Shown here: positions 1-64,000 of the stretch, piece by piece | How positions within the stretch are numbered: position 1 is the first letter of the stretch | Layout: every line of letters begins with the position of its first letter | Source: Chloroflexi bacterium GWB2_49_20 | GTDB taxonomy: Bacteria; Chloroflexota; Anaerolineae; Anaerolineales; Villigracilaceae | Assembly (NCBI GenBank): GCA_001796335.1 | Contig: MGMF01000021.1 | Location: forward strand, 124,001-188,000 | Length of the DNA stretch: 64,000 bases | Direction of reading: 5' to 3' | Notes under the pieces: generated by a model | Database searches by the model: none | Seen by the model: the letters and a program-made list of their open reading frames with translations, nothing else | Told to the model about the DNA's origin: nothing | Made by a program: the position numbers and the translations under genes

Positions 1-942
1 ATTAAGAAATTTTAAAGCCATTTCAACCATCTGATCAGTTGTTTCCTCTGCATAGAGTCGAGCTCCCTCTTTTGCCAATTGATCAGCAATTTCCGGAGCT
101 TCATCAACCATAATATTACCTTCATACCAACGCCTGGAAAATATACCTTTTTTATGAATTCCATAAAGCACTGGCAAAGTTTTTTTTCCAGTTATCAAGT
201 CGCTTATTACCGATTTTCCTGTTTGAATTTCGTTCCCCCAAATTCCAAGAATATCGTCTTTTATTTGATACGCAAGCCCGAGGTAATGGCCGAATTGGCG
301 ATAGACTTCAGAGCTTTGTTTGTTTAAGCCAGTAAGGATAGCACCAATTTCTGTAGATGCTGATATCAAGGCTGCTGTTTTGTTCGCGATCATTGGCCAA
401 TACTCCTTCAAAGCTAGGTTGGTTCTGGACTCATAGGACATATCCATGTATTGACCACGGGTGAGATTGAGGCAAGTATTGTGGAAGATCAGGGCAGCCC
501 GCATTACTATTTCAGCTTGATTGTTTCGTAATAAATCAAGAAGAACAAGATTAGAAAGTGCGTATAGTCCATCGCCTGCATTAATCGCTTGTGGCACACC
601 CCACTTTCGCCACACCGTCGGACGATTTCTTCTTTTATCCGAATGATCCTGAATATCGTCATGGATCAAAGAAAAATTGTGTACTAATTCGATTGCCGCA
701 GCACCGGGAAGGGCATTTTGCCACGCGTAATCAGGATTTCCGGAGGCTGAACAAAGAAGCAACAGTAACGGACGTATCCGTTTACCACTTGTATTTTCGC
801 CAAGACCTTCCCCGCTCCATCCCATATGGTATGTCATCATTTCGTAAAACTCATTGGTGTTGGGTTCATTAAGCCTGCCAATTTGTGATTGAAGTTCTTT
901 TTCTACAGCGCTTTGCATATTATTGGCGAGGTTTAATGTCAT
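1..942 (-). CDS. Polyprenyl (geranylgeranyl-type) diphosphate synthase, 3' end outside window
   Basis: This trans-isoprenyl diphosphate synthase condenses IPP with allylic diphosphates to make longer prenyl chains for quinones or lipids. The reading frame is open for 314 codons from ATG 942 to the window edge, so the C-terminus is missing. The first Asp-rich motif appears as LIHDDIQD, followed by the typical R-N-R-P-T-VW stretch, and the second as YQIKDDILGIWG (DDxxG variant). The RBS (AAGGAAG) lies inside the end of fni, and the ATG follows the fni stop by 4 bases, so the two are one transcript and probably translationally coupled. Pairing with IPP isomerase fits the assignment. Product chain length cannot be told by eye. 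Confidence 0.9.
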   Translation of the reverse strand, partial: MTLNLANNMQSAVEKELQSQIGRLNEPNTNEFYEMMTYHMGWSGEGLGENTSGKRIRPLLLLLCSASGNPDYAWQNALPGAAAIELVHNFSLIHDDIQDHSDKRRNRPTVWRKWGVPQAINAGDGLYALSNLVLLDLLRNNQAEIVMRAALIFHNTCLNLTRGQYMDMSYESRTNLALKEYWPMIANKTAALISASTEIGAILTGLNKQSSEVYRQFGHYLGLAYQIKDDILGIWGNEIQTGKSVISDLITGKKTLPVLYGIHKKGIFSRRWYEGNIMVDEAPEIADQLAKEGARLYAEETTDQMVEMALKFLN

Positions 943-946
943 GGGT

Positions 947-1984
947 TTACTTCCTTTGTTCCACGGATATTAATTTCTTGCTTAATTCAGATATATCCCT
1001 AGACCCCGTAACAAACATGGTGGTTTTAATCTGTTGCCGTAGCAAATTGATAATATTCACAACCCTTTCTGGCGATATTGCTGCTTCGCTCAAGAATATT
1101 CCAGCTGAACCTGCCAGAGTCGCTCCTAAAGCAAAACATTTAGCCATTTCTACGCCATTTTTTATCCCTCCACTGGCAAAGATCGGCATCTCTGGAGCTA
1201 TTTTCTTCACATTAATAATTGATTTTGCCGTTGAGATCCCCCAATCCTTAAATACAGCAGCAAGTTGGCGCGAAAATTCGTCAGGCGCACTATACATTTC
1301 GACTTGGGACCAGCTTGTTCCTCCAGCACCGGCCACATCTATGGCAGAAACACCACACTCATATAACATCTTGGTCGTATTTTCCGATATTCCCCAGCCG
1401 ACTTCTTTAACAATAACTGGAACTGATATTTTTTGGCAAATCCTCTCAATTTTTTCTGCCAATCCTTTAAAGTTTGTATTGCCTCCGGTTTGTAAGGCCT
1501 CTTGAAGAGGATTCAGATGCAAAAGAAGTCCATCGGCATGAATCATATCGATTGCGCGCTGGCAAGCATCATAATCCATACCATTATTCAATTGGATTGC
1601 ACCAAGATTAGCAAACAAGATGATATCAGGAGCAATTTTTCTAATATCAAAAGTTCCGGATAAATCTGGTGTCTCTAATGCAGCGCGTTGGGATCCAACT
1701 CCCATGGCAATTCTGCATTCTTGTGCGCCAAGAGCTAGATTTATATTTAGTGTCTCAGCCTCAGGAGTTCCCCCCGTCATAGATGAGATCAGGATTGGCG
1801 CTGAAAGGTGTTTTCCATATAATTGTACGCTTGGATTTACTTCAGATAAATTAATTTCAGGGAGTGCCTCATGTATAAATCGAAATCCTCCTAAACCATT
1901 ATCGATTCCAGAGCGAACATCTTCTTCCAAGTTTATTCGTATTTGATCAGCTTTTCGTTTAGAAATAGGCGTAACTTTTTTCAT
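947..1984 (-). CDS. fni: Isopentenyl-diphosphate delta-isomerase, type 2 (FMN-dependent)
   Basis: Type 2 IDI interconverts IPP and DMAPP using reduced FMN; it is unrelated to the Nudix type 1 enzyme. The 345-aa product has the family hallmarks: KRKADQIRINLEEDV at the N-terminus, ISSMTGGTPEAE, GVGSQRAAL, and the C-terminal phosphate-binding ASGGIKNGVEMAKCFALGA. The frame is open further upstream to 2074, but a TATAAT box at 2012-2007 (minus) places transcription start near 2000, so ATG 1984 (MKKVTPISKRK) is chosen. It is followed by polyprenyl synthase in the same operon and diverges from acpP. Confidence 0.93.
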   Translation of the reverse strand: MKKVTPISKRKADQIRINLEEDVRSGIDNGLGGFRFIHEALPEINLSEVNPSVQLYGKHLSAPILISSMTGGTPEAETLNINLALGAQECRIAMGVGSQRAALETPDLSGTFDIRKIAPDIILFANLGAIQLNNGMDYDACQRAIDMIHADGLLLHLNPLQEALQTGGNTNFKGLAEKIERICQKISVPVIVKEVGWGISENTTKMLYECGVSAIDVAGAGGTSWSQVEMYSAPDEFSRQLAAVFKDWGISTAKSIINVKKIAPEMPIFASGGIKNGVEMAKCFALGATLAGSAGIFLSEAAISPERVVNIINLLRQQIKTTMFVTGSRDISELSKKLISVEQRK

Positions 1985-2006
1985 TTGTATGTGTTCCTGT
2001 CTTTGA

Positions 2007-2012
2007 ATTATA
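2007..2012 (-). promoter_or_regulatory. -10 box of fni-polyprenyl synthase operon
   Basis: TATAAT reads on the minus strand at 2012-2007, 22 bases upstream of the fni ATG at 1984. I see no clear -35 at the right spacing. The site decides the fni start, because a start at 2074 would lie upstream of it. Confidence 0.5.
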
Positions 2013-2033
2013 CTGGCTTCTTCCCAGAACGGG

Positions 2034-2061
2034 TTGACATGCCCGACATAAAGATTACAAT
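2034..2061 (+). promoter_or_regulatory. Sigma70-type promoter of acpP
   Basis: TTGACA (2034-2039), 16-bp spacer, TACAAT (2056-2061). It is close to consensus and lies 30 bp upstream of the acpP ATG. The leader carries a strong RBS (AAGGAGGAAC). It diverges from the fni promoter. Confidence 0.75.
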
Positions 2062-2091
2062 TGAGAAAGTTCAAATTAAGGAGGAACGAAA

Positions 2092-2325
2092 ATGACTGAT
2101 ACTTTTGGTGAAATCAAGGCAATAATCGTAGATTTATTGGGCTCTGATGAAGCAAAGATCACGATGGAAGCTCGCTTCCGTGAGGACTTGGAAGCAGACT
2201 CTCTTGACCTGGTAGAACTTATTATGGCATTTGAAGATAAGTTTGGGAGCGAGATTTCCGATGACGATGCCCAAAAGATTACAACTGTAGGAGAAGCAGT
2301 AAAATATATCGACGCACATCGATAA
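2092..2325 (+). CDS. acpP: Acyl carrier protein
   Basis: This 77-aa acidic protein carries acyl chains as thioesters on a 4'-phosphopantetheine arm during fatty acid synthesis. The attachment site is Ser37 in [17 protein letters not shown], the canonical DSL motif followed by the helix II recognition segment. Length is standard. It has its own near-consensus promoter, a strong RBS (AAGGAGGAAC, 5 bases before ATG), and a rho-independent terminator just downstream, so it is monocistronic and probably strongly expressed. No fatty-acid synthesis gene is adjacent. Confidence 0.96.
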
Positions 2326-2334
2326 CCCTTGCCT

Positions 2335-2391
2335 CTAAAAAAACAAATAATCCTGAGATATTTTGAATCTCAGGATTATTTGTTTTTTTAT
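2335..2391. terminator. Bidirectional rho-independent terminator (acpP / sucCD)
   Basis: Inverted repeat AACAAATAATCCTGAGAT (2342-2359) and its complement (2367-2384), 7-nt loop, with A-run before and T-run after. It can terminate acpP on the plus strand and sucCD on the minus strand. Confidence 0.92.
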
Positions 2392-2455
2392 ATCTCTTTT
2401 CCGAATAATATTGGGGAAGAATCTTTGATATGGGGTTTTAAGCTTATAGAGGTCA

Positions 2456-3319
2456 TCATCGCAAGAGCGATGGAATCTCTTCCGGGTGTTTAGCCACTTG
2501 GACGCCGGCATCTTGAAGGGCCTTAATTTTATCTGCAGCGGTACCAGACCCGCCCTCTATTATTGCACCTGCATGCCCCATGCGTTTTCCTGGCGGCGCC
2601 GTTTGCCCGGCAATGAATGAAACAACGGGTTTTGTTAAGCGTGACGCAATAAACTGGGCTGCTTTTTCCTCGTCAGTACCGCCTATTTCACCAATCATAA
2701 CAATTTTCTCGGTTTGCGGATCAGCCTCAAACATGTCCAGACAATCAATAAAATTTGTGCCGTTAATGGGGTCTCCCCCAATACCAACACATGTTGTGGC
2801 TCCCAATCCAACTAGCTTGAGTGCATAAAGTACTTCATAAGTCAGAGTGCCTGAGCGGGACACAACCCCAATATTTCCTGGTAAAGCGATATCACCGGGG
2901 ATAATCCCAACTTTGGATTCGCCTGGAGTTAATAGACCTGGACAGTTTGGACCCAACAAGCGAACTTGTTTTTGATCCAAATATTCCCGGACGCGCATCA
3001 TATCTTGTACCGGGATACCTTCCGTAATGCAGACAATAAGAGGGATGCCAGCATCTGCAGCTTCATACATTGCGTCAGGTGCAAATCGAGCTGGAACAAA
3101 AATCACGGTTGCATTAGCCTCAGTTGCCTGAACAGCCATTCTAACGGAATCGAATACTGGAACCTTGTCATTTAAAACCCACTCGCCACCTTTTCCGGGA
3201 GTGACGCCTGCAACGACGGTTGTTCCATAAGCAAGCATTTGCTGGGTGTGAAATAAACCTTCGTTGCCTGTAATCCCTTGTACTATAAGGCGCGTATTTT
3301 TATTTACAAGTATGCTCAT
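2456..3319 (-). CDS. sucD: Succinyl-CoA synthetase, alpha subunit
   Basis: The alpha subunit binds CoA and carries the active-site phosphohistidine of the enzyme that interconverts succinyl-CoA and succinate with nucleotide phosphorylation (TCA cycle). At 287 aa it has the usual length. The N-terminal CoA-binding Rossmann fold shows [15 protein letters not shown], and the phosphorylated His is H249 in [12 protein letters not shown]. It begins 10 bases after the sucC stop, with RBS CTAGGAGAGGTGAA overlapping that stop, so it is translated from the sucCD transcript. The shared terminator with acpP lies downstream. Confidence 0.95.
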
Positions 3320-3329
3320 TTCACCTCTC

Positions 3330-4466
3330 CTAGCTGCCTTGTGCTGCTAAAACTGATTTTTGCGCAGCATCTGCAAGGGTGTTTGCAGTAATCATTTTTG
3401 CTTTGGCCAAAAGTTGGATACCTTCTTCGGAGTTTGTACCAACAAGACGTACCACCATGGGAATTTTAGGCTTTACTTCTTCCAGGGCGACAAGGATACC
3501 CTTGGCGACCTCGTCACATCTGGTTATTCCACCAAAGATGTTAATTAGAATTACTTTTACATTATTGTCTGAAAGGATGATCCGCAAAGCAGCTGCAACT
3601 TTATCTGCGTTTGCCCCACCCCCAATATCCAGGAAGTTTGCTGGTTCACCATTAAATAATTTAACAATGTCCATTGTGGTCATAGCCAAACCTGCGCCAT
3701 TAACCATGCAGCCTATCTGCCCATCCAATTTAATAAACGATAATCCGTATTTTCGAGCCTCAGTCTCTGCACCGGCTTCTTCGTCCAGATCTCTCATTTC
3801 AGCAAGATCCGCATGGCGAAAGAGGGCATTATCATCGATAAGCATTTTGCCGTCTACCGCAACCAGATGCTTATCTTTTGTGATCACCAGGGGATTTATC
3901 TCAGCAAGAGTAGCGTCATTTTCAGAATAAGCTCTCCACAAACCAAGGGAGATACGCGCAAATTCTTTCCAATTGTCACGTGGCAAATCGATACCAGCTG
4001 CAATATCACGCGATTGGAAGTCTCGCAACCCTAGGAGAGGATCGATGTGAACTTTGATAATTTTCTCTGGTGATGTGCGAGCGACCTCTTCAATTTCGAC
4101 ACCACCGGCAGCTGATGCCATAATTACGGGTCTGCGGGCAGCACGATCATTTGTAATGCCAAGATATATTTCTTGTTCAATGTTTGCCGCTTCGTCAATC
4201 AGTACTTTGCGAACCGGCAAACCTTTAATTTCCATTCCCAGGATTTGTGTTGCCAGTTCTTCTGCTTCCTTGGGGGATTTTGCCAAACGAATACCCCCGG
4301 CTTTTCCGCGTCCTCCAACTAAAACCTGGGATTTTACAACCACCCGCCCGCCAAGCTCTTCAGCAATTTGCCTTGCTTCTGTGGCGGTTGTTGCAACTCT
4401 TCCTTTTGGAATAGGTATGCCATATTTGGCAAAAATTGATTTGGATTGATATTCATGTAGTTTCAT
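3330..4466 (-). CDS. sucC: Succinyl-CoA synthetase, beta subunit (ADP-forming type)
   Basis: The beta subunit contains the ATP-grasp nucleotide-binding domain (roughly residues 1-230) and the C-terminal flavodoxin-like domain that contacts SucD. Visible signatures are [20 protein letters not shown] at the start, [25 protein letters not shown] and [14 protein letters not shown]. Length (378 aa) is slightly under the usual 385-390. It has a good RBS (AGGGAAGG) and is preceded by a TGG-TATAAT extended -10 element. It is the first gene of the sucCD operon. Confidence 0.95.
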
Positions 4467-4505
4467 GAATTTGCCTTCCCTCTAAGAATTTTGTTTAGCT
4501 ATTCG

Positions 4506-4514
4506 ATTATACCA
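4506..4514 (-). promoter_or_regulatory. Extended -10 promoter of sucCD
   Basis: Reading on the minus strand, TGGTATAAT (4514-4506) is an extended -10 element with no convincing -35 hexamer at 17 bp. The leader to the sucC ATG would be about 33 nt. Confidence 0.55.
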
Positions 4515-4574
4515 TCGCCATTTTCATACATTCCCTAAAGCTAGATTTGATTATTTAGAGCCATTTTCGAGCAT

Positions 4575-7500
4575 CTAATTCGTTGGTAGATTAAACTTTA
4601 GGATTCGATTATTTCCAGAATCAACGACCCAGATATTGCCAGATTCATCTATGGCCAAACCCGATGTGATGTTTAATGGATCTTGCATCTTCCCTACCCA
4701 AGTTTGGATGAAATTACCTGATTTTTCAAATTCTATTATCCGGGAATTATCTGGATCGGTGATGAAGACATGACCTGTAGTGCTGACAGTGATATAAGGT
4801 TTATTATCAAGCGATTGCCCATACCAGCCGCTTATGTCCCATTCTGAAGTGAAGGTAAAGTTCAACCCCGTTTCATCCGGAGAAAAAACCTGGATACGTC
4901 GATTCCATGTATCTGCAACAAATAGTTGACCATTTTGGTCAAAAGCGATGCCAACCGGCTCATCAAATTGACCTGGGGCCATCCCAGCGCTTCCAAATTG
5001 ACCAAGGAAATTACCATCTTCGTCGGTTATGACAATCCGTTTGTTTCCTGTATCTGATACAAAAACATGTCCAAAGGAATCCACTGTTATGCCTCGAGGT
5101 CCCCAAAAACCAAGAGGCTCTCCTTGACCATACGAAGGAACCCCCCAGGTAGTTATTGGGTCGCCGTTTTCTGAAAACTTCTGAATTCTATGATTCCAAG
5201 TATCGGCTACAAATACCCATTTACCATCCGGTGAGACAGCTAGATCCCAGGGTTCATTAAACATTCCTGCGGGGGCAGGGGATTTGGCTCCATCTGCTAA
5301 GGGTCCCCATGAAGTTATGAAATTGCCAGCTGATGAAAAATGCTCAATCCGGTTGTTGCCCGTATCGGCTATAAAAATACTCCCATCCGGGGCTATCGCG
5401 ATTCCTCGAGGGGAATTGAATTGTCCATTATCTTGACCATACTCATCAACTATCGTGTTTGCCTGTAATAATACCTGACTTTTTTCATAAGGATCTGCAA
5501 CAATTTCTGTTGTGGAAGATGCGCCAATTCCATAATTCCAGATACTAGATGCGATATCTTTACGAATATATAAACGCATTAGATCGGAAGGTATCCAATC
5601 CGTAAGAGTAAAGCCAGGCCTGCCAGTTACTTCTGAGTATTTTGAAAAATCCCGATTTAGCCAGATATCAAATATGCTACTCCTCAATTCAGGAGTCTTA
5701 AGAACATTCCAAAAATCCTTCCAGGTAAGATTAAAATAATCCTGGTTGGGCCACCACATCCGTATGTAATCAAAGCGATAATATGCATCTCCAACCACCG
5801 GCTCAATTTTTGTAAAATTCTTCTGATCAACTATGATAACTGGAGTGTCTCGAAGCGCTTTGCTGGGTTGGTCAAATGAGTGTAAATTTGTATAATCTCT
5901 AAAATACCAGGTAAAAGGCCAGGAAACTCCTGTGTCTGGTGCGCTTGCATCATAGGCGATTTCCAGGTTGTATCCACTCGATGTTCGATTGGATATTTCC
6001 TCAATTTGGTTCATGATGTCTTTAATTCCACGAGTACCATGGGCATAAACCAGGTATTCTGTAGCCTTATCATAATTTACAAAAGATGCTCGAATTGAAG
6101 TCCTGGCAGTCATGAGAGCAAGGACTACAAAAAAAGATATCAGAGCGAGTTTCAATATCTGCTTGATATCCTGCACTTTCCACATGTAAAGCAAGCCAAT
6201 ACCACTTGCAATCATAGTTGTTGTGGAGACAAGAAAAGAGGCTGTCGCTTGAAGCTGGGGGAGATCTTTCCCACCGAACGGCATACCAAATCGAATAACA
6301 GGCAGGAGCACTCCCAGGATGCTGCCAATAGATAATAGAAGAAGACCTGTAATTATTAGACTTCTATCTTTTCTTATTTTTTCCCAATCTACCCTTTCAA
6401 GAAGTATTCCCAATCCCCACCCACCTAGCAATATCATTGGCAGGGCGATATGGTAGGTAAGCCAAGGCATTCTTTCGCCGGCAAGTGTAAATGCTGCCAT
6501 ACTGCTCACTACCCACCACAGAAGAAGCGGAAATGTATAGCTCCTATACATACTTTTAGTGAGGATGCCAGCATAATCATCTGTGTTGTTAAGTTGATCA
6601 TCGTTAGTACATGAATTGTTGGGAAGAGCAATTGGTATGTTTTTTTTCAATCCAAAATAACAAGCAACAATCGAACCAAGTGCAGGTAAAAATTCGTATA
6701 AGGGTATTTGGATGATTAAGAAGTAAAACCAGGGTTGACTTCCTCGTTGGACACCCTGCTGCGCTAACCAATACCCTAAGGATCCGACAATCCCGGTGAA
6801 AAAACCCTGTCCGTTTGTAAAAAAGGTTGTAAATAGAAGAGTATATATAATATAAAATATTGCTGCGTTTCGTAACCACAAGCTCTTATTCCACCAAATA
6901 CCAAGGAATAGAGAAAGGATTATCATGACAAACAGAACAATCCCAGTCCTGGCGATGCCTTGTTGAAAAAAAGCATCTACATTTACCAAAGGCCAATTAA
7001 ATGTGTAATCCAACGGATCCCAACCCAATAATTTAATTGGGAAAGCTGTTAATTGAGGCAGAATTAATGTTCCGAGTAGCATGAGCAGATCGAATGAGCG
7101 CTCTTTACGAATATTTTCCCATCCATAACCTCTAATTAGTAATATTGCTGAAAAGACAAATGCTGATAGGGAAATAGCTAATAAAATATTCCCTGGTGAT
7201 GAAGTAGTCAGCTCAACGAGACTTTGTGACGCTGCTTGTGAGTAGAGAGTGGGGGATATGGCAGCTGATTGTTGTTTCTTATCTAACGTTGAGTACCCTA
7301 ACGCTGAAAAGGCAAAGGCGGCACCCACTATAAGTGAAAGCAGAAATAGTTTTAGATATGGTTGAGCCTTCCAGGCTTTTCGGGAAGAACGGTAAATAAA
7401 TACAACTAAAAGGAATAGAAGAGCTTGAGCAGAATAAATGAAAGCTGTTTCTTTGGATGTAAAATGTAAAACAGTTGAAAATGTAAGCAGGTATAAATAT

Positions 7501-8012
7501 CGGGATTTTCCTGATTCAAAATAACGTAATATTGAATATAAGGTTAATATGCCTGCTACGCCCGCAAAAACTTCATTGCGGGCGTAGCGGCCATAATAAA
7601 GCATATAGGGTGAGATCAACATCAACCCCGCCGAAATTAGTGCCCCGTACCTGCCAAGTTGGTGACGCCACTTCCAAATTAGAAGAATTGAGAATATGCT
7701 GAAAATTGCGTGAGGAAATCTGGCTACAAAATCGCTTACCCCAAAAAGAAAATAGCTGAGTGCAATTAAATGAAATTGAAGAGGGCCATGCATCATGGGA
7801 TTATGAATATAGCCAGATCCATGATAGAGCAACCAGGAGTAATAGGTGTGCAGACTTTCGTCGTGACTCATTACCCTCAACCCCAAATTGTAAAATCTGC
7901 TCAGAGATGTTAACAGGATAATTATTATAAATATTAATACCTCATAGTTCAAATATGGTATCTTTGAAAAAACGGGGTGATCAAGCCAGGGTGATTTGTT
8001 ATTTTCAGTCAA
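4575..8012 (-). CDS. Agl23/TIGR03663-like polytopic membrane protein with C-terminal NHL beta-propeller
   Basis: This 1145-aa protein has an N-terminal GT-C/PMT-like membrane part (about residues 25-660) with more than a dozen hydrophobic segments and the first-loop motif RVMSHDESLHTYYSWLLYHG. That pattern is typical of the TIGR03663 family ('flippase activity-associated protein Agl23'). A soluble region follows, then six NHL repeats (about 855-1145), each with the core D-T/W-x-N-x-R-I, which should form a six-bladed propeller outside the membrane. Such proteins are linked to lipid-linked sugar handling and protein glycosylation, but the substrate is unknown. The start is TTG with no clear RBS, so the exact N-terminus is uncertain. 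The gene stands alone. Confidence 0.8.
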   Translation of the reverse strand: MTENNKSPWLDHPVFSKIPYLNYEVLIFIIIILLTSLSRFYNLGLRVMSHDESLHTYYSWLLYHGSGYIHNPMMHGPLQFHLIALSYFLFGVSDFVARFPHAIFSIFSILLIWKWRHQLGRYGALISAGLMLISPYMLYYGRYARNEVFAGVAGILTLYSILRYFESGKSRYLYLLTFSTVLHFTSKETAFIYSAQALLFLLVVFIYRSSRKAWKAQPYLKLFLLSLIVGAAFAFSALGYSTLDKKQQSAAISPTLYSQAASQSLVELTTSSPGNILLAISLSAFVFSAILLIRGYGWENIRKERSFDLLMLLGTLILPQLTAFPIKLLGWDPLDYTFNWPLVNVDAFFQQGIARTGIVLFVMIILSLFLGIWWNKSLWLRNAAIFYIIYTLLFTTFFTNGQGFFTGIVGSLGYWLAQQGVQRGSQPWFYFLIIQIPLYEFLPALGSIVACYFGLKKNIPIALPNNSCTNDDQLNNTDDYAGILTKSMYRSYTFPLLLWWVVSSMAAFTLAGERMPWLTYHIALPMILLGGWGLGILLERVDWEKIRKDRSLIITGLLLLSIGSILGVLLPVIRFGMPFGGKDLPQLQATASFLVSTTTMIASGIGLLYMWKVQDIKQILKLALISFFVVLALMTARTSIRASFVNYDKATEYLVYAHGTRGIKDIMNQIEEISNRTSSGYNLEIAYDASAPDTGVSWPFTWYFRDYTNLHSFDQPSKALRDTPVIIVDQKNFTKIEPVVGDAYYRFDYIRMWWPNQDYFNLTWKDFWNVLKTPELRSSIFDIWLNRDFSKYSEVTGRPGFTLTDWIPSDLMRLYIRKDIASSIWNYGIGASSTTEIVADPYEKSQVLLQANTIVDEYGQDNGQFNSPRGIAIAPDGSIFIADTGNNRIEHFSSAGNFITSWGPLADGAKSPAPAGMFNEPWDLAVSPDGKWVFVADTWNHRIQKFSENGDPITTWGVPSYGQGEPLGFWGPRGITVDSFGHVFVSDTGNKRIVITDEDGNFLGQFGSAGMAPGQFDEPVGIAFDQNGQLFVADTWNRRIQVFSPDETGLNFTFTSEWDISGWYGQSLDNKPYITVSTTGHVFITDPDNSRIIEFEKSGNFIQTWVGKMQDPLNITSGLAIDESGNIWVVDSGNNRILKFNLPTN

Positions 8013-8091
8013 GGGTAGTTGCCAAGTGGAAAAATGTATTACTCCAATAAGTGTTTATAAAGATAGATTCTTATGAATTTCGTGTAGTTAT

Positions 8092-9138
8092 CTAGTTATC
8101 TTCACTCATCAATTGACCACAGCCGGCTTGGATATCGATACCTCTTCTTAGTCGAATGGTGCATCGTATCCCAGTTGCTTCAAGGATTTTCTTAAAAATA
8201 CTTGCTCTTTCCAAGGTAGATCCAGTACCTGAATAACGATCCGTGAGGTTGAGGGGGATAATATTTACATGGCATAGCATACCTTTTATTCTTGATGCTA
8301 ATAAATGGGCTTGCTCTTGTGTATCATTAACTGTGTTTATCAGAGCCCATTCGAATGTAATTCGACGTTTTGTTCGAAGAACGTATTCATTGCTTGCTTC
8401 AAGAATTTCTTCAAGCGGATATTTTTTATTGACAGGTAATAAGCTGGATCTCAAGTTGTTATCTGCGGCGTGAAGCGAGATGGCCAGGTTAATCTGGCGT
8501 TTCTCTTCTGCGAATCTCCGTATCATGGGCACAAGGCCGACCGTTGAAATGGTGAACCTGCGTTCGCCAAAATTAAAACCATCACTATCATTTAACCGGT
8601 CAATGGCAGATAGGGTTGCTTCATAATTGTGGAAAGGTTCACCCATCCCCATAACAACGACATTGGTAAGTTTTTCTGATTCTTTTGAAAGTAGAGACGC
8701 ATAATACAAAACCTGAGCTACAATCTCTCCGCTGCTGAGATTGCGTCGAAAACCCATTTGACCAGTTGCGCAGAATTTACATCCCATTGCACAGCCGACT
8801 TGTGTGGAAACGCAAACCGTGTTTCGGGTTCGGTACCGCATAAATACAGTTTCTATTGCCTGATTATCATATAGCTGGAAAAGAGTTTTTTCTGTATTGA
8901 AATCAGTTGATGATATTTTCTTTATTGGCTTTAATACATTGAATTCGATATTATCTGAAAGTAATTTTCGCATTTCAAGGGATAGAGCTGTGAATTCATC
9001 GGGTGATTGCCATAATTTTTGATAAAGCCCATGCCATATTTGATTTATGCGATATGGCTTTTCTCCCCATTTTTCCAGAATGCATTGAAACTCTATTTGA
9101 TCTAAATCGTAGACGAGTGGTTTGGATGTGTCCATCAT
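8092..9138 (-). CDS. rlmN: 23S rRNA (adenine2503-C2)/tRNA methyltransferase RlmN, radical SAM
   Basis: RlmN methylates C2 of A2503 in 23S rRNA and A37 in some tRNAs by a radical SAM, methyl-Cys mechanism. In the 348-aa product the [4Fe-4S] motif is GCAMGCKFC (C116, C120, C123). The two mechanistic cysteines are also present: C109 in RNTVCVSTQVG and C340 in QAGCGQL. The GMGEP motif is visible too. The chosen ATG at 9138 overlaps the stop of the upstream HAD gene (ATGA), indicating coupling; the longer frame reading into the HAD gene is rejected. The pair forms a two-gene operon. Confidence 0.94.
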   Translation of the reverse strand: MMDTSKPLVYDLDQIEFQCILEKWGEKPYRINQIWHGLYQKLWQSPDEFTALSLEMRKLLSDNIEFNVLKPIKKISSTDFNTEKTLFQLYDNQAIETVFMRYRTRNTVCVSTQVGCAMGCKFCATGQMGFRRNLSSGEIVAQVLYYASLLSKESEKLTNVVVMGMGEPFHNYEATLSAIDRLNDSDGFNFGERRFTISTVGLVPMIRRFAEEKRQINLAISLHAADNNLRSSLLPVNKKYPLEEILEASNEYVLRTKRRITFEWALINTVNDTQEQAHLLASRIKGMLCHVNIIPLNLTDRYSGTGSTLERASIFKKILEATGIRCTIRLRRGIDIQAGCGQLMSEDN

Positions 9139-9926
9139 ATTTCTAGTAATGCTGATAAATCCTTGGCGCAATAATCTGGTGCTGGCTGCCAGGAATGTGC
9201 AGCCTCTGGTGTAGTCACACCCGAAAAAACCAGCCCCGTGAAGCAAGCATCTGCCTGTCCACCGGCAATGTCAGTTTCCAGCCGATCTCCAATAACAAGC
9301 GCTTCGTTAGGAAGAACCCCCAACCTTTGGCGAGCCAACGCAATCATGATGGGGGATGGTTTTCCCATTATTATCGGGCTTACGTCAGTGGCTGTCGATA
9401 ATGCTGCGAGCAATGCTCCGGTTCCCAATATCAGACCTTCAGGTGTTGGAAACGTTTTATCTGGATTTGTCCCCAAAAATGGTAGTCCTTTGCGAATTAA
9501 TAAAGATGCGCGGCGTAACTTGTTAAATGTTATATACCGATCAATACCAACTGCAACAGCGATGACATTTTCCGCATGCTCATCATCGACAACACAAAAT
9601 CCGCAATCTTCCAATGCTTTTCTCAAGCCATCTTCGCCAATAATAAAGACATTGCCTTTGTCGGGGAAAATACGAGCCAATTCATGAGACAAAGCCAGGG
9701 AAGAGGTGATAACCTGCCAGGCTTCAAGACTGGTAACACCAAAATGTTTCAATCTATCGATGTATTGGTCGGGAGTACGCGTTGAATTATTGGTAGCCAA
9801 TGCAACTGATAATGAGCGATCTGATATGGTCTGGAATATTTTCGGTAAATCCCCAATTGGATTGTTTTCTGTCCAAAGGACCCCATCCATATCCAGGATT
9901 AAAGCTTTTATGTTTGAAGAGATCAT
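9135..9926 (-). CDS. HAD-IIA family phosphatase (NagD/phosphoglycolate phosphatase-like)
   Basis: This 263-aa HAD-superfamily hydrolase of the IIA (C2-cap) group dephosphorylates small metabolites; the substrate cannot be predicted. Motif I is LILDMDGVLW with nucleophile D12 and acid/base D14, motif II is ALATNNSTRTP, and the Mg-binding motif IV is LVIGDRLETDIAGG. The ATG at 9926 lies just past a long 41-nt hairpin. The 3' end overlaps rlmN by 4 bases (ATGA), so both are co-translated. Confidence 0.88.
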   Translation of the reverse strand: MISSNIKALILDMDGVLWTENNPIGDLPKIFQTISDRSLSVALATNNSTRTPDQYIDRLKHFGVTSLEAWQVITSSLALSHELARIFPDKGNVFIIGEDGLRKALEDCGFCVVDDEHAENVIAVAVGIDRYITFNKLRRASLLIRKGLPFLGTNPDKTFPTPEGLILGTGALLAALSTATDVSPIIMGKPSPIMIALARQRLGVLPNEALVIGDRLETDIAGGQADACFTGLVFSGVTTPEAAHSWQPAPDYCAKDLSALLEI

Positions 9927-9937
9927 TGTTTGTTCAA

Positions 9938-9978
9938 ACGTAATGGCTGAATAATACCGGATTATCCAGCCATTACGT
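9938..9978. repeat. 41-nt near-perfect hairpin between clpP and the HAD gene
   Basis: Arms ACGTAATGGCTG (9938-9949) and CAGCCATTACGT (9967-9978), a single A.C mismatch, an inner stem ATAAT/ATTAT and loop ACCGG. It lies in the clpP-HAD intergenic gap. The U-run is absent on the minus side and appears only about 6 nt later on the plus side, so it may be a processing or stability element, or a weak terminator of tig-clpP. Confidence 0.7.
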
Positions 9979-10014
9979 CTATCCGTTTTTCAATATAACA
10001 GAATTCATATGTTA

Positions 10015-10620
10015 TTATTTTTCAGGGGCTTCAAGCACTTGATCAACCAAGCCATACGCAACTGCCTGCTTGGCATCAAGATAGAAATCTCTGTCAGAAT
10101 CCCGTTCAATCACTTCAATTGGCTGTCCAGTATGCTTTGCCATAATCCCATTTAATAGTGCTTTTAGGCGCAATATTTGTTTTGCTTGGATTTCAATATC
10201 AGTTGCTTGACCCTGGGCGCCGCCCAATGGTTGATGCAGATGGATAGTGGCGTTTGGTAATGCATAGCGACGACCTTTGGTGCCCGCTGTTAGCAACACC
10301 GTACCAAATGAGGCTGTTACGCCTACAGCTACCGTACTAATTGGGTTGGGTATCATTTGCATCGTATCATAAATTGCCAAGCCCGCGTAAATAACTCCGC
10401 CGGGGGAATTGATGTACATCTGGATTTCGCGCTCGGGATCCTCGTGGGTTAGAAATAGTAATTGTGCGACGATAACGTTGGCAACCTGATCCTCGATTGG
10501 TGTCCCTAAAAATATAATTCTTTCTTTCAGAAGCAGTGAATAAATATCGTATGCCCGTTCCCCACGCCCGGAAGATTCAATAACCATGGGGATGACGTTT
10601 TTAAAATCAGGAATGTTCAT
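10015..10620 (-). CDS. clpP: ATP-dependent Clp protease proteolytic subunit
   Basis: ClpP is the serine peptidase core that forms tetradecameric barrels and degrades proteins fed by ClpX/ClpA/ClpC. The 201-aa product has the catalytic triad in the expected motifs: Ser in [12 protein letters not shown], His in IHLHQPLGG and Asp in RDSDRDFYL. An in-frame ATG exists at 10644, but the ATG at 10620 has a GGAG box 9 bases upstream (GGAGAAATTAAA) and gives the standard length, so it is preferred. It follows tig by about 30 bases, the common tig-clpP order; no clpX is adjacent here. Confidence 0.95.
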
Positions 10621-10652
10621 TTTAATTTCTCCATTGAAATTCACGAACTGAT

Positions 10653-12098
10653 TTATAACTCGGGTTTTTGTATCGGTTCGGCAGGTTCATTGATTTTATT
10701 AGCTTGTTCTTTTTTAGGTTTTCTTTTTGTTGTATTTTTTGGTTTTACCGGTTCTTTGGCAATTTCCGTTGCCTCACCGATGGCGATTGATTTTAGACGA
10801 TCAAGTGTTTGGCGGATCATTGCCCGACTGGCTGATTCCATAGCAACCGATTCCATTAATTTTTGCGAAGGTTTATTCCTCTTGGTTAATTTCTGGAATT
10901 GTTCATCACGCTGAATTTCAAACCAGGTTTGCTGAAAAGCGGAATTCAAACTCTCTTCACTCACCTCAATTTTTTCATCGATGGCTAATTGATCCATAAT
11001 TAATGAGCGCTCGAGTCTGCGAATGGCAACAGGGGTAACCTCTTCCTCAATAAACTTTTCATGATCCAACTCTCTCATTTTAAGATAAACGTCAAGTTCA
11101 AGGTTTTGCTCTGCCAGTCGGCGTTTTAAATCTTCCTTAACATGTTCACTCTCGTGCTCTAAAACCTGCGGTGGATATTTTATAATGGCTTGTTCTTTTA
11201 TTTTTTCAATTAATTTTTCAAAATACACATCTTCGTATTCAGCTTTTGATTGATTGCTCAGGTTGGATTGAATCGCTTCGCGTAGAGTTGAGATATTTTC
11301 AAATTTACCAACCCTTTTCGCAAAATCCTCATTGAGTTCGGGTAATATCATTCCGCGTATTGTTTTTACTTTTACTTCAAAGTTTACAGTACTACCTCTT
11401 AGGTTTTCATCTTCAAGGTCTTTTGGAAATTTATGTGTAAACGTCTTAGTCTCGTCAACATTCATTCCAATAAGGTTTTTGGAAAACCCACTAAATGGCC
11501 ATTCATCGGATTTTTCATCCGGTCGAATGAAAACAGGATTCCCCGGTTTTTCAATGATAGGGGTTTCATCCTTACCCGATTTGGCTTTCTTACCTATTAA
11601 ATCCGTTAATACAAAATCACCTATCTTGATGCCTCGATCAACATTTTCGGTAGTGCTGTACATTCGTCGCAACTCTTCGATCGCTTCATCAACCTTGTCC
11701 TCAGTTGGAGGCTGCCAATCGTAGTCCAATCGAATAGACCTGTAGTCTCCCAAGTCAATGGCTGGAGAGAGTGGAATAATAAATTTGAATTTTGGAGGGT
11801 CTATGCTGGCTACTTCTTCAAGCGATCCTGGTGCGGCGGCTTTTATACCTGTTTCTTCAAGAACCTTTGGATATATTTCGTCAACCAATAGTTCTATCGC
11901 TTCTTCAGCGATTGCAGACTCGCCTGCACTACGTAATACAACATCATAGGGTGCTTTCCCGGGTCTAAAACCAGGTATTTTCATACGTTGTGCGATTTTG
12001 TGAGCAGCCCTTCTTCGGGCGCTTTCCATTTGATTATTTTCCAGCTCAACATTTACTGCAACTTGATGATCGTCTCGGGTTTCGGTTTCTATTTTCAA
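10653..12098 (-). CDS. tig: Trigger factor (ribosome-associated chaperone/PPIase)
   Basis: Trigger factor binds ribosomal protein L23 at the exit tunnel and shields nascent chains. The 481-aa product has the ribosome-docking motif PGFRPGKAP near residue 45, a central FKBP-like domain (about 150-250), and the helical C-terminal chaperone arms ending in a Lys-rich tail. The start chosen is TTG 12098, seven bases after AAGGA. The frame is open further upstream to 12170, but that extension would run into the tRNA-Leu gene and is not credible. The gene follows tRNA-Leu directly without a visible terminator and precedes clpP. Confidence 0.93.
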
Positions 12099-12131
12099 GA
12101 TATTTTCCTTATTTGTATAGATTGGCAATGA

Positions 12132-12213
12132 TGGGGAAGGCGGGATTTGAACCCGCACGCCTTGCGGCACATGATCCTAAGTCATGCTCGTCTGCCAATT
12201 CCGACACTTCCCC
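12132..12213 (-). tRNA. tRNA-Leu (anticodon TAG)
   Basis: This 82-nt class II tRNA on the minus strand has acceptor stem GGGGAAG/CTTCCCC with discriminator A, anticodon stem CATGA/TCATG around loop CTTAGGA (anticodon TAG, decoding CUN), a long variable arm (GCC-GCAA-GGC) and T-arm GCGGGTTCAAATCCCGC. CCA is not encoded; the base after the discriminator is T. A strong promoter lies just upstream and tig just downstream. Confidence 0.96.
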
Positions 12214-12225
12214 AAGCGCCAAGAG

Positions 12226-12254
12226 ATTATAAGCGAGAGAATATAGGTAGTCAA
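12226..12254 (-). promoter_or_regulatory. Strong promoter of tRNA-Leu-tig-clpP
   Basis: On the minus strand, TTGACT (12254-12249), 17-bp spacer, TATAAT (12231-12226). Transcription would start about 6 nt before the mature tRNA 5' end. No other promoter is obvious before tig. Confidence 0.75.
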
Positions 12255-12354
12255 TGAAGGGGGGAAAGTGTTAACCAAACATTGATAATATGATTAGAGT
12301 TATAATCTTTGTCATTACCTATGGTTGAGTATCCAAGCTCAAGGAGTATAAGTA

Positions 12355-12783
12355 ATGACTCGTATTATTAATGTTGATGGCGCCGGAAAAGAACGTTCTT
12401 ATCTGACAAAAGCAATTGTCGCAGCTATTCGCGAGCTAGCAAAGCAAAAAAAGCCTGGAGTTGAAGCGCGTGATCTAGTTTCATTCATTATCTTTTCTCT
12501 TGATACGATAGCAGCATCGATTGAGATATCTGTTATAGCCTGGGAAAAGCGCGATTATTGGTTAAAAGCAGATCGTTTTAGAATGGAATGGGCTTGGGCT
12601 GGAAATATTGCTGGAAAAATGCGTACTGCTCTCTTCGATGAAGATTGGGGTAGCATAGCAGCATTGGCAGCGGAAATTGGACAAAAGTTAGCTAAAATAA
12701 AAGTATCTGACAATAATCGCCTGGGGACTCCGTGGAAGGGGTTTTGGAACATAATCAGCAATCAAGCAGGCACGATTACTTGA
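12355..12783 (+). CDS. Conserved-looking small protein of unknown function
   Basis: I do not recognise this 142-aa protein. It looks soluble and helical with a Trp-rich middle (VIAWEKRDYWLKADRFRMEW), which suggests a compact alpha-helical bundle. It has a very good RBS (AAGGAGTATAAGTA before ATG), which supports real expression. It diverges from the tRNA-Leu promoter and converges on the creatininase-family gene across a 28-base AT-rich gap. No motif, signal peptide or membrane segment is apparent. Confidence 0.7.
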   Translation: MTRIINVDGAGKERSYLTKAIVAAIRELAKQKKPGVEARDLVSFIIFSLDTIAASIEISVIAWEKRDYWLKADRFRMEWAWAGNIAGKMRTALFDEDWGSIAALAAEIGQKLAKIKVSDNNRLGTPWKGFWNIISNQAGTIT

Positions 12784-12811
12784 AAATTTTTTAATTTTTC
12801 TGCATTATTCT

Positions 12812-13960
12812 TTATTTTTGCGCTCCCCATAGACCAAAACCAGCATTTCTACGAATTTCACGGCGGCTGTGCTGCTCATGAATTTCCTTAATATGGGAGA
12901 TTTTTTCTTCAATGGCATCATCGAGCCAAATTCTACCTTTTTCTGTGGTTCCAAGACTGCCTGATCCATAAGCACCATGGATTGAATCATCTTCCCAAGG
13001 CGGATTGGCAATTATTGAACCACCTTCCAACCAATCCATGTAATAGGATGGCGTAGTGATGAAATCAGTGTCATCGCGAACTCGATCCATGTGAACTAAA
13101 TCTGGTCTCAAGGACAGAATTAACGAGGTCTCCAATTCGCATGCATGTCCCATACCACCAAGCTTGGATTCACGATGCTGTTCAAGGGATGCAATTCCGG
13201 CAGATCCACTTAAATAAAGCCAGGAAGTTGCACAGAATATTCTGCGATATTTTTCGCCAGCATATTTGATGATATTAACTAAGAATGAGCTGTTCCCGCC
13301 GTGCCCGTTGATAAAATATATTCGATTAAAACCGCGAACTACAAGATTTTGAACAATATCCAGCCAAAAATCTTCAAAAGCTCGGCCGCCGGCATTGAGC
13401 GTACCGCAAAATGACGAGCGATGAGTACTGACACCGTAAGGCATAACCGGGAGATTGACACATAACTCCCGGCATGCTTTAACTACTCCTTGTGAAATTG
13501 CACTTATTATCAATGTGTCGGTGGACATGGGCAGATGATAGGAATGTTGCTCCGTATGTCCTATTGGGATCAAAACAACTTTGTCAACATCTAAGTCAGA
13601 GGGAAGACCCGGTAAAGGTTGCCACTGGTTTGGGTGATCTAAAGATATCTGATTAGCACCCAGGCTTAGATTTATACCTTGAGGGGTAAGTGCATAAACC
13701 CGCGTAAATCCATCCTCGCGCAACGAGGTGATGAGGTTTGATATATAAGCTTCCAGATAATCATCCGCAACTTCCAATCCGCTGCCGACCCAACCAAAAG
13801 GGAAGGGGGGTAGGAAAATAATGGTTTCTGGATTGCCCAAGGCTAAACAAAATTGTTCCAGGTCATACCCTGTGCCAAGAGGAATTACAAGTGGAATATC
13901 TCGAGGTAGGGAAGATATTTCTGGCCAGGTTAATTCATCATATAATATTACATTACTCAT
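12812..13960 (-). CDS. Creatininase-family amidohydrolase with decayed N-terminal repeat
   Basis: Creatininase-fold enzymes are metal-dependent amidohydrolases (creatininase, formamide hydrolases, MftE). The C-terminal part of this 382-aa protein (about 125-382) is a full domain with metal ligands E137 and H139 (GHTEQHSYHLP), D148, and the NGHGGN loop around H220. The first ~105 residues look like a shrunken second copy: YDELTWPEI, then VIPLGTGYDLEQ where the EQH ligands should be, PPFPFGW, and LREDGFTRVYALTPQG where GHGGN should be, all without metal ligands. The ATG follows a TATACT box by 6 nt, suggesting a leaderless mRNA. Substrate unknown. Confidence 0.85.
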   Translation of the reverse strand: MSNVILYDELTWPEISSLPRDIPLVIPLGTGYDLEQFCLALGNPETIIFLPPFPFGWVGSGLEVADDYLEAYISNLITSLREDGFTRVYALTPQGINLSLGANQISLDHPNQWQPLPGLPSDLDVDKVVLIPIGHTEQHSYHLPMSTDTLIISAISQGVVKACRELCVNLPVMPYGVSTHRSSFCGTLNAGGRAFEDFWLDIVQNLVVRGFNRIYFINGHGGNSSFLVNIIKYAGEKYRRIFCATSWLYLSGSAGIASLEQHRESKLGGMGHACELETSLILSLRPDLVHMDRVRDDTDFITTPSYYMDWLEGGSIIANPPWEDDSIHGAYGSGSLGTTEKGRIWLDDAIEEKISHIKEIHEQHSRREIRRNAGFGLWGAQK

Positions 13961-14018
13961 AAATCAAGTATAGCTGTAATTTTAAATATTGGGTTAAAGA
14001 CTCAAAGGATGTTTTGAT

Positions 14019-15011
14019 TCAGGTATGATTTGGTTTTTTATTAATGTCAAATATATCAAAGTACCCTTGATCCAGCTCATTGTCGGATAGGTGTGCGTAT
14101 CTTTGGGTCACAGAAATATTCGTATGCCTTGCCAATTCCTGGGCAAGTTTCAAATTCCCAGATGCGCGCAATACCGTAGTGACAAAATAATGTCTGAATG
14201 AGTGTGGCGTGATGGTTCGCTCGGTATCTTTCCCCAATGCGAGGCGAACATTTTCTGCAACAATATTACGACCTGTTGTGGTGGTAATGGGTTTGGTTTT
14301 TTTCCCGGCGCCTTTATCGTGACGTGCAAAGAGAGGCAGGGATGACAATGGTAACCCGGTTGAACCATCAAATTTCATGCGAATATTTAAGTAATCTTTT
14401 AAGGCTCTTAGCGAGCGAGAAGAAAAACGGATGATCGCTTGTTTATCACCTTTACCGATAATAATTGCCCGACCCTCGTTCCAGTCAATTTCCCCCCGCC
14501 TTAACCTACAAGCTTCATTTACCCTAAGGCCAGTGTCTGCCAGGGTGATGATAAAGGCGCGATCTCTTAATGCGCGTAGCTTTTCTTCTGGTTTCTCGTA
14601 TAAACCATCCGGATAGGTTTCTACGTGGGCGAGTACTTTTTCTATTTCTTCCCTTGGGAATTGAGGTAATCTTATTCCGCTGCGGCGTGATCTTTGGCGT
14701 AATAATAGGCGCAGGCGCGGCAGGTTAATATCATTTGCTTCTTCAGCAGCCAGGTATTCGAAAAATCCTTTTACTGCCTGCAAATACAAACGCTCTGTGG
14801 CTGGAGAATAGTTCTTCAGATATGCAGCAAACCAGGATATAGCATCTTCTTTCAAATTAGTTATATCAGCGGTTTGGGGGTCGATCCATCTTTCTTTCAA
14901 TACCGAAAAGAATAACGCAATTGCATTCTTATAGGCTCGCGCTGTATTCTCACTGCGTGCCAACATAATGTTATCAATATAGCTGTCGGAAAATTGTGAT
15001 ATTGTCATCAT
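14019..15011 (-). CDS. Tyrosine recombinase, XerC/XerD-like
   Basis: This 330-aa tyrosine recombinase has an N-terminal SAM-like DNA-binding domain (about 1-95) and a catalytic domain with all the expected residues: R163 (TGLRVNEA), the beta-hairpin Lys (IIGKGDKQ), H270-x-x-R273 (HSFRHYF), H296 (ARHTNIS) and nucleophile Y305 (TQRYAHLS). The C-terminal tail is short, as in Xer proteins rather than phage integrases. The RBS is GGAAG. A strong promoter and a 28-bp dif-like site lie immediately upstream, suggesting a single-recombinase Xer system with an adjacent site. No other mobile-element genes are nearby. Confidence 0.88.
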   Translation of the reverse strand: MMTISQFSDSYIDNIMLARSENTARAYKNAIALFFSVLKERWIDPQTADITNLKEDAISWFAAYLKNYSPATERLYLQAVKGFFEYLAAEEANDINLPRLRLLLRQRSRRSGIRLPQFPREEIEKVLAHVETYPDGLYEKPEEKLRALRDRAFIITLADTGLRVNEACRLRRGEIDWNEGRAIIIGKGDKQAIIRFSSRSLRALKDYLNIRMKFDGSTGLPLSSLPLFARHDKGAGKKTKPITTTTGRNIVAENVRLALGKDTERTITPHSFRHYFVTTVLRASGNLKLAQELARHTNISVTQRYAHLSDNELDQGYFDIFDINKKPNHT

Positions 15012-15037
15012 TTTCTTCCATCGACTGATTGATTTAT

Positions 15038-15065
15038 GATTACGATAATTATACTTATCGAAACC
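15038..15065. other. dif-like Xer recombination site candidate
   Basis: Left arm GATTACGATAA (15038-15048), 6-bp centre TTATAC, right arm TTATCGAAACC (15055-15065). The 11-6-11 layout, the ATAA/TTAT inner ends and the imperfect inverted symmetry (9 of 11 positions between arms) match the architecture of bacterial dif sites. It sits 27 bp upstream of the recombinase ATG and at the inferred transcription start. Confidence 0.55.
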
Positions 15066-15071
15066 ATAGTT

Positions 15072-15100
15072 ATTGTATAATAGCTAGTCGCTCAAGTCAA
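15072..15100 (-). promoter_or_regulatory. Promoter of the tyrosine recombinase gene
   Basis: Minus strand TTGACT (15100-15095), 17-bp spacer, TACAAT (15077-15072). Transcription would begin at about 15065, the edge of the dif-like site, so recombinase bound there could repress its own gene. Confidence 0.65.
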
Positions 15101-15242
15101 GTCCCCTATTTGCTTTTTCGCTCCAAGAGGACCACTAATGCCAATAAGAATCATTCCAAACGTTTAGAAAATTCAAGATGGTTTTCAAAATTATTATTGA
15201 TTTTAATGAAAACGCTTCACACCTCCCTACTTATCACAAATC

Positions 15243-16193
15243 TCATTCTCCGAATATTTCCAATAAAACTGGATTAATGGCTTTCCAATTGGGTGCTAAA
15301 ACTTGTGCACCATCAGATGTTAAAAAAGGATTAACCATTTCGCGGCTGATAATTCGATTATCTATCCCTTTTGTACCAGATCTTAGAATTGCAAAGACCA
15401 ACCTGGGAACCAACCACCAGGGAATATTCGTATCGATCGCTCGAAGTGTTTCGAAAGCCACCAAAGGGAGTCTGATCCAGCCCGATGGGGAGAGAATTTT
15501 CTTTATTAACGCCTTAATAAGGATCTGCCCTTGATCCATTCTTGAGAAGTCATCTGAGCTGTATCGTTCTCTCATAAAAGCCAGCGCCTGTGTCCCATCT
15601 AAAATATTTGTCCCAATCGGTAATCCACCCATTGCGGCAGGCAAATCTACTTCCACCCCACCCAAGGCCTCTATTATTTTAACAACACCTTCCATTTTTA
15701 TTACAAGGTAATATTTTATAGTTATACCGAAATTATTACGTATCGTTTCAATTGAAGCTGCAGGACCAGTACCCGTTTGAGTTGCCTCTGCAAAGAAATA
15801 GGCCGTATTAATTCTATTTTCCCCCACATTTGGTATAGTGACCCATAAGTCACGAGGAATGGAGAGCATACCAACATATGGTTTTAATGGAATAATCGTT
15901 ACCAGAATATTAGTATCCGTTCTGCTTAGTGTATTTCTGTGAGGAAGATAATCGGTTCCTAAAATCAATATATTTGTTCTTAGTGGGGCAAGAAAATAGA
16001 TAGCGACTATTATTAACAGAGAGATCCAAACCTTGGGATGACCTTTGTGGATTTTTTGAGGAGATAATGGAAGGTTTCCCGGACCTCCATTCGAGTTGAG
16101 GCCTATCGATTTTTCCCTAACAGGAATTGATTGAAATTCATTCATTCGACGATCAGATATATTGTTCATGGTTGCGTATTGATTGCTTTCCAA
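15243..16193 (-). CDS. LytR-CpsA-Psr (LCP) family protein
   Basis: LCP proteins transfer lipid-linked glycopolymers to the cell wall or to other acceptors on the outer face of the membrane. The 316-aa product has a cytoplasmic N-terminus of about 48 residues, one membrane segment (about 50-66), and an extracytoplasmic LCP domain showing LILGTDYLPHR, RTDTNILV, SIPRDLWVTIP, GENRINTAYFFA and IEALGGVEVDLP. The start is TTG with a GAGGAA box 9 bases upstream; the ATG eight codons later lacks an RBS. It stands alone between the recombinase and a divergent radical SAM gene. Confidence 0.87.
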   Translation of the reverse strand: MESNQYATMNNISDRRMNEFQSIPVREKSIGLNSNGGPGNLPLSPQKIHKGHPKVWISLLIIVAIYFLAPLRTNILILGTDYLPHRNTLSRTDTNILVTIIPLKPYVGMLSIPRDLWVTIPNVGENRINTAYFFAEATQTGTGPAASIETIRNNFGITIKYYLVIKMEGVVKIIEALGGVEVDLPAAMGGLPIGTNILDGTQALAFMRERYSSDDFSRMDQGQILIKALIKKILSPSGWIRLPLVAFETLRAIDTNIPWWLVPRLVFAILRSGTKGIDNRIISREMVNPFLTSDGAQVLAPNWKAINPVLLEIFGE

Positions 16194-16297
16194 TTAAATT
16201 ATTCCTCAATCCCCTACTCTATTGGCAAATGTAAAGTCGATCAGAATTCGTGGCCAATTGACATGGGAGAATTTATTGATTTTATCATTATTAGTAA

Positions 16298-16327
16298 TTG
16301 ACATAATTAGAACTAATGTACTACAAT
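16298..16327 (+). promoter_or_regulatory. Promoter of radical SAM gene, leaderless
   Basis: TTGACA (16298-16303), 18-bp spacer, TACAAT (16322-16327), then exactly 6 nt to ATG 16334. The in-frame ATG at 16316 lies inside the promoter spacer and is therefore not the start. Confidence 0.7.
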
Positions 16328-16333
16328 AGACAT

Positions 16334-17482
16334 ATGAATGAATTAGCTTGCTTAAATTTGCTTGCCAGTCAGATGGATTTGGAGTCAGCTGAAGATAAAA
16401 CCACAGCAGTAAGAAGCAGATTAATCAATAATGCAGATGTGTTCATTCATCCAGCAGTCATGCCTAATGGAAAACGTATAAAGTTACTCAAAACTCTTCT
16501 CACTTCGGCCTGTGAACGGGATTGCTACTATTGCCCATTTAGAGCAGGTCGTGACACTCGTAGAGCTACATTTTCACCCGAAGAATTTGCAAAACTATTT
16601 ATAACACTCTACGAACGAAGAATTGTAGAGGGTCTTTTTATTAGTTCTGGGATGATTGGAGGTGGAATTCGTACTCAAGATAAACTAATTGATACCATCG
16701 ATATTTTGAGATATAAGTATCAATATCAAGGGTATGTACATCTTAAAATCATGCCAGGAAGCGAAAAGGCACAAATAGAACGTGCCATGCAGGTCTCAGA
16801 CCGTGTTTCTATTAACCTTGAAGCTCCAAATGCAAAACGCCTATTGGAGCTCGCCCCACACAAGAATTTTAAAGAAGAATTAATTAAATCACTTATCTGG
16901 ATTGATGAAATTCGTAGAAATAGTGACCCGGATAAATTTTGGAGTGGACATTTCCCATCCTCAGCTACCCAATTTGTGGTTGGGGCTGTCAATGATACAG
17001 ATGTAGAATTACTAACTACAACAAATTACCTGTATAAAGATCTAAATCTCAAAAGAGTATACTATTCAGCTTTTAAACCTGCACATAATACTCCGCTAGA
17101 AAACAAACCTGCCACAAATCCAATACGTGAATTTCGTTTATACCAGGCATCTTTTCTATTAAGAAATTACCCATTCAATCTTTCAGACTTGGTTTATGAT
17201 AATAATGGAAATCTTCCCTTAAATATTGATCCCAAACTTGCTTGGGCGAACAAAAATCTTTTGAAATGTCCTATCGAAATCAATCAAGCAACCATCCAAG
17301 AACTAATGAAAGTTCCTGGAATTGGCTCCTCCGGTGCTGAAAAAATATTAAAGTATCGGTACACCCATAAGCTTAAAGATATTTCAATAATACAGAAATT
17401 AGGATTGAATCAGGAAAGAATTACTCCATTTATTCTTATTGATGGGAAACGACCAGTATTTCAAATAAATATGATGTTTTAA
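16334..17482 (+). CDS. Radical SAM protein with C-terminal HhH, TIGR03916-like (putative DNA modification/repair)
   Basis: The 382-aa radical SAM protein has the cluster motif CERDCYYCPFR near residue 60, with a helix-hairpin-helix-like C-terminus (INQATIQELMKVPGIGSSGAEKIL is split across about residues 315-340). This layout matches the family annotated as 'putative DNA modification/repair radical SAM protein'. That family commonly sits beside a TIGR03915/DUF4130-type partner, which is absent here. The start was chosen from the promoter: the ATG lies 6 nt past the -10, implying a leaderless mRNA. Function is unproven; the HhH suggests nucleic-acid contact. Confidence 0.82.
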   Translation: MNELACLNLLASQMDLESAEDKTTAVRSRLINNADVFIHPAVMPNGKRIKLLKTLLTSACERDCYYCPFRAGRDTRRATFSPEEFAKLFITLYERRIVEGLFISSGMIGGGIRTQDKLIDTIDILRYKYQYQGYVHLKIMPGSEKAQIERAMQVSDRVSINLEAPNAKRLLELAPHKNFKEELIKSLIWIDEIRRNSDPDKFWSGHFPSSATQFVVGAVNDTDVELLTTTNYLYKDLNLKRVYYSAFKPAHNTPLENKPATNPIREFRLYQASFLLRNYPFNLSDLVYDNNGNLPLNIDPKLAWANKNLLKCPIEINQATIQELMKVPGIGSSGAEKILKYRYTHKLKDISIIQKLGLNQERITPFILIDGKRPVFQINMMF

Positions 17483-17603
17483 GGTTTCTATTTTCCTCAA
17501 CCACTTTCGAGCATGATGAAACTAGAGAAAATCCTGCTTGAACTTGTATAACCTAGGAAGTTATTTACGATCCCTTCCCTTCTTACATCATTTTTAGAGA
17601 ATG

Positions 17604-17622
17604 CTTATCATTTGTTGATAAG
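17604..17622 (+). terminator. Possible terminator after the radical SAM gene
   Basis: 7-bp stem CTTATCA/TGATAAG with 5-nt loop, followed after 8 nt by a six-T run. It is a weak stem in the 256-bp gap before the next gene. A TATAAT lies further down at about 17676, but I found no well-spaced -35. Confidence 0.4.
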
Positions 17623-17738
17623 TACCCTTGTTTTTTGCTTAGTGTTAGTTTATAGTAGTATTAGGTAACTATTGTATAATTGACTATGCGAATATTATAT
17701 TATTTTTGATCTTGATACTATTACAGGAGAATAAATTA

Positions 17739-19004
17739 ATGGCAGCAGATCTTCGAAATTTGCTTAGTATTCCTAATATCCGGCTTGACGAAATAAATTC
17801 AGTGCTACTGGATTCAGATCAACGCATTATCACCGACATTTTGGATGTTGTTAATAAGTATGGATCTCCGGATGAAATTAATAATAAAGCACAGGAAGCA
17901 CGGAAATTGCCCAATTTATTAAAAAAGGTTAACGACGTTTGTCCAGGTTATGTAAAAGATCTTAATTGGCTCACATATCAACAACTAGCTGGAGCATTTT
18001 GCACAATTGCAGAATATCGCAACAAAATTCTGGGATCTAACCATTCCCAAATAGAATTTAACAACGACTTTGCAGTAACTTTGGAAGTAAGTGCTTTGCA
18101 ATATTTTCCATGGGTGTGCGAAATGGCTGAAAGTGCGATAAAAGACAGGACCCTGATCCCTGGACGGTTCATTGCGGTCAGAAAAATGAAGGAATCTGAA
18201 GCTGATGGTGACTTGCCCGCAATAATTGCCGCCTTGAGTATTATGGGGGCTTCTTTTGTAGAAACCCTCGACACCAAAGGAACTGATGGTTCAAATATAC
18301 ACCTTGGAGGACCCGATACGATTACAGGATATTTCGGCGGCGTTGGGCAGCCGAATGCTTACCCTCTCAAATGGTTGGATGAGTTCTTGTATTATTATAC
18401 AAACTACGGATTGAAAGAGGTCTTGAATATCAACCCTGGCACAGTATTAGCGAGTTACCTTCTTTACAAGCTTGGTATAAACATAGAATTCAAAATATCC
18501 GTTTTTATGGGAAACGATAATCCCTACGCTGCTTTTTGGACACTAATTTGCGCAAAGTTGTTCAGCAGAGACGACGGCAGTACACCTTTAATTGGTTTTA
18601 ATTGGTCAAATTCGATCAACAACGAATCAATGGAGATAGCTGCCCAGTTCCGTAAATCGCTTGGGTTTGAGGAATTGATTCGCTTTGAACATCATATTAC
18701 TGAAACTTGGAAAAGTATCGTTCGCCAACCATACAACCGTCGTGATGAATTGATAGAATTAGCTGATCATGTGGCAAATATCTCAGCAAAACACGAAGGA
18801 GGTGATCCTGAAATTGATTCCACACGCGCTCATCCTTCAGATATACTGGATTATTTTCGAGACAAGTCTGAGGTTATAGCGTCAGGAGACTGGGATAATT
18901 TGAAATTAAATTTCTTTGATAAAGTTAATGCTTGCAATAAAACTGCTGAAGCGCTTACAAGAAATGGTTTATCTTTTATTCCTGCAACGAATTTGCATAA
19001 ATGA
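17739..19004 (+). CDS. Unrecognised 421-aa soluble protein
   Basis: I do not recognise this family. The ATG at 17739 has a strong RBS (AGGAGAATAAATTA); an upstream in-frame start at 17706 lacks one. The protein has no signal peptide or clear membrane span. Possible active-site segments are MKESEADGDLPAIIAAL, DTKGTDGSNIHLGGPDT, MGNDNPYAAFWTL and ISAKHEGGDPEIDSTRAHP, all rich in Asp/Glu/His/Gly. The spacing of short strands and helices in the middle would fit a TIM-barrel-like or other alpha/beta enzyme, but that is a guess. It stands alone, convergent with guaB. Confidence 0.75.
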   Translation: MAADLRNLLSIPNIRLDEINSVLLDSDQRIITDILDVVNKYGSPDEINNKAQEARKLPNLLKKVNDVCPGYVKDLNWLTYQQLAGAFCTIAEYRNKILGSNHSQIEFNNDFAVTLEVSALQYFPWVCEMAESAIKDRTLIPGRFIAVRKMKESEADGDLPAIIAALSIMGASFVETLDTKGTDGSNIHLGGPDTITGYFGGVGQPNAYPLKWLDEFLYYYTNYGLKEVLNINPGTVLASYLLYKLGINIEFKISVFMGNDNPYAAFWTLICAKLFSRDDGSTPLIGFNWSNSINNESMEIAAQFRKSLGFEELIRFEHHITETWKSIVRQPYNRRDELIELADHVANISAKHEGGDPEIDSTRAHPSDILDYFRDKSEVIASGDWDNLKLNFFDKVNACNKTAEALTRNGLSFIPATNLHK

Positions 19005-19098
19005 CTTAGTGACTTAAACTCCCCCATAAATAAATCAAAAGATATGGGTAGTAGTAGATGATTTATGCCTATGCGCATGTTCATCAAACAAGATCCCA

Positions 19099-20559
19099 TT
19101 ACACTCGATCGACATCGTGAGGACGACTTTCACGATAACCAGCTGGGGTGATTTCTATAAACTCAGCCTTCTCCTGCATTTCCCTTATCGTTTTACCCCC
19201 TCCGTAGCTCAACCCCGATCGCAATCCTCCCACCAACTGAAAGAGCACTTCTTCAACTTTTCCGCGATACGGGACGACAGCTTCTACACCTTCTGGAATA
19301 ACTTTATCCCAATCTTCCTGATCTTCCGCACTCTCATCCTCTCCCCGCTCTGTCAATTTTCGCCCCATGGCGGCTCCCAGCGATGCCATGCCCCGTACAA
19401 CCTTAAATTTTTGACCATCACGAATAACCGCTGAGCCCGGAGCTTCTTCCGTCCCTGCGAACAAGCTTCCAACCATAACGGTTTCTGCGCCTGCTGCCAA
19501 AGCCTTTACCATATCACCAGAAAATCTAACTCCACCATCTGCAATAATTGGGATGTTCTTTTTGGATTCCTGAACACCCTTAACACTATCCATGATAGCG
19601 GTGAGTTGAGGTACTCCATAACCTGTAACGATACGAGTTGTACATATGGAACCAGGTCCAATACCTACCTTTATCGCGTCTGCCCCAGCTTCGGCGAGAT
19701 CAAATGCCCCTGATTCTGTTGCCACGTTACCCGCGATAACTTGGATATTTTCAAAGGTGCTTTTTAACCTTTTCACCATATTGATGCAATGATCGGCATG
19801 TCCGTGGGCTATATCTAATACAAGCACATCTACGCCAGCTTCAATCAGAATTCTAGCGCGTTCCATTTCACCGCTTGTAACTCCAATAGCAGCCCCAACG
19901 CATAATCTTCCTTTCTCATCTAACGTAGCATTTGGGTACATTTCGGGTTTTACAACATCTTGAGCTGTAATCAAACCTTTCAAGTTGCCATCTTCGTCTA
20001 ACACCGGTAGCTTTTCCAATCGGTGTTTATACAACAATATTCTCGCAGCCTCCGGGGTAATATCTGGAGAAGCAACAACAAGATTCCTTGATTCGGTCAT
20101 AACATCTTTTACTTCATTAAATTCCCCCGGTGCCAGCAACAAATCGCGTGATGTAATTATCCCAACCAACTTGTTTTGATTATCTTTGACCACCAATCCG
20201 CCAACCTTCTCTTTTTTCATTAATCGTTTGGCATCGTCAATTGAGGCATCCTGATTTATCTCATAAGGATTCTCAACAATAAATCCCTGGCAACGTTTTA
20301 CATTACGAACCTGTTTCGTCTGGTGTTCAATCGACATAAATCTGTGAATAATGCCAATCCCACCATTTTCAGCCATTGCTTTTGCCATGGCTTCTTCAGT
20401 TACCGTATCCATATTGGCACTAATGATCGGAATATTCAAATTAATTGTTCGCGTTAGACGAGTAGAAGTTACAACATCATTACGAGAAGTAATTGAAGAC
20501 CTGCTCGGAACCAATAACACATCGTCAAACGTTAAGCCCTTAATTTTTCTTATTTTCAT
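19099..20559 (-). CDS. guaB: Inosine-5'-monophosphate dehydrogenase
   Basis: IMPDH oxidises IMP to XMP with NAD+, the committed step of GMP synthesis. The 486-aa product has the beta/alpha barrel interrupted by two CBS domains (about 95-215), the catalytic loop [13 protein letters not shown] with Cys306, the phosphate-binding [10 protein letters not shown] and the C-terminal mobile flap. The start at 20559 ([16 protein letters not shown]) has a GGAG box 5 bases upstream (TTGGAGAAGCC); the ATG at 20583 has none. It lies about 110 bp after the last small ORF of the CODH/ACS locus and probably has its own TATAGT promoter near 20590. Confidence 0.96.
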
Positions 20560-20669
20560 GGCTTCTCCAATAGTTACCTTCATGACTATAGAAAGCTTGC
20601 GTTAAAAATAATTTTGTTCCAAAAAAAGAGACGGTTATTTTGGTTGAGTTTTACCAATAGCTAAAATAT

Positions 20670-20771
20670 TTACGTGCCCTGATATTTGGTGTTATCCAAC
20701 GCCTTGCGAAGTTCTTCATCATTTTCAGCTTTATTGGGTTCTTTTACGTTTTTCATTTCATCCAATATCAT
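20670..20771 (-). CDS. Possible 33-aa small protein downstream of cooC
   Basis: A short open frame begins 9 bases after the stop of the second CooC gene, on the same strand. The predicted peptide is hydrophilic, rich in Lys/Glu/Asp/Asn (KNVKEPNKAENDEELRKAL) and lacks Cys and hydrophobic runs. A second in-frame ATG five codons in has a weak GGA box. The composition looks protein-like, but no homology is recognised and the RBS is poor, so this may be chance. Confidence 0.3.
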   Translation of the reverse strand: MILDEMKNVKEPNKAENDEELRKALDNTKYQGT

Positions 20772-20780
20772 AGATTCTAG

Positions 20781-21566
20781 TTATAGGATCTGATCCATCA
20801 TCTCAGATACTGCCCTACAGACTGGCGAGTTCCCATTGATCTCAACCAATGGCCTCCCATTAAAGTCAAAATTCGTTATTTCTGAATCGGCTGGAATAAC
20901 ACCCAACAATGGAATATCCATTGTCGAAATAAAATCCGCTAATGCTTGATGCATCTCTGCTGGCAACCGGTTAATAATTAAATAAGCATTTTCAATATTA
21001 ATGTCTAATTCTTTACTCATTTCGGCAACGCGCTGGGCGGCAACCAAACCTCTTTGAGTAGGATCGCTTACCACCAAAAGATGTTGAACATCCCTGGTTG
21101 TTCGCCGGCTTAAATGCTCCATTCCTGCTTCATTGTCAATTACGACAAATGCATAATTTTTACTCATAGAATCAATAACTTCACGCAAATTATGATTAAC
21201 TGCGCAATAGCATCCAGAACCTTCACCACGTCCCATGGCGATTAAATCATATCTGGCACCCTCAGATAATGACGAACGGATTTGATAATCAAGGTACTCT
21301 CTTTTGGATTGACCACCAGGCATGACACCCATTGCAGCTCCTCCAGCCGTTAAAGAACTTTTCACCTGATGCAACATATCCTCCCTTATATCGCCAACTG
21401 TCCAATCCAAATCCAATCCAAGCACCATATTCAAATTACTGGATGGATCTGCATCAATCGCCAAGATACTTCCTGACTGTTTTTGTGCGAGATACTTTAT
21501 AACCATACCAGCAATTGTCGTCTTGCCAACACCACCTTTGCCGGCTAATGCTATTGTAGTCGTCAT
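20781..21566 (-). CDS. CooC-type nickel-insertion ATPase (second copy)
   Basis: CooC/AcsF P-loop ATPases load nickel into CODH or acetyl-CoA synthase. The 261-aa product has the deviant Walker A GKGGVGKTT (9-17), the AIDADPSSNLNMVLG switch region and the CxC metal motif at C119/C121 (GSGCYC), which forms the nickel site between protomers. It starts 6 bases after the previous CooC gene. It differs clearly from that gene, so one may serve CooS and the other AcsB; which is which cannot be told from sequence. It ends the recognisable part of the CODH/ACS locus. Confidence 0.9.
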   Translation of the reverse strand: MTTTIALAGKGGVGKTTIAGMVIKYLAQKQSGSILAIDADPSSNLNMVLGLDLDWTVGDIREDMLHQVKSSLTAGGAAMGVMPGGQSKREYLDYQIRSSLSEGARYDLIAMGRGEGSGCYCAVNHNLREVIDSMSKNYAFVVIDNEAGMEHLSRRTTRDVQHLLVVSDPTQRGLVAAQRVAEMSKELDINIENAYLIINRLPAEMHQALADFISTMDIPLLGVIPADSEITNFDFNGRPLVEINGNSPVCRAVSEMMDQIL

Positions 21567-21572
21567 TTTCTT

Positions 21573-22355
21573 TTACCTTTCGAAATCCATCTTCGCAATT
21601 TTTTCTACCATTAATTCCACAGAGTTTTTTAATGCGGGAATATGATCATAAACTGGTATACCCAAACGATCTGCTTCCTGAACAGAAAGATCGGCAGGGA
21701 GGAAGCCAAGAATGGGTATGCCTGGTGTATTCTTCTCAATAAATCTTTCCTCTTCATCTTCTCGAATTTTATTACCCACCAATAACAATCGCTTTAACCC
21801 TATATCATTGGCAAGTTTTTTAATTTGAGCCGCCGTTCCCAGACTTCTACGGGTCGGTTCTACCACAACAATCATCGCATCTACAAAATCTACAGTTGCT
21901 CTTCCAAGGTGTTCAACACCAGCATACATATCTAATAGCAATATCTCGTCTTTCCTAAAAAGGAGGTGCGTAAATAATGTCTTTAGCATGGCCCCCTCAG
22001 GGCAGATACATCCAGATCCACCCATGTCTACCGAACCCATCTCCAGCAAACGAACATTTCGATTAACAATACTGAATCTTTCAGGAATATCATCAACGCG
22101 CGGATTTAAGGTGAAGTAGCCACCTACCATTCCAGGTTTTGCGCCTGTCCTTTCTTCAATCAATTCATCCATTTGAGATATTGGATGCAACAATTCTCTA
22201 AGTGATTCGGGGAAGCCTAAAGCTCCTGCCAAACACGGGGAAGGATCTGCGTCAACTGCCAACACCTGTTTCCCCATATCTGCATATACTTGTGCTAAAA
22301 GGGCGGTGAGGGTGGTTTTGCCAACTCCGCCTTTTCCTGTGATAGCTAATTTCAT
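21573..22355 (-). CDS. CooC-type nickel-insertion ATPase (first copy)
   Basis: This 260-aa CooC/AcsF-like ATPase has Walker A GKGGVGKTT (7-15), AVDADPSPCLAGALG and the nickel-binding CxC at C116/C118 (GGSGCICPEGA). The RBS is AGGAG, 4 bases from ATG. It follows the RlmN-like radical SAM gene by 10 bases and precedes the second CooC by 6 bases. Two paralogous CooC proteins next to both CODH and ACS suggest one per nickel enzyme. Confidence 0.9.
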   Translation of the reverse strand: MKLAITGKGGVGKTTLTALLAQVYADMGKQVLAVDADPSPCLAGALGFPESLRELLHPISQMDELIEERTGAKPGMVGGYFTLNPRVDDIPERFSIVNRNVRLLEMGSVDMGGSGCICPEGAMLKTLFTHLLFRKDEILLLDMYAGVEHLGRATVDFVDAMIVVVEPTRRSLGTAAQIKKLANDIGLKRLLLVGNKIREDEEERFIEKNTPGIPILGFLPADLSVQEADRLGIPVYDHIPALKNSVELMVEKIAKMDFER

Positions 22356-22365
22356 AAGACTCCTA

Positions 22366-23313
22366 TCAAGCTAACGATTGAATCGGATAAGTGTATCCAT
22401 CTGATATCGAATTTTGAGATTGTAAATACTTTAATACATATTGTCCGCAATTGCTGCCAATTTGATTCTCTTCCAATTCACCGATGCTAACAATCACATC
22501 ATACCCGCTCTTGTTCAAACGACTGGTTAGATTGTTCTGTGCCTCTGGCCGACTTGGGTCAATATAAGAAACGAGTCCATTTTTTACTGCCTGGCAGGTT
22601 GGGTTTACAGGGGTTATTTTAATCAAATACTTTTGGGGATCAAAATATTTTAACAACACAGCCTCATCGATAGACATTTTCTCTGCAAGAGCAAAATTGA
22701 GTGTGATTTTTCGGTCACCTGTTCTAAAAAATTTATCGCCATAAACTGCCAGTTGAGCAAAGCCCCATTTTCGAACAGGTATCAACTTATTCCGCTGCGT
22801 CTGGTCGGTTGTATGTAAAGAATATTGAAATTGAAATCTACCATTCTGGTAAAATTTGTTTTTTATCTCCAGCAGACGTTCAAAGAATTTCTCTGATCCA
22901 TACGGAGCTATTGTGGAAATGGAAGGAATTAATCCTGGGGCAGTGTACCGTGAAGGTAATGTTTCCAATACTTCAAGTACGGCAGGGTTAAGAGCAGGCT
23001 CCCCCATTCGAGCAAATTGTATTTTGAATTTTTCGCTCGGTACAATTCGATCGGGAAACCATTTATCGACCAGGTAATCTATTTGTTGCAAGATTTGATT
23101 CGCAGTGGGTTTTCCTTTATATTGGCCACCCGCATCACATATCATACATTTAACCGGACATCCAAATAGAGTCGATACCATCAAAACCCATCGTTCGTCT
23201 CGGGTGAACGGTGGTTGAAGTGCCTCGACAAATTCTACGATTTTTTCGTCTCCAAAGTCAGCCATATAAACAGTTGCAATTTTCGAATCTCCGGTTTCTG
23301 CAAACACTCTCAT
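22366..23313 (-). CDS. RlmN-like radical SAM protein in the CODH/ACS locus, lacking one catalytic Cys
   Basis: The 315-aa protein aligns by eye with the RlmN core. It has cluster motif GCPVKCMIC (C52, C56, C59), a G-E-P segment ARMGEPALNP, and the C-terminal methyl-carrier Cys289 in GSNCGQYV. The position of the second RlmN catalytic Cys (in RlmN, L-C-V-S-S/T) is Met45 here (LMVST), and the N-terminal RNA-binding helical domain is missing. It is therefore probably not an rRNA methylase. It sits in the operon between a flavoprotein and the CooC genes, with its ATG directly after the upstream stop (TAAATG, GAGG RBS). A cofactor- or protein-modifying role is inference. Confidence 0.8.
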   Translation of the reverse strand: MRVFAETGDSKIATVYMADFGDEKIVEFVEALQPPFTRDERWVLMVSTLFGCPVKCMICDAGGQYKGKPTANQILQQIDYLVDKWFPDRIVPSEKFKIQFARMGEPALNPAVLEVLETLPSRYTAPGLIPSISTIAPYGSEKFFERLLEIKNKFYQNGRFQFQYSLHTTDQTQRNKLIPVRKWGFAQLAVYGDKFFRTGDRKITLNFALAEKMSIDEAVLLKYFDPQKYLIKITPVNPTCQAVKNGLVSYIDPSRPEAQNNLTSRLNKSGYDVIVSIGELEENQIGSNCGQYVLKYLQSQNSISDGYTYPIQSLA

Positions 23314-24201
23314 TTAGCGCCTCATTAATATTTGGTTATGGATCTTCATTGCCGCCTTTATCCCATCACCTGCAGCTATTGATGCTTGTCTGTAAATACC
23401 ATTTTTGACATCACCAACCAATAAGCAGCTGTCTTTGCTCATTAATGGGTCTACAAAGTCTAATTGCGGATCTCTCCCAATTGCTAATACAATTTCGTCG
23501 CATTCGAGCGCGAATCTTATATTTTCGCTGTTCGTGCACTGGACTAGTAATGAGTCGTTTATATCACCCCTATTCGATGGCAATAGGTCAATATTTTGAA
23601 CATCTGTATCACACATGTACGTGATCATATTATTTGAAAATGCCCTATCAGCCAGTAGTTGAAGTGATTTTAATTCTGAACCTCGATTTAAGATTGTAAC
23701 TCTATTTCTTTTTGAAAGATTTAATGCATAGTCAAAAGCTGCGTCCCCGCACCCAATGATAATAATATGTTTTTCGATTTGTTCTAATATTCCTTTGATG
23801 TCCTGATGAACTTTTCTGCGCACTTTTTCAGAAAGAGCAAAAGGAATAGGTTTTGGCTTAGTACCAGATGCTATTACAACAAAATCTGAAATGAATATTT
23901 CCGCATCACTGCTCATTATGTATTGAGCATTCATGTATTCTAATCGCTTTATTTGTAATTTTGTTATCCTAATGTCCAGTTTCCGCAAATGTTTTTCCAA
24001 CAAATATATCAATTTTGGGCCACTGATTCCATTCGGAAATCCGGGATAATTTTCAATCAGGTTTGCATTCCACAACAAACCGCCCATATTATCCATTTCA
24101 AACAATCTCGGTTCATATCCCAACCTCTTCAACTGAATAGATGTTGCGACACCACCGGGACCTGCTCCAATGACAGAAATCTGACTATATTCCATATGCA
24201 T
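23314..24201 (-). CDS. Thioredoxin-reductase-like FAD/NAD(P) oxidoreductase without redox disulfide
   Basis: The 295-aa flavoprotein has two Rossmann domains: FAD-binding SVIGAGPGGVATS at the N-terminus and NAD(P)-binding IIIIGCGDAAFD near residue 165, plus the C-terminal FAD motif LLVGDVKNG. Architecture and length match thioredoxin reductase, but the CxxC redox pair before the second Rossmann motif is absent. It therefore resembles the ferredoxin/flavodoxin-NADP reductase branch. The ATG at 24201 overlaps the upstream stop (TAATG); a second ATG lies two codons in. Inside the CODH/ACS locus it may move electrons between NAD(P)H and ferredoxin, but this is inferred. Confidence 0.8.
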   Translation of the reverse strand: MHMEYSQISVIGAGPGGVATSIQLKRLGYEPRLFEMDNMGGLLWNANLIENYPGFPNGISGPKLIYLLEKHLRKLDIRITKLQIKRLEYMNAQYIMSSDAEIFISDFVVIASGTKPKPIPFALSEKVRRKVHQDIKGILEQIEKHIIIIGCGDAAFDYALNLSKRNRVTILNRGSELKSLQLLADRAFSNNMITYMCDTDVQNIDLLPSNRGDINDSLLVQCTNSENIRFALECDEIVLAIGRDPQLDFVDPLMSKDSCLLVGDVKNGIYRQASIAAGDGIKAAMKIHNQILMRR

Positions 24202-24851
24202 TACGCTGGTAGTAATTCCTGACAAAGAACCGGTCTCGCAAAACCATGCGCTAAGGTAATCAAAGCTGCCATGTGCAATCTTTCTGAATAAGTTGCGGTT
24301 CCGTCGACAGTAAAAAAAACTTCATAATCTTGCACAAAGGCTGACCGGGCTGTTGTCTCACAGCACAAATGAGTCATGACACCGCAAATTACGACTTGCT
24401 CAATATGATCTTGTTGCAGCAATTTGTCGAGTGATGTTTCCCAGAACGCATCATAGCGCTCTTTATGGATTATTGTACCTTTTGTTGAATCGATCTCATC
24501 GATCAAAGATGACATGTCCGAATTTATTTCCAACAATTCTTTCCACCACACTGCCATCATCCCAGCTGTTTCATGATTATTACTGTGCCTGGAAAAATAG
24601 ATGGGTTGTTTCTGGGCTGTAAATGCTTCTATTAGCGATTGAACGTTTGAAATGATTGCCGGAGCACTTGGTATGAAAGCATGGGATTCAATCGAAAAAA
24701 AATATTTCTGCATATCAAGGACAAGCAATGCTGCCTTTTTAGAATTATATTTTATGTTTGCGTGCGATAATCCTAATGCGCAAATACTCTCCAGCATTCG
24801 TCTGGACTTCCTTTCGATTGTATTTGCGGTAAAGAATGCTTTTTTTTCCAT
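24201..24851 (-). CDS. Cysteine hydrolase, isochorismatase-like
   Basis: This isochorismatase-fold protein (216 aa) has the usual Asp-Lys-Cys triad: Asp in LLVLDMQKYFF, Lys in IIHKERYDAFW and Cys in GVMTHLCCETTARSAF. Family members cleave amides or vinyl ethers of small molecules such as nicotinamide, N-carbamoyl compounds or isochorismate. An N-terminal extension of about 38 residues precedes the core. It is the middle of a run of overlapping accessory genes in the CODH/ACS locus, and its link to that pathway is unknown. Confidence 0.82.
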   Translation of the reverse strand: MEKKAFFTANTIERKSRRMLESICALGLSHANIKYNSKKAALLVLDMQKYFFSIESHAFIPSAPAIISNVQSLIEAFTAQKQPIYFSRHSNNHETAGMMAVWWKELLEINSDMSSLIDEIDSTKGTIIHKERYDAFWETSLDKLLQQDHIEQVVICGVMTHLCCETTARSAFVQDYEVFFTVDGTATYSERLHMAALITLAHGFARPVLCQELLPA

Positions 24852-24868
24852 AATTATTGCCCGAATCC

Positions 24869-25510
24869 TTATTCATTGAGGTGTTTAAGGATTTTTTGCG
24901 TAAGCATACTGCCAAGAATAGCGCAAGCGTCGGTCGGAAGGAATTTACTCACTGATGAATCAAAAAGGATTTTACAACTGGGTGGAAAATCTTCATCCCC
25001 ACACCAAAAAACAACAGCCAAAGGTACTTTTGGTAACGCAATAAATTTGTAGGATGCATTGCCAACTTCCATAGGCGATCCGTTCAATTGAATCGCAACC
25101 TTGGAATATCTATTTATATCGGTCTCGATTGAAGAAGCCAATTTATTACCTGTATAATCCTGAAAGGCTTGGTTGTAAAATCTGCCTCCCGGAAGCTCGG
25201 CAAAGGATTCCCATTTTCCGGGAGACATATCGATATCATAAATTGCAGTAGTAGCCAGGTAATAGCATACTAATGCTTGAGATGATGTATTTAGGATAAT
25301 TTCATCATCCTTTTTATATGCGATCAATTGAGGGTATTTGATTTCAACGGCAATTTCAAATATCGATAACGAAAAACATGAAGCACCAGAATTTTCGTTG
25401 TACTCCATTCCACATCGTAACGCAATTCCTTTTGGGTCTGCCATGTCAATTATACTTAATTTTAATTGATCGATCTTGTCCTGCAACATTATTTCACTTT
25501 CTTTACTCAT
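24869..25510 (-). CDS. DUF3786-domain protein
   Basis: This 213-aa protein resembles DUF3786, a domain found in anaerobes near corrinoid and Fe-S enzyme genes. Recognisable segments are IDMADPKGIALRCGMEY, LVCYYLATTA, SFAELPGGRFYNQAFQ and VVFWCGDEDFPPSCKILF. The ATG at 25510 is preceded by GGAG at 7 bases and overlaps the stop of the HdrC-like gene by 8 bases; a GTG 30 bases upstream is rejected. The function of DUF3786 is not known. Location implies a helper role for CODH/ACS or MetVF. Confidence 0.75.
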   Translation of the reverse strand: MSKESEIMLQDKIDQLKLSIIDMADPKGIALRCGMEYNENSGASCFSLSIFEIAVEIKYPQLIAYKKDDEIILNTSSQALVCYYLATTAIYDIDMSPGKWESFAELPGGRFYNQAFQDYTGNKLASSIETDINRYSKVAIQLNGSPMEVGNASYKFIALPKVPLAVVFWCGDEDFPPSCKILFDSSVSKFLPTDACAILGSMLTQKILKHLNE

Positions 25511-25820
25511 CCATTTGCTCCAAAGTCTTCGGGTTCTCACGGATCATTTTTTCTTTTCGTAATGAAAGCATCACTTTTTGCAGGTTTAATTGCTGAGTGC
25601 AAGCTTTCCTTGCAATATCTAAAGCGATATCATCCCAAAGCATCTTACTTGATAGTATATCCTCATCGTTCATTAAGATAAGCTGTACAAAGCTTCCATA
25701 AGAAATATCCGCATCCCGGGGAGTGACCAAATCACAGGCCAGGCATCCGCGACATTTTCGCAGGTCCTGGCCTGTTGATTCTAAAATTATTTTCCGTAAT
25801 GGCTGCTTAGAATTCGTCAA
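25503..25820 (-). CDS. Degenerate HdrC-like small protein
   Basis: The 105-aa protein follows the plan of heterodisulfide reductase subunit C: a first cluster motif CRGCLACD near residue 23, then a typical D-x-x-x-x-x-F-V-Q-L stretch and ILSSKMLWDDIALDIARK. In HdrC the W is followed by C-x-x-C-x-x-C-x-x-x-C-P; here those cysteines are gone apart from one, and the first motif has lost its fourth Cys. It could bind at most one unusual cluster. The start is TTG overlapping the end of the GNAT gene. Next to MetVF it may be a relic or adaptor of a MetFV-Hdr electron-transfer complex (inference). Confidence 0.6.
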   Translation of the reverse strand: MTNSKQPLRKIILESTGQDLRKCRGCLACDLVTPRDADISYGSFVQLILMNDEDILSSKMLWDDIALDIARKACTQQLNLQKVMLSLRKEKMIRENPKTLEQMDE

Positions 25821-26373
25821 CTTTCACTTTCAGAGGCATTACCATCAATTTCACATCAATGGTCTCTCCATCTGGAAACATAAAGTAATCATCCAGCGCG
25901 CATTGTTGTTTAAAGCCCATCGTCTCAAAAGCTTTTATTAATTTTACATTTTCAGCTATTACTTCAGCTATCAGGATATGCAACCCTTGCTTTCGTGCAA
26001 TATCGACAACCGTTCTTAACATTTTCATGCCTAAACCCCGCTTTCGAAAATCTTTCGTTAGAAAAATCCTTACTTCACCAATATGCCTTCTTGGACCTTC
26101 GCCTAAATGGAGGGTGGCATTTCCGACAGGGTGTTCCTTAACTAAAGCCAAAATCGGGATTACACTATTGTAATCAAGCTTTTCAATCCAGTTTCGTATT
26201 ACTTCCGGGTCTTTGACATTATGCCTGAAATAACGGAGATCATCGCCATTGATCGATGAATATAGATCTGTTAAAAGACTTTGGTCTTCGTTTGTCAACG
26301 GGCGTAGTAGAATTCGGGCTCCATCCGCAATCGTTACGATTTCTCGAAAATTCTTTAGCTGTTCAGGCATCAT
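25807..26373 (-). CDS. GNAT-family N-acetyltransferase
   Basis: This 188-aa GNAT fold protein transfers acetyl from acetyl-CoA to an amine. Acetyl-CoA-binding motif A is visible as RKRGLGMKMLRTVVDIA, with preceding beta-strand VRIFLTKDF and the N-terminal ILLRPLTNEDQSLLTDLYSS typical of RimJ/RimL-type and metabolite acetylases. The RBS is excellent (TAGGAGGCAAG). It follows metVF by 43 bases and overlaps the HdrC-like gene. The substrate is unknown; protein acetylation linked to acetyl-CoA supply is only a guess. Confidence 0.85.
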   Translation of the reverse strand: MMPEQLKNFREIVTIADGARILLRPLTNEDQSLLTDLYSSINGDDLRYFRHNVKDPEVIRNWIEKLDYNSVIPILALVKEHPVGNATLHLGEGPRRHIGEVRIFLTKDFRKRGLGMKMLRTVVDIARKQGLHILIAEVIAENVKLIKAFETMGFKQQCALDDYFMFPDGETIDVKLMVMPLKVKVDEF

Positions 26374-26416
26374 CTTGCCTCCTACTCACATACGATATCA
26401 TATCAAATTATTCAAA

Positions 26417-27877
26417 TTATGCAGCTGGTTGAACAAATCCTTCTGGCAAAAGACCTGCTTCCGTCACCAGGCGTGGCACAATTTCTTCCCATCCAACAGC
26501 CATTATGTGTAAACCATTTATACCTTGAATTTTGCGAATTTTTTCGACAAGCTCAAGGGCGATTGTCAGACCTTCTTCAGCTGCTCCATCGCCTGCTTTT
26601 TCCATGCGCTTGAGGAGTGGGTCTGGAATAAACACACCCGGAACTTCGTCGTTCATATATGTTGCCATTCTTAGATTCTTAAGCGGCGTAATTCCGACCA
26701 GGATGTAAACCTTGTCTAAGATATTTCTTTTAGCCAACTCATTTAACCAGATTTCCATACCATCTGCATCGAACACAAGGTTAGTCTGAAAGAATTGAGC
26801 TCCTGCATTTACCTTTTTATGCTCACGGATAGCTTGAAACCGTGGATCGGATGCAAAAGGAGATGCGGCTGCGCCCAGGAAGTATTTTGGAGGAGTTTTT
26901 ATTTCACGACCATCGAGATACTTTCCTTCATCGCGGATGCGTCGCAATATCCAAAGCATCTGAATTGAATCCAGATCAACGATGTCCATCCGACCTCGAG
27001 GAGATGGAGACATGCTCATACTATCTCCTGAAAGGCAAAGAATATTCCTCACACCCAGATTGTACGCTCCCATAACTTCTGCCTGTAGCCCAACTCTGGT
27101 TCGATCTCTTGCAGCGATTTGCATGACGGGTTCTGCGTTTTGTTTGATCGCAGTAGCTGAACAGGACCAGGAAGACATTCTGGGGGTAGCTGAAGGGCAA
27201 TCAGTAAAATTAATTGCAGCCACATACGGCTTAACCAATTCGATATTACTGATCAACTTCTTGGTTGCAATTGTTACTGGAGGGGCAACTTCACTTGTAA
27301 CGACAAACTGACCAGCTTTTAATCTTCTTTCCAACTCTGAAACCGGCTCGTCATATTTTGCTGGATGGTAATCAGAATCCCCTGCCCACCACTCAGGTTG
27401 TCTAACCGGGCGAAAAACAAGGTCCCAAGTAGTCGTCCTCTTTACTGGGTCGCCAGAAATGAGACCAGAAATGACTTTTCCGGTACCAACTTTCTTAACT
27501 TGCCTGGTAACATCCCCCCAGGTTTCAGTCCCAACCTTTTCCCAATCCAATGGAGGTAAAACTTCCAGCAACATTTCTTCACGTCCCATTTTAAAAGCAC
27601 GGTCATAGATCTCATACCACATACAGGGTCTTGTTTCGTCTACATAGCAATGCTCTGGGGTCGAACCCCCGCAGGGGCCATTTCGCACACCTTTTGGACA
27701 TTCCATTGAGCAAATAAATGCAGTTTCCTGAAGAAGGCAATTTCCACACATTCTGCAGCCAAATAATGGGCCCTTTACGGCTTTTTCAAGAGATGCCAGA
27801 GCTCTTTTACCAAATTTTTCTCTTTTGAATGGCATAAATGGCGGTTGCCATCGACGACCTGGTGTGAATATAGGCAT
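26417..27877 (-). CDS. MetV-MetF fusion: methylenetetrahydrofolate reductase with N-terminal Cys-rich domain
   Basis: The C-terminal part (about 175-486) is MetF, which reduces 5,10-CH2-THF to 5-CH3-THF on the methyl branch of the Wood-Ljungdahl pathway (FAD barrel; FVVTSEVAPP, AINFTDCPSATPRMSS, LCLSGDSM). The N-terminal ~110 residues match MetV, a separate subunit in many acetogens, with eight cysteines (C41, C44, C47, C56, C60, C69, C77, C85) that bind zinc and/or Fe-S. Here both are on one 486-aa chain. The RBS is GGAG at 7 bases. The gene lies between acsE and the GNAT. Confidence 0.9.
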   Translation of the reverse strand: MPIFTPGRRWQPPFMPFKREKFGKRALASLEKAVKGPLFGCRMCGNCLLQETAFICSMECPKGVRNGPCGGSTPEHCYVDETRPCMWYEIYDRAFKMGREEMLLEVLPPLDWEKVGTETWGDVTRQVKKVGTGKVISGLISGDPVKRTTTWDLVFRPVRQPEWWAGDSDYHPAKYDEPVSELERRLKAGQFVVTSEVAPPVTIATKKLISNIELVKPYVAAINFTDCPSATPRMSSWSCSATAIKQNAEPVMQIAARDRTRVGLQAEVMGAYNLGVRNILCLSGDSMSMSPSPRGRMDIVDLDSIQMLWILRRIRDEGKYLDGREIKTPPKYFLGAAASPFASDPRFQAIREHKKVNAGAQFFQTNLVFDADGMEIWLNELAKRNILDKVYILVGITPLKNLRMATYMNDEVPGVFIPDPLLKRMEKAGDGAAEEGLTIALELVEKIRKIQGINGLHIMAVGWEEIVPRLVTEAGLLPEGFVQPAA

Positions 27878-27919
27878 ATCTAATCTCCAATTATTTCATT
27901 ATTTTCTTGCTTCTACACA

Positions 27920-28843
27920 TTACTGGCTTAGATAACTATCTGCATAGATGACTTTGTTTAGCAGGATTTGAACAGTCTTCCATATATCAACTTGGTTAGG
28001 ATCAGACAGATCCACGTCGTCAATACTCAGTTCATCACCAGCAGCTGTTTTATCGGCAATCTTTAAGTAAAGCTTTCCAACTGCCGAGCTATCATCCCGA
28101 TTTTCAATTATCCGGATGACTTCATTCTGTTTTTTATCAAAGGGGTCGGCTATCATCATCTTCAACCCAACACCCATCAACATCGCCAAATAGACTCGAT
28201 TTATCAAGGGTCTACCTTCGGTTGGGACAGAATTCGAGACATTGGATAAACCAACAGAAATTGATGGTGCGGGATCCCACGCATATTGCAAAGTTCTTAC
28301 TGCCTCAATTAACTGGGGACAATATTCCTGGCATCCAGAAACAGTCAACACCAATGGGTCAATAATTAAGTTTTCAACTGGATAATCAATCTCAACAAAT
28401 CTAGGGATTAATGATTCTACAGCAATATTAATTCGATCATCAGCTGCGATCGGTATACCGGATGCCCCCATGGTCAGGCCAATAACCTTGGCATTATATT
28501 TCTTTGCCAGCACTGGTATTCTTTCCAATCTCTCCGCTTCTGCAGAAGTGGAGTTGATTATCGGTTGAGCTTTGGTAACTGTTTTAAGAGCAGCTTCTAT
28601 ACCGTCAAAATTTGTTGTGTCGATTGATAGAGGCACATCAACAACGGATTCTATAGCTTTAAAAATCCAAGGAAAAACTTCCTCCCAATCTTTTTTACGA
28701 GGTCCAAGGTTTATATCAACAGCTTGGGCTCCGGCTTCTACTTGCCGAACAGCCAAGTCCATAAAAAACTCGCTGTCTCGTACTTTCAGTGCTTCTTTGA
28801 CTTTTTCAGAAATTATGTGGATATTTTCTCCGATGATATACAT
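27920..28843 (-). CDS. acsE: Methyltetrahydrofolate:corrinoid/iron-sulfur protein methyltransferase
   Basis: AcsE moves the methyl group from CH3-THF to Co(I) of the corrinoid iron-sulfur protein. The 307-aa product is a pterin-binding TIM barrel with MYIIGENIHIISEKV at the start, AVDINLGPRKKDWEE, LSIDTTNFDGIEAAL, INSTSAE and the SVGLSNVSNSVP segment with Asn ligands for the pterin. The ATG at 28843 has an AAGGAAA RBS; an ATG seven codons earlier lacks one. It lies between RACo and metVF, the expected order for the methyl branch. Confidence 0.94.
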   Translation of the reverse strand: MYIIGENIHIISEKVKEALKVRDSEFFMDLAVRQVEAGAQAVDINLGPRKKDWEEVFPWIFKAIESVVDVPLSIDTTNFDGIEAALKTVTKAQPIINSTSAEAERLERIPVLAKKYNAKVIGLTMGASGIPIAADDRINIAVESLIPRFVEIDYPVENLIIDPLVLTVSGCQEYCPQLIEAVRTLQYAWDPAPSISVGLSNVSNSVPTEGRPLINRVYLAMLMGVGLKMMIADPFDKKQNEVIRIIENRDDSSAVGKLYLKIADKTAAGDELSIDDVDLSDPNQVDIWKTVQILLNKVIYADSYLSQ

Positions 28844-28883
28844 GGTTATTTCCTTTCTCCGCATTAACGGAATTAAATCCTGA

Positions 28884-30818
28884 TTAAGGTCTATTTAAAG
28901 CCGCTTTTACTGTTGGAAAGCGGTTAAGGTCGGTATGTGGCAGAAACATCGCAGACATAAAAGCTTCGTAAAAGGTATTATCAGCCGACAATTCGATATA
29001 TGTCATATTGGACGCGATGTCTTTTATCTTCTGGCGTGCTTCACTATCGAGTAAAGCATAATATGTGCCAAGAACAGATGTATTTCCCAGGAATTGAAAA
29101 CGTTCCCACGGCACATCAGGTAAGAGTCCTATTTGAATAGCTTTTTCCACGTTTATATACTTACCAAATGAACCACCTATCAAAATTTGTTCTGCATCCT
29201 CTAAAATAACGCCTACTTGTTCAGATAAAACGCTAAAACCTGCGTATATTGCAGCCTTAGCTCTCAACAAATTATCAATATCTACACGTGTAATAGTTAT
29301 ATCTTTTCCAGTAGCGGTTTCATTCTTCCACGCAAGTATGTATTCTCCCCCCCTGTCGCCTTCCCGTACACGAGGTGAATCCAATGTAGTGTTTACGTTC
29401 CCAGCTTTATCCAGTACGCCTGCGAGAAAAAGTTCAGCCAGTAAAGAAATTAAGCCAGAACCACAAATACCTTTAGGTTTTCCACCTCCTATTACACGAA
29501 TTGTCGGTTCAAATGTTTCCGAATTAACCCAAACTTCTTCTATTGCCCCTTCAGTAGCCCGCATCCCATCCACTACTCCGGCACCTTCAAAAGCTGGTCC
29601 AGCAGAGCAGGCACAGCCCACCAGCCAATCTTGATTGCCCAGAACAATTTCTCCATTAGTACCAACATCCAAGAATAACGTTAATTTATCTGTGGCATAC
29701 ATTCCAGAAGACAAAACACCGGAAGTTATATCCGCTCCTACATAACTGGCGATACCCGGTAAACAATCAATCACAGCATCGGGATGAAAATTAAAACCAA
29801 GCTCTTGTGCTGTAAATCTTGGGGGATGGTTTATGGTGGTAATAAATGGTGAAAATCGAATGCTTGATGGGGGAATACCCAACAACAAATGGATCATTGT
29901 ACTATTACCTGCAATCACAGCTTTGTATACATGGTCGGGTGTTGCACCTGCACGCTTACATGCACTAACAACCAGCTTATTGATCGTTTCAACTACCTTT
30001 ATCTGAAGCTCTTCCCCACCTGATTCTTTACCGGCATATACTATACGGGAAATTACATCCTCCCCGCGTGCAATTTGACCGTTGTATTCCGATGCTCGAG
30101 CTTTTATCTCGCCTGAAGTCAGATCCACCAACCAGACGGTCACGGTTGTTGTTCCGATGTCTATTGCCAACGACCATAAAGGTTCAACTTCACCCGATAT
30201 TCCTGGCTTTAAACTGATCAATTTGACAGGAATACCGGATTCTTGGTCAGATACATCAACGATTGCTGTAACGCTCCAATTACCATTTCGTAACGCAATG
30301 CCAATACTTTTTAATACAAAAATTGAGCATGATACGCGATTGTAGCCAGCCTGAATTCTGAATGCTGTTTGTAAACGGCTCCAGTCGTCGGTCTGATCTT
30401 CCATGCTCGGAGGTGTTAAGTTAAGATGAACGACCCTGATTGATTGTGACCATGAAAAATCGTAACCGGCTGGAATTTGTACGTCAGCAACAGAACGATC
30501 AGTAGTAAGTCTCCTTTCAATTTTCTCTTGAGCTGGAACAAGAATTTCTACATCGGTTTCAACGACCGACTGGCATGCCAAAGCAAATCCCTTCGATACG
30601 TCCTCGCTAGTTAGCCTCAAAACGCTGCGCCTGCGTATGGATCCTTGGGTCACTTGAACCACACAACGACCACAGCGTCCTTGTCCACCACAAGGTTGAC
30701 CTACTTCAACGCCTGCTTGCTTCGCTGCTTCTGATAGTAAAGTACCTGTTGGTAAGTTAATAGCAATAGGTTCCCCATTATTATCGCCTTGTTTAAATAC
30801 AATTTTATGATCAGTCAT
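28884..30818 (-). CDS. Reductive activator of corrinoid protein (RACo-type ferredoxin/ASKHA ATPase)
   Basis: RACo reduces inactive Co(II) corrinoid back to Co(I) using ATP. The 644-aa protein starts with a plant-type [2Fe-2S] ferredoxin domain (C43, C49, C52, C82 in PCGGQGRCGRC...ALACQS), a linker, and a large ASKHA ATPase domain (about 215-640) with AIDIGTTTVTVWLVDL, TLFLDVGTNGEIVLG and EQILIGGSFGKYI. The ATG at 30818 is used; a TTG three codons earlier is possible. It follows acsC across a large RNA stem-loop and precedes acsE. Confidence 0.92.
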   Translation of the reverse strand: MTDHKIVFKQGDNNGEPIAINLPTGTLLSEAAKQAGVEVGQPCGGQGRCGRCVVQVTQGSIRRRSVLRLTSEDVSKGFALACQSVVETDVEILVPAQEKIERRLTTDRSVADVQIPAGYDFSWSQSIRVVHLNLTPPSMEDQTDDWSRLQTAFRIQAGYNRVSCSIFVLKSIGIALRNGNWSVTAIVDVSDQESGIPVKLISLKPGISGEVEPLWSLAIDIGTTTVTVWLVDLTSGEIKARASEYNGQIARGEDVISRIVYAGKESGGEELQIKVVETINKLVVSACKRAGATPDHVYKAVIAGNSTMIHLLLGIPPSSIRFSPFITTINHPPRFTAQELGFNFHPDAVIDCLPGIASYVGADITSGVLSSGMYATDKLTLFLDVGTNGEIVLGNQDWLVGCACSAGPAFEGAGVVDGMRATEGAIEEVWVNSETFEPTIRVIGGGKPKGICGSGLISLLAELFLAGVLDKAGNVNTTLDSPRVREGDRGGEYILAWKNETATGKDITITRVDIDNLLRAKAAIYAGFSVLSEQVGVILEDAEQILIGGSFGKYINVEKAIQIGLLPDVPWERFQFLGNTSVLGTYYALLDSEARQKIKDIASNMTYIELSADNTFYEAFMSAMFLPHTDLNRFPTVKAALNRP

Positions 30819-30830
30819 AAAAACCAATTA

Positions 30831-30908
30831 AGAGCGATTGCGAATGATTTGTCCATGATTCGATCATACATGGTGCTAATTCCAAAGAAATCATTATACA
30901 ATCGCTCT
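30831..30908 (-). ncRNA. 78-nt structured intergenic RNA element between acsC and RACo gene
   Basis: Outer 10-bp stem AGAGCGATTG (30831-30840) with CAATCGCTCT (30899-30908), a small internal loop, an 8-bp stem AATGATTT (30843-30850) with AAATCATT (30888-30895), and an apical hairpin CCATG/CATGG. It fills the gap between the acsC stop and the RACo start. A TTTTT run lies 7 nt past the stem on the transcribed strand, so partial termination or 3'-end protection of acsC mRNA is plausible. This is a structural call only. Confidence 0.6.
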
Positions 30909-30914
30909 ATGAAT

Positions 30915-32240
30915 CTAAAGCGCATGCTTCAAGAAAGAGGGAATGTCAACTGCTTCGCGAGGTCCTACACGAATCTCCCACCCTGGAAGCTCTTCTTCGA
31001 CTTCGCCAGAAAGCACAGCAACATGGCCAGGAAGAACCAATTGTTTCTTTGTTACTTTATCAGAAATTCCAAATTCTTTTACAGATTTTGCTATCCTTTC
31101 AGAATCAAATTTTCCGGCAGCCCAAGCTGTAAGAACACTCATACCCTCGGCGTCTGTAACCAGTAACCAAACTGGTAGTCCAGATCCTTCCACTTCGTTT
31201 GCTACGCTGAAATATGTAATGCTAAAGTTTGTTGTGACCAATACCGGGCTATCAGCTTTTGGCGAATTAATTTCATAAATCCCGGGTTGAACTTGAATTG
31301 GTTTTTGAGGATCTGTATAAATGTTTTGGCGTAACACAAGCAGAGGATAAAACAAATCTGGTGCGAAGCGATCAAGAACAATAAAACCGGAATATTTTCC
31401 TATCGCTTGTGCGGCCTCAATAGCGTCCTGGCCATCATGGCCATTGGCAAAAGTTATGGATGGGAAACCCAGCGTGCGAAAGTTTTTCTTTATTGCCAAT
31501 CGGCGGATTTGTGTTGATTTTGCCAATCGATTTCCCAAATGCCCTAAACCGAGATCCAATACAAGATCTTCACAACCTTTTACTTTTAGTTTTTCAGTTA
31601 ACCCAGCCAAATCATCAAGGCTTTCGCCTGCTACCACCAGAGATGTCGAGTATTTTTTAGCAATATCAGCCATCGCTTCCCAATTAGCCTCATTCGCAGC
31701 ATAGACCAATGGGTTTTCTCCGCTTAGGTTATCCAAACCAGATTTAATCGCGAATTCATTCCCTATAAGTATCAGCGGTCGTTTGGTAGCTGAGCGAACA
31801 GCCTTAATTGCTTCGGTAAAAGTAGCTTCTTCGTCTGCTTCGACCGCAAATCCATCAACAACCAGATCCATACCAACATAATTTACTTTATATGCATCTG
31901 CTTTGGTAACCAGATCTTTTATTGCTTCAACTCCCAAACTGGATTTCACACGAACGAACAATCCGGGCCTGTTAAAAAATGTTTTTTCATGCCGGAACAT
32001 TACAGTTTCATTTCCAGCTTTAACTTCCAAACCTCCAGCTTTCACAGAAATCAACCGAATAGGAGGTGCGGAAGATTCAGCAAGCTGGGTTTTGGATCCT
32101 TCACTAACATAAGGGCAAGCAGAAAGCTCCACTTGTTTTGCAGCTAATTTCATAGCAAAGGCCAGACAAGTTGGAAACCCACATTCTTTGCAATTGGTCT
32201 GCGGGAGCAACTTATAAATTTGAATACCTGAGAGTGCCAT
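30915..32240 (-). CDS. acsC: Corrinoid iron-sulfur protein, large (gamma) subunit
   Basis: The CFeSP large subunit binds cobamide at its C-terminus and a [4Fe-4S] cluster at its N-terminus, carrying the methyl group between AcsE and AcsB. The 441-aa product shows the cluster motif C17-x2-C20-x4-C25-x16-C42 (TNCKECGFPTCLAF), a TIM barrel, and the C-terminal corrinoid-binding region with LLVTDAEGMSVLTAWAAGKF. It starts 13 bases after acsD. The stem-loop downstream separates it from the RACo gene. Confidence 0.95.
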   Translation of the reverse strand: MALSGIQIYKLLPQTNCKECGFPTCLAFAMKLAAKQVELSACPYVSEGSKTQLAESSAPPIRLISVKAGGLEVKAGNETVMFRHEKTFFNRPGLFVRVKSSLGVEAIKDLVTKADAYKVNYVGMDLVVDGFAVEADEEATFTEAIKAVRSATKRPLILIGNEFAIKSGLDNLSGENPLVYAANEANWEAMADIAKKYSTSLVVAGESLDDLAGLTEKLKVKGCEDLVLDLGLGHLGNRLAKSTQIRRLAIKKNFRTLGFPSITFANGHDGQDAIEAAQAIGKYSGFIVLDRFAPDLFYPLLVLRQNIYTDPQKPIQVQPGIYEINSPKADSPVLVTTNFSITYFSVANEVEGSGLPVWLLVTDAEGMSVLTAWAAGKFDSERIAKSVKEFGISDKVTKKQLVLPGHVAVLSGEVEEELPGWEIRVGPREAVDIPSFLKHAL

Positions 32241-32253
32241 ATTATTTTCTCCT

Positions 32254-33216
32254 TTAGGCCATTAATAATTCTTCTATCGCATATTTCACGCGTTTTACAC
32301 TCTCGGGGTGACGCAGAACAACAATGTCAGCACCGGTTTGTATCAACGAAACCGCTGTTAATGTTTCCCAATTGATGGATCTTTCCTTCCAATCCCCCCA
32401 TGATCCTGGGACACCTTCGCCAACTTTGGCTTCTTTTGTTTTCCATGCCTCAAAGCCGGGTGTTACTATCATCGGAAACTGTGTCATGGTATCTCCTTGC
32501 AAAGCTGCTAATCTAAGCCGCTCCATTACAGAATATCCATATTCGATACCATAGCCTAAAGCACCCGTTGTTGGGTCCATCAAAATTCTGTCTGCAGGCA
32601 TTCCCATATCCGTGATTAAAATATTCAATTGTTTTGAAAGGTTTACATCCATTGGTGTCCGCGCAGTTACGAGATGTCCATTTGCCATCGCTGTAGCGAC
32701 AATAGTCCTATAATTCTTGTCTTCACAAATTCCCAATACAATTCTTTCACCTTTGGTGGCTTCTGATATGGGTACCAGGAGCTCATTATCTAAATCCACC
32801 TGTCCAGGTCCAAATACGATAAGGGGTAATCCACAAGCACCTAAAACTTTTTTTACTGTACCTACTGCCTTTTCAGGTGTGGTTGGGTTTCCATTTTCGT
32901 CATTTACGCTCAAGGCTAGAACAATAATATCCGCTCCAGCATTTTCTGCTGCTTTTGCCCACTCAGCTGGATCCGTCATTGCTGCTCCCCAAACTTCCGC
33001 CAGCAAAAGCGACCAATCTTCTGGTTTATGATCTTTGATCTCAATCGCAACTACTGGCTTGTGAGGGACTGGCGCTTCAAATTGCAAAAAAGGCATGGTA
33101 GTTTCGCCACCAAAAGTCACAGTTTTGGAACGTGTGCCTCCTTCCCCATTCGTTGCGCCGAGGGTTACGGTATGAATAGTACCTGGCCATTTATCTTTTG
33201 GAATTTCTATTGGCAT
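32254..33216 (-). CDS. acsD: Corrinoid iron-sulfur protein, small (delta) subunit
   Basis: The CFeSP small subunit (320 aa) forms a TIM barrel that caps the cobamide of AcsC. Typical segments are TVTFGGETTMPFLQFE, PVVAIEIKDHKPEDWSLLL, WAKAAENAGADIIVLAL and RILMDPTTGALGYGIEYGYS. The N-terminal strands before the barrel match the family. It is placed between the CBS protein and acsC, with a 6-base gap from the CBS gene, so all are co-transcribed. Confidence 0.95.
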   Translation of the reverse strand: MPIEIPKDKWPGTIHTVTLGATNGEGGTRSKTVTFGGETTMPFLQFEAPVPHKPVVAIEIKDHKPEDWSLLLAEVWGAAMTDPAEWAKAAENAGADIIVLALSVNDENGNPTTPEKAVGTVKKVLGACGLPLIVFGPGQVDLDNELLVPISEATKGERIVLGICEDKNYRTIVATAMANGHLVTARTPMDVNLSKQLNILITDMGMPADRILMDPTTGALGYGIEYGYSVMERLRLAALQGDTMTQFPMIVTPGFEAWKTKEAKVGEGVPGSWGDWKERSINWETLTAVSLIQTGADIVVLRHPESVKRVKYAIEELLMA

Positions 33217-33222
33217 AATTAT

Positions 33223-33744
33223 TTACTCCTCTCTTTTATTTGAGATACTCAGGCGAGCAGCATCCCTTTTTTCAATGAATATATCAAGCGATAATCTTCT
33301 TTCTGCATCCAAACCCAACCCCAATAAATCATGGTCTTCATTTGCCGCAAGATGAATCAAAATATTCTTATATGAAATATATGCTGCTGGATATAAGACA
33401 CCTCCAGAATGGTGCATAAGGAGGTAAGTGCGAATGTTATTATCGAGCATCATCTGGACAGCAACTCCAATAGAGATGTCTGGTGGAATTTGAGGAATAC
33501 TTTCTTGCATAACTTCCAAAGCCTTCAAACTATCTGGCTTTTCCTTTGTATATGCCTGTAAGAGATCGAATTGCGAGACAACACCAATAGCATTGCCATC
33601 TTCAGGATTAAGCACAATTATCGCATCCAAATCCTTTGAGAGCATTGTTCTTGCAATATCTGCTACAACTGTATCGGGGGCACAAGTCGCCACTCCAATT
33701 TTCATTAAATCCCGTACAAGTTCGCGTAACCGATTCAATGGCAT
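33223..33744 (-). CDS. Tandem CBS-domain protein within the acs operon
   Basis: The 173-aa protein consists of two CBS motifs (about 14-72 and 78-135: APDTVVADIARTMLSKDLDA, IGVVSQFDLLQA, IPPDISIGVAVQMMLDNNIR) and a short charged tail. CBS pairs bind AMP, ATP or SAM and act as energy sensors. It stands between acsB and acsD, 6 bases before acsD. The context suggests a nucleotide-responsive regulator of the CODH/ACS complex, but no enzymatic domain is attached and this role is inferred. Confidence 0.85.
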   Translation of the reverse strand: MPLNRLRELVRDLMKIGVATCAPDTVVADIARTMLSKDLDAIIVLNPEDGNAIGVVSQFDLLQAYTKEKPDSLKALEVMQESIPQIPPDISIGVAVQMMLDNNIRTYLLMHHSGGVLYPAAYISYKNILIHLAANEDHDLLGLGLDAERRLSLDIFIEKRDAARLSISNKREE

Positions 33745-33820
33745 TCCAATCTTACCCTATGCATCATCAAAATATTCAGGGAGCAGTATTTATAAATATA
33801 TACGCGCTTTACCTGACTGA

Positions 33821-36088
33821 CTAGAACATGGGATCCAGGACAAGAGCTGGGTGGTTATGTTCCTCCATCCATGCAAGCAAATCATCGACGGTGCTCGCAC
33901 AACTATCATCAGCTATTTTACTGATCAAATCCGAATCGCCCTCGCGAAGAGCAACGGCTTGTAATTCATCAGCCATCGTCTCCTTCAAAACTTTACTCAT
34001 CCACACTACACGCTTGAAACCTCCCTCGGCAGAGATGAATTTCGGGCTGATCAAATAGAATTTTCCTACTCCCATCACTCCCGGTGTTTGCAATCCGCCT
34101 CCTGCAATACCAGCTAGAGTGGAAAATGTCATTCCAGCAGGCGTCATGCTCGTATCTTCGCGGCTGACAATCATTACACCATTTGCTTCAGGAATCAACA
34201 TGACTATGCATTCAAAACAACCACAAGCGGTCATGGGGTTTTCCATAATCGAATACATGGCTACTTCGTTCACCACATCGTGAGAGCCAATTTTTGCATA
34301 ATCATTTGTGCCTTCCCAATACCCTTTGACCATGTCAATGGATCTACCCAATTTTATGGGTTGGTTGGGTCCGGTTGGGTTGATACTGAAAGAGGCTTTG
34401 CAATCCAACCAATTATATGCACCGCATAATCCAAGTCGCTGTGGGCTTACAACACAGACATGATTTGGTGCGAATGATTGGCAAAGTGTACATGAATAGA
34501 ATTCATCAACTTTATCATCTGTGAGGTCTGCAAGCCTCTTATTTCTGAAGTCATAAGCATCTCGCGCTTTTAATAACCATTCCTGCACTTTTTCAGGTTC
34601 TGAATAGATCGTCACCTGGACTTTATCGACAATTGCACCAAAATCTTCATGAAATCGCGCATGTAGTATCTTGCCAAAATGCTCCAGGCTAAAACCTTTA
34701 TCTGCCGCGCCATTGGATATTCGGATCCAAGCGATATCTCTCTGTCCGACGTGCTGGATTCCTGATGCGCCGTTTACAAAGTAGTGAATTTGTCTTTCTA
34801 AAACAGGCTCGAAATCCTGCTGCATTTGGCGTCCAGCAACTTTTATAACTATTCCAAGATCCATTGATCCCTGGAGTGGAATCTCACCAAAGCCATTGCC
34901 TACAACTTCGATTTTTCCGTCGGTTACTTCTTCCAGTTTTGCCATATGCAAATATTCGAAACATCGTGAGTACTTTCCACCAAATTCAACTCGTAAATCC
35001 GTTTTCCGAACAACTTCACCCTCAAAAGCAGATCCATAGGGTACAGGAACTGGTACATTGGATACTTTTACTTTTACGCCTCTCACTTCAATGCATTTCT
35101 GCACCAGACGTTCTGCTCGCTCCAGATCATCTTTTCCATCTATCTGATCAAACGGCATACTTACAACGTGCTCGTAGGTTGTTACGCCGGTAGGTAGGAT
35201 TTCCGGAATAACAGTATCAGCTATTACGGGGAAACCGAAATTTATTGCTCCGGCAGCGGCTGCATATTTTAGATCATCAACTTCCCCCAAAGCCAAAACA
35301 AAAGCAAACACGCGCTCTTTATTGTACAAAAGGATTTCACGAGCCATACCTGGTTTTAGACCACCGAAGGTCAATGCGGACCGTGTTGCAAAACCGAGGG
35401 CATAGATCGCACTCAGGGTATCAGTTCCAAATGGAACTGTATAGGTGTCATACCCTAATTCGACACCTTCTTCATTCAATTGATGAATAATACTTCTCCC
35501 GTTAACATTACCAGACAGAAATGTCAAAATATTACGTTTTTGAAGTTCGCGCACAATCTGAACTGCTACTTCGTTTGACTTGGCACACCCAACAATAGCT
35601 GCAAAACCCGGCATGCGGCCATCTACTAATTGAATACCCCAAGAACGGAGTTGAATGTCATCAATTGGGCCATTTAAATGCCCGATTCCATTTGTACCAC
35701 CATACGATGTTCCCCCAGCCAGGTGAAATCCCTCCATTTTTTCAGGTTGTAAACCATATATAAAACGAACGGCTTCGATAACTTCTGCAGCAAGCAAAGT
35801 TGCCATTCCACTATCAAGGGTCTCTCCCAAATATGGAGTCCACTTGTTGACTGCAGGTAACGGATGCAACAAATCGCGAGCATGCTCAAGCGCTGATTCC
35901 AATTGGCCTAAAGTTTCTACAGATTGACCGGTCATACCAAGTATAGTGGGCATGAAATATGCTGTATTTGGAAATTCTACTTTTGTTTCAGCCCCTTTTT
36001 CTTGGATAGCTTTTCGAAGCATAAGTTCTGCTTCGGTAACAAGTGCGGATGCACCGCGTATAGCTCGAGTGGCAATATAACGTGACAT
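33821..36088 (-). CDS. acsB: Acetyl-CoA synthase (CODH/ACS alpha subunit, bacterial type)
   Basis: AcsB joins CO, the methyl group from CFeSP and CoA to give acetyl-CoA at the nickel A-cluster. The 755-aa product keeps the N-terminal domain that docks on CODH, as in bacterial enzymes. A-cluster ligands are visible: C533, C536 (YSCTLCQSF), C545, C555 for the [4Fe-4S]/proximal Ni, and C622-G-C624 (TACGCFECIV) for the distal Ni. It starts 17 bases after cooS. The 76-bp gap before the CBS gene holds no clear signal. Confidence 0.97.
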   Translation of the reverse strand: MSRYIATRAIRGASALVTEAELMLRKAIQEKGAETKVEFPNTAYFMPTILGMTGQSVETLGQLESALEHARDLLHPLPAVNKWTPYLGETLDSGMATLLAAEVIEAVRFIYGLQPEKMEGFHLAGGTSYGGTNGIGHLNGPIDDIQLRSWGIQLVDGRMPGFAAIVGCAKSNEVAVQIVRELQKRNILTFLSGNVNGRSIIHQLNEEGVELGYDTYTVPFGTDTLSAIYALGFATRSALTFGGLKPGMAREILLYNKERVFAFVLALGEVDDLKYAAAAGAINFGFPVIADTVIPEILPTGVTTYEHVVSMPFDQIDGKDDLERAERLVQKCIEVRGVKVKVSNVPVPVPYGSAFEGEVVRKTDLRVEFGGKYSRCFEYLHMAKLEEVTDGKIEVVGNGFGEIPLQGSMDLGIVIKVAGRQMQQDFEPVLERQIHYFVNGASGIQHVGQRDIAWIRISNGAADKGFSLEHFGKILHARFHEDFGAIVDKVQVTIYSEPEKVQEWLLKARDAYDFRNKRLADLTDDKVDEFYSCTLCQSFAPNHVCVVSPQRLGLCGAYNWLDCKASFSINPTGPNQPIKLGRSIDMVKGYWEGTNDYAKIGSHDVVNEVAMYSIMENPMTACGCFECIVMLIPEANGVMIVSREDTSMTPAGMTFSTLAGIAGGGLQTPGVMGVGKFYLISPKFISAEGGFKRVVWMSKVLKETMADELQAVALREGDSDLISKIADDSCASTVDDLLAWMEEHNHPALVLDPMF

Positions 36089-36105
36089 AGTCTAGTCTCC
36101 CGCAG

Positions 36106-38118
36106 TTAATCAGCTGCTGTACCGTAAATAGCTTTACGTTGCTCAGACAGCGGAAGTTCTTCCAAGGCAAGCATTTTTGCATCCCCGCTCCGCCCGTACT
36201 TCGTTGCATCATATACTTGGATTCCGAGTGCTGCGCGCTTTGCATCGATATGTGCCAGTGTGGCTTTGATCATCTCATCTGGATCTGAGATAAATTCGAG
36301 TTTGCCGCCATATAATTTTTCCCAGCCGGAACTTATATAATTTAGGACTTTATCGCTATCCGACACCCGATCCGGCATTCCACTAATAGGTGAGGAACCT
36401 CCAAAGATTACGTACGCCCCGGATGCAACACAATAAGCAGCAATTGCAAGGGCTTTTTCGCTCATCCATTCAGGTGCTAATCCAACTGCAGGTACTTGAT
36501 CAATATCATCCCCCAAACCACCTTCTTCAACCATCTGGGTAAGTACGGTAAGAATACGGGTATTGTCAACACATGATCCCATATGAAGGACGGGAGGGAT
36601 TCCTACAGTTTCACAAATTTCGCGTAAACCTGGCCCAACTTCAGTTAGTCCGGCTTCGCCTAACATCAAACCAAGCTTTGCGCTTGCGATTGCTCCGCAG
36701 CCAGTTTGGACCACCAAAACATCCTGTTTAAGCAATGCTTTCGTCACATAATTGTGAAGATAATCCTGACTTGACCTTGGATTATTACAACCCACTATTG
36801 CAGCGACACCACGAATACGCCCTGAAATGATCGCATCGTTCAGAGGACGGAAAGATGCCCGATAAGTACCACCTAACATATAGTTGATATATTCGTGTGA
36901 AAAACCTGGGATCAAGTCTTCGGTAATTTGTGGGATTTGAGTCTTACCACGGTTTTTGTAATTGTCGATAGCTTCTTTAAGAATATTCTTGGCTATGGTT
37001 AGCGCCTTGTGTTCGTCGAACTCTATGTGTGTAGCACCGGTGATTCTCACTTTCGGAGAAGTGGTAATAACCTTGGTGTGAAATTTTGAAGCCAGGTCTA
37101 CTAATGCTTGCATAACACACTGGACATCTACCACCATTGCTTCAACAGCACCAGTGATTATGGCTAATTCTTGGTGTAAAAAGTTACCCGCTGCCGGTAT
37201 TCCCTGTCGAACAAGGATTTCGTTAGCTGTGCAACAAATACCAGAAAGGCTTATTCCTTTCGCACCGGCTTGTTTGGCATACTCAATAATTTCTGGATCC
37301 TGTGAAGCCGCTACAATCATCTGGCTAAGAGTGGGTTCATGCCCATGTACGATAACATTTACCATATCATCTTTAAGCACACCTAAATTGGCTTGGCCGA
37401 GGATAGGAGCAGGGGTTCCAAATAGGATATCTGAAACATCCGTAGCAATCATTGATCCACCCCATCCATCAGACAAACCTGTGCGGATGGCATGTTGTAG
37501 AATATGCTCATAATTCTGGTCATCACCGATATGGGTGCGGTGTAGCGCTTCAACAACTTCTCTGTCTATACCACGAGGAACAACACCATTTTCACGCCAG
37601 ATTTTCAATCTTTTTTTCGGCGCTCGAACAGTCGGGATAACCTCTCCACGCTGTTGTCCAAATTGAGCAATATATAAGTCAGCTAATTCATTGGCAATTT
37701 CTTCAGGAGATCTTTTTTCAATTGGAATATTATATTTTGATGCGATTATCCGCAGTTTGGCTACATCACGAATAGTGTAACCTTCGGTTTCACCATTCGC
37801 AACGGCTTTTAAAGTGAACGCCATATCTCGGCCATGATCCGAATGGGCTGCAGAACCTGCAGCAATTGATCTAATAAAATTCCTTGCTTGGATTGTGTCA
37901 ATTGTTGCCCCACACACACCTACCTGTCCTTCTTTTGTTAACCTGCAAGGTCCCATCCCACATTGCTTGCAACACATACCCGCACCGCCAATATTACAGG
38001 GTGCCATCGCATCTGCGCGTGAAAATGCGGTTTCAATATGCAATTCTTCTGCACGAATAAGCATTTGTTGTGCGGCAGGATCAACGCTTTGTTCTTGTGG
38101 AGTACGTTTCGATGCCAT
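36106..38118 (-). CDS. cooS: Anaerobic carbon monoxide dehydrogenase, catalytic subunit
   Basis: CooS/AcsA reversibly reduces CO2 to CO at a Ni-Fe-S C-cluster. In this 670-aa product the N-terminal Cys set for clusters D and B is C41...CCKQCGMGPC (C49, C50, C53, C58, C69). C-cluster ligands appear in order: His in VIVHGHEPT, Cys in SGICCTANEIL, VDVQCVMQ, VGCNNPRS, QTGCGAIAS and MGSCVDNTR. The start ATG 38118 lies one base after the stop of the upstream HMA-like gene with GAGG before it; the frame extends further but would overlap that gene fully. It is followed by acsB. Confidence 0.97.
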   Translation of the reverse strand: MASKRTPQEQSVDPAAQQMLIRAEELHIETAFSRADAMAPCNIGGAGMCCKQCGMGPCRLTKEGQVGVCGATIDTIQARNFIRSIAAGSAAHSDHGRDMAFTLKAVANGETEGYTIRDVAKLRIIASKYNIPIEKRSPEEIANELADLYIAQFGQQRGEVIPTVRAPKKRLKIWRENGVVPRGIDREVVEALHRTHIGDDQNYEHILQHAIRTGLSDGWGGSMIATDVSDILFGTPAPILGQANLGVLKDDMVNVIVHGHEPTLSQMIVAASQDPEIIEYAKQAGAKGISLSGICCTANEILVRQGIPAAGNFLHQELAIITGAVEAMVVDVQCVMQALVDLASKFHTKVITTSPKVRITGATHIEFDEHKALTIAKNILKEAIDNYKNRGKTQIPQITEDLIPGFSHEYINYMLGGTYRASFRPLNDAIISGRIRGVAAIVGCNNPRSSQDYLHNYVTKALLKQDVLVVQTGCGAIASAKLGLMLGEAGLTEVGPGLREICETVGIPPVLHMGSCVDNTRILTVLTQMVEEGGLGDDIDQVPAVGLAPEWMSEKALAIAAYCVASGAYVIFGGSSPISGMPDRVSDSDKVLNYISSGWEKLYGGKLEFISDPDEMIKATLAHIDAKRAALGIQVYDATKYGRSGDAKMLALEELPLSEQRKAIYGTAAD

Positions 38119-38119
38119 T

Positions 38120-38515
38120 CTAATTAACCTCATTTTCATTTTTAATTGGGCCCATACCTGGGCAAGGCCATAAAGGGCGACCGTGTTTACCAATATTTTG
38201 TGCAAAACCAACTACCAATTTTGTTTGTGAATACGCTGCTGTATGTCGCAAGTAAGTTCCTGTGCTTTCCCCCGAGCTTTCTGCCTTTTCAGATTCTATC
38301 CTTGTCAATAACTCCCCTAAATATCCTGCATCATCCAATTTTACCTGTAATTCCAGGTCATTTATTTTATTTTCATCGTATTGAATTTCAATGATCCTGA
38401 ATCCGCTGCTTGCATAGACATCCTCGACACCCGGTGTTTCGAACATTATACGGCGAACTTCAGTTACATGATGATCTCCGTATAATGCAGGAAGTTCAAA
38501 TATTTTCGTCTTCAT
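38120..38515 (-). CDS. HMA-like small protein, first gene of the CODH/ACS locus
   Basis: The 131-aa protein has an N-terminal ferredoxin-like fold resembling heavy-metal-associated domains (LPALYGDHHVTEVRRIMFET, VEDVYASSGFRIIEIQYDE, LDDAGYLGELL), but the CxxC metal motif is absent. The C-terminal 50 residues hold a single Cys in GRPLWPCPGMGPI and look disordered. The RBS is strong (TTTGGAGGTG). With the cooS ATG one base after its stop, it is probably made with CODH. A nickel or protein-docking role is possible but unproven. The 181-bp region upstream (38516-38696) shows no promoter I can assign with confidence. Confidence 0.75.
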   Translation of the reverse strand: MKTKIFELPALYGDHHVTEVRRIMFETPGVEDVYASSGFRIIEIQYDENKINDLELQVKLDDAGYLGELLTRIESEKAESSGESTGTYLRHTAAYSQTKLVVGFAQNIGKHGRPLWPCPGMGPIKNENEVN

Positions 38516-38696
38516 AATAAGACACCTCCAAATATTATGTATTACAATAGGTTTTGTATTTTATATTCTTCTAGTCAAACACATAATTGATTACCAATTC
38601 AACAACCATATATTTTACATAAGTTTTCCACTATTCTAGCATTGAGATTACCAACTTGGTGGTTTTTATGAGTATTGTCATTCTAAAGAGGGATAA

Positions 38697-39767
38697 ATGT
38701 CCAATCAAGGCTACTTCCCTCCAAAATACAACCGGTCATATTACTTTTGTACCAAGGAATCTATGACTTATTTGAATCAGAAGGTATTATTTGCCGTAAT
38801 TGCATTTTTATTCATCACATCAACTTCCATAAATAACCTTGAAATTATCCGGCATTCACAACCATCAGTCGAGGTCGCCTCAAATTCTATGGAATTAATC
38901 GATGCTATTAATTCATTACGCATTTCAAATGGATTACCTGTCTATCAAGTTAATCAAATTCTCATGTATGTAGCCCAAAACCACACGGATTACCAGGCCT
39001 CAATAGGCACAGTCACACATTATGGACCTGATGGTTCAAGTCCATTTCAAAGGGCACTCGCTGCAGGCTATCTGGTTGCAGGCGATCTAACACGAGGAGG
39101 ATATTTTTCTGAAAATATTACCGCAGGCAGAAATTATACTGTCGCAGATGCAGTTAATTCCTGGCAATTGGACGGATCACATGTGAATACAATGCTTTCG
39201 CCCACACTTCGAGAGATTGGTGCAGGCGTATCGGTTGTTGGCGATTACATCTACTATACAATCGATGTTGGTTTATCTTCATCGAATCCACAACCAATTC
39301 CCCAAGGAAATGGCATTGTTCCAACTCAAGTTCCTCTTGTTCCAGGGTTTGTCAGAAAATTACTTACCAACACACCCGAGGTCGATGGATCTATTATCCA
39401 TGTTGTTCAGTTAGGCGATACTATTTGGTCAATAGCACATGAATATAAAGTTACAGAAGATGAAATTATTAAATTAAATTCTCTGAAGGATAACTTTATT
39501 TATGTTGGCGACAAGTTGGTGATTCGGTCACCTTTTACGCCAACACCAGTGATTCCAACCTCCACCCCAACCCAATTACCTTCCCTGACTCCCATTTCAT
39601 CCCCGACAATCAACGGCTCGGCAATAGCATTGGATGTTACTCTTCAAACAAGTTCCAATTTTGAGTCTGTCAATAACAATAATACCATTCTGATATCGAT
39701 AATAATATTTACCGTGTTAATTTCAGGATTAATTGCTTTAACTGGAAACAAGGGAACAAAAAATTGA
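38697..39767 (+). CDS. CAP/SCP-domain protein with LysM, membrane-anchored
   Basis: The 356-aa exported protein has an N-terminal hydrophobic segment (about 29-45), a CAP (SCP/PR-1) domain (about 65-200; LIDAINSLRISNGLPVY, HTDYQASIG, NITAGRNYTVADAVNSW), a LysM domain (about 238-282; HVVQLGDTIWSIAHEY), a Pro/Thr-rich linker and a C-terminal membrane helix (about 330-348). It should bind the cell wall and face outward. The first ATG has an AGAGGG box; a second ATG 22 codons on is the alternative. It diverges from the CODH/ACS locus. Confidence 0.85.
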   Translation: MSNQGYFPPKYNRSYYFCTKESMTYLNQKVLFAVIAFLFITSTSINNLEIIRHSQPSVEVASNSMELIDAINSLRISNGLPVYQVNQILMYVAQNHTDYQASIGTVTHYGPDGSSPFQRALAAGYLVAGDLTRGGYFSENITAGRNYTVADAVNSWQLDGSHVNTMLSPTLREIGAGVSVVGDYIYYTIDVGLSSSNPQPIPQGNGIVPTQVPLVPGFVRKLLTNTPEVDGSIIHVVQLGDTIWSIAHEYKVTEDEIIKLNSLKDNFIYVGDKLVIRSPFTPTPVIPTSTPTQLPSLTPISSPTINGSAIALDVTLQTSSNFESVNNNNTILISIIIFTVLISGLIALTGNKGTKN

Positions 39768-39778
39768 GTAGCTGGCAC

Positions 39779-39807
39779 TTGCCCGAATCCTCAGCTAATC
39801 ATAAAAT
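39779..39807 (+). promoter_or_regulatory. Promoter of mutS, leaderless
   Basis: TTGCCC (39779-39784), 17-bp spacer, TAAAAT (39802-39807), then 6 nt to the mutS ATG, with no RBS in between. Confidence 0.6.
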
Positions 39808-39813
39808 GTTACT

Positions 39814-42375
39814 ATGAGCAATGACACTACTCCTGTACGTCAGCAATATCTTGAGATCAAACGTCAGTATCCAAACGCCATTTTGTTTTTTCGATTAGGC
39901 GATTTTTACGAGACTTTTGACGAAGATGCAGAAATCACCGCCAGGGAATTGGATATTGTTCTAACTTCCCGCCCCATTGGAAATGGTTTACGTGCGCCTC
40001 TTGCAGGAATACCCTACCATGCTGTCGATAATTATTTAGCCCGCTTGGTTGAGAAAGGTTACCATGTAGCGATATGTGAGCAAATTGGCGATCAACCATC
40101 GAAAGGAATATTTCCACGGCAAGTCACTCGAGTCGTAACTCCAGGAACCATTATCGAGCCCAATCTTCTCCATGAGGGATCAAATAATTATCTTGTATCA
40201 GTTGTCATTGAAAACGACCAAGCAGGAATTTCTTACGCCGACATAACGACAGGGGAATTCGCCGTTACGGTTGTCAATAATTCCGATAAATCTTCTTTGA
40301 GTGCTGAGTTAAAACGCCTTCATCCCGCAGAAATTATTCACCCGGATAATCTAATTCTTGAAAATAACCTGCCGGGTCATGTCACTCCATGGAATGCCTG
40401 GCATTTCGAACAAGGAAAATGCAGCGAGACGCTATTAAGTCATTTTAAAACTTCTAATTTGGATGGTTTTGGCTTGCAAGGAAAAATCGCGGGGATTAGA
40501 GCTGCTGGAGCATTATTGCAATATATTAAAGAAAATTCAAGTTTTACGCTCCAGATCCTAACTCGCCTGCATACCTACAACATCAATGAGTTTATGGTGC
40601 TGGATGCCTCCACGCAGCGCAATCTTGAATTGACAGAAACACTTAGCGGGGGTTTAAACGGTTCTCTTCTCGGATTGATCGACAAGACGGTCAATCCCAT
40701 GGGAAAAAGATTAATAAGGCAGTGGATAAATAAACCTCTTCTCGATCCGGAACATATCAATTTGCGGTTGGACGGAATAAGTCTTTTTAATGATAATGCG
40801 ATGTTAAGAGCAGAAGTTCGGTCGCTATTTAGAAAATTGATCGACATTGAGCGACTCGTTAATAGGATCATGACCGGACACGTACAACCCCGTGAATTAG
40901 TGTCTCTTAGAGAGACACTATCGCACTTACCACCATTAAGACAATTATTTTCAACCCATAATATTATCAGTCATCCTGCATTAAATCTGGGAGACCTTTC
41001 TTTGTGCTCGGATGAACTCAACCTACTGCAGCTTTCAATTTCGGAGAATCCGCCAGCAACAATTCAAAACTCTGGGATAATTAATAGTGGATATTCTGAT
41101 GAATTGGACGGAATAATTGATGCATCAAAGCACGCCAGGGAATGGATCAATAATCTTGAAAATATTGAGCGGGAACGTACGGGGATAAAATCCCTCAAAG
41201 TTGGATATAACAAAATATTTGGTTATTATATTGAGATTACCCATTCCAAAAGTATAAATGTTCCAGTTGAATATATAAGAAAACAGACTCTAGTTAATGC
41301 CGAGCGGTATATCACACCTGAAATGAAGGAGTATGAGACCTTAGTGTTAAATGCAGAAGAACGAATTTATGAAATAGAGACTCGATTATTTAAAGATATT
41401 TGCCATCAGCTCTCTAAAACTGCAGACAGATTAATAAAAACCGCTGGAGTTATTGCTAATCTAGATGTTCTTTCTTCCCTGGCGGAAACAGCTTCCCTTG
41501 GAAATTATTCAAGGCCGATCATCCTCACGGATAAAAGCCTGGAAATTATTTCTGGGCGGCATCCTGTTGTTGAAAATCTTGCGAGCGAAAGATTTACACC
41601 CAATGACATAATTTTCGAACCCGGCGAGATAATACGCGTAATTACAGGTCCAAATATGTCAGGTAAATCAACTTATCTTCGCCAAACAGCCCTTATTACA
41701 CTGCTTGCCCAAATGGGAAGTTTTGTCCCAGCCAGCTCTGCAAAAATTGGAATCGTTGATCGAATATTTACACGAATCGGCGCTCAAGATGAAATCCATG
41801 CTGGCCAATCGACTTTTATGGTGGAAATGATTGAAACCGCTAATATATTGCATAATGCTACAGAAAGGAGCCTTCTGATATTAGATGAACTCGGACGAGG
41901 TACCAGCACCTATGATGGCGTCTCAATTGCCTGGTCAGTAATTGAATTTATACATAATCACCCGAAACTTCGTGCCAAAACCTTGTTTGCCACCCATTAT
42001 CATGAATTAACACAATTAGCTGATTTACTACCAGGTGTAAGAAACTACAATGTTGCTGTTGCTGAAAGCGATGGCTCAGTCCTTTTTCTTCATAAGATCA
42101 TCAGCGGTGGTGCAGATCGGTCATATGGCATCCACGTTGCACAATTAGCCGGCCTTCCAGCGCCTGTAATCCAAAGAGCAACACAGATTATGCAAGAACT
42201 TGAGAAAAGCTCTGGTCGCGCGATTAATTCAAATCCACTTGTCGCTCAACAAGCTGCATTGTTTCCAGAATCTAATCCCCTTCTTGATGAGATAAATAAC
42301 CTCGACATAAACTCTCTTTCGCCAATTGAGGCTTTAAATAAATTATTCGAATGGCGAAATAAATACATCAACTAG
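39814..42375 (+). CDS. mutS: DNA mismatch repair protein MutS
   Basis: MutS recognises base mismatches and starts repair with MutL. The 853-aa product has the mismatch-recognition motif F31-Y-E33 (LGDFYETFDED), the connector, lever and clamp domains, and the ATPase with Walker A TGPNMSGKSTYLRQTA, LLILDELGRGTSTYDG and the ABC signature STFMVEM; length is typical of MutS1. No RBS precedes the ATG, while a -10 box ends 6 nt upstream, suggesting a leaderless mRNA. mutL is not adjacent. A terminator shared with hppA follows. Confidence 0.96.
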   Translation: MSNDTTPVRQQYLEIKRQYPNAILFFRLGDFYETFDEDAEITARELDIVLTSRPIGNGLRAPLAGIPYHAVDNYLARLVEKGYHVAICEQIGDQPSKGIFPRQVTRVVTPGTIIEPNLLHEGSNNYLVSVVIENDQAGISYADITTGEFAVTVVNNSDKSSLSAELKRLHPAEIIHPDNLILENNLPGHVTPWNAWHFEQGKCSETLLSHFKTSNLDGFGLQGKIAGIRAAGALLQYIKENSSFTLQILTRLHTYNINEFMVLDASTQRNLELTETLSGGLNGSLLGLIDKTVNPMGKRLIRQWINKPLLDPEHINLRLDGISLFNDNAMLRAEVRSLFRKLIDIERLVNRIMTGHVQPRELVSLRETLSHLPPLRQLFSTHNIISHPALNLGDLSLCSDELNLLQLSISENPPATIQNSGIINSGYSDELDGIIDASKHAREWINNLENIERERTGIKSLKVGYNKIFGYYIEITHSKSINVPVEYIRKQTLVNAERYITPEMKEYETLVLNAEERIYEIETRLFKDICHQLSKTADRLIKTAGVIANLDVLSSLAETASLGNYSRPIILTDKSLEIISGRHPVVENLASERFTPNDIIFEPGEIIRVITGPNMSGKSTYLRQTALITLLAQMGSFVPASSAKIGIVDRIFTRIGAQDEIHAGQSTFMVEMIETANILHNATERSLLILDELGRGTSTYDGVSIAWSVIEFIHNHPKLRAKTLFATHYHELTQLADLLPGVRNYNVAVAESDGSVLFLHKIISGGADRSYGIHVAQLAGLPAPVIQRATQIMQELEKSSGRAINSNPLVAQQAALFPESNPLLDEINNLDINSLSPIEALNKLFEWRNKYIN

Positions 42376-42399
42376 ACATTTTCTGATCCTTTCAGGAGA

Positions 42400-42442
42400 A
42401 TAAATAAACCGAGATCCCTTGGTGGAACCTCGGTTTATTTAT
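42400..42442. terminator. Bidirectional terminator (mutS / hppA)
   Basis: Inverted repeat AAATAAACCGAG (42402-42413) and CTCGGTTTATTT (42429-42440) with a 15-nt loop; A/T runs flank both sides. It lies between convergent mutS and hppA. Confidence 0.88.
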
Positions 42443-42463
42443 ATCTTTTAATTTTGATCTGTA

Positions 42464-44809
42464 TTATTTTATTTCTTTCGCAGGAGCCTTAGAGCGCATT
42501 ACAGCCCAACCCAGCACTGCTATCAATAATACTCCGATAATCCAAACAACGGCCAGGGTTTTTCCCGAAGCTCCTGAATATTGAACTACAATCGGAGCGA
42601 CAATAACTGCCACCAAATTCACCATCTTTATCATCGGATTCAAAGCAGGTCCGGCAGTATCTTTGAACGGATCACCAACCGTGTCGCCGACTACACTGGC
42701 TTTGTGTCGATCCGATCCTTTTCCGCTATTATTAGCCGGATCCTTTGGCTCATCCTCAATCAATTTCTTGGCATTGTCCCAGGCTCCACCAGCATTGTTT
42801 AGGAAGACAGCCAATAGTTGACCAGAAATAATGATCCCAGCCAGGAAACCACCCAATGCTTCAACCTGCAGAAGCAAGCCAACAACAATTGGGGTAACAA
42901 TTCCCAACAACGCCAAACCAACTAATTCTTTTTGGGCTGCATTAGTGGATATCAATACCGCTTTTGTGTAGTCGGGCTTTATTTTCCCGGTCAAAACACC
43001 ACCGCGAAATTGTCGTCTTGCTTCTTCCACAATCAGAGCAGCTGCTCTACTTACCGCCTGGATCGCAAATGAAGAGAACAACCATGGTAACGCTCCACCA
43101 ATTAACATGCCGACAAAAACTTGGGGAATATCAATCCGAATACCTATGGCTGATATTTGTGCTGCATCTGGAATTCCAAGGGATGCCTGTGCGCGGCTCA
43201 CATCAACCAGGAATGAACCAAACAGTGATACCGCAGCAATTACTGCTGAGCCGATTGCCACACCCTTAGTGATGGCCTTGGTTGTATTCCCTACAGCATC
43301 CAAATCAGACATGATTTTTTGAGCAGATACAGTCTCACTATCTGTCATTCCAGACCAAGACATTTCACCAATCCCATTAGCATTGTCAGCAATTGGACCA
43401 AACGAATCCATGGCAACATTATTCCCAGTCAAAGTAAGCATTCCGATACCTGTCATCGCTACGCCATACAATACAAACGATACTTGTTCTGAAGCGCTTA
43501 AGCCGGGGATGGTACCAAAAATTAATATAGAAGAAATAATCGTTAAGGCAATAACAATTACAGCCCAGACAGAAGACTCAAAGCCAACAGAAATACCTTG
43601 TAAAATCAAAGTCGCCGGACCAGTATCTGCTGCTTTCTTAATCTCTTTAACTGGTTTTCCATGGGTACCTGTAAAGTATTCTGTCAAACGATCAATTACA
43701 ATTGCCAGAAGAACTCCAGCAGCCACTGCCATGGGTGTTCGCCACCAACCTCCCCACTTCGCCATTTCTGTATTATTTAGGTAAAGGAAACCTGCCCCAA
43801 AGAATAGAACAGCTGATATGGCGGCCGAAGAAAGGAAGCCACGGAATATCGCAGCCATGGCATCTCCACTCTTTCCAGTACCACCCTTCACGGCATAAGT
43901 TCCAATGATTGAAGAGAGAACTCCTATACCGCGTACAATCAATGGGAAAATAATCCACTCCAAACGATTAGTCATATGGTAAAGCGCCAGAGCTAAGATC
44001 AATCCCGAAACGATTGTTACTTCATATGACTCAAAAATATCTGCCGCCATTCCCGCGCAATCGCCAACGTTGTCACCTACCAAGTCAGCTATTACTGCCG
44101 GATTTCTGGGGTCATCCTCTGGAATACCTGCTTCAACTTTACCAACAAGATCAGCACCCACATCTGCTGCTTTAGTGAAAATTCCACCTCCCACTCGCAT
44201 GAAAAGCGCAAGTAGTGTTCCACCAAAACCGAAACCCAACAATGCGTCTGGAGCAGCAATGCCCAGGAATATAAAAATAACTGTTCCGCCCAATAAACCT
44301 AGTCCATCGGTCAACATTCCTGTTATTGTTCCAGCACGGTATGCGATCCTTAATGCATCTCCAAAGGAGCGCTTGGAAGCAGCGGCTACGCGCACATTCG
44401 CCTCCACGGCCATGCGCATGCCTATCTGTCCAACCGTTAAAGAAAATCCCGCACCCATAATAAATGCCACTGCACGAGCAAAGCCAATGATCAGTCGAAC
44501 TTTATTTTCATCATAAGTACTAAACCTATCCAATGCTTCAGGTGTGGGAGGTACGATATAGACCGAGAAAAAGAGGGCAATTGTTAGAATCGCAATAAGG
44601 GGGAGAATAGATTTTAATTGACTCTTGAGGTATGCATCTGCTCCGTCTTTGATTGCATTCCATACTTCCTGCATTTTTGTTGTACCTTTATCTTCGCGCA
44701 TGATTTGAGTACGCAGGAATAAGGCATATAACAGACCTAAAATTGCAACGCCTAAAACTGCCCAAATGGTTATCGCCTCAAAAGATTGAAGCCCATGCAT
44801 TTCATACAT
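42464..44809 (-). CDS. hppA: Membrane-bound proton-translocating pyrophosphatase, K+-independent type
   Basis: HppA couples PPi hydrolysis to H+ (or Na+) export across about 16 membrane helices. The 781-aa product has the catalytic DVGADLVGKVEAGIPEDDPR, VGDNVGDCAGMAADIFE and the conserved late loop SVVGDTVGDPFKDTAGPALN. Lys511 in GNTTKAITKG replaces the Ala of K+-dependent enzymes, which marks the K+-independent class. It has a GGGAGGAAC RBS and a near-consensus promoter at 44876-44904. It diverges from rpoD. Such pumps recover PPi energy, useful in organisms living near the thermodynamic limit. Confidence 0.95.
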   Translation of the reverse strand: MYEMHGLQSFEAITIWAVLGVAILGLLYALFLRTQIMREDKGTTKMQEVWNAIKDGADAYLKSQLKSILPLIAILTIALFFSVYIVPPTPEALDRFSTYDENKVRLIIGFARAVAFIMGAGFSLTVGQIGMRMAVEANVRVAAASKRSFGDALRIAYRAGTITGMLTDGLGLLGGTVIFIFLGIAAPDALLGFGFGGTLLALFMRVGGGIFTKAADVGADLVGKVEAGIPEDDPRNPAVIADLVGDNVGDCAGMAADIFESYEVTIVSGLILALALYHMTNRLEWIIFPLIVRGIGVLSSIIGTYAVKGGTGKSGDAMAAIFRGFLSSAAISAVLFFGAGFLYLNNTEMAKWGGWWRTPMAVAAGVLLAIVIDRLTEYFTGTHGKPVKEIKKAADTGPATLILQGISVGFESSVWAVIVIALTIISSILIFGTIPGLSASEQVSFVLYGVAMTGIGMLTLTGNNVAMDSFGPIADNANGIGEMSWSGMTDSETVSAQKIMSDLDAVGNTTKAITKGVAIGSAVIAAVSLFGSFLVDVSRAQASLGIPDAAQISAIGIRIDIPQVFVGMLIGGALPWLFSSFAIQAVSRAAALIVEEARRQFRGGVLTGKIKPDYTKAVLISTNAAQKELVGLALLGIVTPIVVGLLLQVEALGGFLAGIIISGQLLAVFLNNAGGAWDNAKKLIEDEPKDPANNSGKGSDRHKASVVGDTVGDPFKDTAGPALNPMIKMVNLVAVIVAPIVVQYSGASGKTLAVVWIIGVLLIAVLGWAVMRSKAPAKEIK

Positions 44810-44875
44810 TTGATTTGTTCCTCCCGATTTATTTTATTTGTGGTAATAATACGGATAATTAGTTATTCCCTGCAT

Positions 44876-44904
44876 ATTCTACAAGGGGTATATAGATGTG
44901 TCAA
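44876..44904 (-). promoter_or_regulatory. Promoter of hppA
   Basis: Minus strand TTGACA (44904-44899), 17-bp spacer, TAGAAT (44881-44876). The leader to the hppA ATG is about 60 nt. Confidence 0.75.
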
Positions 44905-44973
44905 GAAACGTTTTCTTATTATTTCTTCTGTGAGATGAAATTATTAGCATTACATTAGAATTTGAATACCGTA

Positions 44974-45003
44974 TTGACTTTTATCGAGTTTTAATTGTAT
45001 AGT
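44974..45003 (+). promoter_or_regulatory. Promoter of the sigma factor gene
   Basis: TTGACT (44974-44979), 18-bp spacer, TATAGT (44998-45003). This predicts a leader of about 150 nt before the ATG at 45161. Confidence 0.65.
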
Positions 45004-45029
45004 ATTAGGCAGTGTTAATTTATTACTCG

Positions 45030-45063
45030 GCACCGCACCAAAAGGTTGCAGTGCTTTTATTTT
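45030..45063 (+). terminator. Terminator-like hairpin in the sigma-factor leader (possible attenuator)
   Basis: GCAC...GTGC stem (45030-45033/45051-45054) continued by GCA/TGC and CC/GG around an AAAA loop, with one mismatch and one bulge, followed by TTTTATTTT. It lies between the promoter and the ATG, so readthrough could be regulated. Confidence 0.5.
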
Positions 45064-45160
45064 GTAAGCAACTCCAAAGAAGAATTCCAGGGTATTGCTT
45101 TTGACTTTGAAAAAGAGTATCCTGAATAAAGTAAAAATATTATGAGGTTAAATCCAAGAA

Positions 45161-46363
45161 ATGATGGAAAATCCGTTACTTATAGTTGAAGAGGAAGAAT
45201 ATTCTGCGCTTACCCAATTAATTCAACTCGGGCGCCAAAAATCCTATATAACCATTGATGATATCTTGCATTTTTTCCCGGAAGCAGAGCAGGATGTAGA
45301 GCAGCTTGAAGAAGCATTTGCTGCGTTACTTAGCGCAGGCATTCCTTTTATTGAAGATACACCATCAGGAGATCCGCCTGAGGATGAACTTATTACGCAT
45401 GAAGAAGCTGAAACAGAACCAGAGTTAATCCTGGATGACTATCTGGCAAATATTGATACTGACGATACGATTGGTTTATATCTTAAGGAAGTTAGTCGGG
45501 TTCCCCTTTTAACCGCAGAAGAGGAAGTTGAACTGGCACAACGCATCGAAAGGGGGCGCATGGCACGCGAAGAACTTGCCAGGGGGAATGTCAGCCTGCG
45601 CCGCCGCACAGAATTACGTCGCCTTATTGAAGATGGTTGGGCTGCACGAGAACATTTGATTACCGCAAATTCTCGTCTGGTTATCAGTGTTGCCAAGAAG
45701 TACATGGGGCGTGGAGTTCCATTTTTAGATCTAATTCAAGAAGGCAATATTGGGCTCATACGCGCTACAAAAAAATTTGATTATCGCCGTGGTCACAAAT
45801 TCAGTACTTACGCCACATGGTGGATCCGTCAGGCTGTCACGCGTGCAATCGCTGACCAAGGTCGCACAATCAGAGTGCCGGTGCACATGGGTGACCAAAT
45901 AAACAAATTGTTACGCATTCAACATCAACTTACTCAACGTCTTGGAAGAGAACCATCTGTGGATGAGCTGGCCAATGCTCTGGAGGTTCCACCCAAGAAA
46001 GTTGAAAATATGATTCAAGTTGCGCGTCGTCCCCTTTCGTTAGAAACACCAACAGATGACGAAGAAGATTCTGTGCTAGGTGATTTCATCGAAGATGATG
46101 AAGCAACTCCACCCGACGACAGCGCAACCTACAACCTTCTGCGCGAGCACCTCACCGAAGTTATGAACGGCTTACCTCCTCGCGAGGTCCGTATTCTGCA
46201 ATTGCGTTATGGTTTGCTGGATGGCCAGGCCTATACCCTCGAGGAAGTAGGTCGAAAAATGGGAGTCACTCGTGAGCGCGTTCGACAAATAGAAGCACAA
46301 GCCCTGAGTCGCCTCAGGCACCCATCCATCCGGAGAAAACTACGTGACTATCTGGGTGAATAA
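45161..46363 (+). CDS. rpoD: RNA polymerase sigma factor, principal sigma70 type
   Basis: The 400-aa sigma factor has a variable acidic N-terminus (region 1.1-like, about 1-100), region 1.2 ([21 protein letters not shown]), a short non-conserved insert, region 2 ([37 protein letters not shown] for -10 recognition and melting), region 3 and region 4 ([20 protein letters not shown] for the -35). These are complete and group 1-like, though a close RpoD paralogue cannot be excluded. It is followed by a strong terminator, so it is monocistronic. The long leader contains a possible attenuator. Confidence 0.92.
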
Positions 46364-46375
46364 TTCAATCACGAA

Positions 46376-46417
46376 ATAAAAACAATGCGACGGAATTTTC
46401 GTCGCATTGTTTTTATT
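46376..46417 (+). terminator. Rho-independent terminator after the sigma factor gene
   Basis: Near-perfect stem AAAACAATGCGACG with CGTCGCATTGTTTT around loop GAATTTT, ending in a T-rich run. It begins about 12 nt after the stop. Confidence 0.93.
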
Positions 46418-46474
46418 AATCACTCGAGTAAAATTCTGTTAACGATTTAATACGGTTTTTTAATTAAGGTCATA

Positions 46475-47944
46475 ATGAAAAAACGGTTATCCAGCATTTC
46501 GAATCCCACTTACATGCTTTTTGCTAGTATTACAGCGTTACTTGTTTTCATTGTTTTATTAAATCCACCAATAGATCCGGATATGTGGTGGCATCTTAAG
46601 TCCGGGCAAGCAATGTGGCAACAAAAAACAATACTTACTCACGATCAATTCTCGTTTACAAGATTTAACCATCCATGGGTTAATGCATTCTGGATTACAG
46701 ATTTATTCTTATTTTTTTGTGTAAGAATAGGTGGGTTTCCCCTCTTACTTGTAGCGATTGCATTAATCGGGACAACTACTTTTTTAACGCTTTTTTTCCG
46801 ATCCAATGGTCCATTTTTTATTCGCTCTTTTGTTATTCTGCTTGCAGCAATTAGCGTTTCGCCTGGGTGGACCGCTCGCCCTCAGGTCTTTTCGTTTTTC
46901 CTTTTTGCCATTTTAAATTTATGGATGGAAAAGCGGAAACAAAACAGAAAACCACCCTTATATTTCCTTCCCATACTATTCATTGTCTGGGCTAATCTCC
47001 ATGGAGGGTTTATCTGGGGTTTCCTTTTACTCTTGTCCACAATAGCTGGAATTGTTATCGATTTGTTGTTTAACAAAAATTTCGATCAATCTAATTCTTT
47101 ATTCGAGCTAAAACAATTAACCATCTGGGCGGGTATATCGTTGTTTGCTGTACTAATAAACCCAAACGGACTGGCAATTTGGCGTTTACCTTTTTATACA
47201 ATTGATATATCCATCAGAATAATTCAGGAATGGCTTTCGCCAAATTTCCACAATCTTGAAATGCAACCGTTTTTATGGATCGTTTTTTTATTTATTATTG
47301 GTTATTCGCTCTCAGAAAATAAACATAGTTTTGTAGATTTATTAAAATCACTTGGATTTACTTATATGGCTTTCATAGCACAGCGCAATATCCCTTTATC
47401 CGTGATTGTACTTACCCCGATTATTATCGATAATTTTACCGAATTCTATTCAAAATTAAGTATCAAAAATAATAATTCAAGAGGAGTAAATCCACCTTCT
47501 TCCCAAAAGGTTCGGGGCGCGGGGATAATAAATTTAACCCTTATTACACTATTATTAATTGCAGCGAGCGCAAGAGTGTACTTACAGACATCCAAAACAT
47601 TGATCGAAAGGGTATATCCTGTTAAAGCAGTTCAATGGATTCGGGCAAATCGCCCAGATGGTAATATGTTTAATGCCTACAATTGGGGTGGTTACCTGTT
47701 ATTTAATTTACCCGATTATCCAGTATTTATCGACGGGAGAGCAGATCTATACGGAGAAGATATCATCAAAGAGTGGTGGAGCGTAATAGAAGGAAAAGAT
47801 AAAGCTGACACCATCTTAGATTCATATAATATTGAGTTTCTGCTTATTGAGCCAGGCTGGCCAATTGTAGATGTATTGCAGGCAAAGAATTGGGTTGTCT
47901 CTTATCAAGACGACGTATCAGTAATTTTGACGAGGGAAAAGTAA
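46475..47944 (+). CDS. Polytopic membrane protein, GT-C-like, unknown substrate
   Basis: The 489-aa protein has about ten hydrophobic segments up to residue 375, then a soluble C-terminal part (about 380-489). The first outside loop carries PPIDPDMWWHLKSGQAMWQ, reminiscent of the D-x-D/W-x-H loop of GT-C glycosyltransferases. Further conserved-looking pieces are SPGWTARPQVFSF, WANLHGGFIWG and YNWGGYLLFNLPDYPVFIDG. I know this pattern from widespread unnamed bacterial membrane proteins. The RBS is AAGG. It follows the sigma factor terminator and is convergent with the moeA-like gene. Confidence 0.75.
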   Translation: MKKRLSSISNPTYMLFASITALLVFIVLLNPPIDPDMWWHLKSGQAMWQQKTILTHDQFSFTRFNHPWVNAFWITDLFLFFCVRIGGFPLLLVAIALIGTTTFLTLFFRSNGPFFIRSFVILLAAISVSPGWTARPQVFSFFLFAILNLWMEKRKQNRKPPLYFLPILFIVWANLHGGFIWGFLLLLSTIAGIVIDLLFNKNFDQSNSLFELKQLTIWAGISLFAVLINPNGLAIWRLPFYTIDISIRIIQEWLSPNFHNLEMQPFLWIVFLFIIGYSLSENKHSFVDLLKSLGFTYMAFIAQRNIPLSVIVLTPIIIDNFTEFYSKLSIKNNNSRGVNPPSSQKVRGAGIINLTLITLLLIAASARVYLQTSKTLIERVYPVKAVQWIRANRPDGNMFNAYNWGGYLLFNLPDYPVFIDGRADLYGEDIIKEWWSVIEGKDKADTILDSYNIEFLLIEPGWPIVDVLQAKNWVVSYQDDVSVILTREK

Positions 47945-47965
47945 TACAAGACTTTTTCCTTCCAT

Positions 47966-47994
47966 TTCTATAATTCCACATTTAAGTTATAGAA
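47966..47994. repeat. Small inverted repeat at a convergent gene end
   Basis: TTCTATAA (47966-47973) and TTATAGAA (47987-47994), 13 nt apart, 20 nt after the membrane-protein stop. It may act as a weak terminator; no U-run follows. Confidence 0.35.
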
Positions 47995-48002
47995 TAATCG
48001 CT

Positions 48003-48086
48003 TTAGCCAAAGCAACTTCTGCAAAATGAGTTTAGCGCTTCACGAGTTTCTCTGTTGTCGTCAATATTTAATCCATGTTTCGTCAT
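48003..48086 (-). CDS. Possible 27-aa Cys-containing small ORF after moeA-like gene
   Basis: The ATG overlaps the stop of the moeA-like gene (TGATG), a typical coupling signal. The peptide is hydrophilic and ends in CRSCFG, giving a CxxC pair. No homologue is recognised, and such short frames occur by chance. Confidence 0.25.
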   Translation of the reverse strand: MTKHGLNIDDNRETREALNSFCRSCFG

Positions 48087-50044
48087 CACTTCCCCGTCAT
48101 TATCTTTCCCATTAAATCTATATCGTACCCGAAAAGCTTTGATATAGTTTTTTTAAAGGTTGGGTTTTCAAGAACACCATACAAAGGATAAATCAATTCG
48201 CTATCTGCAAATCTCTGATTAATTACCAAATCATAACGTTCTGTAAATAACGGTACAAACCACAAATCATAAGCCAATGAAGCTGCTGCAATTCCCAACC
48301 CACAATCAGCCCGTCCTGAGGCAATTGCTGCTGCTACACCAAGATGCGTATATTCTTCTTGACCATATCCTTTAATTTGCTCAAAAGGGATTTCGTTAAT
48401 TTTCAAATAATAATCTAATAGAATTCGCGTACCTGCACCTTTTTGTCTGTTTATATATTTTACGTCTTTTCTAAGAAGATCAGTCAGGGATTCGATCTTT
48501 TTAGGGTTGTTCTTTTTTACCAACAACCCTTGATTGCGCATTGCCAAGGCAATTACACGTACATCAATGTTTCTGACATACTTCTTAATGAATTTGAAAT
48601 TATATTCACCTGTATCGATGTCCAACAAATGGGAACCAGCAATATGGGCTTCTTCCCGATCTAAGGCTATAAGCCCACCTAAACTGCCTACATTTACTGA
48701 AAGGAATCGGCGGTTTTTCTTTGACAAAAACAACGCTAATTCATCAAGCAATAAATCATGAGAGCCAATACAAAGTATGGTTTGTTCAATCTCGGTTCTT
48801 TTCCGAAGTAATGTTATATTGACTTTTTCGCCTCCTTCCAAGCCTTGAACTCCTCTTGGAATTAACATTAACCCATCAGCCTGGGCTAGTGATGAAATCA
48901 CTCCTGCTCCCCGGGACAACGGCGCGGCTAAAAATTCGCCACCCACTTTCGCGAGAACTACTCTTATATAATCATCATCTCCTGCTGGTGAAGTCACTTT
49001 CCTGGATAACTTTGCAACTAGTCTATCATCTTCAAATTGTAGGCGCCCAAGCCAAATGTTTAATAAATTTTGAACAAAAATATCAAGTGTCAATGCTGCG
49101 GAAACAGGAAATCCTGGTACACCAATAATTGGCACTCGATGGTTACCTTTACGAATCATTCCAATGATAACCGGATGACCTGGCCGCACTGCAACACCAT
49201 GGACCAATAACTTACCCGCTTTTTCGACTACCTTAGCAGAAAAATCTTCTGAACCCGCTGAAGATCCTGCGTTTAGCAATATTAAATCGCATTCATCTAC
49301 AGCAGCCATAACATTTTCATAGATCGCATCGAATTCATCATGAATTATCGGGAATCTAGTCGCTACACCACCCCATTCATTAATTTTCCCGGCTAAAACC
49401 AATGAGTTGAATTCTATAATTTCACCTGGCTTGGGATTATTTCCGATGGGAACTAGTTCAGAACCTGTTGGTAATATTGCAACTCTTGGTTTTCTTGCGA
49501 CATCTATTTCCGAAAAACCAGCTGCGGCAATGACACCCAGATCGACTGGCCGAATCGTATGTCCGCCAACAAAAATAAGTTGAGTTAGGGCAACATCTTC
49601 TCCCAGGGTGCGAACATTTTTCCAAGGAACAACTGCGGATCGCAAGCGAATGAAAATTGGGAATCTTTGATTTATCGAAATATTTCCATTCTCATCAAGG
49701 GATTCGACCTCTTCCAGCTGAACAACAGCATTGAAACCATCAGGAATCGGATCCCCCGTATCGACATATTTAGCCTGAGAATCGATTTGCAGAGAAATTG
49801 GAAATGCTGGTTTTGCACCAATAGTCTCTTCTGTTTTTACAGCAAATCCATCCATAGCCGACGAATTGTAATTTGGGGATGATATCCTGGCATGTAAAGG
49901 AAATGCCAAAACTCTCCCAAATGCGTTTTCATCCAAATGGATGGTCTCTATTCCCAAAACCTTCCAAAGGTTCACTTCCAACAAAGCTTCTTCAAGGCGT
50001 TTTGTTGCTTCCTTTAGCGGAATATCATGCAAAAATAGAGACAT
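48086..50044 (-). CDS. MoeA-type molybdopterin molybdotransferase with C-terminal PBP-like domain
   Basis: The N-terminal ~405 residues of this 652-aa protein are MoeA, which inserts Mo or W into adenylylated molybdopterin (SSPNYNSSAMDGFAVK, VDTGDPIPDGFNAVV, GSSAGSEDFSAKV, IGVPGFPVSAALTL). The C-terminal ~220 residues resemble the PF12727-type periplasmic-binding-like domain (QKGAGTRILLDYYLK, SGRADCGLGIAAASLAYDL), thought to sense metal or ligand. The ATG at 50044 has AAGG 5 bases upstream; a GTG two codons earlier is rejected. It follows a second MoeA by 16 bases. Twin MoeAs are common in anaerobes using both Mo and W. Confidence 0.9.
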   Translation of the reverse strand: MSLFLHDIPLKEATKRLEEALLEVNLWKVLGIETIHLDENAFGRVLAFPLHARISSPNYNSSAMDGFAVKTEETIGAKPAFPISLQIDSQAKYVDTGDPIPDGFNAVVQLEEVESLDENGNISINQRFPIFIRLRSAVVPWKNVRTLGEDVALTQLIFVGGHTIRPVDLGVIAAAGFSEIDVARKPRVAILPTGSELVPIGNNPKPGEIIEFNSLVLAGKINEWGGVATRFPIIHDEFDAIYENVMAAVDECDLILLNAGSSAGSEDFSAKVVEKAGKLLVHGVAVRPGHPVIIGMIRKGNHRVPIIGVPGFPVSAALTLDIFVQNLLNIWLGRLQFEDDRLVAKLSRKVTSPAGDDDYIRVVLAKVGGEFLAAPLSRGAGVISSLAQADGLMLIPRGVQGLEGGEKVNITLLRKRTEIEQTILCIGSHDLLLDELALFLSKKNRRFLSVNVGSLGGLIALDREEAHIAGSHLLDIDTGEYNFKFIKKYVRNIDVRVIALAMRNQGLLVKKNNPKKIESLTDLLRKDVKYINRQKGAGTRILLDYYLKINEIPFEQIKGYGQEEYTHLGVAAAIASGRADCGLGIAAASLAYDLWFVPLFTERYDLVINQRFADSELIYPLYGVLENPTFKKTISKLFGYDIDLMGKIMTGK

Positions 50045-50060
50045 CTTCACCTTTAGCTAT

Positions 50061-51299
50061 CTAGTCACAGAGGAACACATCTACGAATTCTCCAGCTTCC
50101 GCTCCTGTATGATCTGCCGGAATGCACATTAAACCACTGGAAGAAACTAAAGAAAATATAAAATTGCTTTTTGTAAAAATTGGGATTGCTTTCCAATCAT
50201 TTCCAAATTTTTCCAACTTAACTGGAACCCAATCTTCACGTCCCGCTTGTGATGGAACATTCGCCTGTAATTCCGCTCGAATCGTTGGTTGAAAACCCTC
50301 ATTTTTCAAGCCCAACAAATACCTGATCAATGGCGCCACAAATAATTTGGCGGTCACATAAGCACTGACAGGATTTCCGGGAAGACCAATCACAGGCTTA
50401 CCTGAACAAACTGCAAGGATTGTTGGTTTCCCGGGACGAATATTTACGCCGTGGGCAAGTACTCCCGGTTTCCCCAACGATTTTATAGCTTCTGCGGTCA
50501 TATCTCTCATACTTACCGACGACCCGGCCGTGAAAATAACAACATCACATTCAGCATGGGCACGTTTTGCAACGACAAGAAGGTCATTAAGGTTATCTGG
50601 GACGATACCATATGGAATTGGATCGCCTCCCCATTGAGTTACCAGCGCAGAGAGCAGATACGAATTTACATCGCGAACTTGTCCATTCCGCAATTCCTGG
50701 TTAGGTTGAACAATTTCATCTCCACTGGAAATAATACCTATCTTGGGAGATGCCCGTACGGCGAGATCCATTATTCCTAGCGCCATCAAACCGCCAATTT
50801 CAACTGAACGCATTTTCACACCAGCTGGAATAACAACCTCGTCTTTACCGATTTCTTCACCAATACCAAGCACGTTTTCTCCTGGCGCTACTGCTTTTCG
50901 TATCTCAACTTCATCAGTATCCACCTTCTGCGTATCTTCGACCATAATTACAGCATCTGAATTTGAAGGAAGCATTCCTCCCGTATGAATAAGAAATGCC
51001 TGCCCAAGTGCGTGAACATAGTTGGTGTTCTTACCCATTTGTACTTCACCGATAAGTGCCAAATAGGTTGGTAAACTATCAGATGCTCCAAATGTATCTG
51101 ATGAATAAACCGCATAACCATCCACCATGCTGCGCGGAAAGTATGGGAGTGGATGTAGTGATCGAATATCCCTGGCTACAACTTTGCCCAGGCTTTCAAT
51201 CGTCGGAATCATCACAATTTGCAGGAAATCTTTTGCCAGATTCTTTTCCAGCAATTTGATTGCATCCTGCGGAGAAAGAAGGTTAAGGAATTCAGTCAT
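50061..51299 (-). CDS. moeA: MoeA-type molybdopterin molybdotransferase
   Basis: This 412-aa stand-alone MoeA has all four domains: FPRSMVDGYAVYSSDTFGA, GGMLPSNSDAVIMVEDTQ, TAGSSVSMRDMTAEAI (molybdopterin-binding GSS) and VIGLPGNPVSAYVTAKLF, ending with domain IV. It catalyses Mo/W insertion into the pterin cofactor. It lies upstream of the MoeA-PBP fusion and downstream of the UbiA-like gene, in a five-gene minus-strand run. Metal preference relative to the other MoeA cannot be judged. Confidence 0.93.
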   Translation of the reverse strand: MTEFLNLLSPQDAIKLLEKNLAKDFLQIVMIPTIESLGKVVARDIRSLHPLPYFPRSMVDGYAVYSSDTFGASDSLPTYLALIGEVQMGKNTNYVHALGQAFLIHTGGMLPSNSDAVIMVEDTQKVDTDEVEIRKAVAPGENVLGIGEEIGKDEVVIPAGVKMRSVEIGGLMALGIMDLAVRASPKIGIISSGDEIVQPNQELRNGQVRDVNSYLLSALVTQWGGDPIPYGIVPDNLNDLLVVAKRAHAECDVVIFTAGSSVSMRDMTAEAIKSLGKPGVLAHGVNIRPGKPTILAVCSGKPVIGLPGNPVSAYVTAKLFVAPLIRYLLGLKNEGFQPTIRAELQANVPSQAGREDWVPVKLEKFGNDWKAIPIFTKSNFIFSLVSSSGLMCIPADHTGAEAGEFVDVFLCD

Positions 51300-51314
51300 G
51301 TATATGGAATCTTT

Positions 51315-52205
51315 TCAATTCGTCCAAAATGTAATTGCCATTAAATAAGCCGGTAAACCATAAACCGAAGCCGATAATACATAAAAAAATGGCCAAATTG
51401 GTGTTCCACCACGGCTAATTCTGTGAAGCCAATATATTTGTAAAGCTGCTAAGGGTAAAGTTAAGAGAGTCGGCCAAAGTAATCCAATCGGTAAAACACT
51501 TCCACGACCAAGAAGCAAAAAAATGTAAGCACAGAATAACAAGAAATGATGCAAGGGTATTGCTTTCTGCCAGGTCAACATTCGGACTAATGACTTGCGA
51601 TCAATTCTTTGATCCTGTGCATAAGTTGCAAAATTTGCCGCCAAATATGAAGAAAGGGCAAGACATGTCATCGGAAATGCAATCAACAGAAGCAATTTAT
51701 GGTAAACATTTATCGAGAGGAAGAATCCTGTAGCGGGGATCAAACATCCTTGAAAAATAGCCAGGGAAATTTCTTGATAACCTTTTTTCGCAAAGTTAAA
51801 TGGAGGAATTGCTAACCCAACAAATCCTACAATAGTGATTAAGAATATGAACCCAATATTCATAGATAATTTGTCAGAAAACAATAAGATTACAACAACC
51901 ACCCCACAAATTGTCAAGAGAAAAAATGCAACCTGCAAAATCAATGCTTTTTTCTGCCTTGTCCAATCACCTAATTCGTCATTATCAAGGTGATAAGTCG
52001 GAGGAGGTTGAAAATAGATTATCAATAAATATCCTGAAATATGAATACTGAGAACCCAAATTAAACCTATCCAAAATTCAAGTGGTTTGAAATCTGCTCC
52101 CAGATATTGAGCAATCCCAGTGCCCAAAACATACATTAAAGCTGAAATAAATAAATTAAATAATTGTTTATTATTAATTAATTTTCGGATATTTTCGCTT
52201 TTCAT
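51315..52205 (-). CDS. UbiA-family prenyltransferase-like membrane protein
   Basis: The 296-aa protein has eight to nine hydrophobic helices. The first Asp-rich loop is altered (TYHLDNDELGDWTRQKK), and the second is ANFATYAQDQRIDRKSL, matching the N-x-x-D-x-x-x-D layout of UbiA/MenA proteins in position. IPPFNFAKKGYQEISLAIF resembles the MenA-type stretch between them. It would attach a prenyl chain to an aromatic or other acceptor, perhaps a quinone. It overlaps the DinB-like gene (ATGA) and precedes moeA by 15 bases. Confidence 0.72.
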   Translation of the reverse strand: MKSENIRKLINNKQLFNLFISALMYVLGTGIAQYLGADFKPLEFWIGLIWVLSIHISGYLLIIYFQPPPTYHLDNDELGDWTRQKKALILQVAFFLLTICGVVVVILLFSDKLSMNIGFIFLITIVGFVGLAIPPFNFAKKGYQEISLAIFQGCLIPATGFFLSINVYHKLLLLIAFPMTCLALSSYLAANFATYAQDQRIDRKSLVRMLTWQKAIPLHHFLLFCAYIFLLLGRGSVLPIGLLWPTLLTLPLAALQIYWLHRISRGGTPIWPFFYVLSASVYGLPAYLMAITFWTN

Positions 52206-52720
52206 TTGTCCGTGTTAATCGCTTGAATATTTTTTTGTTTGCCATCATATATATTTATAGAAGATCGCACATCTTGCAAGTGCATCTGGTTATGCAAGTA
52301 AATCATTTTAACCATTTCCCCGAGTTTTGCTTCACCCATAGCAGGGTGCCTACCTGTTTTCTCCATATCTTCTTTTGCTAAACCATTTACCCAATTAATA
52401 GTTTGGGCTCTTGTCACATGAAATAGTTTTATTAGGTCAGCTATTTCAATATCTTTCATCTTTTCTACTTGCGAATTATTAAATTCATTTATTGAAAAAT
52501 CTTCTGGCGATCCCAGACCATATTTCTTAATATTATCAAATAAAACAAGAAATGCCTTTTCCGCAGAGATGAAATGAGCAAGCACATCTTTAATCTGCCA
52601 CTCTTTCTTATCAAAATATACACAAATTTGCCATTCATGTTCCATCAAGGAAGAAAAATAAAGTTCCGTTTTTTCCCCTTCTTTTAGTAATTTCTCAGCA
52701 GATTTTTGATTATTGACCAT
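52202..52720 (-). CDS. DinB-like four-helix protein
   Basis: The 172-aa protein has the DinB/YfiT four-helix-bundle pattern with metal-binding His positions in DVLAHFISAEK and IYLHNQMHLQDV. Members include thiol-dependent S-transferases and uncharacterised stress proteins. The RBS is GGAGAAGG. It overlaps the UbiA-like gene by 4 bases and follows the SDR by 15 bases, so it belongs to the SDR-DinB-UbiA-MoeA-MoeA run. Its role there is unknown. Confidence 0.75.
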   Translation of the reverse strand: MVNNQKSAEKLLKEGEKTELYFSSLMEHEWQICVYFDKKEWQIKDVLAHFISAEKAFLVLFDNIKKYGLGSPEDFSINEFNNSQVEKMKDIEIADLIKLFHVTRAQTINWVNGLAKEDMEKTGRHPAMGEAKLGEMVKMIYLHNQMHLQDVRSSINIYDGKQKNIQAINTDK

Positions 52721-52735
52721 AGTGCCTTCTCCAAA

Positions 52736-53467
52736 TCATATTAATGAATAACCGCCATCAATTTCCACGATTTGTCCTGTAATATATTTATTGGATATTA
52801 AATATTCAATCATCGATGTTATCTCATCTGGTGTACCCCCTCTTTTCAATGGTATTTTGTTTACTAAATTCTCCCAGTTACTTGCATCCCCCTTCTCTGG
52901 AGGAATTATCAGACCTGGAGCAATTGCGTTCACTCTTATGTCTGGAGCAAGTGCTTTTGCCAATATTCTGGTCAAAACTTCTAATGCGGCTTTGCTGATC
53001 GAATAAGCCGGATAACCTAGCCAATTCTTGTCAGCTCCAATATCGCTGATATTTATTATCAACCCGCCCAATGACATTCTCTTTACGGCCTCTTGAGCAC
53101 ACAGGAGAGGAGCACGTAAATTTAATGCAATTGTCTCATCAAATGCAGATATTGATAGGGTACGAACATTTTCATGGTGCATGACAGCTGCAGAGTTTAT
53201 CAGGATTTCAGTTCTATGTGGAAGAGAATCGATAAATTCCCACAATTTCTTTATTTGCTCACCATCCGTAAGATCTGCTTTAAATGGATAAGCATTGACC
53301 CCCTTGGATTTAATTAAGTCAACCATTTTGCTTGCTTGAGACTCTGACGAATAATAATGCAAGAGTATTGCATATCCCTGGTTAGCCAATGCTAATGCAA
53401 TATGTCCCCCCAGTCGATGCGCCGCTCCGGTTACCACAGCAATTTTCGATGTCTTTATTACTGACAT
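52736..53467 (-). CDS. Short-chain dehydrogenase/reductase, pteridine-reductase-like
   Basis: The 243-aa classical SDR has NAD(P)-binding VVTGAAHRLGGHIALALA, NSAAV, and active-site Ser in INISDIGAD with Y-S-I-S-K (YPAYSISKAALEVL). AAHRLG followed by a HYYSSE-type segment resembles the FolM/pteridine reductase branch, which would suit neighbours acting on pterin cofactors, but this is a by-eye placement. A -10-like box ends 6 nt before the ATG, suggesting leaderless transcription. It is the first gene of a five-gene run ending at the MoeA fusion. Confidence 0.85.
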   Translation of the reverse strand: MSVIKTSKIAVVTGAAHRLGGHIALALANQGYAILLHYYSSESQASKMVDLIKSKGVNAYPFKADLTDGEQIKKLWEFIDSLPHRTEILINSAAVMHHENVRTLSISAFDETIALNLRAPLLCAQEAVKRMSLGGLIINISDIGADKNWLGYPAYSISKAALEVLTRILAKALAPDIRVNAIAPGLIIPPEKGDASNWENLVNKIPLKRGGTPDEITSMIEYLISNKYITGQIVEIDGGYSLI

Positions 53468-53473
53468 ACCCTA

Positions 53474-53502
53474 TTTTTACCACAAAGCAAGCTAAGACAC
53501 AA
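53474..53502 (-). promoter_or_regulatory. Promoter of the SDR-moeA run, leaderless
   Basis: Minus strand TTGTGT (53502-53497), 17-bp spacer, TAAAAA (53479-53474), then 6 nt to the ATG. Confidence 0.5.
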
Positions 53503-53538
53503 AGTCTCCTCAGCTTTAGCTAGAATCTCAATATTCGT

Positions 53539-54498
53539 TTACTTTCTAAGGAAATTTGATACAAAGAACCAAATGTTTGCTGGCCGCTCTGCCAGCCTTC
53601 GAACAAAATAAGGATACCAATGCGTTCCAAAGGGAACATAAACTCTGACAGGATATCCTTCTTTTGCAAGTTGGTCTTGCAAATCCCGGCGTATCCCATA
53701 TAGCATTTGTATCTCAAGCGCCTGTTTAGTTAATCCACTCTCCTGAAGATATTTTTTTGCGTAGAAAATTCTTTTCTCATCATGAGTACCCAGAGCAGTA
53801 ACTGGAGGTATTCTTCCGTTTTCACTTACTTCTCTAGAGCCATTTTTAACAGCACTATCTATCATTATTTTTGCGAGTAAATCAAAATTCGCATCTACAT
53901 CGACCTTCTTTGGATAGGCTAGTTCAGGTGGTTCTTTATATGCACCCTTCACCAATCGAAAACATGCGCCTTCATCCAACAACTCTCGCGTGTCCACTTC
54001 TGTTCGATATAAATAGGATTGCACGACTATCCCAACATCTCTATAACCTTTGAATAACATCATTCGAAACAAATTGATGGTTTTATCTGTATATGGCGTA
54101 TCTTCCATGTCTATGCGAATAAAATTTCCAAGTTCTTTGGCTTTAGCCAGAATTTCCTCTAAATTTCTTTCGCAAATTGCATCATCCAGAGCCAGGCCAA
54201 TTTGTGTCAATTTAATGGAAACGTTTGCTTTTACGTTGTTTATATTAATTTGCTCAAGTATTTCTAATATTCCCTTTGTTGATTTTTGAGCCTCTTCCGG
54301 CGTTGATGTGTGCTCTCCCAATTGATCAAGTGTTGCATTGATTCCTTTTGCATTCAGTTCTTTTACGACTCTTATTGCGTCATTAATATTTTCACCTGCA
54401 ACGAACCTCGAGGCAGCTTTCCAGGCAAAACTCCACTTAGTAACCATTTGTTGAACCCAAGTAGCTTTGGAAAGGTAGATGAGAAATGATCTAAGCAT
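53539..54498 (-). CDS. Proline dehydrogenase (monofunctional)
   Basis: This FAD enzyme oxidises proline to pyrroline-5-carboxylate. The 319-aa product is a compact PRODH barrel with NATLDQLGEHTSTPEEA, FIRIDMEDTPYTDKT, GACFRLVKGAYKEP, TALGTHDEKRI, ALEIQMLYGIRRDLQ and RVYVPFGTHWYPYFVRRL, all typical. The ATG at 54498 has AAAGGA 6 bases upstream; the frame extends to a GTG at 54543 without an RBS. The partner P5C dehydrogenase is not in the window. Confidence 0.94.
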   Translation of the reverse strand: MLRSFLIYLSKATWVQQMVTKWSFAWKAASRFVAGENINDAIRVVKELNAKGINATLDQLGEHTSTPEEAQKSTKGILEILEQININNVKANVSIKLTQIGLALDDAICERNLEEILAKAKELGNFIRIDMEDTPYTDKTINLFRMMLFKGYRDVGIVVQSYLYRTEVDTRELLDEGACFRLVKGAYKEPPELAYPKKVDVDANFDLLAKIMIDSAVKNGSREVSENGRIPPVTALGTHDEKRIFYAKKYLQESGLTKQALEIQMLYGIRRDLQDQLAKEGYPVRVYVPFGTHWYPYFVRRLAERPANIWFFVSNFLRK

Positions 54499-54620
54499 AA
54501 GGTATCCTTTTATTGTTGAGATGTTAATTGTTCTTTCTTTCACAGCGATTTTAGCACAAATAACCCCTGTTTGGTTGTGTTATACTCACTTTTGAACATG
54601 CTTTTTAATATGGAGTCTTA

Positions 54621-56132
54621 GTGAGAATTCGAAGCTCTTCTTTCCTAATGCGTTGGGTGTATTTGCTTTTTATCAGCCTGGCAGTCGTGGTCACAGTAAT
54701 AGAACTTGTTTCATACAGCCGATTAAGATCAAACTATCCGCTTGGAATGACGATGGGAGGTGTTCCGGTAGGCGGCTTAGATCCTCAAGAGACGGCTCAA
54801 AGAGTCTTACAAATTTATTCATTACCAGTTGAAATTCATTATGCAAACGCAATAATTCAACTCGATCCAGGGTTGGTCGGTTTTGAAGTAGATATGGCGA
54901 GCATGCTTGCTGCGGCTGATCTACAAAGAACCAGTTCTTCGTTTTGGGTTGGCTTTTGGAATTTTTTATGGAATCGACCATCAACAAACGTTGATATTCC
55001 AGTCGTAGCATCTGTTTCCGAAGAAAGACTGCGAACTTACCTGCAAACAGAAATCGCTTCCCGTTATGATAAATTACCAACTTCAGCACAGCCAATACCC
55101 GGAACTACAGATTTTCAACCCAGTTCACCAGGTCAAGAGATTAATATCGATCGATCAATAACTTTAATTTCAGATGCGCTACGATCACCAACCAATCGTA
55201 CTGTCATAATATCGTCCCAAAGGACAATTGCCAGCCGGCCACCGTTATCGAACTTGAAGTTGCTCATTAAACAGATAATCGATGAAAATAATTTTGACGG
55301 CACAATTGGCCTCTATTTGCTTGATCTGCAAACTGCTGAAGAAATCCACCTTGGCTACCAATCGAGCGAACCCGTATCTGTAAACCCGGATATTGCTTTT
55401 ACAGCATCTAGTACGATCAAAATTCCAATTATGATTTCAGTTTTCAAAAAATTTAATGGTATTTTGGATGAAAACGCTTCGACTCTGATGGCTGAAATGC
55501 TTAAGCAATCCGAAAATCCAGCTGCAGATGCCTTAATGGAGATTCTTGAAGAGAATACAGGCCCAGTATTTGTCACCGAAGATATGAAAACCTTGGGTTT
55601 GGAAGATACGTTCATTGCTGGCTACTTTTACGACAACGCACCAAATTTACTTCCCTATTATTCGACACCCGCCAATTCGAGAGCAGATGTTAACACGGTT
55701 CCCGATTGGTATAGCCAGACATCTCCATCAGACATGGGAATGCTGCTTGAAGATCTTTACCAATGCTCTGAAACTGGTGGCGGGGCACTAGTCGCAGCTT
55801 TTCCGGGACAAATTAACAAACCAGCCTGTCAACAAATGATACAGTATCTAAAGGAAGATAAAATTGGTCTTCTTATTGAAGCCGGTGTTCCTGATGGAAC
55901 AGCCGTAGCCCATAAACATGGATGGGTATTGGACGTGACAACGGGTGTCTATCACGACATTAGTGATGCTGCAATAGTTTATTCCCCTGGAGGTAGTTAT
56001 ATATTAACTATTTATGCCTATCATCCGATTCAGGTAATTTGGGAATACCCAGTTACAAGATTAGGAGCCGCCCGTATGTTCGCAGATATATCGCGTGTAG
56101 TTTATAATTACTTTAATTTGTCAGCACCATGA
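54621..56132 (+). CDS. Membrane-anchored class A beta-lactamase-like serine hydrolase
   Basis: The 503-aa protein begins with GTG (GGAG box, 7 bases). It has an N-terminal membrane helix (about 11-31), a PG_binding_4-like region (about 42-150; GVPVGGLDPQETAQRVLQIY), and a C-terminal serine-hydrolase domain (about 215-495). Catalytic SxxK is S264-T-I-K267; the SxN is S297-E-N299 (KQSENPAADAL); and the third motif reads HKHGW where KTG is usual. It probably acts on peptidoglycan outside the cell rather than conferring resistance. It diverges from proline dehydrogenase. Confidence 0.85.
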   Translation: MRIRSSSFLMRWVYLLFISLAVVVTVIELVSYSRLRSNYPLGMTMGGVPVGGLDPQETAQRVLQIYSLPVEIHYANAIIQLDPGLVGFEVDMASMLAAADLQRTSSSFWVGFWNFLWNRPSTNVDIPVVASVSEERLRTYLQTEIASRYDKLPTSAQPIPGTTDFQPSSPGQEINIDRSITLISDALRSPTNRTVIISSQRTIASRPPLSNLKLLIKQIIDENNFDGTIGLYLLDLQTAEEIHLGYQSSEPVSVNPDIAFTASSTIKIPIMISVFKKFNGILDENASTLMAEMLKQSENPAADALMEILEENTGPVFVTEDMKTLGLEDTFIAGYFYDNAPNLLPYYSTPANSRADVNTVPDWYSQTSPSDMGMLLEDLYQCSETGGGALVAAFPGQINKPACQQMIQYLKEDKIGLLIEAGVPDGTAVAHKHGWVLDVTTGVYHDISDAAIVYSPGGSYILTIYAYHPIQVIWEYPVTRLGAARMFADISRVVYNYFNLSAP

Positions 56133-56203
56133 ACTGTTTTCCTCCCAAAATATTCATTATTTATTGTAACGTTTGCCTTTTGCACCAAGTTATCATCAAC
56201 TAG

Positions 56204-56905
56204 ATGAATCAAATAATTGGTTTTATCCGTCTTCAGCAAATTGATACACGCCTTGATCAAGTGAACGCGCGTCTTAACCAGATTAACATCATGCTCGAAA
56301 ACGATCAAGGCTTGAAGCAAATAATCGAACAGAAGAAAAGTTTTGAACAAAAGGTCATTTCGTCAACCAAAAACCTAGAATTATCTGAACAAGCGGTCCA
56401 AAATCAACTGATAAAGATCCAACAATCAGAAGCCAATCTTTATAGCGGAAAGGTAAAAAACCCCAAGGAGTTACAGGATCTTCAAACAGAAATTACCATC
56501 CTAAAGCGATTCTTAAGTTCTCTTGAAAACAAATTGTTGGAAGCAATGATTGAGGTTGAAGAAGACCAAAAGGTGTACGAATTAATTTGCTCTAAATATA
56601 TTGATTCTGAACATGATTACACGTCCAGGAATGCGGTTTTCGTCGAAGAAAGAAATCTTTATCAAAAAGAACTTGAAAAATTAGCTGCAGAAAAGAAAGC
56701 TGCAGAAAATTCGTTAACATCTCAAGATCTATTTTTATATAACAAATTACGAATGAAACGGGGAGGAATTGCTGTTTCAACCATATCTGAAGGAGCTTGT
56801 AATTCTTGCGGTGCAACATTGACACCTGCCCAAGAACAAGCAGTAAAGTCGCCTGACCAAATGATATACTGCCCATCTTGTGGGCGCATGCTTTATGCTT
56901 CATAG
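56204..56905 (+). CDS. Zinc-ribbon coiled-coil protein (C4-type, PF02591-like)
   Basis: The 233-aa protein is a long antiparallel coiled coil (about 1-175) followed by a C4 zinc ribbon, C199-x2-C202...C223-x2-C226 (CNSCGATLTP, YCPSCGRML). This is the widespread CdsZ/PF02591 'zinc ribbon domain protein' type, thought to bind nucleic acid. A TATCAT box ends 7 nt before the ATG and no RBS is seen. The NACHT ATPase gene follows after 20 bases. Confidence 0.88.
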   Translation: MNQIIGFIRLQQIDTRLDQVNARLNQINIMLENDQGLKQIIEQKKSFEQKVISSTKNLELSEQAVQNQLIKIQQSEANLYSGKVKNPKELQDLQTEITILKRFLSSLENKLLEAMIEVEEDQKVYELICSKYIDSEHDYTSRNAVFVEERNLYQKELEKLAAEKKAAENSLTSQDLFLYNKLRMKRGGIAVSTISEGACNSCGATLTPAQEQAVKSPDQMIYCPSCGRMLYAS

Positions 56906-56925
56906 GCATTTTAGCGGATGAATTA

Positions 56926-59457
56926 ATGAGATTTAACCTTCCTCATCTTGATCAAACATCATTTTGGATTGGATTTGTTGCCGCAAGTGTTTTTTGGATA
57001 CTGTTTTCTTGTACGCGCCCTCTCTTTAAACAAATTTTTCAAATAATTAGCGATAATCGAAATATTCTAAAATCCCGGAAAGGGAGCCTGATTGAAGAGC
57101 ATTACTTAGCCAACGCATTGCGCCAAGCTCAAAGGATGCATCTTGCGTCAAATCTATTTTCTCTCGAAGAGATATTTATCGAACCAAAATTATTAGCTCC
57201 TCCTCCCAGAGTTTCGCCAGATGAAATTCCCTTTACAGAAGATCTGGTAACTGAACTTGTGCCTTATTTACCATCCTGGCCAGAGATGGCGGCAACATTC
57301 AGAGCGCCCACACTATCACTATTTCAAGCTCTTTCTGGTAGTTCTGATATCGTCCTGACCGGTCAACCGGGTTCAGGGAAAACCTTTGCACTTGCATATC
57401 TCGCATCTCGCATTGCAGAACACTCCATCGAGCCAGGTTTCCCTGAAAATAGACTCCCTTTCTCAATGCACTTAGCAGATCTTAATCTACCATTGAAAAA
57501 TGAAGAAGATCCAATAAATCGAATAATAGATTTTGTATCAAGTTATTCTTCACCTTCAGATCTTCCTCGAATCCCTCAATTTGTAAAAGAAGCTTTCATT
57601 GAAGGGCGCGCGTTACTGTTGTTAGATGGCACTGATGAAGTGGCGCCAGAGAATTTACCTTCAATGATAAATTTTATCAAGTCGGTTAAGCAAAACTATT
57701 CACAGACCCAAATAATCACCACCGGCATTCTGGAAAACTTGAGCGGACTAGTAACACTAAATTTTATTCCGTTTACTCTAGCATGTTGGGATTCTTCCGA
57801 TTATGAGAGTTTTCTTTCAAAGTGGGGGCAATTATGGACACAATATGTGGTAACAGAAACCTGGTCTCAATCGGGTGCACCACAAATAGATTCGATTCTA
57901 CTTAATTCCTGGATCAGTTCAATAAATTCCACATTATCCCCATTTGAACTCACGTTATTGGCATGGGGAACTTATGCTGGAGATATTCACAGTGGAACAA
58001 TTCTCGATACGATCAAAGCTCATATTCACCGCCTAAAACCGACCGAAACACCAGAAGAGGCTCTCGAAATGCTTGCGCTTCAAGCTTTTACATCTACAGA
58101 TATGGCGTTTGATCCACGCAAAGCACGCGAATGGATAAAATCATTTGAACCAGTTGAGATTCCTGTTTCTGAAGAAGAAAAGGATCACTTGACAAACTTG
58201 AATGTACTAAAGAAATCTCTCATTAAGAAAAAAGGTGATGCTCTTCCAGCTCCATCTCTCGGTTTAATCTCAAAATTTGTTGCAACAGGATTGCTGGTTA
58301 TCCATCGAAATAACCGCATGAATTTCGTACACCCCATTATCGGCGGGTATCTGGCAGGAAAAGTATTGGGGAATCTACAACCAGAAAATATCCTGAGTCT
58401 GCCTAACTCGAGCGGTAAATATCTTGCAATGAATTATTTTGCTGCCCTTGATGATGCCGAAAAACTGGCTTCAAAATTAATGACTGTACCAGATCGCCCT
58501 CTGCATCGAAATGAACTGATTGTTGCTCGCTGGCTGCGGGATGCAAAAAATGAATCAAAATGGCGACTTAAAATAATGGAAATTCTCGTTGGCTTACTAA
58601 GAACAGCGGGTCAATCCTTGGGTTTACGAGGTCAGGTTTTAGCCGCCATAATAAAAAGCGGAGACCCGGGTGTTCCAAAACTTTTTCGTCAAATGATGGA
58701 ATCGGATGATCCTGAGCTACTCCAATTATGTGTGCTAGGCAGCGCCTCCATAAAAGATACGAAAGCTATAGAGGATATCGCACGTTTACTTAACCACATC
58801 AACCCAAATGTGCGCCGAACAGCATGCCTTGGTTTAGTCACAATTGGAACTCAATCTGCATTGGATCATGTCGCTTATTTATTGCTGCATGGCGATGAAG
58901 ATTCCCGAAGAGCAGCCGCGGAAGCCTTGGCTAATCACCCCGAAGAAGGATATGCCATGCTCAGGGAAGGTTCTTCCATGGAAGACATCCTAGTCAGGCG
59001 AGCTGTTGCATATGGATTAGGAAGGATCTATCAATTCTGGGCGACAGAAATATTAACCAAGCTCCAGCTTGAAGACGAACAATGGATAGTTCGGGATGCA
59101 GCCACTGAAGTTTTGGATAAAAAACTTCAAATAAATAGATATATCCCCAAACGTTTACCCCCACCTTCGGAATGTCCTTGGTTAATTGCTTTTGCTGGCA
59201 AAAAAGGTGTTGGGATATCGCCCAATTCGCCTGCCACGGAAATGTTGTTAATGGTATTAGCAGAAGGCACTGAAGTAGAACAGCTGGCTGCACTAGATTA
59301 TCTTCGAGCCTTTTCTTCGGTTGATGTGTTCGCTTCATTTTACAAAATAATGGATGGGGGCAATATTATTTTGCGAGAAGCCATTTTCCGAGCCATCTGG
59401 GAAATGGCTTCGAAGGGCGTTGTCATTCCTGATCCACAGCAATTTGGAGTTAGCTAA
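56926..59457 (+). CDS. Membrane-tethered NACHT-type STAND NTPase with HEAT repeats
   Basis: The 843-aa protein has an N-terminal hydrophobic helix (about 12-30), a NACHT-like NTPase with Walker A TGQPGSGKTFALAYL (about 146-153) and Walker B ALLLLDGTDEVAP (D234, D237, E238), a helical middle, and a C-terminal HEAT/Armadillo-type solenoid (about 540-760; VRRTACLGLVTIG, SRRAAAEALANHP, VRRAVAYGLGRI, VRDAATEVLDK). STAND NTPases switch on ligand sensing by the repeats; some are anti-phage effectors, but no effector domain is visible here. The ATG at 56926 is used; an earlier TTG overlaps the zinc-ribbon gene. SsnA begins 3 bases after its stop. Confidence 0.82.
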   Translation: MRFNLPHLDQTSFWIGFVAASVFWILFSCTRPLFKQIFQIISDNRNILKSRKGSLIEEHYLANALRQAQRMHLASNLFSLEEIFIEPKLLAPPPRVSPDEIPFTEDLVTELVPYLPSWPEMAATFRAPTLSLFQALSGSSDIVLTGQPGSGKTFALAYLASRIAEHSIEPGFPENRLPFSMHLADLNLPLKNEEDPINRIIDFVSSYSSPSDLPRIPQFVKEAFIEGRALLLLDGTDEVAPENLPSMINFIKSVKQNYSQTQIITTGILENLSGLVTLNFIPFTLACWDSSDYESFLSKWGQLWTQYVVTETWSQSGAPQIDSILLNSWISSINSTLSPFELTLLAWGTYAGDIHSGTILDTIKAHIHRLKPTETPEEALEMLALQAFTSTDMAFDPRKAREWIKSFEPVEIPVSEEEKDHLTNLNVLKKSLIKKKGDALPAPSLGLISKFVATGLLVIHRNNRMNFVHPIIGGYLAGKVLGNLQPENILSLPNSSGKYLAMNYFAALDDAEKLASKLMTVPDRPLHRNELIVARWLRDAKNESKWRLKIMEILVGLLRTAGQSLGLRGQVLAAIIKSGDPGVPKLFRQMMESDDPELLQLCVLGSASIKDTKAIEDIARLLNHINPNVRRTACLGLVTIGTQSALDHVAYLLLHGDEDSRRAAAEALANHPEEGYAMLREGSSMEDILVRRAVAYGLGRIYQFWATEILTKLQLEDEQWIVRDAATEVLDKKLQINRYIPKRLPPPSECPWLIAFAGKKGVGISPNSPATEMLLMVLAEGTEVEQLAALDYLRAFSSVDVFASFYKIMDGGNIILREAIFRAIWEMASKGVVIPDPQQFGVS

Positions 59458-59459
59458 GA

Positions 59460-60812
59460 ATGCTAATAACCCACGCAACCATCATTACTTGGGAAATTCC
59501 AAACCGGATATTAGAAGATTATGCAATTTACATAAAAAATGATTTAATTTATGATGTTGGCCCGCAAAATAAAATAATTAACCAATATCCTGATGAATTT
59601 CAATTAGATGCAAATGATCAATTGGTACTTCCCGGGAATATATGCGCTCACACACATTTCTATGGTGCTTTTTCGCGAGGGATGGCTATTCCCGGTTCTC
59701 CTCCCAAAGATTTTCCTGAAATACTTTCCAAACTCTGGTGGCCCCTTGATAGATCTCTTACTCACGAGGATATCTACTATTCTGCCTTGGTTTGCATGAT
59801 CGATGCGATTAAACATGGAACTACTTCGCTAATTGACCATCATTCTTCGCCGAATGCCGTTGAAGGTTCATTAGACATAATAGCATCAGCCGTCAGGAAA
59901 TCTGGAATTCGTTGTGTTTTGTGTTACGAAGTATCTGACAGAAATGGACAGGAGAATGCTAATGCAGGTATCACAGAAAACATTCGATTCTTAAATTCGC
60001 TAAAATCATCTCACTCTGATTTGTCAACAATCTCAGGTACTTTCGGTTTACATGCAAGTCTGACTTTATCTTCAAAAACCCTTTCAACTTGTAGAGAAAT
60101 TTCACCCAAAGGGATTGGATTTCATATACATGCAGCAGAATCTTCTGATGATGAATATGACAGCATATCAAAATATGGCGTTCGCGTTATAGATCGGTTA
60201 GATATGCACCATTTGCTAGGCCCTAACAGTATTGTAGCGCATGCTGTTCATGTGGATTCCGGGGAAATTTTCAAATTACTCGAGACACAAACGTGGGTTA
60301 CTCATCAGCCTCGATCCAATATGAATAACGGCGTGGGCGTTGCACCGGTTGAATCCTTTTTGCGATCGGGAATTAAACTCTGTCTGGGAAATGATGGTTT
60401 TTCAAATGCGATGTGGGAAGAATGGAAAACGGCCTACCTTTTGCAAAAATTATGGAACCATGATCCAAGATCTCTATCTGGTAATGATGTTGTCCAAATG
60501 GCAATTTACAATAATGCTGCATTGGCCAATACATATTTTCCAAAAGCTCCCATTGGAACTATTATCCCGGGTGCCTTTGCTGATATTATTTTCGTCGATT
60601 ACAAATCTCCAACACCTTTAAACTCAAATAATTTACCCTGGCATATTATTTTTGGCTTTCAAGAAAGCATGGTAACTACCACGATTGTGGGGGGTAAAAT
60701 TTTAATGAAAGATAGGCAACTCACATCTCTTGACGAAAATGAAATCGCGAGTCGCGCAAGGACCCTCGCAAATCAAGTCTGGAAGAGATATGAATCAAAT
60801 TATAAAACTTAG
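59460..60812 (+). CDS. ssnA: SsnA-like aminohydrolase (amidohydrolase superfamily)
   Basis: The 450-aa metal-dependent amidohydrolase has H64-x-H66 (CAHTHFYG), H198 (FGLHASL), HIHAAE (H222, H224, E227), H261 and D312 (LGNDGFSN). FSRGMAIPGSPPKDFPEIL and TTSLIDHHSSPNAVEGSLD are typical of the SsnA group, which deaminates or hydrolyses a purine-like substrate and often sits near molybdenum hydroxylases. None is adjacent here. It is 3 bases after the NACHT gene and 8 bases before the F420:NADP oxidoreductase. Confidence 0.82.
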   Translation: MLITHATIITWEIPNRILEDYAIYIKNDLIYDVGPQNKIINQYPDEFQLDANDQLVLPGNICAHTHFYGAFSRGMAIPGSPPKDFPEILSKLWWPLDRSLTHEDIYYSALVCMIDAIKHGTTSLIDHHSSPNAVEGSLDIIASAVRKSGIRCVLCYEVSDRNGQENANAGITENIRFLNSLKSSHSDLSTISGTFGLHASLTLSSKTLSTCREISPKGIGFHIHAAESSDDEYDSISKYGVRVIDRLDMHHLLGPNSIVAHAVHVDSGEIFKLLETQTWVTHQPRSNMNNGVGVAPVESFLRSGIKLCLGNDGFSNAMWEEWKTAYLLQKLWNHDPRSLSGNDVVQMAIYNNAALANTYFPKAPIGTIIPGAFADIIFVDYKSPTPLNSNNLPWHIIFGFQESMVTTTIVGGKILMKDRQLTSLDENEIASRARTLANQVWKRYESNYKT

Positions 60813-60820
60813 AGGCATTT

Positions 60821-61504
60821 ATGATTGAGAACAACAAAGATTATAAAATTGCGATCCTTGGAGGAACAGGTAAAGAAGGTAGAGGATTGGCATATAGATG
60901 GGCAAAAGCAGGTTTCCCCATAATAATTGGATCTAGAAATCCCATTAAAGCGATCGAGACAGCTGAAGAAATAAAAAATATGCTGTCTAATGACATTATC
61001 ATCACAGGAACATCAAACGAACAAGCAGCGCAAAATTGCCAAGCCGCTGTCTTAACGGTCCCGTATTCTGCGCATAAAATAATCATAGAGAGCCTAAAAG
61101 ATTTTCTGCACGGCAAACTATTTATCGATGTGACAGTACCACTCACACCACCAAAAGTTACAAAAGTCCAAATGCCACCTGCTGGTAGTGCAGCCCAAGA
61201 ATCCCACCTCATTCTGGGAGATACAGTCCTGTTGGCAGCAGCCTTCCATAATATATCGTATGAAAACCTTTTGGATGATGCGCAAGAAATTAATTGCGAT
61301 GTTCTTGTCACCGGAACCAGTAAAGAATCCCGACAATCTACTCTTACTTTAGTCAAAGCTGCAGGTTTTTTTGGATTGGATGCAGGACCAATCGAGAATT
61401 CAGTTGTGCTAGAAGGCTTAACCAGTATATTAATTGGTATCAACCACCAATACAAGTCAAATCACGCAGGTATTCGCATTACAGGGATCACAAGGACAGA
61501 TTAA
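60821..61504 (+). CDS. npdG: NADPH-dependent F420 reductase (F420H2:NADP+ oxidoreductase)
   Basis: This enzyme transfers hydride between F420 and NADP. The 227-aa product has the Rossmann start KIAILGGTGKEGRGLAYRWA and the NADP-specifying SRN (IIIGSRNPIKA), then AAVLTVPYSAHK and DVTVPLTPPKVTKVQMPPAGS, all characteristic of NpdG/Fno. Its stop overlaps the cofE start by one base (TAATG). Placement directly ahead of cofE-cofD-cofC supports an F420 role. Confidence 0.93.
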   Translation: MIENNKDYKIAILGGTGKEGRGLAYRWAKAGFPIIIGSRNPIKAIETAEEIKNMLSNDIIITGTSNEQAAQNCQAAVLTVPYSAHKIIIESLKDFLHGKLFIDVTVPLTPPKVTKVQMPPAGSAAQESHLILGDTVLLAAAFHNISYENLLDDAQEINCDVLVTGTSKESRQSTLTLVKAAGFFGLDAGPIENSVVLEGLTSILIGINHQYKSNHAGIRITGITRTD

Positions 61505-62268
61505 TGCTTGCATTAACTCCCCTTGAAAACTTTCCAAACATCCTGCCAGGTAATGACTTGGCGGGAAACATAATCGCATCGTTAACTAATACAAACATTA
61601 CTCTTAATAATGATGATATTCTGGTATTGGCACAGAAGATTATCTCAAAAGCAGAAGGAAGACAAATCAATTTAGAGTTGGTCAAACCTTCCCAACAAGC
61701 TATTGAAGTTGGGGGTCTTTGCGAAAAAGATCCAAGAATTATCGAGTTAGTTCTACAGGAAAGCACCTCGGTTCTACGAGTCCGCCCAGGAACAATTATT
61801 GTGGAACACAGGCTCGGATTCGTCTGCGCAAATGCGGGTATAGATCACTCAAACGTAACACCCGAAAATTCCGCCAATGAAAATTTTGTATTGCTCTTAC
61901 CAGAGAATCCCGGAAAATCTGCATACTTATTACGAACAAAATTAGAGGCCTTTTTTGGAGTTCGCATCGGCATTATGATCATCGATTCTCATGGTCGCGC
62001 CTGGAGACTCGGTGTTGTTGGAACCTCCATTGGCTTCACCGGCTTACCAGGTTTGGTAGATATGCGCGGAAAACCCGATTTATTCGGCGGAAAACTTCGT
62101 ATAACACAAATTGCAGTAGCTGATGAGCTGGCAGCTGCCGCATCTCTTATGATGGGACAGGCTAATGAAGGAAAGCCAGTGATACATGTAAGAGGTTTTC
62201 CTTACCCATTACGAAACGGTAAACTTGAAGAGCTCATTCGGCCGCATGAACAGGATATGTTTCGCTAA
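61504..62268 (+). CDS. cofE: Coenzyme F420-0:L-glutamate ligase
   Basis: CofE adds glutamate residues to F420-0 with GTP. The 254-aa product is the monofunctional form; the nitroreductase-like domain of actinobacterial FbiB is absent. Typical pieces are DDILVLAQKIISKAEGR, VRPGTIIVEHRLGFVCANAG, IMIIDSHGRAWRLGVVGTSI and VDMRGKPDLFGGKLRITQIA. It overlaps npdG by 1 base and is followed by cofD after 36 bases. Confidence 0.95.
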   Translation: MLALTPLENFPNILPGNDLAGNIIASLTNTNITLNNDDILVLAQKIISKAEGRQINLELVKPSQQAIEVGGLCEKDPRIIELVLQESTSVLRVRPGTIIVEHRLGFVCANAGIDHSNVTPENSANENFVLLLPENPGKSAYLLRTKLEAFFGVRIGIMIIDSHGRAWRLGVVGTSIGFTGLPGLVDMRGKPDLFGGKLRITQIAVADELAAAASLMMGQANEGKPVIHVRGFPYPLRNGKLEELIRPHEQDMFR

Positions 62269-62304
62269 TATATCGTTATATCACTTCCATGGATTAATAA
62301 TCAA

Positions 62305-63243
62305 ATGAAAATTGTTGCTCTTGCCGGCGGTGTTGGTGGGGCTAAATTAATAGACGGTTTTGCCAAGAATCTCTCCCCGCTTGATCTAACCATCATCGTA
62401 AATACAGGGGATGATTTTAATCATTTGGGAATGCGCATCTGTCCTGATCTTGATACTATATGTTATACACTCGCTGGAATGGCTAATCCTGATACAGGAT
62501 GGGGAAGAGAAAATGAATGTTGGACCGTACTTGCAGGTATAAAACAACTCGGTGGTCCGGACTGGTTCCGCATTGGGGACAAAGATTTGGCCACACATCT
62601 TGAGCGCTCAAGAAGATTAATGGTAGGTCAGCCACTCAGCCGGATAATTCAAGACTTTTGTAAGTCTTGGAATATTAACCAAAAAGTCCTTCCAATGAGT
62701 GACCAAAAAGTTTCAACGATAATCACCACCCTTGAGTACGGAGAAATTTCTTTTCAAGATTATTTTGTTAGAAATAAATGTGCTCCAACTGTTAAAAGAA
62801 TCCATTTTGAAGGAATAAAAGATGCTACGCCAACTCCAGGTTTAATTGATGCCATTGAACAGGCTGATGCAATCGTAATATGTCCTTCCAATCCTTGGGT
62901 AAGCATCGATCCTATTTTGAGTATTTCCGGAATTCGCACCAGTATAATAAAAAAACCAACAATCGCTGTATCGCCGATCATCAACGGGAAAGCCATAAAA
63001 GGTCCAGCAGCCAAGATGTATTCCGAGCTTGGCATTCAACCGTCCGCTCTTGCAGTGGCAAATCATTATAAAACAATCATTAGCGCAATTGTCATAGATA
63101 ATCAAGACTCAGCTCTATCAGAAGCCATTTCACACCTGGGTATCATACCTTTTGAATGTAATATACTTATGAAATTAACTGAGGATCGCGTTCAAGTGTC
63201 TCAAGATGTGCTAAACTACATAGAGAGGATATTAAACTTGTAA
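62305..63243 (+). CDS. cofD: 2-phospho-L-lactate transferase (F420 biosynthesis)
   Basis: CofD joins Fo to the phospholactate/phosphoenolpyruvate-derived GMP conjugate to form (dehydro)F420-0. The 312-aa product begins MKIVALAGGVGGAKLIDGFA, continues with VNTGDDFNHLGMRICPDLDT and GRENECWTVL, and has the CPSNPWVSIDPIL and VSPIINGKAIKGPAAKM segments, all diagnostic. cofC follows with a 1-base gap. Which three-carbon donor is used cannot be inferred. Confidence 0.96.
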   Translation: MKIVALAGGVGGAKLIDGFAKNLSPLDLTIIVNTGDDFNHLGMRICPDLDTICYTLAGMANPDTGWGRENECWTVLAGIKQLGGPDWFRIGDKDLATHLERSRRLMVGQPLSRIIQDFCKSWNINQKVLPMSDQKVSTIITTLEYGEISFQDYFVRNKCAPTVKRIHFEGIKDATPTPGLIDAIEQADAIVICPSNPWVSIDPILSISGIRTSIIKKPTIAVSPIINGKAIKGPAAKMYSELGIQPSALAVANHYKTIISAIVIDNQDSALSEAISHLGIIPFECNILMKLTEDRVQVSQDVLNYIERILNL

Positions 63244-63244
63244 T

Positions 63245-63853
63245 ATGACCATCTGGGCTATCGTTCCCGTAAAACCACTACGTTTAGGAAAATCCCGCCT
63301 GGCGGGGACAATCTCCGAAGACGATCGAATTAATCTAAATACAAGGTTATTGGAACATACACTCCGAACACTGGCAAATTTAGCAGAAATTGGTCAGGTA
63401 CTTGTCGTTAGCCGAGATTCTAATGTTCTGGCAATTTCAAGAGAGTTAGGGGCAAAAACTATTTTAGAAAACGGGTCGCCGCATTTAAACACAGCTTTAA
63501 CAAGAGCAACTGTCTTTGCTCAATTGCATTCAATCCATGGAGTATTGATACTTCCTGCTGATTTACCATTGATAACCAGGAATGATATTCTTTCGCTCAT
63601 CAAGCTTGCTGAGAATCCTCCAGTTGTTGTAATTTCACCTGACAGGCGCGAGGAAGGTACGAATGCTCTGTTAATATCACCTGCGGGATTAATTGATTAT
63701 GATTTTGGACCAAATTCATTTGAAAGACATTGCCAACGAGCTAAACTTGCTGCCGCAAGACTCGAAATTGTAAATTTACCTTCTTTGGCATTTGATCTCG
63801 ATATTCCAGAAGACCTGCAAATGTTGGATGATTTATATGACATTGTAAAATAA
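63245..63853 (+). CDS. cofC: 2-phospho-L-lactate/PEP guanylyltransferase
   Basis: CofC (FbiD) activates phospholactate or PEP with GTP for CofD. The 202-aa nucleotidyltransferase shows MTIWAIVPVKPLRLGKSRLA, VLVVSRDSNVLAISRELGA, HGVLILPADLPLITRNDI, VVISPDRREEGTNALL and FDLDIPEDLQMLD. The start is 1 base after the cofD stop, so translation is coupled. The Fo synthase genes (cofG/cofH or fbiC) are not in the window. Confidence 0.95.
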   Translation: MTIWAIVPVKPLRLGKSRLAGTISEDDRINLNTRLLEHTLRTLANLAEIGQVLVVSRDSNVLAISRELGAKTILENGSPHLNTALTRATVFAQLHSIHGVLILPADLPLITRNDILSLIKLAENPPVVVISPDRREEGTNALLISPAGLIDYDFGPNSFERHCQRAKLAAARLEIVNLPSLAFDLDIPEDLQMLDDLYDIVK

Positions 63854-63880
63854 TAATCGTTCGTTTGAAAAGAGGAGTAT

Positions 63881-64000
63881 ATGACAAAACGAATCGCGCT
63901 TTATTTGCAAGACTCCCATAACCTAAGAGATGGATTAGATTATGTAAGATATGCAGAAGAACATGGCTTTGAGGCAGTTTGGCAAGCGGAATCACGCTTG
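63881..64000 (+). CDS. Luciferase-like (LLM) oxidoreductase, probably F420-dependent, N-terminal fragment
   Basis: Only the first 40 codons lie in the window. [20 protein letters not shown] followed by [18 protein letters not shown] matches the first strand and helix of luciferase-like flavin/F420 enzymes. The RBS AGAGGAG lies 4 bases before the ATG. Its place after cofC suggests F420 use. In such loci this is often an F420-dependent dehydrogenase or mer-like protein, but the fragment is too short to say. Confidence 0.75.

Follow-up and report, generated by a model that had tools for sequence, protein, structure and literature searches.

Organization of the locus

The window, i.e. the whole analysed stretch of 64,000 nucleotides from Chloroflexi bacterium GWB2_49_20, contains 17 tightly spaced genes that are all encoded on the minus strand between 20781 and 38515 (Table 1). 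The genes for an HMA-like protein and CooS come first and those for two CooC-type ATPases last; in between, acsB, acsD, acsC, acsV (RACo) and acsE are followed by a fused metVF gene and the accessory genes. A sequence-only reading of the same DNA had described this one-strand series, and both the ORFs and the family matches bear it out. That reading had placed the locus at 20670-38515, of which the end at 38515 stands, but the lower end is that of cooC1 at 20781, with only a 28-codon ORF (20670-20756) between it and 20670. This ORF was rejected as a gene because inspection by eye of the region past cooC1 in 13 relatives did not reveal it, and a structured terminator below cooC1 was rejected because the fold was no better than that of shuffles. 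Based on the listed ORF ends, adjacent genes either overlap or lie no more than 87 bases apart, making a single transcript plausible, in line with the one or few transcripts proposed earlier. The numbers of promoter-like sites (46 versus 47.8 expected) and terminator-like sites (17 versus 15.5 expected) show no excess over shuffled sequence and thus neither support nor break the operon. Several of the listed ORFs, which begin with TTG or GTG, probably start too early; the start of cooS, for example, likely lies inside the listed ORF.

Table 1. Genes of the locus in order of transcription, with the match or observation on which each assignment is based
Gene or product	Coordinates	Strand	Basis
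HMA-like protein, first gene	38120..38515	-	profile matches HMA domains in PDB; adjoins cooS in family loci read
cooS / acsA, anaerobic CODH catalytic subunit	36106..38211	-	TIGR01702, 595 bits (cut-off 478)
acsB, acetyl-CoA synthase	33821..36088	-	NF040764, 947 bits (cut-off 800)
CBS-domain pair protein	33223..33744	-	PF00571
acsD, corrinoid protein small subunit	32254..33216	-	NF003376, 382 bits (cut-off 280)
acsC, corrinoid protein large subunit with 4Fe-4S domain	30915..32240	-	NF003195, 528 bits (cut-off 306)
acsV / RACo, corrinoid activator	28884..30827	-	NF040756, 660 bits, near full length, below strict cut-off 800
acsE, methyltransferase	27920..28864	-	best families, below cut-offs: NF005719, 213 bits (cut-off 259); NF040758, 176 bits (cut-off 370)
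metVF fusion, N-terminal MetV-type domain and MetF	26417..27877	-	PF12225 and PF02219 in one ORF
GNAT acetyltransferase, Pat-like	25807..26373	-	PF00583
HdrC-like protein, single CxxCxxC motif	25503..25820	-	alignment to HdrC domains from neighbouring loci
DUF3786 protein	24869..25540	-	PF12654, 138 bits (gathering score 27)
Isochorismatase-family cysteine hydrolase, cassette gene 1	24201..24851	-	PF00857
Thioredoxin-reductase-like flavoprotein without CxxC, cassette gene 2	23314..24225	-	PF07992
RlmN/Cfr-like radical SAM protein lacking the N-terminal domain, cassette gene 3	22366..23313	-	profile, alignment and fold comparison
cooC2, CooC-type ATPase	21573..22355	-	PF01656; adjoins DUF3786 in relatives
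cooC1, CooC-type ATPase	20781..21566	-	PF01656; last operon gene

The catalytic CODH and ACS subunits both score over curated cut-offs, and AcsC and AcsD each exceed the cut-off of one model. By eye, the N-terminus of AcsC carries a CxxCxxxxC motif. The CBS-domain gene sits between acsB and acsD in the window as well as in the family loci. The HMA-like protein gave no Pfam match at E values up to 0.1; it lacks the metal-binding CxxC of HMA metallochaperones, with Gly-Asp-His-His (GDHH) aligning at that site, and ends in a C-terminal tail with PLWPCPG. The names CooC1 and CooC2 are presumptive and given by context; no family model provides them.

DUF3786 is linked to CODH/ACS

The DUF3786 protein belongs to PF12654. 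Among 400 genomes of the window's phylum, its gene was found in 41 of 50 acsB-positive and 0 of 350 acsB-negative genomes; 25 of the 41 carriers have it no farther than 20 kb from acsB and 16 on a different contig, and the link spans 28 genera. A draw of 152 genomes from the window's family yielded 37 of 54 acsB-positive versus 2 of 98 acsB-negative genomes, so that 37 of 39 carriers are acsB-positive. For a draw from Desulfobacterota, the phylum of a Syntrophaceae genome, the numbers are 107 of 128 versus 12 of 70 when weak acsB matches (12 of 140) are counted as negative, and 108 of 140 acsB-positive genomes when these are counted as positive; DUF3786 is multi-copy in this draw (up to 7), and 12 genomes carry it without a strong acsB match. 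Two genomes (G048 and G263) each encode two copies of AcsB and two of DUF3786, with every DUF3786 gene about 1.5 kb from an acsB. The gene is dispensable, being absent from 17 of the 54 acsB-positive family genomes, near-complete ones included, and from 9 of the 50 acsB-positive genomes of the phylum draw. The control genomes of Methanosarcina acetivorans and Methanocaldococcus jannaschii matched the acsB model and gave no DUF3786 match, and one of 12 trio-bearing genomes (G530) has DUF3786 without acsB. In an acsB-negative genome (G509), a DUF3786 copy was observed on an ORF that scores best with acsC, perhaps an Fe-S fusion. A search of an open-licence subset of the literature did not find PF12654 and returned a single mention of DUF3786, under an unrelated title.

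Twenty DUF3786 loci from the family and class, including the window, were compared. The cooC2 gene directly adjoins DUF3786 in 10 of these, is separated from it by the hydrolase/TrxR-like/radical SAM trio in 6, and is not alongside in 4 (G422, G479 at contig end, G405 and G096). This neighbourhood and the co-occurrence with acsB tentatively suggest that DUF3786 is a CODH/ACS biogenesis factor, a reading to which we give slightly less than even weight. PMC11247825 describes CooC as taking part in CODH maturation. In the proposed DUF3786-cooC2-cooC1 biogenesis module, the CooC ATPases would load nickel and DUF3786 would assist the assembly or quality control of the metal cluster in CODH/ACS or the corrinoid protein. 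The predicted fold of DUF3786 has no clear relative (best Foldseek E 0.058; best VIA-align Z 7.1, to AMPK/KA1 domains over 81-90 residues and in the range of chance) and therefore indicates no chemistry. An alternative is that DUF3786 serves the methyl branch or the corrinoid protein, repairing AcsCD or MetVF or activating them reductively, and not nickel-cluster biogenesis. In other families the gene follows metVF in five loci (L203, L208, L213, L214 and L227), a placement that fits this alternative equally well, and follows acsC or acsE in ten (L200-L202, L205-L207 and L209-L212); fusions of DUF3786 also occur, in L263 and L260 with a PF04060 Fe-S domain, whose motif is similar to the N-terminal one of the window's AcsC, and in L210 with a NuoE-like domain. 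The ten loci of the window's family in which DUF3786 adjoins the CooC ATPases with no trio between tend to argue against a methyl-branch role, which we consider rather unlikely.

The hydrolase, TrxR-like and radical SAM genes form a separate cassette

Isochorismatase-like hydrolases use an Asp-Lys-Cys triad, and this triad is present in the window protein: across 24 aligned sequences K130 and C163 are invariant and D46 is found in at least 90%. The TrxR-like protein lacks the CxxC of the FAD/NADPH domain junction, which is absent from the 17 aligned sequences and in the alignment to 2q7v, and thus does not qualify as a thioredoxin reductase. The radical SAM protein contains the CxxxCxxC motif, with C52, C56 and C59 invariant in 45 aligned sequences, although its Pfam Radical_SAM score of 15.6 bits is below the cut-off of 29.5. 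Its identification as RlmN itself was rejected (42 bits versus an equivalog cut-off of 290). RlmN/Cfr class A methylases have two catalytic cysteines; here the C-terminal Cys289 is invariant, and a residue other than Cys aligns with the second.

The trio occurs across many bacterial phyla as well as in archaea of the Thermoplasmatota, free-standing in many of these phyla and mostly without a CODH/ACS gene inside 10 kb. Across 80 radical SAM loci drawn from all prokaryotes, the TrxR-like gene is nearby in 75 and the hydrolase gene in 65. Neighbour clusters of these loci (the 45 largest) were inspected by eye, and the largest after antisense shadows and CODH/ACS genes is an ABC-transporter-like ATPase (17 of 80), which we take to be a common family and no partner. 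In the window's clade the trio sits between DUF3786 and cooC2.

The sequence-only reading had treated the six accessory genes as one module for the maturation of, or electron transfer in, CODH/ACS or MetVF, and had called for a comparison of their neighbourhoods and co-occurrence. This comparison splits the block. Carriers are acsB-positive in 42 of 45 cases for GNAT, 38 of 39 (strong carriers) for HdrC-like and 37 of 39 for DUF3786, so that this part of the proposal holds, whereas 6 of 18 family carriers of the trio have no acsB match (in one of the six, G420, cooS is cut by the contig end) and the trio is not CODH/ACS-specific. For the latter count, the matches in 37 of 55 genomes, all weak with 34% identity or less, were set aside as other radical SAM proteins. 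A single module could account for the order DUF3786-hydrolase-TrxR-like-radical SAM shared by 8 family genomes, the window among them; G367 and G459 show gaps of about 1.0 and 1.6 kb, and in 6 of the 8 genomes cooC2 comes next. It could also account for a radical SAM tree (the window and 55 of the 80 loci) in which one clade of 13 rows (support 99) contains all 8 copies labelled as CODH-linked. In a second, distant lineage, a Syntrophaceae locus (L116, labelled unlinked in the tree despite the CooC-like gene alongside) has only the radical SAM gene of the trio, 10 bases ahead of the gene for a CooC-like ATPase. Against a single module, the trio is intact in four genomes without an acsB match (G064, G427, G468 and G472; G428 has the TrxR-like and radical SAM genes only), 7 of 12 additional genomes that carry the radical SAM gene yielded no acsB match, and few of the 80 radical SAM loci have CODH/ACS genes nearby (a CooC-like gene in only 7, cooS in 3). 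Moreover, GNAT, HdrC-like and DUF3786 do not travel with the trio as a block. The six genes as one block were therefore rejected, and we regard the one-module explanation as improbable. Since the block splits in co-occurrence, the term maturation module fits DUF3786 and the two CooC ATPases, while the trio is a cassette of its own, conserved and apparently uncharacterised; no literature on the trio was found in the open-licence subset.

The GNAT and HdrC-like pair

The closest PDB relatives of the GNAT protein include the protein acetyltransferases 3f8k, 4u5y and 9isq, with the phosphinothricin acetyltransferase 1yr0 ranking second. HdrC proteins contain two CxxCxxCxxxC motifs, which are also seen in the aligned HdrC domains; compared with these intact domains, the window protein has kept one CxxCxxC and lost the second motif, and is thus HdrC-like only. 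Its Pfam search was uninformative, and PDB sequence searches with the HdrC-like and DUF3786 profiles returned nothing or matches with E of 0.4 and above. The carrier counts given above come from the 152-genome family draw, using GNAT matches with E up to 1e-25 and leaving out 4 of 43 genomes with weak HdrC-like matches. In family genomes the HdrC-like gene adjoins the GNAT gene (median gap 12 bases), and a GNAT, HdrC-like or DUF3786 gene that shares a contig with acsB almost always lies no more than 20 kb away (one HdrC-like gene is at 20,060 bases). GNAT and HdrC-like form a putative MetVF-side pair with a possible role in electron transfer: the HdrC-like protein would serve to dock MetVF onto an electron donor, and the GNAT would acetylate some operon enzyme when acetyl-CoA is plentiful. 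That GNAT, HdrC-like and DUF3786 are linked only through common descent of one Anaerolineales locus, without functional meaning, is very improbable: family genomes are related and hence not independent, gene order varies and genes are sometimes lost, but the DUF3786 link recurs in the 28 genera and in a second phylum with differing gene orders, and GNAT homologues occur in acs loci of other families (L041 and L045, 40 and 45% identity), the HdrC-like test covering one family.

A probable three-unit Wood-Ljungdahl operon

The locus is very probably a Wood-Ljungdahl operon put together from three units. Unit A would be the enzyme unit (HMA-like, cooS, acsB, CBS, acsD, acsC, acsV, acsE and fused metVF), with the Pat-like GNAT and degenerate HdrC as a coupled pair at its MetVF end. 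Unit B would be DUF3786-cooC2-cooC1, which in many relatives stands apart as a mini-operon whose transcription leads away from HMA-cooS-acsB. Unit C would be the free-standing trio, which in the window's clade has been inserted with DUF3786 on one side and cooC2 on the other. Gene anatomy, co-occurrence, neighbourhood, domain fusions and lost or kept motif residues were observed, and from these we infer all biochemical roles. As an explanation of the whole, an operon of three units with a DUF3786-CooC biogenesis module, a GNAT/HdrC-like pair and an inserted trio is modestly favoured. A bolder version is possible, if somewhat doubtful: DUF3786 may be a dedicated, undescribed bacterial factor for CODH/ACS biogenesis or quality control that acts with CooC, in some phyla with its own AcsC-like Fe-S domain, and the independent radical SAM trio may have been recruited into the maturation operon in one Anaerolineales clade.

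The nickel-iron-sulfur cluster assembly of CODH/ACS is understood only in part. With carriers confined to acsB-positive genomes in the phylum draw and a strong association in a second phylum, DUF3786 would offer a direct handle on this process. Through the operon-linked GNAT, feedback of acetyl-CoA on the Wood-Ljungdahl pathway becomes testable, and the trio is a well-conserved and apparently uncharacterised system that extends beyond bacteria to Thermoplasmatota.

Comparison with known systems

A search of the open-licence subset for Chloroflexi together with acsB found no literature. The locus resembles the CODH/ACS operons of acetogens and Chloroflexota in combining cooS, acsB, acsC, acsD, acsE and acsV with CooC-type ATPases, and differs from these by adding HMA-like, CBS, GNAT, HdrC-like and DUF3786 genes and the inserted three-gene cassette. 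With Moorella-type HdrABC-MvhD-MetVF it shares the MetV and MetF domains, but these are fused in the window, most ligands of the small HdrC-like protein are lost, and neither hdrA nor mvhD is among the 17 ORFs, which sets the window apart from that type. Related loci encode HdrA-like, MvhD, MetV and MetF proteins and an HdrCB fusion after acsE, resembling the published DscP3 hdrABC-mvhD-metVF cluster with its hdrB-hdrC fusion. The TrxR-like protein has the FAD/NAD(P) fold of low-molecular-weight thioredoxin reductases by profile, but the redox CxxC is missing in the aligned TrxR-like members. The radical SAM protein is similar to RlmN/Cfr methylases in fold (Foldseek TM by query 0.59-0.71), in CxxxCxxC and in a C-terminal Cys-Gly-Gln, but is without the N-terminal domain, and seven residues ahead of the first cluster Cys, where a Cys of E. 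coli RlmN aligns, it has a non-Cys residue. According to PMC7439476, the single-domain GNAT At2 of Clostridium ljungdahlii controls formate dehydrogenase via lysine acetylation; a figure legend there places codH/acs among the pathway enzymes shown, which does not imply its acetylation. The window's GNAT shares with Pat-type protein acetyltransferases the GNAT domain with R-x-x-G-x-G and several of the best PDB relatives, but is a single domain with no CoA-ligase or cAMP domain, and is Pat-like by sequence.

Co-occurrence of DUF3786 with CODH/ACS

Seventeen minus-strand ORFs were translated and assigned by family matching, and the 17-gene locus described in the sequence-only reading was recovered. 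The order is HMA-like, cooS, acsB, CBS pair, acsD, acsC, acsV, acsE, MetVF fusion, GNAT, HdrC-like, DUF3786, isochorismatase-type hydrolase, TrxR-like flavoprotein, RlmN-like radical SAM, cooC2 and cooC1, with adjacent ORFs either overlapping or separated by no more than 87 bases. A guaB gene (family match) comes next after the operon, and a CAP/LysM-like gene, identified by eye, lies divergently upstream in this 3.37-Mb genome. Promoter and terminator scans of the locus gave no more sites than shuffled sequence. The HMA-like protein, which precedes cooS in the family loci read, has GDHH in place of the HMA CxxC and a PLWPCPG tail; GDHH would fit a non-copper metal, and the protein is a possible nickel chaperone.

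Using acsB (NF040764) as the CODH/ACS marker and PF12654 for DUF3786, we searched the same draws of 400 genomes from the phylum and 152 from the family of the window organism, which gave acsB matches in 50 and 54 genomes, respectively. In the phylum draw, DUF3786 was present in 41 of the 50 acsB-positive genomes (one match scoring under the Pfam cut-off) versus 0 of 350 acsB-negative genomes; 25 of the 41 carriers have it no more than 20 kb from acsB (median distance 2.4 kb) and 16 on other contigs. The family draw gave 37 of 54 versus 2 of 98, and one of these two acsB-negative carriers, G420, has a cut cooS and an HMA gene on the same contig. In a third draw, 198 genomes of the phylum to which a Syntrophaceae genome belongs (Desulfobacterota), DUF3786, often multi-copy there, was found in 107 of 128 versus 12 of 70. 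Two methanogen controls with an acsB match had no DUF3786. Fisher values for these associations (about 1e-19 to 1e-47) overstate the evidence because the sampled genomes share kinship, but the association is seen across 28 genera in the phylum draw and in differing gene orders. DUF3786 as a close companion of CODH/ACS is the part of interest; the hydrolase, flavoprotein and radical SAM trio is a separate finding. The proposal of one six-gene accessory module was half right.

Features located in the window and in related loci
Feature	Locus	Coordinates	Strand
17-ORF operon	Window	38515 to 20781	minus
HMA-like gene	Window	38120-38515	minus
Malic-enzyme-like gene	L083	2222-3622	
Lrp/AsnC ligand-binding domain	L083	6715-6996	
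DUF3786-PF04060 fusion	L263	1450-2337	
DUF3786-PF04060 fusion	L260	1060-2055	
DUF3786-NuoE-like fusion	L210	7304-8437	
Radical SAM before CooC-like ATPase	L116	4211-5933	

Neighbors and fusions of DUF3786

DUF3786 adjoins cooC2 with no trio between them in ten loci (L033, L225, L229, L230, L233-L238), in eight of which the HMA-cooS-acsB genes start on the opposite strand. The full order DUF3786, hydrolase, TrxR-like, radical SAM, cooC2 occurs in six genomes (window, G367, G404, G397, G420, G459); G422 and G479 (contig end) have the first four genes in order with no cooC seen. In G096, the hydrolase is beside DUF3786 near cooS, with the TrxR-like gene, radical SAM and cooC2 about 27 kb away, and in G405 (L231) DUF3786 is near cooS with no cooC found beside it. 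Its neighbors are CooC, acsC/acsE or metVF. In the Desulfobacterota draw, L263 and L260 have DUF3786 fused with PF04060, an Fe-S domain, and a single ORF in L210 joins it to a NuoE-like 2Fe-2S thioredoxin-fold domain. These fusions and neighbors point to a putative CODH/ACS-associated role in metal-cluster or redox biogenesis. Within DUF3786 itself, the alignment shows no cysteine motif of the cluster type, and the predicted model (pLDDT 86, seven sequences) has no clear PDB relative.

A stand-alone Lrp/AsnC ligand-binding domain adjoins DUF3786 in L083 and L088; in L091 it lies beside the trio, and acsB was not found there. A malic-enzyme-like gene, identified by eye, sits inside the CODH/ACS operon in L083, L032, L035, L037 and L039.

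GNAT and HdrC-like genes

Searched at E up to 1e-25, GNAT was found in 45 of the 152 family genomes, 42 of them acsB-positive; in 34 of these 42 it lies within 20 kb of acsB and in 8 on another contig. HdrC-like has 39 strong family carriers, 38 of them acsB-positive (31 within 20 kb of acsB, one at 20,060 bases, six on another contig), and its gap to GNAT has a median of 12 bases in 33 of the 34 genomes having both. At least one of GNAT, HdrC-like and DUF3786 occurs in 50 of the 54 acsB-positive family genomes and all three in 23. None is universal; in the near-complete G424 and G425, all three were missing at these thresholds. The HdrC-like protein can be aligned to HdrC domains, including four from HdrCB fusions beside metF in related loci, but keeps only one CxxCxxC; G441 has both forms. 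GNAT resembles protein acetyltransferases. In Clostridium ljungdahlii, lysine acetylation is reported to act on the pathway at formate dehydrogenase (PMC7439476), and such acetylation is discussed for C. autoethanogenum (PMC11370222).

Five loci (L273, L274, L275, L276, L277) carry, whole or in part, hdrA-like, mvhD-like, metV, metF and hdrCB after acsE, the region of the window's fused metVF; G443 (L275) has both MTHFR types.

Distribution and predicted chemistry of the trio

A radical SAM alignment was searched against genome_contigs (one genome per species, 84,980 species), which confirmed 413 loci; the 80 best were used. Lineages given in the titles of these 80 include Chloroflexota, Eisenbacteria, Zixiibacteriota, Acetothermia, Aminicenantes and Thermoplasmatota. 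Uncultured Anaerolineales are the window's closest named relatives bearing the trio, and its phylum is accordingly taken as Chloroflexota. Among these best 80, TrxR-like was present in 75 and the hydrolase in 65 (some gaps being contig ends), CooC-like in 7, DUF3786 in 6 and cooS in 3. Among the 45 largest clusters of neighboring ORFs in the same 80, no other specific partner emerged; one cluster of ABC-transporter-like ATPases occurs at 17 of the loci. Of 12 further radical SAM-bearing genomes, 5 matched acsB and 5 matched DUF3786, with four matching both. On a 56-sequence radical SAM tree, all eight copies labelled CODH-linked fall, with five unlinked, in one 13-member clade (support 99), and the CODH-linked label needs five changes; one recruitment of the trio to the CODH/ACS locus with later losses would fit.

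In L116 (Syntrophaceae, distant from the window's clade), a radical SAM gene without the other two is followed after 10 bases by a CooC-like ATPase gene and is also beside trpE/trpG-like genes; among the best 80 of 413, it is the only CooC-adjacent copy outside the 13-member clade.

Our guess from retained residues is that the trio may modify small molecules, with the flavoprotein serving as the reductant. The hydrolase retains Asp-Lys-Cys and the flavoprotein lacks the TrxR CxxC. The predicted model of the radical SAM protein (pLDDT 92) is closest to RlmN and Cfr. The protein keeps their CxxxCxxC and C-terminal Cys-Gly-Gln, but it has a residue other than Cys where RlmN has its other catalytic Cys, and it lacks the N-terminal domain.
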